NCBI GenBank assembly: GCA_023091735.1
Contig: JALKBU010001082.1
Location: 1 to 17,064 of the forward strand
Origin: Trichomonas tenax
Lineage: Eukaryota > Parabasalia > Trichomonadida > Trichomonadidae
Length of the DNA stretch: 17,064 bases
Reading direction: 5' to 3'
This document shows, piece after piece, positions 1 through 17,064 of the stretch; the first letter of the stretch is position 1, and every line of letters starts with the position of its first letter. The notes below the pieces were generated by a model. It was not told the origin of the DNA. It ran no database searches and saw nothing but the letters and a program-made list of their open reading frames with translations. The translations under genes and the position numbers were made by a program.

Positions 1-127
1 AAACCCCATTCCCGATAATCTAAATTATTAAATTTTAGATTCCCACAAGTTTGTAAATTTGAACGTGCCAATTAGATTACTATATCATATACTTGTTATT
101 TTTACTATAATTAATGATAAAATTTTT
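1..127 (+). repeat. Left terminal inverted repeat (127 bp)
   Basis: The first 127 bases are the exact reverse complement of the last 127 bases (16938-17064); the match breaks at base 128. The terminus reads AAACCCCATTCCCG, and the rest is AT-rich. Long terminal inverted repeats with a protein-primed polymerase between them are the hallmark of Maverick/Polinton elements and of linear protein-primed genomes, where the ends act as replication origins and integrase substrates. The repeat is shorter than in many Mavericks and does not start with the AG common in metazoan copies. No flanking sequence is present, so a target-site duplication cannot be checked. Confidence 0.97.
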
Positions 128-208
128 TACTCCTGTTTATTTATGTTAGACCCTAAAATAAATTTTTCTTACTTTTTTGAAATAATTTATTTTTTTAATT
201 CGTAAGAA
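128..208 (+). promoter_or_regulatory. Left subterminal leader with promoter of the first gene
   Basis: An AT-rich gene-free stretch lies between the repeat and the first start codon. It ends in a T-rich block (189-196) and then TTAATTCGTAAGAA directly before ATG at 209. A near copy, TTTTTAATCGTAAGAAA, lies at about 16484-16500 near the other end on the same strand. Nothing else recognisable is present. Confidence 0.5.
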
Positions 209-712
209 ATGAGCACAATCCGTGAGTATGTCACAGTCAATAAGTTAATTGAAGCACTTAATCCAATATTAGATGGTGTCAAACAAGTTGATGTTTACTT
301 TTGTGATTATGTTGAGAGCTTATATTATAAAGGAAAGTATAATATTAAACCAATTGCTTTTGCTTTTGATGGTCAATTAGTAGATAATGAAAAGATATGG
401 GATCTATTACCTGATATATTATATTTGACAAACTTGACGGATAAATGGTTTAAGAGAATTCCGTTAACAAAAATATTATGTCGTGTTATGATTAAAACAG
501 AAACAAAAGAATATAACGGATTTAAATATCATCCATCCAAAGTTCAAGAATTAGGAAAGGATCCAAAGGATCCCGGCTCAAAGAGCTATGAAAAGTTGCA
601 GAAGAAATTAGAAAAGAGATTGAGTGATGATAGAATAGCAAGAGTGAATAAATTAGCTGAAAAATGTAATATTGAAGAAGATTTTGATGAAATTGAAATT
701 GAAGACCTTTAG
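209..712 (+). CDS. Hypothetical protein, 167 aa, charged C terminus
   Basis: I do not recognise this protein. The first 100 residues look like a compact mixed alpha/beta domain. From about residue 105 it is charged: a Lys-rich linker, a helical segment at about 128-150, and an acidic tail rich in Glu and Asp. Two GC-rich hairpins (559-587) encode residues about 117-127 (KDPKDPGSKSY), which look like a flexible linker. The TAG stop at 710-712 lies inside another hairpin (704-715). The start at 209 is the first ATG after the T-rich promoter block. It is the first gene of the rightward arm, but its position alone does not reveal a role. Confidence 0.75.
   Translation: MSTIREYVTVNKLIEALNPILDGVKQVDVYFCDYVESLYYKGKYNIKPIAFAFDGQLVDNEKIWDLLPDILYLTNLTDKWFKRIPLTKILCRVMIKTETKEYNGFKYHPSKVQELGKDPKDPGSKSYEKLQKKLEKRLSDDRIARVNKLAEKCNIEEDFDEIEIEDL
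559..587 (+). repeat. GC hairpin pair a, inside the 167-aa gene
   Basis: Hairpin 1 is GGATCC-AAA-GGATCC (559-573; 6-bp stem). Hairpin 2 is GGCTC-AAA-GAGCT (575-587), with four Watson-Crick pairs and a terminal G.T. The linker is one base. Both sit in coding sequence. Confidence 0.8.
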
Positions 713-730
713 GTCCAGAGCCAGAGGCTC
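704..730 (+). repeat. GC hairpin pair b, over the stop codon of the 167-aa gene
   Basis: GACC-TTTA-GGTC (704-715) contains the TAG stop codon. It is followed by GAGCC-AGA-GGCTC (718-730). The pair lies between two convergent genes and could also serve as a 3'-end or terminator signal. Confidence 0.75.
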
Positions 731-743
731 ATCCTGAAGCTCT

Positions 744-1112
744 TTAAGTTGAATTTAATACTGCAATGATTTGATTTATTCTATCCTCAATTACATTTAT
801 TCTTTTTGTTAAATCTTCTATCTTCATTAATGCGGTCACTCTTGATTGAGGAATTGATTTTAAACTAACTACACCCTTTATTTTTGTAATTTTAAAACCA
901 TCAATTTTAAACATTTTATTCAATTTACATGTTGTGTTTTCTTCAAACATTTCTTTATTATTTGCATAATACTCATTAAATTCATCAACAGTTTCAAATG
1001 TTGTTGACTCGGTAATTGGTTTTATTATTTTTAGTTTTGTTTCTTTTTATTCTTGTTCAATTAAATTTAATTCTTCATTATCTTTTTCATTTATTTTTAA
1101 AATTGGTTTCAT
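744..1112 (-). pseudogene. Small leftward gene broken by an in-frame TAA
   Basis: A reading frame starts at the ATG whose first base is 1112, just downstream (on the minus strand) of a T-rich promoter-like block. It runs to a stop at 744 but is interrupted by TAA at codon 22 (1049-1047). The downstream part continues in the same frame for 100 codons, including an internal ATG at 950 that would give a 68-aa product. The C-terminal 35 residues look like an amphipathic helix or coiled coil (LTKRINVIEDRINQIIAVL). A single-base change explains the stop, for example from GAA or CAA. I do not recognise the family. It is most likely a nonsense-mutated gene of about 122 codons; translation from the internal ATG is possible. 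Confidence 0.6.
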
Positions 1113-1173
1113 TTAATATTAATAAAAATCTTAATATATCAACATAAATTAGTTTTTTATTCATTAATAAAAT
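1113..1173. promoter_or_regulatory. Divergent promoter region between small genes
   Basis: The 61 bases separate the start of the broken leftward gene (1112) from the rightward gene at 1174. Each side carries a T-rich block: TTTTTATT facing left and TTTTTTATTCATTAATAAAAT facing right. This supports 1112 as an original start codon. Confidence 0.5.
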
Positions 1174-1395
1174 ATGGCTGCTGGAATATTTGGTAAAATA
1201 TGGAGAGGCATCAAGAACGCCGCTAAATGGGTTCATGATAAAGTAATAAAACCTGTTGCTAAAGCTGTTGCACCAATAGCGAAAACAGTTGGTACTGTAC
1301 TAGGTGGAATATTTGGAGCTAAAGCAGGGAACCCAGCAATGGGTGCACAAGTTGGAAATGCTGTTGGTGGGTTAGTTGAGCAGATTGCGAAGTGA
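1174..1395 (+). CDS. Small amphipathic, Gly/Ala-rich protein (73 aa), candidate membrane-active virion peptide
   Basis: The N-terminal half (MAAGIFGKIWRGIKNAAKWV and following) is a basic amphipathic helix. The C-terminal half is Ala/Gly-rich with small-residue helix-packing patterns (GGIFGAKAG, GNAVGGLVEQ). This resembles membrane-disrupting capsid peptides such as the N-terminal helix of adenovirus protein VI, though no homology can be claimed. It lies just before the capsid gene and faces a second small protein that also begins MAAG(I/L)F (1431-1661), which suggests related function or ancestry. A role in membrane penetration or capsid-DNA contact is inferred. A toxin- or antimicrobial-like peptide is an alternative. 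The start follows the common T-rich/ATAAAAT signal. Confidence 0.75.
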   Translation: MAAGIFGKIWRGIKNAAKWVHDKVIKPVAKAVAPIAKTVGTVLGGIFGAKAGNPAMGAQVGNAVGGLVEQIAK

Positions 1396-1430
1396 CAAAA
1401 ATAAATTTATTTTTACAACCTTATATTATG

Positions 1431-1661
1431 TCACTTCAATATTGGGGCTAATTTATTGATAACATTCCCAGTTGTATCCAATACTTGTTTAACCTTTGGA
1501 CCATGTACTGATGATATATTTATTGCCATATCACTTATTGCTTCAGCGTGTGGAAGTATTTTATCCTTCACGAAATTCACAGCGCTCTTTCCTGGTTCCC
1601 ACACCCTTTTCACACCTCTTTTGACTTTTTCCAAAAGTTTCTTAAACAGACCCGCAGCCAT
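1431..1661 (-). CDS. Small basic amphipathic protein (76 aa), partner of the 73-aa protein
   Basis: I choose the ATG at 1661 over the in-frame ATG at 1700. It gives MAAGLFKKLLEKVKRGVKRV, matching the start of the neighbouring 73-aa protein, and it directly follows a promoter-like AATTTTTTAATTCATTTTAAAATA. The N terminus is a strongly basic amphipathic helix; the rest is predicted helical, with no cysteine and no clear domain. It converges with the 73-aa gene, with 35 bases between stops. The family is unknown. I infer a membrane-active or DNA-condensing virion component. Confidence 0.65.
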   Translation of the reverse strand: MAAGLFKKLLEKVKRGVKRVWEPGKSAVNFVKDKILPHAEAISDMAINISSVHGPKVKQVLDTTGNVINKLAPILK

Positions 1662-1700
1662 TATTTTAAAATGAATTAAAAAATTGATTTTATAATTCAA
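1662..1700 (-). promoter_or_regulatory. Promoter-like T-rich block for the 76-aa gene
   Basis: On the minus strand this reads AATTTTTTAATTCATTTTAAAATA directly before the ATG at 1661. It supports that start over the upstream in-frame ATG at 1700, which would fall before the block. Confidence 0.45.
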
Positions 1701-1725
1701 ATATTATTTTTTTATTTATACATAA
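1701..1725 (+). promoter_or_regulatory. Capsid gene promoter motif
   Basis: ATATTATTTTTTTATTTATACATAA immediately precedes ATG at 1726. The ATATTATTTTT core recurs exactly before the ATPase gene (3351-3361), so the two genes probably share timing of expression. Confidence 0.55.
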
Positions 1726-3344
1726 ATGACAACGAACTATTTGATTCCAAACACGAAACCAATTAATGGCAACGTTTTCCATTCATTTGAAAAGATAAAC
1801 GATGTCTTCGCCAAAAATGATGGTAGAAGATATTACAGAGAACTTGAAAATTCATGTTTCGATAGTGACGCTCCTTATAATTTTACAAAGCAAACTCATC
1901 TTAAAATCACTAATAATGCTCATGATGTTAATCAGTTAGGAGATACATATATTAAACGTAGAGTTAAAGCAACGATTGAATCAGATACAGCCTTTACCTG
2001 TGATGATAAATTTAAATGTTTAAAGTTATTCATTGGTTATAAATCAAGTAATCAAAGCATGAGACAATTAGAGGTTGAAACAGATAGGGGTGATGCTGGA
2101 TATTTACAAATGGAGATGTCCCGTGAATCTTTCGCTTTTGCGACATATAAACCAAAGTCAGAAAATTTACTCATTCATTATATAATAATGTTCAAAAATA
2201 TGATAACTCAGTATGTGGAAAATATATTGACCCATCAGAAGTATTCACAGCTGCTGGCGCTAGTACTACTGTTGAGTTTGATTTAATTATTCCAGTTAAT
2301 GATCTATTAGCATTTCAGGCTTTTGATGATTATCCAAAAACATTTGGTGAAATTATTCTTAAATATTATGTTGATAAAGACTCTATAGTTTTCTGTCAAG
2401 TGGATCCATTACGTGTTGCTGATTTACAGAATTACGTTTATGAAAAAATTACTGATGCAAATTATGCCAAAATTTTAGGGCAATCATTTAAATATGATAG
2501 GAAATTTACCCAGATTGGAATGCCTGCCAATTTAATCTCTGCCATTGCAGCTACTGATCCAAATCCAACAATTTCAAAGGTTACGTTACGATGTACAGAT
2601 TTAGAAGTCATGGAAGATAAAGCAATTATCCCCGGTTATGGATTAACTGAAGAATCAATTAGAGCAATTCCAAAACTATTCACACCACAAGATCCATATT
2701 TCATCCCAGCACAACAAATCGACGTCAGGAGCTTAAATAATGGTTGCGTTTCAGCTGAAGGTATTAGTTCCGATTTCACTTATGCACTTCACAACGTGTC
2801 AGATATTGTTTTAGCATTTCCTAAATCTCCACTTCAAAGGACATGTTTTGAAAATCCAATGTTGCGTGGTCTTCAGATCACAGTTGATGGCAGAAATTAC
2901 CCAGAGAAGGATATGATGACTGTTGGTGATATATTCTTTACTCGAATGCTTCAGGCTTCAGATTTAGATGGAATTCATGAATGCACAGAAGAATATGAAG
3001 ATTCACTTACTAGACCATTAAATGCTGATGACGGCAAACCATTAGCGAGAACATGGAAAGATCAAACATCGTTCTTATGCACAATTCCAACTCAGAGAGA
3101 TGGTGCTGGTATCTTCTTCGATGGTATAGAAACTGGTAATACAAGTGTAACAGTTGCTTTAAAGGCATTCCCAATTTATCAAGGTGCAAATGAAACATAC
3201 TGTTCAAAGGTTACAACTCCACCTCAGTTCTGGTTCACACGCACGACATATTGGACATGGGATCCACAAAATGGTTTAAAGTATCATAAAACAGGATGTC
3301 CAGAGCAGTTCAAGAGTCAATACGATATAGATAATAATTTATAA
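1726..3344 (+). pseudogene. Putative major capsid protein (double jelly-roll), split by a -1 frame change
   Basis: The gene starts at ATG 1726 and reads in one frame to a stop at 2286. The following coding sequence is open one frame earlier, from 2151 to the stop at 3344. Together they give about 539 aa, the usual size of a Polinton capsid protein. Both halves are beta-rich. The second contains VEFDLIIPVNDLLAF and an aromatic C-terminal strand region (PPQFWFTRTTYWTWD), which fit Polinton double-jelly-roll capsid proteins. It lies directly before the packaging ATPase, as in other Polintons. The frame must change between 2151 and 2286, most simply at 2163-2169. A one-base loss in the A/T run explains it; programmed -1 slippage is the alternative. 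The capsid assignment rests on size, composition and context, not on a search. Confidence 0.7.
2163..2169 (+). other. Slippery heptamer A AAT TTA at the capsid frame break
   Basis: In the upstream reading frame the codons are GAA-AAT-TTA, so the heptamer is in the correct phase for -1 slippage. The downstream open frame is exactly the -1 frame. A AAU UUA is the known slippery sequence of Rous sarcoma virus. I see no strong stem-loop 5-9 bases downstream, so a plain deletion remains more likely. Confidence 0.35.
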
Positions 3345-3350
3345 GGAAAA

Positions 3351-3372
3351 ATATTATTTTTGTAAATATAAA
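3351..3372 (+). promoter_or_regulatory. ATPase gene promoter motif
   Basis: ATATTATTTTTGTAAATATAAA lies between the capsid stop (3344) and ATG 3373, and shares its ATATTATTTTT core with the capsid promoter. Confidence 0.5.
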
Positions 3373-4214
3373 ATGACTAAATGGTTTAAAAACCCTGAGA
3401 CACAAAGCGTCGAACTCCAAGATGTTTATAATGTATATATTGATGACATGATTAAAGAGGAACTAAATAAAAATAGAAATTCTTTATCGAAAGAAATTTT
3501 GAGTAAAATACCTTATTCAAATGTATATTATAACTCCATAACTGCTGCAATAGGTAAACAATTTAAAGGTAAAACGCTATCTATCATTAAAGAGATTATT
3601 ATTATATCAAATACATCTCCAAATTCTCATGCATTAATATATATATTAATCGTACAGGTAGTGAATGTGATGACACATTTGAATCATTAAAACACCTCAT
3701 TTATATTCCAATTATTTATTTGTCGCATGATGAAGCAGAAGATTATTTAAAGAAATTAATAATGTATAAAGAATTATATAATCAAATCAAAAAGGAAAAT
3801 TTAGAGGATAAAATAGTTGATGAACAAAAAGAAGATTTATTTAAAACATTATTTGTTAATGATTTCAGTCGTGAATTCCTTCATACTTTGGTATTTCTCG
3901 ATGATGCTGTAAAATCAAAATTAATAAGTAATGAAAAATCATATTTTAATCAACTCCTTACACAATGTCGTCACATTCAATGTTCATTCTTTATGGCTGT
4001 TCAATATTTTAAAGCCCTCTCTACAAATATTAAATCAAATATTTCAACATTATTTATATTCTCAGGTTTTAGTCGTCAGCAATTAAATGTTATGCTGTAT
4101 CAGGTGAACTTACCAATGTCAATTAATGAGCTTTATTATAAATATCAACAGTTAGGAGAACATGGAAAGTTAATAGTTGACACTGTTAAAGGATTGGTTA
4201 CTTTTTCTGATTAA
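3373..4214 (+). pseudogene. A32-like DNA-packaging ATPase, frameshifted
   Basis: The first open frame (105 codons, 3373-3690) carries a Walker A motif GKQFKGKT at residues 61-68. The second (open from before 3650 to 4214) carries a Walker B-like strand ending LVFLDDA and a downstream sensor-like region. Both belong to one protein of about 280 aa, the size of FtsK/HerA-superfamily packaging ATPases of the vaccinia A32 type. Such an ATPase pumps viral DNA into the preformed capsid. The frame changes by -1 in an AT dinucleotide run at about 3633-3650. No slippery heptamer is present there, so a one-base deletion or sequence error is likely. The downstream segment has no convincing ATG of its own, which argues against two separate genes. 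Confidence 0.75.
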
Positions 4215-4227
4215 AAATATATATTAA

Positions 4228-4252
4228 TTTAATTTTTTTATTCTAAATAAAC
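4228..4252 (+). promoter_or_regulatory. Promoter motif of the 318-aa gene
   Basis: TTTAATTTTTTTATTCTAAATAAAC precedes ATG 4253, following the element-wide pattern of a T-rich block followed by AAATAA. Confidence 0.5.
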
Positions 4253-5209
4253 ATGGCAGAAATTGGAAACTTATTACAAACACAACTTAGACCTGGTACT
4301 TACACTAAAGGAGCAAAAGCGGGTCAGAATTATCCTCGTCAAATGTCTGTTCCTGATGGAATGAAGGAATTAGTTCATATTGTCGCAGGTCTTCAAAAAG
4401 ACATTAAGCAGATGAAAAATGTCCTTACATTACCAGAAGCAGAAGCATATGCAAAAAGGCAGGGTCCAAATTGGGAAGCACATGAAGCTGATATTACAGG
4501 TCCAGATAATAAACCAGATGGTGTTCCTGAAGTTTTTATTACAGATGCCAAAGGAAATATTAAAGTTATCAATGGTTATAAACTAAAAGCTAGTAATTAT
4601 GCAAAGAGAAAAGCTTATAACGCAACGTATCCAATGCAATTTGATCCAAATGGAAAACCAATTAAACAATACATTGGAGAAGGTGAAAATGGACCTATAA
4701 ATTCATATAGAATGGAACCATATTCAAGATTTATTGAAGAAATGAATTCAATTGGACCGGGTGAAGGTGGATTACCAGTTTATACTCATAATTTGGAAGG
4801 TCAGTTTGCAAGAGTACAGAAGCCAATAACTCCAAAGAAGTATTTCAAGGTTTCAATAATTGATCAATTCACGGATGGAATTAAAGCACAACTTAAGCAG
4901 CAAGGCATCCCCGCAATTAGAATAGCGAGACAAATTAGTGATTTGATTAATGTCGCATTCACTAACTTCATTAAGAAACGAGTGTATGCTGAAAAATATA
5001 ACTTGAATTATGATCAGGTTGCTGACAAAGACAAGAGAAAGATTGAGAAATCGAACGAGTTCAAGGATTCTTGCTATCAATTGATATCTCATATATTGAA
5101 TAACGAAGATGAGTTTGATAGAGTCAGAAGATTTATTTTAAATGATGCTCAGGCTCAACCTCCAATTCCTCAAGACGTTCCACCAGAGGTAATGGTAGAC
5201 TATAACTAA
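4253..5209 (+). CDS. Hypothetical 318-aa protein of the morphogenesis cluster
   Basis: I do not recognise the family. The protein is soluble-looking, rich in Lys, Pro, Gly and Gln, with no membrane segment or signal peptide. Residues about 1-90 include a helical stretch ([20 protein letters not shown]). Residues 90-200 are Gly/Pro/Asn-rich and probably beta or irregular. Residues about 200-295 are helical and basic, containing two predicted long helices, and the C-terminal tail is Pro-rich. It lies immediately after the packaging ATPase with its own promoter motif, so a structural or packaging accessory role is an inference from position only. It contains no GC hairpins and no break. Confidence 0.8.
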
Positions 5210-5220
5210 AATTTTAATAA

Positions 5221-5247
5221 CATTTTTATTTATTTATTTATAAGTAA
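5221..5247 (+). promoter_or_regulatory. Promoter motif of the 232-aa gene
   Basis: CATTTTTATTTATTTATTTATAAGTAA runs up to ATG 5248. The repeated TATT units form a particularly long T-rich block. Confidence 0.5.
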
Positions 5248-5946
5248 ATGAGAAGAAGATTTACATCGCAGAAGAACACAAATGCAAAGGCTGAAATAAC
5301 GGTTGGTTATAATGTCAATGATGATAAAAGTAAAGTGATTCAGAATGTCAAGGTTAATGTTTCACCAGATTTTGGAAAACTAGAGAGGTCCTTAACTCAG
5401 CCAAATTTAACAGTAAGAGATACAAAAAATGATGAAGAAAGTGAAGGTATAGTATTAGCTGAGCCGGGAAAGGAGCCAGTGACAGTTCATTATGATCCAC
5501 CCCCGACATACGGCTCTTCGAGCCTCAGCCCCAATGGGGCGTATACACCACCAATTGAAGGTGAATATAAGAATCCATACATTACATCATTAGATACAGA
5601 ATTAATGAAAATATACAGAGACATCATCACTGATAATTATGACTCAGTTATTAATTTAATTGATGATTCAGGTCTAATAATTTTACCTTATGAGGATTTA
5701 ATCCATATCATTGCTGTATTATGTGAAGTTCAGGATTCAGATGTTAAAATTCAATATTTCATTGATGATGAAGTTTCATGTTGCTCAACAGTTGCTAAAC
5801 TTTCACCGATCAAAGAGATTAATACAATAAAGGTTACAAAGAATGGAGTCACAAATGATTTGAATTTATCATACAATAACATATATAATAAAATAGTTGA
5901 TGAATATAAAATTTCTCTCGAGCGTTTCTTTGTAAAAATAATTTAA
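5248..5946 (+). CDS. Hypothetical 232-aa protein with disordered N-terminal half
   Basis: I recognise no family. Residues 1-110 are basic then acidic and Pro/Ser-rich (PPPTYGSSSLSPNGAY) and look disordered. A GC hairpin pair (5512-5540) encodes residues about 89-98 in this region. Residues 115-232 look like a folded alpha/beta domain with hydrophobic strands (SGLIILPYEDLIHIIAVL) and paired cysteines at SCCS. No membrane segment is convincing. It follows the 318-aa gene at short spacing and ends in TAA four bases before another hairpin pair. A virion or assembly role is inferred only from the surrounding genes. Confidence 0.75.
   Translation: MRRRFTSQKNTNAKAEITVGYNVNDDKSKVIQNVKVNVSPDFGKLERSLTQPNLTVRDTKNDEESEGIVLAEPGKEPVTVHYDPPPTYGSSSLSPNGAYTPPIEGEYKNPYITSLDTELMKIYRDIITDNYDSVINLIDDSGLIILPYEDLIHIIAVLCEVQDSDVKIQYFIDDEVSCCSTVAKLSPIKEINTIKVTKNGVTNDLNLSYNNIYNKIVDEYKISLERFFVKII
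5512..5540 (+). repeat. GC hairpin pair c, inside the 232-aa gene
   Basis: GGCTC-TTC-GAGCC (5512-5524), linker TCA, then GCCCC-AAT-GGGGC (5528-5540). Both are perfect 5-3-5 hairpins. Confidence 0.85.
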
Positions 5947-5949
5947 TAT

Positions 5950-5978
5950 GGCTCTCAGAGCCTCAGAGCCTATGGCTC
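5950..5978 (+). repeat. GC hairpin pair d, between convergent genes
   Basis: GGCTC-TCA-GAGCC (5950-5962), linker TCA, then GAGCC-TAT-GGCTC (5966-5978). It lies between the stop of the rightward 232-aa gene (5946) and the end of the leftward 157-aa gene (5988). It is the only pair lying fully in noncoding sequence, apart from the pair over the stop at 710-712. It could form the 3' end of both transcripts. Confidence 0.85.
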
Positions 5979-5987
5979 ATACTCCAT

Positions 5988-6461
5988 TTAATACTCCAAC
6001 ATTAACATAATAAAGAAACAGAGATGGGGGAATAGATCAATATCAATTGATTTTTCTCCTGTTTTGATTCTTTGATGTATTATTTTTCTGTTTCCATCAG
6101 GGTCTGTTATTTCTACATCTTTTTCTATGATGTCCTCAATTTCTTTATAAAGACATTTTTCACCATCTGGGAACTTAAACCAAAAGTTAAGGAATTCAAT
6201 ATTATCAAGTTGTTCATATTTTAATCTATCAATATCAGTGCGTGATCCCGATGAAAAACGTATTATGTGGTCATAATAAGGGTCTTTTTGGACTAAATTT
6301 GAATGCAAAGATAATGCATAATTGGTATAACCTTCTTCAACAGTTTTTTGAGTTGTTTGAAAGTCGATTACATAAATATATTTTTTATTTTTGGAATCAA
6401 TGAACTCCTGAGGTAGACGTACGCATGTTTTATTTAGTACTGGAAAATATCGCTTAACCAT
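5988..6461 (-). CDS. Hypothetical 157-aa leftward protein, possible small virion component
   Basis: I do not recognise the protein with certainty. It looks beta-rich, with alternating hydrophobic residues (KKYIYVIDFQ; SLHSNLVQKDPYYDH; EFLNFWFKFPDGE) and a hydrophobic C terminus (FPHLCFFIMLML) that could be a buried strand or a short membrane segment. Its start is 18 bases from the start of the divergent 268-aa gene and shares a palindromic promoter with it, so the two are probably expressed together. A minor capsid or accessory structural role is plausible but unproved. It is one of the few leftward genes within the rightward arm. Confidence 0.7.
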   Translation of the reverse strand: MVKRYFPVLNKTCVRLPQEFIDSKNKKYIYVIDFQTTQKTVEEGYTNYALSLHSNLVQKDPYYDHIIRFSSGSRTDIDRLKYEQLDNIEFLNFWFKFPDGEKCLYKEIEDIIEKDVEITDPDGNRKIIHQRIKTGEKSIDIDLFPHLCFFIMLMLEY

Positions 6462-6479
6462 ATTTTTAATTAATTAAAA
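6462..6479. promoter_or_regulatory. 18-bp divergent promoter
   Basis: The two start codons (6461 leftward, 6480 rightward) are separated only by ATTTTTAATTAATTAAAA. This contains the near-perfect palindrome TTTTAATTAATTAAAA and presents a T-rich block in both directions. Both transcripts would need to start almost at their ATG. Confidence 0.55.
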
Positions 6480-7286
6480 ATGTCAATTATTAATATAATT
6501 TCAAATAATATTTGTGAATTAAATTTAAATGTTACTGGAATCTTTAACGTTTCCCTAATATCTGTTTCAGGTAAATTTAACTTAATTATTTTAAACGTTG
6601 ATGACTTAATTACCTTTTTAATTGAGGATAAGCCATATGATATATTTGTTAATGATATAATTAGTAAGGGGGATATATCAACACATTTAGAATATTTAAA
6701 TTCTGTTTTCACTAGTTGGTATGTTGATAAATTCAGTCAGAATCCACCAGGTCAATTTGAAGTTGACGGATTAAATGGTATTGTTCATTTTCCATTAAAA
6801 ATTAAATATTGCACAGAACGATTCAAAAATTTATTAGGTATTATTAATATCACAGAACCATTATTAATGGGTCAAATCGGATATAACGACAATGGACCCA
6901 GTTTCTTTATGATAAAATGTGATAAATTGAACTCACCAATGAGGTTTTCACATCAAACAATAGATAAAAACATTTACCCAGCAATCACTAATGTTGTTAG
7001 TTTAAATTTAAATAACTTTTCGTTATCATATCCATTCCAACTCCAAGGGAACTCATTTATTTTATCATCAAAAGATTTAGTCGGTTTAAAATTTAGTATT
7101 ACAGATATTAATGGCGAAAATGTCGAGTTCATGAATGAAATATTATGGACATTTCAGATTGAGAAAATTGCAAATGAAATAATGCCAGATGAAGTAATCA
7201 GTAGTCCACAGGACATAGGCTACGCAAACGGGCTTTCAGCCCTGAGCTCCGAAGGAGCGAATGAGCAGGCACCACCCACACAATAA
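6480..7286 (+). CDS. Putative minor capsid/penton-like beta-sandwich protein (268 aa)
   Basis: The protein is dominated by predicted beta strands. Its C-terminal part has the pattern of strand, LVGLKFSITDINGENVEF, then EILWTFQIEKI, which resembles the second beta-sandwich of penton-like proteins in Polintons and virophages. Its length is also in that range. I base the call on pattern and position only, so it is tentative. The last 30 residues are a disordered tail; a GC hairpin pair (7230-7258) encodes residues about 251-260 (NGLSALSSEG). The start follows the shared divergent promoter. If correct, it would form the capsid vertices beside the fibre gene that follows. Confidence 0.55.
   Translation: MSIINIISNNICELNLNVTGIFNVSLISVSGKFNLIILNVDDLITFLIEDKPYDIFVNDIISKGDISTHLEYLNSVFTSWYVDKFSQNPPGQFEVDGLNGIVHFPLKIKYCTERFKNLLGIINITEPLLMGQIGYNDNGPSFFMIKCDKLNSPMRFSHQTIDKNIYPAITNVVSLNLNNFSLSYPFQLQGNSFILSSKDLVGLKFSITDINGENVEFMNEILWTFQIEKIANEIMPDEVISSPQDIGYANGLSALSSEGANEQAPPTQ
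7230..7258 (+). repeat. GC hairpin pair e, in the 3' end of the 268-aa gene
   Basis: GGGCT-TTC-AGCCC (7230-7242), linker TGA, then GCTCC-GAA-GGAGC (7246-7258). A weaker GTCC-ACA-GGAC lies just upstream (7204-7214). The pair encodes part of the disordered tail. Confidence 0.85.
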
Positions 7287-7298
7287 ACTGAATAAAAA

Positions 7299-7318
7299 AT
7301 ATTTTTATTACGTTATAA
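7299..7318 (+). promoter_or_regulatory. Fibre gene promoter motif
   Basis: ATATTTTTATTACGTTATAA precedes ATG 7319 and matches the element-wide pattern of TTTTTATT followed by ATAA. Confidence 0.5.
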
Positions 7319-9073
7319 ATGAAATCATTGAAACCATTCGTTGACTACGCAACGTATGCATTTAATGCCAAACAATCAGAAAGTACTATTAAATTAAAAT
7401 ATGGTGATTTGGAAATACTTTTAAAAGATGGTAAGTTTCAATTTGTGTCAAAAGGTGGGGCAATTATTTCCAACATTAAAGAAATAATGTTTATGAATTC
7501 AAAAATTAAGGGTCTAACTGATGATATAACAACTATTCCACCAGAAGAACAACGATTTTATGCATTGAATGCATTCCCAAAAATATTAAAAATTGGTAAA
7601 TATGATCTGAATGAAGACTTTATTACAAACTTTTTAAATGATATATCAAATAAAGTCGATAAACTAACATTTGAAAATGAAGTAAATAGAATTAATGACT
7701 CACTTAATACAAAAGCAAGTATTGAATACGTTAATGATGAATTAATGAAAAAGGTGGATGTTTCCGTTTTTAATGATGAAGTGAATAGAATTAATGACTC
7801 ACTTAATACTAAAGCAAGTATTGAATACGTTAATGATGAATTAAATACTAAGGTGGACATTTCCGTTTATGAATCAGATAAAGCAAAAATTAATGACTCA
7901 CTCAATACTAAAGCAAGTATTGAATACGTTAATGATTCATTAATGAATAAAGCCGATAAAGAACATAAACACCCAGAATTAGAGGAAAAAATAAATACAA
8001 AAGCAAATATTAATCACACTCATTATATACGTAAAGGAGAGAATATGCCCATCGGTAATGTTTACACAATAATAAATAAAGGAGGTAATGAATGGATTAG
8101 AATTGTATATGACATGACAAAAGCACAAGGTACAATATTTAGAGTTAGCGATAAAAATTTCACAATTGAATTTACAACTGTTTATTCACAAATACATTAT
8201 TATTTTAGACATGATGACGAAAACATGACATTTAAAATATTAGGTGATAGATTCACTGGTGATTTGATGACCACCGTTTATGTTGCATTAGTTGATGTAG
8301 TCGAAAATGTAGGTGATGAATTAGATAAAAAGGCGGACATTAACCACACACATGAGGAATTCATGAAATTAAACATTAGGGGGAATTTAAATGCACAAAG
8401 TATAACACCAGGATTAATTGATTTAAATAATTCATACATTACATATATGGGTGATAGTCTATATTTACAATCTGTGGGGGATATAAATATCGATGCACAA
8501 GGTAAAAATTATTATTTAAATGATGAGTTGGATAAATTAAATGATAAGTTAGATACTAAAGCTGATATTAATCATACACATACAGAGTTTGATCGTCTTC
8601 AAGTAAAGCATTTAAATCTAGTTAACAACCTTTTTATTAGAAACAATCCACTATTTGACTTGATTTATCCAGTTGGTTCGATTTATATATCCATGAATAG
8701 TACTAATCCTTTTGAATTGTTTGGCATTGGTACATGGACACAGATAACAGATAGATTCCTATATTGTGCTAATAGTAGTAATCAAACTGGTGGTTCTAAA
8801 AAGATATCTGTTGATAATTTACCATCACATAGCCACGGGGTTAATATAAATACTAATTGGGCTGGAGAACATACACATAAATATTGGACTGCGCAAAGGC
8901 TTAAAGGATCTGATGGTGGTTCTGGTCAGCATTTATCTTGGTGGCAGGAAAATGATACAACTGCTGGTGGTAGTCATTATCATAATATTAATGGTAATAC
9001 ATCAAATGTTGGTTCAGGTACCGATTACATGCCACCATACATTACAGTTTATGCTTGGTATAGAAGATCGTAA
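7319..9073 (+). CDS. Phage tail-fibre/collar-like protein (584 aa), candidate receptor-binding fibre
   Basis: Residues 1-110 are probably the attachment domain. Three 33-residue repeats follow (nt 7685 to about 7955), each with INDSLNTKASIEYVND, after one degenerate copy. Next come three NHTH motifs (TKANINHTH, KKADINHTH, TKADINHTH), as found in phage tail fibres where paired histidines bind metal along a trimeric shaft. From about residue 447 the C terminus matches the phage tail-collar/fibre pattern: PVGSIYISMNSTNPFELFG, GTWTQITDRFLYC, NLPSHSHG, several HTH/HYHN motifs and a final MPPYITVYAWYRRS. It probably forms a trimeric spike for host attachment. Such phage-type fibres in a eukaryotic element suggest horizontal acquisition. 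The last 25 bases overlap the end of the convergent 82-aa gene. Confidence 0.85.
   Translation: MKSLKPFVDYATYAFNAKQSESTIKLKYGDLEILLKDGKFQFVSKGGAIISNIKEIMFMNSKIKGLTDDITTIPPEEQRFYALNAFPKILKIGKYDLNEDFITNFLNDISNKVDKLTFENEVNRINDSLNTKASIEYVNDELMKKVDVSVFNDEVNRINDSLNTKASIEYVNDELNTKVDISVYESDKAKINDSLNTKASIEYVNDSLMNKADKEHKHPELEEKINTKANINHTHYIRKGENMPIGNVYTIINKGGNEWIRIVYDMTKAQGTIFRVSDKNFTIEFTTVYSQIHYYFRHDDENMTFKILGDRFTGDLMTTVYVALVDVVENVGDELDKKADINHTHEEFMKLNIRGNLNAQSITPGLIDLNNSYITYMGDSLYLQSVGDINIDAQGKNYYLNDELDKLNDKLDTKADINHTHTEFDRLQVKHLNLVNNLFIRNNPLFDLIYPVGSIYISMNSTNPFELFGIGTWTQITDRFLYCANSSNQTGGSKKISVDNLPSHSHGVNINTNWAGEHTHKYWTAQRLKGSDGGSGQHLSWWQENDTTAGGSHYHNINGNTSNVGSGTDYMPPYITVYAWYRRS
7685..7955 (+). repeat. 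99-bp tandem repeats in the fibre gene
   Basis: Units begin at 7685, 7784 and 7883, exactly 99 bases (33 codons) apart, and the third is partial. The core encoding NDSLNTKASIEYVND is almost base-identical between units, pointing to recent duplication or ongoing homogenisation. Repeat number probably sets fibre length. Confidence 0.9.
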
Positions 9074-9297
9074 ACATCTTTTAAATATTTATCTTTATTG
9101 AATGGTTCCCTACCAATTAATGCGTTTATTTTATTGAACTCATTTATTTTTGCATCTGATAACTTTATCAATGTTCTAAGTGTGTTTAATCTTTCAATTT
9201 CTTTTTCCTTTTCTTCATCACTTAATTTTATATTCTTTGTTTTTAAGTAATGAATTTTGGACTTAATTCTATTTAATACTGTAATTTTTGATTCCAT
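9049..9297 (-). CDS. Small helical/coiled-coil protein (82 aa)
   Basis: The sequence is highly charged and helical, with heptad-like leucine/isoleucine spacing over residues 5-55 (IKLSDEEKEKEIERLNTL). It has no cysteine and no recognisable domain. It has its own promoter motif (9298-9322) and is the last gene of the leftward arm. Its final codons overlap the fibre gene by 25 bases tail to tail. Function is unknown; a coiled-coil scaffold or regulatory role is only a guess. Confidence 0.65.
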   Translation of the reverse strand: MESKITVLNRIKSKIHYLKTKNIKLSDEEKEKEIERLNTLRTLIKLSDAKINEFNKINALIGREPFNKDKYLKDVYDLLYQA

Positions 9298-9322
9298 TTT
9301 TATTTAGAAATAAAAATATTTA
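9298..9322 (-). promoter_or_regulatory. Promoter motif of the 82-aa gene
   Basis: On the minus strand TAAATATTTTTATTTCTAAATAAAA directly precedes the ATG at 9297, matching the common signal and supporting a real gene. Confidence 0.5.
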
Positions 9323-9329
9323 ATTTATT

Positions 9330-10968
9330 TCAAAATTTATCAAAATAGTAACGAGTGATAAAATATATTGGAACTTCTATTATTTGATTGCTTACCTTAA
9401 CTAAAGCATTACCATTAATATATCGTATAAATTCACCTACTGTGTCAAATCGACGTCTTCTTTTTGTCATTGATTTATCAGTTTTTCCATAATCAAGATG
9501 TATCATTACCTTATCACCCTCTTTAAAGTTCATTAGTCCATTTTTAATTTGCTCAGTTTTGATTTCATTCAATTTTTCAGTCTGTTTTCGTATGTATTCC
9601 CACTCTTTAGAAATATTGGTGTGCATTTCTATTGGTTTCATGTTTATCATTCTATGCCATGTGTTATTATAATAATAAACTAATTGTTGAATGATGTGGT
9701 CATGGTTACCATCCCAGTTAATTTGACCGTTAACACCTAAAGCATCCCTTAATGTTCTCATTACTGAATCAACTATTTTATTATGAAATGTATAAGGTGA
9801 TGATGAAAAGTAAAAGTTAATGTTTGGAAAATATTTATCCATTGCTGATTTAAAACCTTTATCGCCATCACCTCTGATATTATTAACCAGGTGATTAAAT
9901 CTTATTTGTTCCTGATCGATTAAATATTGAATTGCTTGCCTCGTTTCTTGCTCTGATTTATTCAATACCCTAATACAATACAAATATCTAGTATTAATGT
10001 TTATTGCGAATAAGTAAGTAATGTGTCCCTTTGAATGCTCTAAATGGTCAATTTCCCATGAATACGGTGAAGGTGCAAATGATGGACGACTAAATTTTTC
10101 TTTTAATGGTTGGATCTTTGGGTCATTTGGTTTAATCAATAAATCAAATTTACCTTTAAAATCTTTTTGTTTTCTTTCTGATTGAAATGGATAAGGTAGC
10201 GTAAATAATTCTTCATTTATTTTAGGTGGAGGTGGTAAATTATTTTGGCTCTTCGAGCCTGGGACCGAAGGTCCTTGGATTTTTATTTTATCCGCTTTAA
10301 TTTGTTTAGATTTGGGTAATTTAGGTTTGTTATATATTTCAGGGTGAACACGGTTAATTTGTTTTAAATATGCTGTATATAATGGTTTGATATACTTTGA
10401 TGCTTCTATTTTATGATTTAAAATGAATTCGAGCAATTGATCCTCAGTCAATAATGAAGCGTTTGATGGTTTCACTAATGCATCGTAAATTATGGCTTGA
10501 GCCTCATTAATGGTGCTCTGCACCTGGGTGCTATGCGCCTTTATTTGTTGAATATTCTGAGATAAAGTTTTTGGCTCTTTGAGCCTGGGACCGAAGGTCC
10601 TTGGTTTTTTGGGTGGTGGTTGTTGCTGTTGAGGTGATTTTTTATGCTTAGATTTTGCGTTAGGATCATATAAATGATATAACTCATCAATATCTTTATC
10701 AGTTAAAATTGGATCTTTGAAATCTTTTAATTGTTTTAGTTGTGCTTTACTTTTACCTTCTGAATATCTTTTTTCTTGAATGTTATTTTTAATCTTACTC
10801 ATCACATACACATGTCTACGTTTTACTTCATTTGAATATTTTGGATAAAACATCCATATCATCACCCGTAATATTTTTGTCATACTTTTGAAGTATTGAT
10901 TTTAAATCATAATATGATAAATATGGTTTAGTACTTGCTAACTCATCAATAAGAATATTTAAGTCCAT
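9330..10968 (-). CDS. RVE-family (retroviral-type) integrase, +1 frameshift near the N terminus
   Basis: The 517-residue frame (10883-9330) holds a disordered Pro/Gln/Lys-rich N-terminal third, an RNase H-like integrase core and an SH3-like C-terminal domain (FKEGDKVMIHLDYGKTDKS onward). Catalytic candidates in that numbering are D279 (SWEIDH), D339 (RGDGDKGF) and D372 (FHNKIVDSVMRTLRD); the last is Asp where Glu is usual. It would insert the linear element DNA into host chromosomes. The true start is probably the ATG at 10968, behind a good promoter block. That frame runs to a TGA at 10830-10828, and joining it to the main frame needs one base skipped near 10837-10842, in a run of four A. 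Three GC hairpin pairs interrupt the Pro-rich third. It lies downstream of the 122-aa gene in the leftward arm. Confidence 0.9.
10247..10274 (-). repeat. GC hairpin pair f, in the integrase gene
   Basis: Plus-strand reading: GGCTC-TTC-GAGCC (10247-10259), linker TG, GGACC-GAA-GGTCC (10262-10274). It differs from pair h (10573-10600) by one loop base but is translated in another frame, giving GPSVPGSKS. Confidence 0.9.
10512..10539 (-). repeat. GC hairpin pair g, in the integrase gene
   Basis: Plus-strand reading: GGTGC-TCT-GCACC (10512-10524), linker TG, GGTGC-TAT-GCGCC (10527-10539; one T.G pair). It lies in the linker-like N-terminal third. Confidence 0.85.
10573..10600 (-). repeat. GC hairpin pair h, in the integrase gene
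   Basis: Plus-strand reading: GGCTC-TTT-GAGCC (10573-10585), linker TG, GGACC-GAA-GGTCC (10588-10600). It matches pair f in 27 of 28 bases but is read as TFGPRLKEPK, a different frame. Confidence 0.9.
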
Positions 10969-10990
10969 TTATTCAAAAATAAAAACTTAA
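10969..10990 (-). promoter_or_regulatory. Integrase promoter motif
   Basis: On the minus strand TTAAGTTTTTATTTTTGAATAA directly precedes the ATG at 10968. This strongly suggests the gene originally began there and not at 10883, which has no such block. Confidence 0.55.
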
Positions 10991-11000
10991 AACCTAGGGG

Positions 11001-11369
11001 TTACACGTTATTGTTGTTAGCCAAAATATTAAAACCATTAGCAATGTATTGATATGCCTGATTATGCGTTGGGTTTTCAAGTACTTGGTCAAATGGTGGT
11101 GTCCATATCTCCTCATGGTTACGGTAAAATCCAACGGTAGAAATATTATGTCCATTAAATTGAACCTCAGCGGTGTATCTGTTATCAACTCCATTACTTC
11201 TAATATTTAATCCATTACGACCAGCGGTATATCTTAATTCAGGCAAAGTGTTATTTTGTTGTCTAAGTTGATTATAACCTACTCTAAATGCATTTTCTGC
11301 TGCATTCATGGCTCTACGAGCCTGGACCCCTTGGGGTCTTCTACGTCTTGGTTGTCTGTTTCCACTCAT
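11001..11369 (-). CDS. Small Arg-rich protein (122 aa), possible nucleic-acid-binding
   Basis: The N terminus (MSGNRQPRRRRPQGVQARRA) is strongly basic. The remainder is Asn/Gln-rich with predicted short strands (ELRYTAGRNGLNIRS; RYTAEVQFNGHNISTVGFY) and a helical C-terminal segment. I recognise no family. The basic tail suggests binding to DNA or RNA, for example as a packaged core protein, but this is inference. Part of that basic tail (residues about 11-20) is encoded by a GC hairpin pair at 11310-11338, so some of the basic character may be incidental. It lies between polymerase and integrase with its own promoter block (11370-11392). Confidence 0.75.
   Translation of the reverse strand: MSGNRQPRRRRPQGVQARRAMNAAENAFRVGYNQLRQQNNTLPELRYTAGRNGLNIRSNGVDNRYTAEVQFNGHNISTVGFYRNHEEIWTPPFDQVLENPTHNQAYQYIANGFNILANNNNV
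11310..11338 (-). repeat. GC hairpin pair i, in the 122-aa gene
   Basis: Plus-strand reading: GGCTC-TAC-GAGCC (11310-11322), linker TG, then GACCC-CTTG-GGGTC (11325-11338). The first hairpin and linker match pairs f and h; the second has a variant stem. Confidence 0.85.
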
Positions 11370-11392
11370 TTATTTAAAAATAAAATATTCAA
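11370..11392 (-). promoter_or_regulatory. Promoter motif of the 122-aa gene
   Basis: On the minus strand TTGAATATTTTATTTTTAAATAA directly precedes ATG 11369, in the common pattern. Confidence 0.5.
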
Positions 11393-11421
11393 ATTGATTT
11401 TAAAGACTTACATAATTAGCA

Positions 11422-11447
11422 GAGTTTAAACTCCGGCGTAATACGCC
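11422..11447 (-). repeat. GC hairpin pair j, over the polymerase stop codon
   Basis: GAGTTTAAACTC (11422-11433), a 12-base palindrome, contains the polymerase stop codon. It is followed after one base by the perfect 5-3-5 hairpin GGCGT-AAT-ACGCC (11435-11447) in the last codons. The first arm is AT-richer than the other family members. Confidence 0.65.
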
Positions 11448-14400
11448 TCAGAGATAAAAGGCATACAACATCCATTTTCATGAACTACTGCTTTAGTGTG
11501 TGAACCTGTTAATGCTGTTTTATTGATTGATAACCTTGTCATTTGTCCATTCTTTAATTGTAGTCCTATATTCTCACCGTCATAAGTGACACCATTTTTA
11601 ACAACATTAAGGTATTTATCAGATGTTAATTGTTTGTTTTGTTTCATTGATACACCCTTCATTTTTAAGGCTAAACGTTTAAATGAATCTGTTCCAATTT
11701 CTCCGTTAAAAGATGTGTAGCATTTAGGACATAAAGCGATCATATTATCACCTTGTTTTTCGATTGTTAAACCTAATAATTTCTTTTCGTGTGCTTTTTC
11801 CTCTGCTTTATTATTTAATTTTGGTTTAAATTTATCATTGAAACAGAAGAAATCAAATGGTGCAAATTGATAAATATAACGATCATAAAATGTTTTATTT
11901 TTGATGATTGCCTGAAATGCTTGAGTGTTAGGTAGTGATGGATCACCAGCAATAGCCCAATATGAGGAATCAGTGTCACCCTCAATAAAATGAAATCTGT
12001 TCACATCCATGCACTTATACATGAAGTCATAAATAAAAACTAAATACCAATATTTAGCATTATCAAGAGTGAAGAATGCCTCTTGTAAACATGTATCACA
12101 GCGATAAAATCTATCTTTCATCATAACCTGATATGTATCTTCACCTATTTCACGGATGTTTTTGAATTTGTTTGACATACATGCAACACGTGCTTTTTGT
12201 TCATTCATAATTTTAGTTTTTGCATAATTTTGTGTGTTCATAGCATCATAACCATATGAACCATTTAATGAAATTTTACAGAATAAACCCTTTCCTTTAT
12301 TACCTTCTAACTCTGCTTTTTGTCTTTCATTCATGAACTCATTTGCAAATGTATTAAAACATGTGTTTTTAGTAAATGTTAATATTGATTGTATATCGTC
12401 AATGATAAAATGAAATCTATCTATAAGATACCATAAGTAGTATGATGAAAATGGCATGAATGTACCATGTGTACTTGCTAATTGAGTTAATTTCCTCTGT
12501 TTTTGATCTATGGGTAAATTGTTTGATTTCATGTAATTATACATAAATGAACCAATTGTTTTCTCATCGGTTGTTATTTCAAGATTTCGGATGATAGGTA
12601 AAAAGTTTATATATTCATTAATATATTGTTCATCAATGTGACCCTTAACCTCTGCAACAAAGAGGGTATCTTTTCTTCTAATAATACCCAATGCTTTTGC
12701 TTTCTTCGTTGCTGTATCACAAATTAAAACTTCATTTAAACGTCCTGGCATGTACATCCTACCGTTAGTGTATTTAATAAATTCATGCTTATTTGATGAA
12801 AACGATGAAGGATATAATGAATTAAAATCAACACCCACAAAATGTGTCATTATGTTATCAGTGTCTTTATTCGATACTGTTTTTGTTAATGGGTCATATG
12901 ATAACTTATTTATATGTGTAATTCCTTTAAGATTTACTCTATGCTGAACATTTGAAAGACCACCAGTGATACCATTACGGAGGATATGATATGCTTCAAC
13001 TGAATCTAAAGTCATTGGTAAATCATTTTTGAGTGCATAGTTTCTTAAATTAATTCTTAATCTTTGTATATCTTCATCTTTGTTAGATTTAACAACATTA
13101 CAATAACAACACATTAATTGACAATTTTCTTTTGTATGTGGTTTTTCATTATCTATTCTATCTAATGTTGGCTTGTTGTCATATGTAAATGCTTTACCAC
13201 ACATTTTGCATTTAGAAGATAAAATTAAATCATGGAAATATTGGTAATCATTCATTGAAACATTATTTTTAGTATCTCTTTTTGCCTTTTCATCTTGTTT
13301 CTTGTATGAATCAACTTTATATTTCCAATATTTTTTAGTTAATTCAAAATTCGATTCAATATCTTCCTCAGGGTATTTTTCATTAGGGTCAAAGTGTTTA
13401 TATGCTAAAGCGTAACGAATCATTGATGCATTAGATGAAAGACTTAAATTATGAAGCATGTCGATTTTATAAACAAATGTTTCCTCAATGATTTTATCAA
13501 TTGGATCAATCATGATTTCGACGTCTTTATTGCAGTAATGAATGAAGTAATCGAGACGGTTTTTAAAGTTTGCATAATCGGAAAGATAGATTTGATAATC
13601 AGAATCTGATATTGTTTCTTTTGTAAGTGCTGAATAAAATGATTCTTGTGTGAATGGTTCAGTCTTGAATAATTCAGTTTCCCAGTTCTCCCATGTGATG
13701 AATTGATAAGGAAAGAAAGACTTAACGCGTGATTTATTGTTTCCGAAATCTTGAGTGAATTGATCCAATGTACCACCTGCTATATAATTCCTGATGTCAA
13801 TAAATCTTAAACTATAAGGACACTCATTTTTCTTAACTGTTATTTGTTTAAATTGTGATGAGGAACCAAGGATAGATTTTATTTTCCATTTAGCTGTATT
13901 TAAGTCACGAAGAATAAGGTTTAAATCAAACTTTCCAGAGTTGAAACCAATAACATTAACTGTGTTAAATTCTTCATTTAATAACTCATTTAATTGTTCA
14001 TTATCTTCCAAATTAGTATATTGTTTAATATTTGCATCTGATACTTCTGCAGCAACATTAAATAACCACTCGATCCAATCCGCAATAAATGTCTCAGATG
14101 AGACTAAGCAAAAGTTTTTAGTAAATGTTCTAGAACGGGCTGGAAGCCCTGGGGCACTTTGTGCCGAGTCAGTTTTAACTGTCGATGAGACCATAAATGG
14201 TTTCAAGTATGCGTTTAATGTTGCACATTCTGATAATTGTAGTTCTTCATTTGTTTCTAATGTTTCAAAATCAAAAGTAATATAATATCTTGTGGGTCTA
14301 AAATACTCTTGTAAATTGTGGGCTAATAACCATTGATATATTTTTTGTTTTGTAATGTGTGGAGCATATGGTTGTTGAGTCTTGTTTAATTGAACATCTT

Positions 14401-14905
14401 GAATCAATCGACCATTGTTTTCTTTGCACTTTTCACAATGCTTAAGAAATCGTGACTGATGCTTTCTTTCTGGATCATCACGGATTGAATAAACCTCTTC
14501 TTTGCAATATGGACAAACTCTATAACCAGTTAATGATTCCACATCTGTTATTCTGTCGGCGTGAAGTTTACCACTCGGTGATTGAGTTAGGAGAATGTTA
14601 ACAATTGGAAATTCAGGATCTACGACAATAGAATCAATTAAATTAAATTGAACTTTATTTATATCAACATCATCAGGTTGTGGTTCTACAAAGTAATAAT
14701 CAATATTAATATTGAATTTACGACATAAATCCTCTGATTCTGATGAAACATCGAATCCTTCATATGCATCAATAGCCTCATTTAAATAACTTCTACGAGT
14801 TTTAGGATTAACACCATCAGGAATATTATAAAACTGTTTAAACTTCTTTTTTCCTTCAGCTCTAATACCATTGTCATTTAACATCGTTTTTACTTTTTGG
14901 CTCAT
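11426..14905 (-). CDS. polB: Protein-primed family B DNA polymerase (1159 aa) with an HNH-like insert
   Basis: It replicates the linear element from protein-primed ends. Exonuclease motifs: FDFET (D212/E214), FNSGKFD (N322, D327) and YCNKD (Y457, D461). Polymerase motifs: A, VDFNSLYPS (D693); B, KISLNGSYG (K877-G885); C, EGDTDS (D977/D979); and a KMKG segment near 1081-1084. Between exonuclease and palm lies an HNH-type zinc module: C566/C569, LDRID (581-585), H590, N594, C599/C602 and N603-K606. An N-terminal CPYC...HCEKC cluster (131-160) may bind zinc, as may CxxC pairs at 936/939 and 1059/1062. A hairpin pair encodes residues 247-257. The frame is intact throughout. Start 14905 follows a clear promoter block. 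A terminal-protein domain is not obvious. Confidence 0.95.
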   Translation of the reverse strand: MSQKVKTMLNDNGIRAEGKKKFKQFYNIPDGVNPKTRRSYLNEAIDAYEGFDVSSESEDLCRKFNINIDYYFVEPQPDDVDINKVQFNLIDSIVVDPEFPIVNILLTQSPSGKLHADRITDVESLTGYRVCPYCKEEVYSIRDDPERKHQSRFLKHCEKCKENNGRLIQDVQLNKTQQPYAPHITKQKIYQWLLAHNLQEYFRPTRYYITFDFETLETNEELQLSECATLNAYLKPFMVSSTVKTDSAQSAPGLPARSRTFTKNFCLVSSETFIADWIEWLFNVAAEVSDANIKQYTNLEDNEQLNELLNEEFNTVNVIGFNSGKFDLNLILRDLNTAKWKIKSILGSSSQFKQITVKKNECPYSLRFIDIRNYIAGGTLDQFTQDFGNNKSRVKSFFPYQFITWENWETELFKTEPFTQESFYSALTKETISDSDYQIYLSDYANFKNRLDYFIHYCNKDVEIMIDPIDKIIEETFVYKIDMLHNLSLSSNASMIRYALAYKHFDPNEKYPEEDIESNFELTKKYWKYKVDSYKKQDEKAKRDTKNNVSMNDYQYFHDLILSSKCKMCGKAFTYDNKPTLDRIDNEKPHTKENCQLMCCYCNVVKSNKDEDIQRLRINLRNYALKNDLPMTLDSVEAYHILRNGITGGLSNVQHRVNLKGITHINKLSYDPLTKTVSNKDTDNIMTHFVGVDFNSLYPSSFSSNKHEFIKYTNGRMYMPGRLNEVLICDTATKKAKALGIIRRKDTLFVAEVKGHIDEQYINEYINFLPIIRNLEITTDEKTIGSFMYNYMKSNNLPIDQKQRKLTQLASTHGTFMPFSSYYLWYLIDRFHFIIDDIQSILTFTKNTCFNTFANEFMNERQKAELEGNKGKGLFCKISLNGSYGYDAMNTQNYAKTKIMNEQKARVACMSNKFKNIREIGEDTYQVMMKDRFYRCDTCLQEAFFTLDNAKYWYLVFIYDFMYKCMDVNRFHFIEGDTDSSYWAIAGDPSLPNTQAFQAIIKNKTFYDRYIYQFAPFDFFCFNDKFKPKLNNKAEEKAHEKKLLGLTIEKQGDNMIALCPKCYTSFNGEIGTDSFKRLALKMKGVSMKQNKQLTSDKYLNVVKNGVTYDGENIGLQLKNGQMTRLSINKTALTGSHTKAVVHENGCCMPFISEAYYAGV
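14137..14165 (-). repeat. GC hairpin pair k, in the polymerase gene
   Basis: Plus-strand reading: GGGCT-GGA-AGCCC (14137-14149), linker TGG, then GGCAC-TTT-GTGCC (14153-14165). It encodes residues 247-257 (DSAQSAPGLPA), a loop between exonuclease motifs I and II. Confidence 0.85.
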
Positions 14906-14945
14906 TTATGTAAGAATAAAAAATAAAAAATAAAATAAAAATAAA
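14906..14945 (-). promoter_or_regulatory. Polymerase promoter motif
   Basis: On the minus strand a long T-rich tract (repeats of TTTTATTT) ends in TTCTTACATAA before ATG 14905. It is the longest T-rich block in the element. Confidence 0.5.
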
Positions 14946-14953
14946 GTTAATTT

Positions 14954-15217
14954 TTAAATCGAGTTTTTATTATACCAATTAAAAATTTCTATAACTCTAT
15001 CAATTGAGAAAACAATGTGGATGGTGGAGTCATGACTCATAAACTCTTCAAAATTAATTGTTCTGATAACAAATTCATTTCTTCCTTTTTGTTCTTTAAT
15101 TTCGATTAATAATATTGGCATTCCTTTATCATTAAATAGTGTATATTTTGAATGTGAAAGATGAAATTCTATACCTTCAAGTCTTAATATATCATCAAAA
15201 ATTAAACCATTAAACAT
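14954..15217 (-). CDS. Hypothetical 87-aa protein
   Basis: A small compact protein with alternating hydrophobic strands (LEGIEFHLSHSKYTLFND; MPILLIEIKEQ; NEFVIRTINFEEF) and an amphipathic C-terminal helix (VIEIFNWYNKNS). It looks like a small alpha/beta fold with no cysteine and no catalytic motif that I recognise. It lies between the 398-aa gene and the polymerase, with its own promoter block (15218-15237), suggesting a role with the replication genes. Function unknown. Confidence 0.7.
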   Translation of the reverse strand: MFNGLIFDDILRLEGIEFHLSHSKYTLFNDKGMPILLIEIKEQKGRNEFVIRTINFEEFMSHDSTIHIVFSIDRVIEIFNWYNKNSI

Positions 15218-15237
15218 TTATGTAAAAAATAAAATTC
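15218..15237 (-). promoter_or_regulatory. Promoter motif of the 87-aa gene
   Basis: On the minus strand GAATTTTATTTTTTACATAA precedes ATG 15217. Its final TTACATAA is shared with the polymerase promoter. Confidence 0.5.
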
Positions 15238-15241
15238 GTTT

Positions 15242-16438
15242 TTAAATACCAAACAAAGCATTAAAATAACATAAGTTTTTATCATCTTGAATATGACGAA
15301 CACATCTCAATTTACTAAGAAATGCATAACCTGAAACGTTAAACTTAATTCCAGTCTTATTTAATTTAATCACTTTAAATAAGAATGTATGAATGGCTAT
15401 ATAATGATGTGATGATGATTTATGAGTTGCTTCCATCTTCTCAGAAATGAATGAATAAATGTAATGCTTATATGTTTTCATGTCTTTTATGTTTTTGATA
15501 ACAAAAGGAATGGATCGCTCTACTTCATCCTCTTTTGGTGCAGTTCTTTCATATGTAACATTATGTGAATCTTCAACAATAAAACCACAATCACAAAGTA
15601 TTTTATAAGTACCTAATGTTTCTTTAGCAATTTGATCAAGTAATTCAAAAACTTTATCAACTCCTGTTACTTTATTTAAATAATAATTAATATATAATTC
15701 ATGATCTTCTTTTTTGATTGTATTAGTTCCATATGATACATGTTTTAATGCTGTCTTAAATTTTTCTTCGTCAATGGGTGGAGATAATAGAATGCAGGGA
15801 TATTCACTATCAATAAATTGTAATTTATGTTTCTTAATGTATTTTGTACCTTCTTCCGATAATGTTTCATCGAAACCGCCGTCTAATAAATTTTGTGTCG
15901 ACTCTTGAAAATAATTTTTATATCGTTCCTCATGTGATTTTTGAGTTTCTGATTCTGAGACTGGGATATTCATTAAATCCTCTATCTCAGTTTCAGTATA
16001 TTTTAACTCTTTAATTCTAGTATCTATTTCATCTCTTAACTTTTCCAATTGTTCAATTTCATTATTATAATATTCATCATCGTGTCTACGCTCTTCATAA
16101 AATTCATCAATTTTAGGGGGTTCGGTGCTTTGCACCTCGCCACTATGTGGCAAGACCGAAGGTTTAGACTCGGAGAGTCGTTCTTCAACTTTAGGGGGTT
16201 CGTCAACTTTAGGTTTGATGGGTGGTGAATCTTTAATTTTAGAGGGTAAATATAAAAACCTCATTATTGATTTCTTATTTAATTTACCACTATATTTAAA
16301 ATCATTTAATATATCAACAAGTGCTTTTATATTTTGCAAATATGATGGATATTCTCCATCTTCAAAATCATTCATTATTTTTGATAATTCTTTTCCAGTG
16401 AAGCCTAAAGACCTTAAATCAAATGTTTTAATACTCAT
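15242..16438 (-). CDS. Hypothetical 398-aa protein with coiled coil; candidate replication partner
   Basis: I do not recognise the family. Residues 1-65 look helical. Residues 68-112 are Pro-rich with three PPK(V/I)(D/E)E-like repeats, split by four tandem GC hairpins (16124-16179; residues 87-105). Residues about 113-155 are a charged coiled coil (EQLEKLRDEIDTRIKEL). Residues 190-398 look globular, with a CDCG pair near 288 and a C-terminal RHIQDDKNLCYFNALFG segment. That last motif (Asp...Cys-aromatic...Ala-Leu) recalls the nucleophile motif of OTU-type cysteine proteases, but it sits at the very C terminus, so a complete domain is unlikely. First gene of the leftward arm, upstream of the polymerase; a terminal-protein or primer-partner role is a possibility from position only. 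Confidence 0.75.
   Translation of the reverse strand: MSIKTFDLRSLGFTGKELSKIMNDFEDGEYPSYLQNIKALVDILNDFKYSGKLNKKSIMRFLYLPSKIKDSPPIKPKVDEPPKVEERLSESKPSVLPHSGEVQSTEPPKIDEFYEERRHDDEYYNNEIEQLEKLRDEIDTRIKELKYTETEIEDLMNIPVSESETQKSHEERYKNYFQESTQNLLDGGFDETLSEEGTKYIKKHKLQFIDSEYPCILLSPPIDEEKFKTALKHVSYGTNTIKKEDHELYINYYLNKVTGVDKVFELLDQIAKETLGTYKILCDCGFIVEDSHNVTYERTAPKEDEVERSIPFVIKNIKDMKTYKHYIYSFISEKMEATHKSSSHHYIAIHTFLFKVIKLNKTGIKFNVSGYAFLSKLRCVRHIQDDKNLCYFNALFGI
16124..16179 (-). repeat. GC hairpin cluster l: four tandem hairpins in the 398-aa gene
   Basis: Plus-strand reading: GGTGC-TTT-GCACC (16124-16136), GCCAC-TAT-GTGGC (16139-16151), AGACC-GAA-GGTTT (16153-16165; one G.T pair), GACTC-GGA-GAGTC (16167-16179). 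Linkers are two, one and one base. It is the largest cluster in the element, flanked by direct repeats of TTTAGGGGGTTCG (about 16113 and 16190). Confidence 0.9.
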
Positions 16439-16470
16439 TTATATAAAATTAAAAAAATAAAAAATAAAAT
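16439..16470 (-). promoter_or_regulatory. Promoter motif of the 398-aa gene
   Basis: On the minus strand ATTTTATTTTTTATTTTTTTAATTTTATATAA precedes ATG 16438, in the common pattern. Confidence 0.5.
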
Positions 16471-16597
16471 TTAAACAATAAAATTTTTAATCGTAAGAAA
16501 GGGAGGAGAAAAAATAAAAAGGGTGTATATGACATGTGATATAAAAACCATTAAAAGTGTCGAAATAAATTCTCTATCGTTATTGCCTGACATGCAG

Positions 16598-16724
16598 GCA
16601 TTACGGGTAAAAAGGGTAAAACAGGTATTAAGGGTAAAAAGAAGGAGAAAACTATTCAATTTGAATACTTTCAACATTGCCTGCATTAAGGGTAAAAAGG
16701 GTAAAACAGGTATTAAGGGTAAAA
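16598..16724 (+). repeat. 42-bp direct repeat (two copies) made of GGGTAAAA units
   Basis: Copies at 16598-16639 and 16683-16724 agree at 41 of 42 bases and are 85 bases apart. Each holds three GGGTAAAA units. One reading frame of each copy gives a short Gly-X-Y pattern (GKKGKTGIKGK), but the copies are in different frames (85 is not a multiple of three). Confidence 0.85.
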
Positions 16725-16747
16725 CCTGCAAAAGCAATATTTGCGGG
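16725..16747 (+). other. Stem-loop
   Basis: CCTGCAAA pairs with TTTGCGGG (8 bp including one T.G) around a 7-base loop AGCAATA. It directly follows the second 42-bp repeat copy. It differs from the 5-3-5 hairpin family in stem and loop length. Confidence 0.5.
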
Positions 16748-16863
16748 TCATGCCTGCAATAATTAGGGTTAGTGAGATTTATGCAGGGTTAGCTTGATTG
16801 AGAGGACGTGGTTTGATTCATTCAAAAAAAAAATGCACTTGATCCTTTTCGATTGTTTTGATA

Positions 16864-16902
16864 AATTTATAATTAATGCACTATATAGTGTCATTATAAA
16901 TT
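16864..16902. repeat. 39-bp nested palindrome near the right end
   Basis: Outer arms AATTTATAAT (16864-16873) and ATTATAAATT (16893-16902) are exact reverse complements. They enclose the perfect 12-base palindrome CACTATATAGTG (16879-16890). Spacers are five and two bases. It lies 35 bases from the inner edge of the right terminal repeat and has no counterpart at the left end, so it may be a protein-binding site or terminator. Confidence 0.7.
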
Positions 16903-16937
16903 GCTAAACTCAAATTTGATTAAAGAGAAAAGAATTT

Positions 16938-17064
16938 AAAAATTTTATCATTAATTATAGTAAAAATAACAAGTATATGATATAGTAATCTAATTGGCAC
17001 GTTCAAATTTACAAACTTGTGGGAATCTAAAATTTAATAATTTAGATTATCGGGAATGGGGTTT
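16938..17064 (-). repeat. Right terminal inverted repeat (127 bp)
   Basis: Exact reverse complement of bases 1-127, with no mismatch. Perfect identity suggests recent replication or active homogenisation of the ends, in contrast with the broken genes inside. Confidence 0.97.

What the first reader, a model, noticed from the sequence alone, without database searches (positions are those of the whole stretch)
559..16179. A family of 26 GC-rich mini-hairpins (5-bp stem, 3-nt loop) in 12 clusters across the element
Clusters at 559-587, 704-730, 5512-5540, 5950-5978, 7230-7258, 10247-10274, 10512-10539, 10573-10600, 11310-11338, 11422-11447, 14137-14165 and 16124-16179. Most units are exactly 13 nt: GGCTC/GAGCC, GGACC/GGTCC, GGTGC/GCACC, GGGCT/AGCCC, GCTCC/GGAGC, GGCAC/GTGCC, GCCAC/GTGGC, GACTC/GAGTC, GCCCC/GGGGC, GGCGT/ACGCC. 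They are arranged in pairs with 1-3 nt linkers. Stem sequences change on both arms together while geometry stays fixed, which is covariation within one element. They stand out sharply from the AT-rich background. The nearest concepts I know are Rickettsia palindromic elements inserted in ORFs and the double-hairpin/GC-cluster elements of some mitochondrial genomes; I know of none described in Mavericks. They could be mobile micro-palindromes, protein-binding sites, RNA-processing or packaging signals.
Basis: partly seen in the sequence, partly recalled or inferred. Interest (0 to 1): 0.9.

Follow-up and report, generated by a model that had tools for sequence, protein, structure and literature searches.

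The report
Tiny hairpin hitchhikers in Maverick genes
Scattered through a virus-like Maverick element, and through its relatives in the same genome, are 21-33-letter pieces made of two tiny GC-rich hairpins that are present in some copies and missing from others; they are likely a new kind of very small mobile DNA that slips into genes without breaking the reading frame, and one family sits in the loops of older hairpins.

Summary
In detail: 18 perfect GC-rich 5-3-5 hairpins against 0.10 in dinucleotide shuffles, and 15 in ORFs against 0.095 in codon shuffles. Genome-wide, one stem (GGCTC) occurs 91 times with a 3-nt loop and 9 with a 4-nt loop. Other Maverick copies in the same genome carry different hairpin pairs and lack many of the window's, so these are insertions. 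Single units are 21-33 nt net; 23 of 23 ORF sites are multiples of 3 (33 of 34 alleles). Near-identical pairs occur at unrelated sites. Families: A, AC-hairpin-TGA-hairpin-G(A/T) with varying stems; B, hairpin-TG-hairpin; D, 21 nt. In 11 of 15 D matches D lies between letters 2 and 3 of an older triloop; of 8 copies fetched as a test, 5 pass the strict rule and 3 fit with a mismatch or wobble. None was found in 15 kb of other DNA. They work like mitochondrial GC clusters and double-hairpin elements, but sit in virus-like DNA, stay in frame and nest. Structure-guided insertion into single-stranded DNA is inferred; no enzyme was found.

The parts
1..137 (+). Left terminal inverted repeat of the Maverick-like element that carries the hairpins
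   Evidence: Inverted repeat 1-137 / 16928-17064, 97% complementary
559..587 (.). Double hairpin (559-573 6-3-6; 576-586 4-3-4) inside ORF 209-712 (DUF4108); absent as a net 30-nt insertion in L095; in L011 its first loop holds a 21-nt family D insert
   Evidence: (site 1)
704..730 (.). Double hairpin at the 3' end of ORF 209-712; net 29 nt, contains the stop codon; absent in L095
   Evidence: (site 14)
5510..5542 (-). Family A unit in ORF 5248-5946; the stretch 5508-5544 is 37/37 identical to a stretch inside the PolB gene of another copy (C919)
5948..5980 (-). Family A unit in the intergenic gap between ORFs 5248-5946 and 5988-6461; other copies lack it or carry other inserts there
   Evidence: (site 0)
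7228..7260 (+). Family A unit near the 3' end of ORF 6480-7286; gene end too divergent in other copies for a clean empty allele
10247..10274 (.). Family B double hairpin in ORF 9330-10883; net 30 nt, absent in L060 and others
   Evidence: (site 15)
10512..10539 (.). Family B double hairpin, second unit imperfect, in ORF 9330-10883; surrounding region poorly alignable between copies
10573..10600 (.). Family B double hairpin, 27/28 identical to 10247-10274, same ORF; surrounding region poorly alignable
11310..11338 (.). Double hairpin (5-3-5 plus 6-2-6) in ORF 11001-11369; no empty allele found
11422..11447 (.). Double hairpin over the end of the PolB ORF; lacking in L016 and L023, alignment not clean
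14135..14167 (+). Family A unit in PolB ORF 11426-14905; clean net 33-nt insertion, absent in L016, L017, L045 and L046 and in ten relatives at 52-64% identity; present, with 11 more residues, in P0001
   Evidence: site 13
16124..16179 (.). Compound of three perfect hairpins and one degraded one in ORF 15242-16438, in a region where copies carry different, fewer or no inserts
11426..14905 (-). PolB-type DNA polymerase ORF, holds one cluster and the edge of another
   Evidence: 9 of 14 aligned proteins match Pfam DNA_pol_B_2 (PF03175); the window's own copy has no match at E 0.01
16928..17064 (-). Right terminal inverted repeat

Best explanation
The clusters are insertions of mostly 21-33-nt units, each a pair of GC-rich triloop hairpins, that are present in some Maverick copies of this genome and absent from others, and that likely spread as non-autonomous mobile micro-elements by structure-guided insertion into single-stranded DNA. 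Shown: presence or absence at orthologous sites, near-identical pairs at unrelated sites, size and linker classes with their own conserved letters, frame-preserving net lengths in genes, and placement of the 21-nt class between letters 2 and 3 of an older hairpin's loop in 11 of 15 matches. Inferred: the folded single strand is what is recognised; single-stranded DNA exposed while the element's polymerase displaces a strand is the usual target, which would explain why they lie in Maverick DNA and in hairpin loops; an unidentified enzyme acts in trans; frameshifting insertions are removed by selection while the Maverick genes still work; and the arms stay matched because one is copied from the other.
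For: Geometry against controls. Presence and absence. One search gives 29 insertion sites with an alternative allele; 23 have Maverick ORF evidence and all 23 site representatives are multiples of 3 (33 of their 34 alleles; the exception is L099, net 29); the other six sites are 29, 29, 26, 25, 33 and 27. Same pair at unrelated sites: 37/37 between ORF 5248-5946 and PolB of C919; 18 of 45 similar pairs have both flanks below 0.5 identity, with cores up to 29/29. Junction repeats: 18 of 29 sites used, mean exact overlap 2.06 nt against 0.63, P = 0.0004. Family A, 16 sites: A1 and T16 invariant, G17 and A18 nearly so; 45 cells changed on both sides against 13.1 shuffled (0 of 500); only 4 of 156 paired cells are G-U. 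Loop placement: 11 of 15 D matches lie as RA|D|A in a triloop; 8 of the 11 have at least 4 perfect pairs across the junction, 3 fit with a mismatch or wobble; chance of such a 2|1 stem at a random junction 0.0078. D-less alleles with the hairpin in place: L117 against L029, 88/90 flank letters; L011 against the window, 86/90. Restriction: 34 of 40 loci fetched around GGCTC hairpins have a Maverick or cargo protein match within 600 nt; 0 hairpins in 15 kb at 10 other places.
Against: No transposase was identified; the Y1 family (PF01797) has no match in the genome. Families A and B have variable junction overlaps (0-5 nt), so a 2-nt duplication cannot be told from target preference or microhomology. 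The family A set was gathered by requiring near-paired stems, so percentage paired is by construction; orientation was chosen by the linker, which helps the TGA signal; the two measures that count pairs and types are reached by 11 and 18 of 500 shuffles. Four of the 15 D matches do not show the loop position (L016 minus strand, L052, L064, L074). Of the 8 D copies fetched as a test, the program's strict rule is met by 5; L116, L117 and L123 were judged by eye. Several of the 11 share one insertion by descent (about 8 sites), and for L016, L118, L119, L121 and L123 no orthologous D-less allele was found. Orthologous hairpins often carry broken pairs (L075, L076, L084, L091), so the structure is not strictly kept after insertion. 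The GGACC stem shows little genome-wide excess (12 against 7). The comparison sample outside Mavericks is small.
Confidence: 0.72

Rival explanations
1. Replication template switching without any dedicated mobility: a stalled fork jumps between Maverick copies at GC-rich hairpins and carries a hairpin pair to a new place, while snap-back synthesis keeps arms matched and flips loops.
For: Loop TTC against GAA, exact reverse complements, at one orthologous site (L015/L043 against L005/L036); 0-5-nt overlaps; stem-loop extension and templated insertions are reported for Pol theta (PMC11292364, passages).
Against: Boundaries coincide with the hairpin pair and its short conserved letters rather than random points; distinct size classes; D between letters 2 and 3 of a loop in 11 of 15 matches.
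Confidence: 0.15
2. RNA-mediated spread: small hairpin RNAs are ligated or reverse-spliced into loops of Maverick transcripts and return to DNA by reverse transcription.
For: Loop placement and conserved letters would fit RNA recognition (inference); RNA-mediated spread is suspected by the authors for yeast GC42 (PMC4478555, passages).
Against: Only 4 of 156 paired cells are G-U in family A; no RNA data; no reverse transcriptase was looked for.
Confidence: 0.1
3. De novo snap-back synthesis at breaks makes each hairpin from local sequence.
For: Would explain matching arms of arbitrary sequence (PMC11292364, start of abstract and passages).
Against: Clusters are 50-69% G+C in a 30% G+C element and near-identical pairs recur at unrelated sites.
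Confidence: 0.02
4. Fixed regulatory or packaging signals of the Maverick.
For: Many units, strong pairing.
Against: Number and position differ between copies, mostly inside ORFs.
Confidence: 0.02
5. Byp-like inserts skipped by the ribosome.
For: Short inserts in genes, as in Magnusiomyces mitochondria (PMC5009743, passages).
Against: 23 of 23 ORF sites have 3n net length, which skipping would not require.
Confidence: 0.04

Closest known systems
Mobile GC clusters of yeast mitochondrial DNA (GC42 and others)
   Same: Tens of nt, GC-rich hairpins, copy-number and presence/absence variation, short flanking direct repeats (AG or ACT), more changes in loops, merging of units (PMC4478555, passages and section 18)
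   Different: Mitochondrial; here in virus-like DNA, in-frame in genes, mostly 3-nt loops, conserved AC/TGA/GA letters, and a 21-nt class placed in loops
Mitochondrial double-hairpin elements (Allomyces) and repetitive hairpin elements of sponges
   Same: Adjacent hairpins, high GC in some, scattered and probably mobile (PMC2800124, passages; the Allomyces paper itself was not read)
   Different: Genome and host differ; nesting in loops and frame preservation not seen in the passages read
Rickettsia palindromic elements
   Same: Palindromic inserts inside ORFs that keep the frame (recalled; search listing only)
   Different: Bacterial and, as recalled, about 100-150 nt; no double triloop plan (recalled)
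Byp elements of Magnusiomyces mitochondria
   Same: Many short inserts within genes (PMC5009743, passages)
   Different: Byps disrupt frame and are skipped; these are 3n
REP palindromes and IS elements that insert into them
   Same: Short palindromes that are themselves insertion targets at a fixed point (PMC1525189, passages)
   Different: Bacterial; there a full IS inserts, here one hairpin unit inserts into another; no Y1 transposase found

Membership tests
Mitochondrial mobile GC clusters / double-hairpin elements | Ultra-short GC-rich hairpin units with presence/absence polymorphism | tested here: met
Mitochondrial mobile GC clusters / double-hairpin elements | Short direct repeats at the junctions | tested here: inconclusive
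   Overlap 2.06 against 0.63 nt over 18 sites, but 0-5 nt, and 0 at the D site used
Mitochondrial mobile GC clusters / double-hairpin elements | Located in mitochondrial DNA | tested here: not met
   Carrier has terminal inverted repeats, a PolB-type ORF and an A32-like ATPase match; copies lie in contigs of up to 132 kb
Rickettsia palindromic elements | In-frame insertion in ORFs | tested here: met
   23 of 23 ORF sites 3n, 33 of 34 alleles
Rickettsia palindromic elements | Length about 100-150 nt, bacterial genome (recalled) | tested here: not met
   Single units 21-33 nt net; assembly of 53.4 Mb
Byp elements | Inserts not constrained to multiples of 3 because they are skipped | tested here: not met
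IS200/IS605 and REP-RAYT systems (recalled) | Y1 (HUH) transposase in the genome | tested here: not met
   PF01797: 0 matches; control genomes ring in 5 of 14
Classical MITE (recalled) | Constant-length target-site duplication | tested here: not met
   Exact overlap 0-5 nt across 18 sites
Maverick/Polinton (the carrier) | Terminal inverted repeats and family B polymerase | tested here: met
Maverick/Polinton (the carrier) | Packaging ATPase | tested here: met
   Pox_A32 match E 5.4e-07 for ORF 3720-4214
Maverick/Polinton (the carrier) | rve integrase and double-jelly-roll capsid protein | tested here: inconclusive
   No such Pfam match for ORFs 9330-10883, 1726-2286 and 2400-3344; no PDB match for 9330-10883; these labels are by eye

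The most novel reading that the evidence does not exclude
A self-nesting class of micro-transposons: units of two triloop hairpins recognised by fold plus a few letters, hopping through single-stranded DNA of replicating Mavericks, with one family that inserts into the loops of its own kind, so that insertions branch like a tree and add short in-frame peptides to viral proteins.
Probability: 0.4. Interest if true: 0.95.

Novelty: new variant of a known kind. Interest (0 to 1): 0.85.

Why it matters
If right, mobile DNA can be as short as 21 nt and be defined largely by fold rather than sequence, outside mitochondria and inside virus-like genes. It would give a natural experiment on how ultra-short hairpin elements move, which the yeast GC-cluster authors leave open (PMC4478555, passages), and a source of in-frame protein novelty in Mavericks. 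The loop-placement rule makes a sharp, cheaply testable prediction.

Tried and rejected
Exact search of IMG/VR for a 28-nt pair: 0; for a family A pattern: 1 contig, with a lone hairpin at 42% G+C, taken as chance. PolB relatives in IMG/VR: none confirmed. Rfam on the window: 0. An automatic scan for outer stems around family A/B pairs found none; the loop position was then seen by eye in the D listing of the same call and tested on 8 fresh copies. GGACC stems give little genome-wide excess (12 against 7). Host naming: PolB matches T. vaginalis G3 protein P0020 at 92% over a third of the query region, but a host cyclin-like ORF has only three matches, at 39-51%, unnamed; I call the host a likely trichomonad, species unknown. 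Y1 transposase: none. Paper searches touching Mavericks, Polintons or trichomonads: 20 of 45 hits listed; 15 of 145; 20 of 52; 12 of 1,377; among the listed titles and abstract beginnings I saw none that describes such units; unlisted hits and papers outside the library were not seen. PMC5799277 (giant-virus hairpins) was seen in passages and concerns other sequences.
Full report
Observation. The window is contig C96, bases 1-17064, of a 53.4-Mb genome in 1528 contigs, with 137-nt terminal inverted repeats. It holds 18 perfect 5-3-5 hairpins with at least 4 G/C per stem where dinucleotide shuffles give 0.10, and 15 in ORFs where synonymous-codon shuffles give 0.095. Five-bp stems with other loop sizes show no excess. 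Genome-wide, GGCTC-N3-GAGCC occurs 91 times (reversed control 8) and the 4-nt-loop version 9 times (control 12). GGACC-N3-GGTCC occurs only 12 times (control 7).

The carrier. ORF 209-712 matches Pfam DUF4108, ORF 3720-4214 matches Pox_A32, and ORF 7319-9073 matches a phage baseplate-type C-terminal domain. The polymerase ORF 11426-14905 passes no Pfam model at E 0.01, but 9 of the 14 aligned proteins match DNA_pol_B_2. Relatives include T. vaginalis G3 proteins. A Maverick-like element in a likely trichomonad host is therefore inferred; integrase and capsid labels are by eye.

Insertions. Other copies in the same genome align to the window at 74-92% identity, and gaps fall on hairpin clusters. 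The clearest window case is 14135-14167 in PolB: net 33 nt, absent in L016, L017, L045 and L046 and in ten more distant relatives at 52-64% identity, so the empty state is likely ancestral; P0001 has an insert there and P0020 and P0059 do not reach the site. L017 has a different pair at another PolB site that the window lacks. Of the window's 12 clusters, an allele without the cluster is clear for 559, 704, 5950, 10247 and 14137; absent but not cleanly alignable for 5512, 10512, 10573, 11422 and 16124; unresolved for 7230 and 11310.

Lengths and frame. One search gives 29 sites (42 alleles) with at most 6 flank mismatches. For 23 sites, Maverick ORF matches support a coding position, and the best allele of each is a multiple of 3; of the 34 alleles at these sites 33 are, and L099 (net 29, 4 mismatches) is not. 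For site 8 only the left flank matches, and its position just after a start codon is read from the sequence. Net lengths there run from 21 to 54; those above 33 look compound or are poorly aligned. The other six sites: intergenic 29, ORF-end 29, and unassigned 26, 25, 33 and 27. Since 28-nt pairs give net 30 in genes but 29 at two places outside or at an ORF end, selection for frame is the likelier cause than a built-in length (inference from few cases).

Copies at unrelated places. Window 5508-5544 is 37/37 identical to C919:13930-13966 inside the PolB gene of that copy. Among 51 composites, 45 pairs had similar cores; in 18 of the 45 both flanks are below 0.5 identity, with cores from 24/28 to 29/29.

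Families. A: AC-hairpin-TGA-hairpin-G(A/T). In 32 scan rows the linker is T 28, G 26, A 23, the preceding letters A 24 and C 19, the following letter G 20. Sixteen distinct sites were aligned, after dropping 16 rows as misregistered, doubtful or same-site: A1 and T16 are invariant, 97.5% of cells pair, 45 cells changed on both sides (shuffled 13.1), 8 of 10 pairs with changes on both sides (shuffled 5.7, reached by 11 of 500), 20 further pair types (16.4, reached by 18 of 500). Near-pairing was a selection rule, so the informative parts are the diversity of pairs, the unpaired letters and the rarity of G-U (4 of 156). B (37 scan rows, redundant): hairpin-TG/TT-hairpin with T-rich flanks. C: 11+2+13 nt, net 27, two alleles at one site and a like unit at another. 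D: GGCTACGCCAGGACNNNGTCC, 11 genome matches at up to 2 mismatches against 0 reversed.

Junctions. For 18 of the 29 sites (dropped: ten with more than 3 mismatches or ambiguous alignment, and site 9) exact overlap averages 2.06 nt against 0.63 for random placement, P = 0.0004; values run from 0 to 5. For family A a 2-nt duplication and insertion 3' of GA describe the same data.

Loops as targets. In the D listing (7 rows), three copies sat inside a triloop. I then fetched 8 further copies. together list 15 rows (one search prints 13; L064 and L074 only). In 11 the D unit lies as RA|D|A in a triloop: L011, L016 plus strand, L050, L118, L119, L120, L121 and L122 with 4-6 perfect pairs across the junction by program, and L116, L117 and L123 by eye, with a mismatch or wobble close to the loop. 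So of the 8 fresh copies 5 meet the strict rule and 3 fit loosely. Not showing it: L016 minus strand, L052, L064 and L074. By flanks the 11 are about 8 independent sites. Alleles without D but with a hairpin at the place: L029 for L117 (88/90 flank letters), the window for L011 (86/90), L047 for L050 (78/90), L014 for L122 (73/90), L006 for L116 (73/90); for L016, L118, L119, L121 and L123 no orthologous D-less allele turned up. Chance of a 2|1 triloop stem of 4 pairs at a random junction is 0.0078. Larger nested inserts in L021, L052 and L062 seem to combine A- and D-like units (read by eye). Protein P0001 carries 11 more residues at the window's PolB site, which by reading the window's DNA would fall in a loop (protein level only).

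Where they are. I fetched 40 loci around GGCTC hairpins, from the places listed, which lists only part of the 91. Of these 40, 34 have a match to window proteins or to Maverick/cargo proteins within 600 nt; the exceptions are L006, L009, L013, L027, L040 and L041. Four comparison proteins were taken from these loci themselves, so this count leans upward.

Other assemblies.

Mechanism. Most likely: non-autonomous units, recognised as folded single strands, inserted in trans into single-stranded DNA exposed during Maverick replication or extruded as hairpins. Shown: insertion, recurrence, classes, frame, loop placement. Inferred: strand state, enzyme, replication link, arm copying. The Y1 transposase family is absent. 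An HNH-like motif inside PolB (PF01844 in 3 of 14 members) is a possible nuclease, untested. The loop TTC/GAA switch at one site fits arm copying or inversion at hairpins.

Known systems. Closest in working are yeast mitochondrial GC clusters (PMC4478555; passages and section 18), sponge and Allomyces hairpin elements (PMC2800124; passages), Rickettsia palindromic elements (recalled; listing) and byps (PMC5009743; passages). Membership fails on location, length or frame (table). I rate it a new variant of ultra-short hairpin mobile DNA.

Noticed in passing
window 13079-13210 (PolB residues about 566-609): An HNH-type motif (CxxC ... LDRIDN ... H ... N ... CxxCN) lies inside the polymerase and is conserved in the aligned relatives; Pfam HNH matches 3 of 14 members.
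   Followed up: partly
window 1726-3344 and 3373-4214: The capsid-like and ATPase-like genes each appear as two ORFs in different frames in this copy; described only.
   Followed up: no
window 7319-9073: A fibre-like protein with three 99-nt repeats and a phage baseplate/tail-type C-terminus (Gp10_C, PTR) in a Maverick.
   Followed up: no
L017 (C395) 415-9712: Gene order is permuted against the window: window 11445-16113 is followed by window 191-4711 in the same orientation.
   Followed up: no
window 16593-16724: Short AAGGGTAAAA-rich repeats near the right end (repeat family D4).
   Followed up: no
L005, L008, L022, L024 and others: A multi-copy cargo gene family (WIKEQF..., no Pfam match) in Maverick loci, a frequent site of hairpin insertions.
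   Followed up: partly
L024, ORF of 570 aa overlapping 6419: A host cyclin-like protein has only 39-51% matches while part of the Maverick PolB matches T. vaginalis at 92%: possible transfer of Mavericks between trichomonads, or a fast host gene.
   Followed up: no
L009, L013, L021, L107: A separate dispersed GC-rich repeat (AAGAAAGCGAAGGGC...) outside ORFs that I could assign.
   Followed up: no
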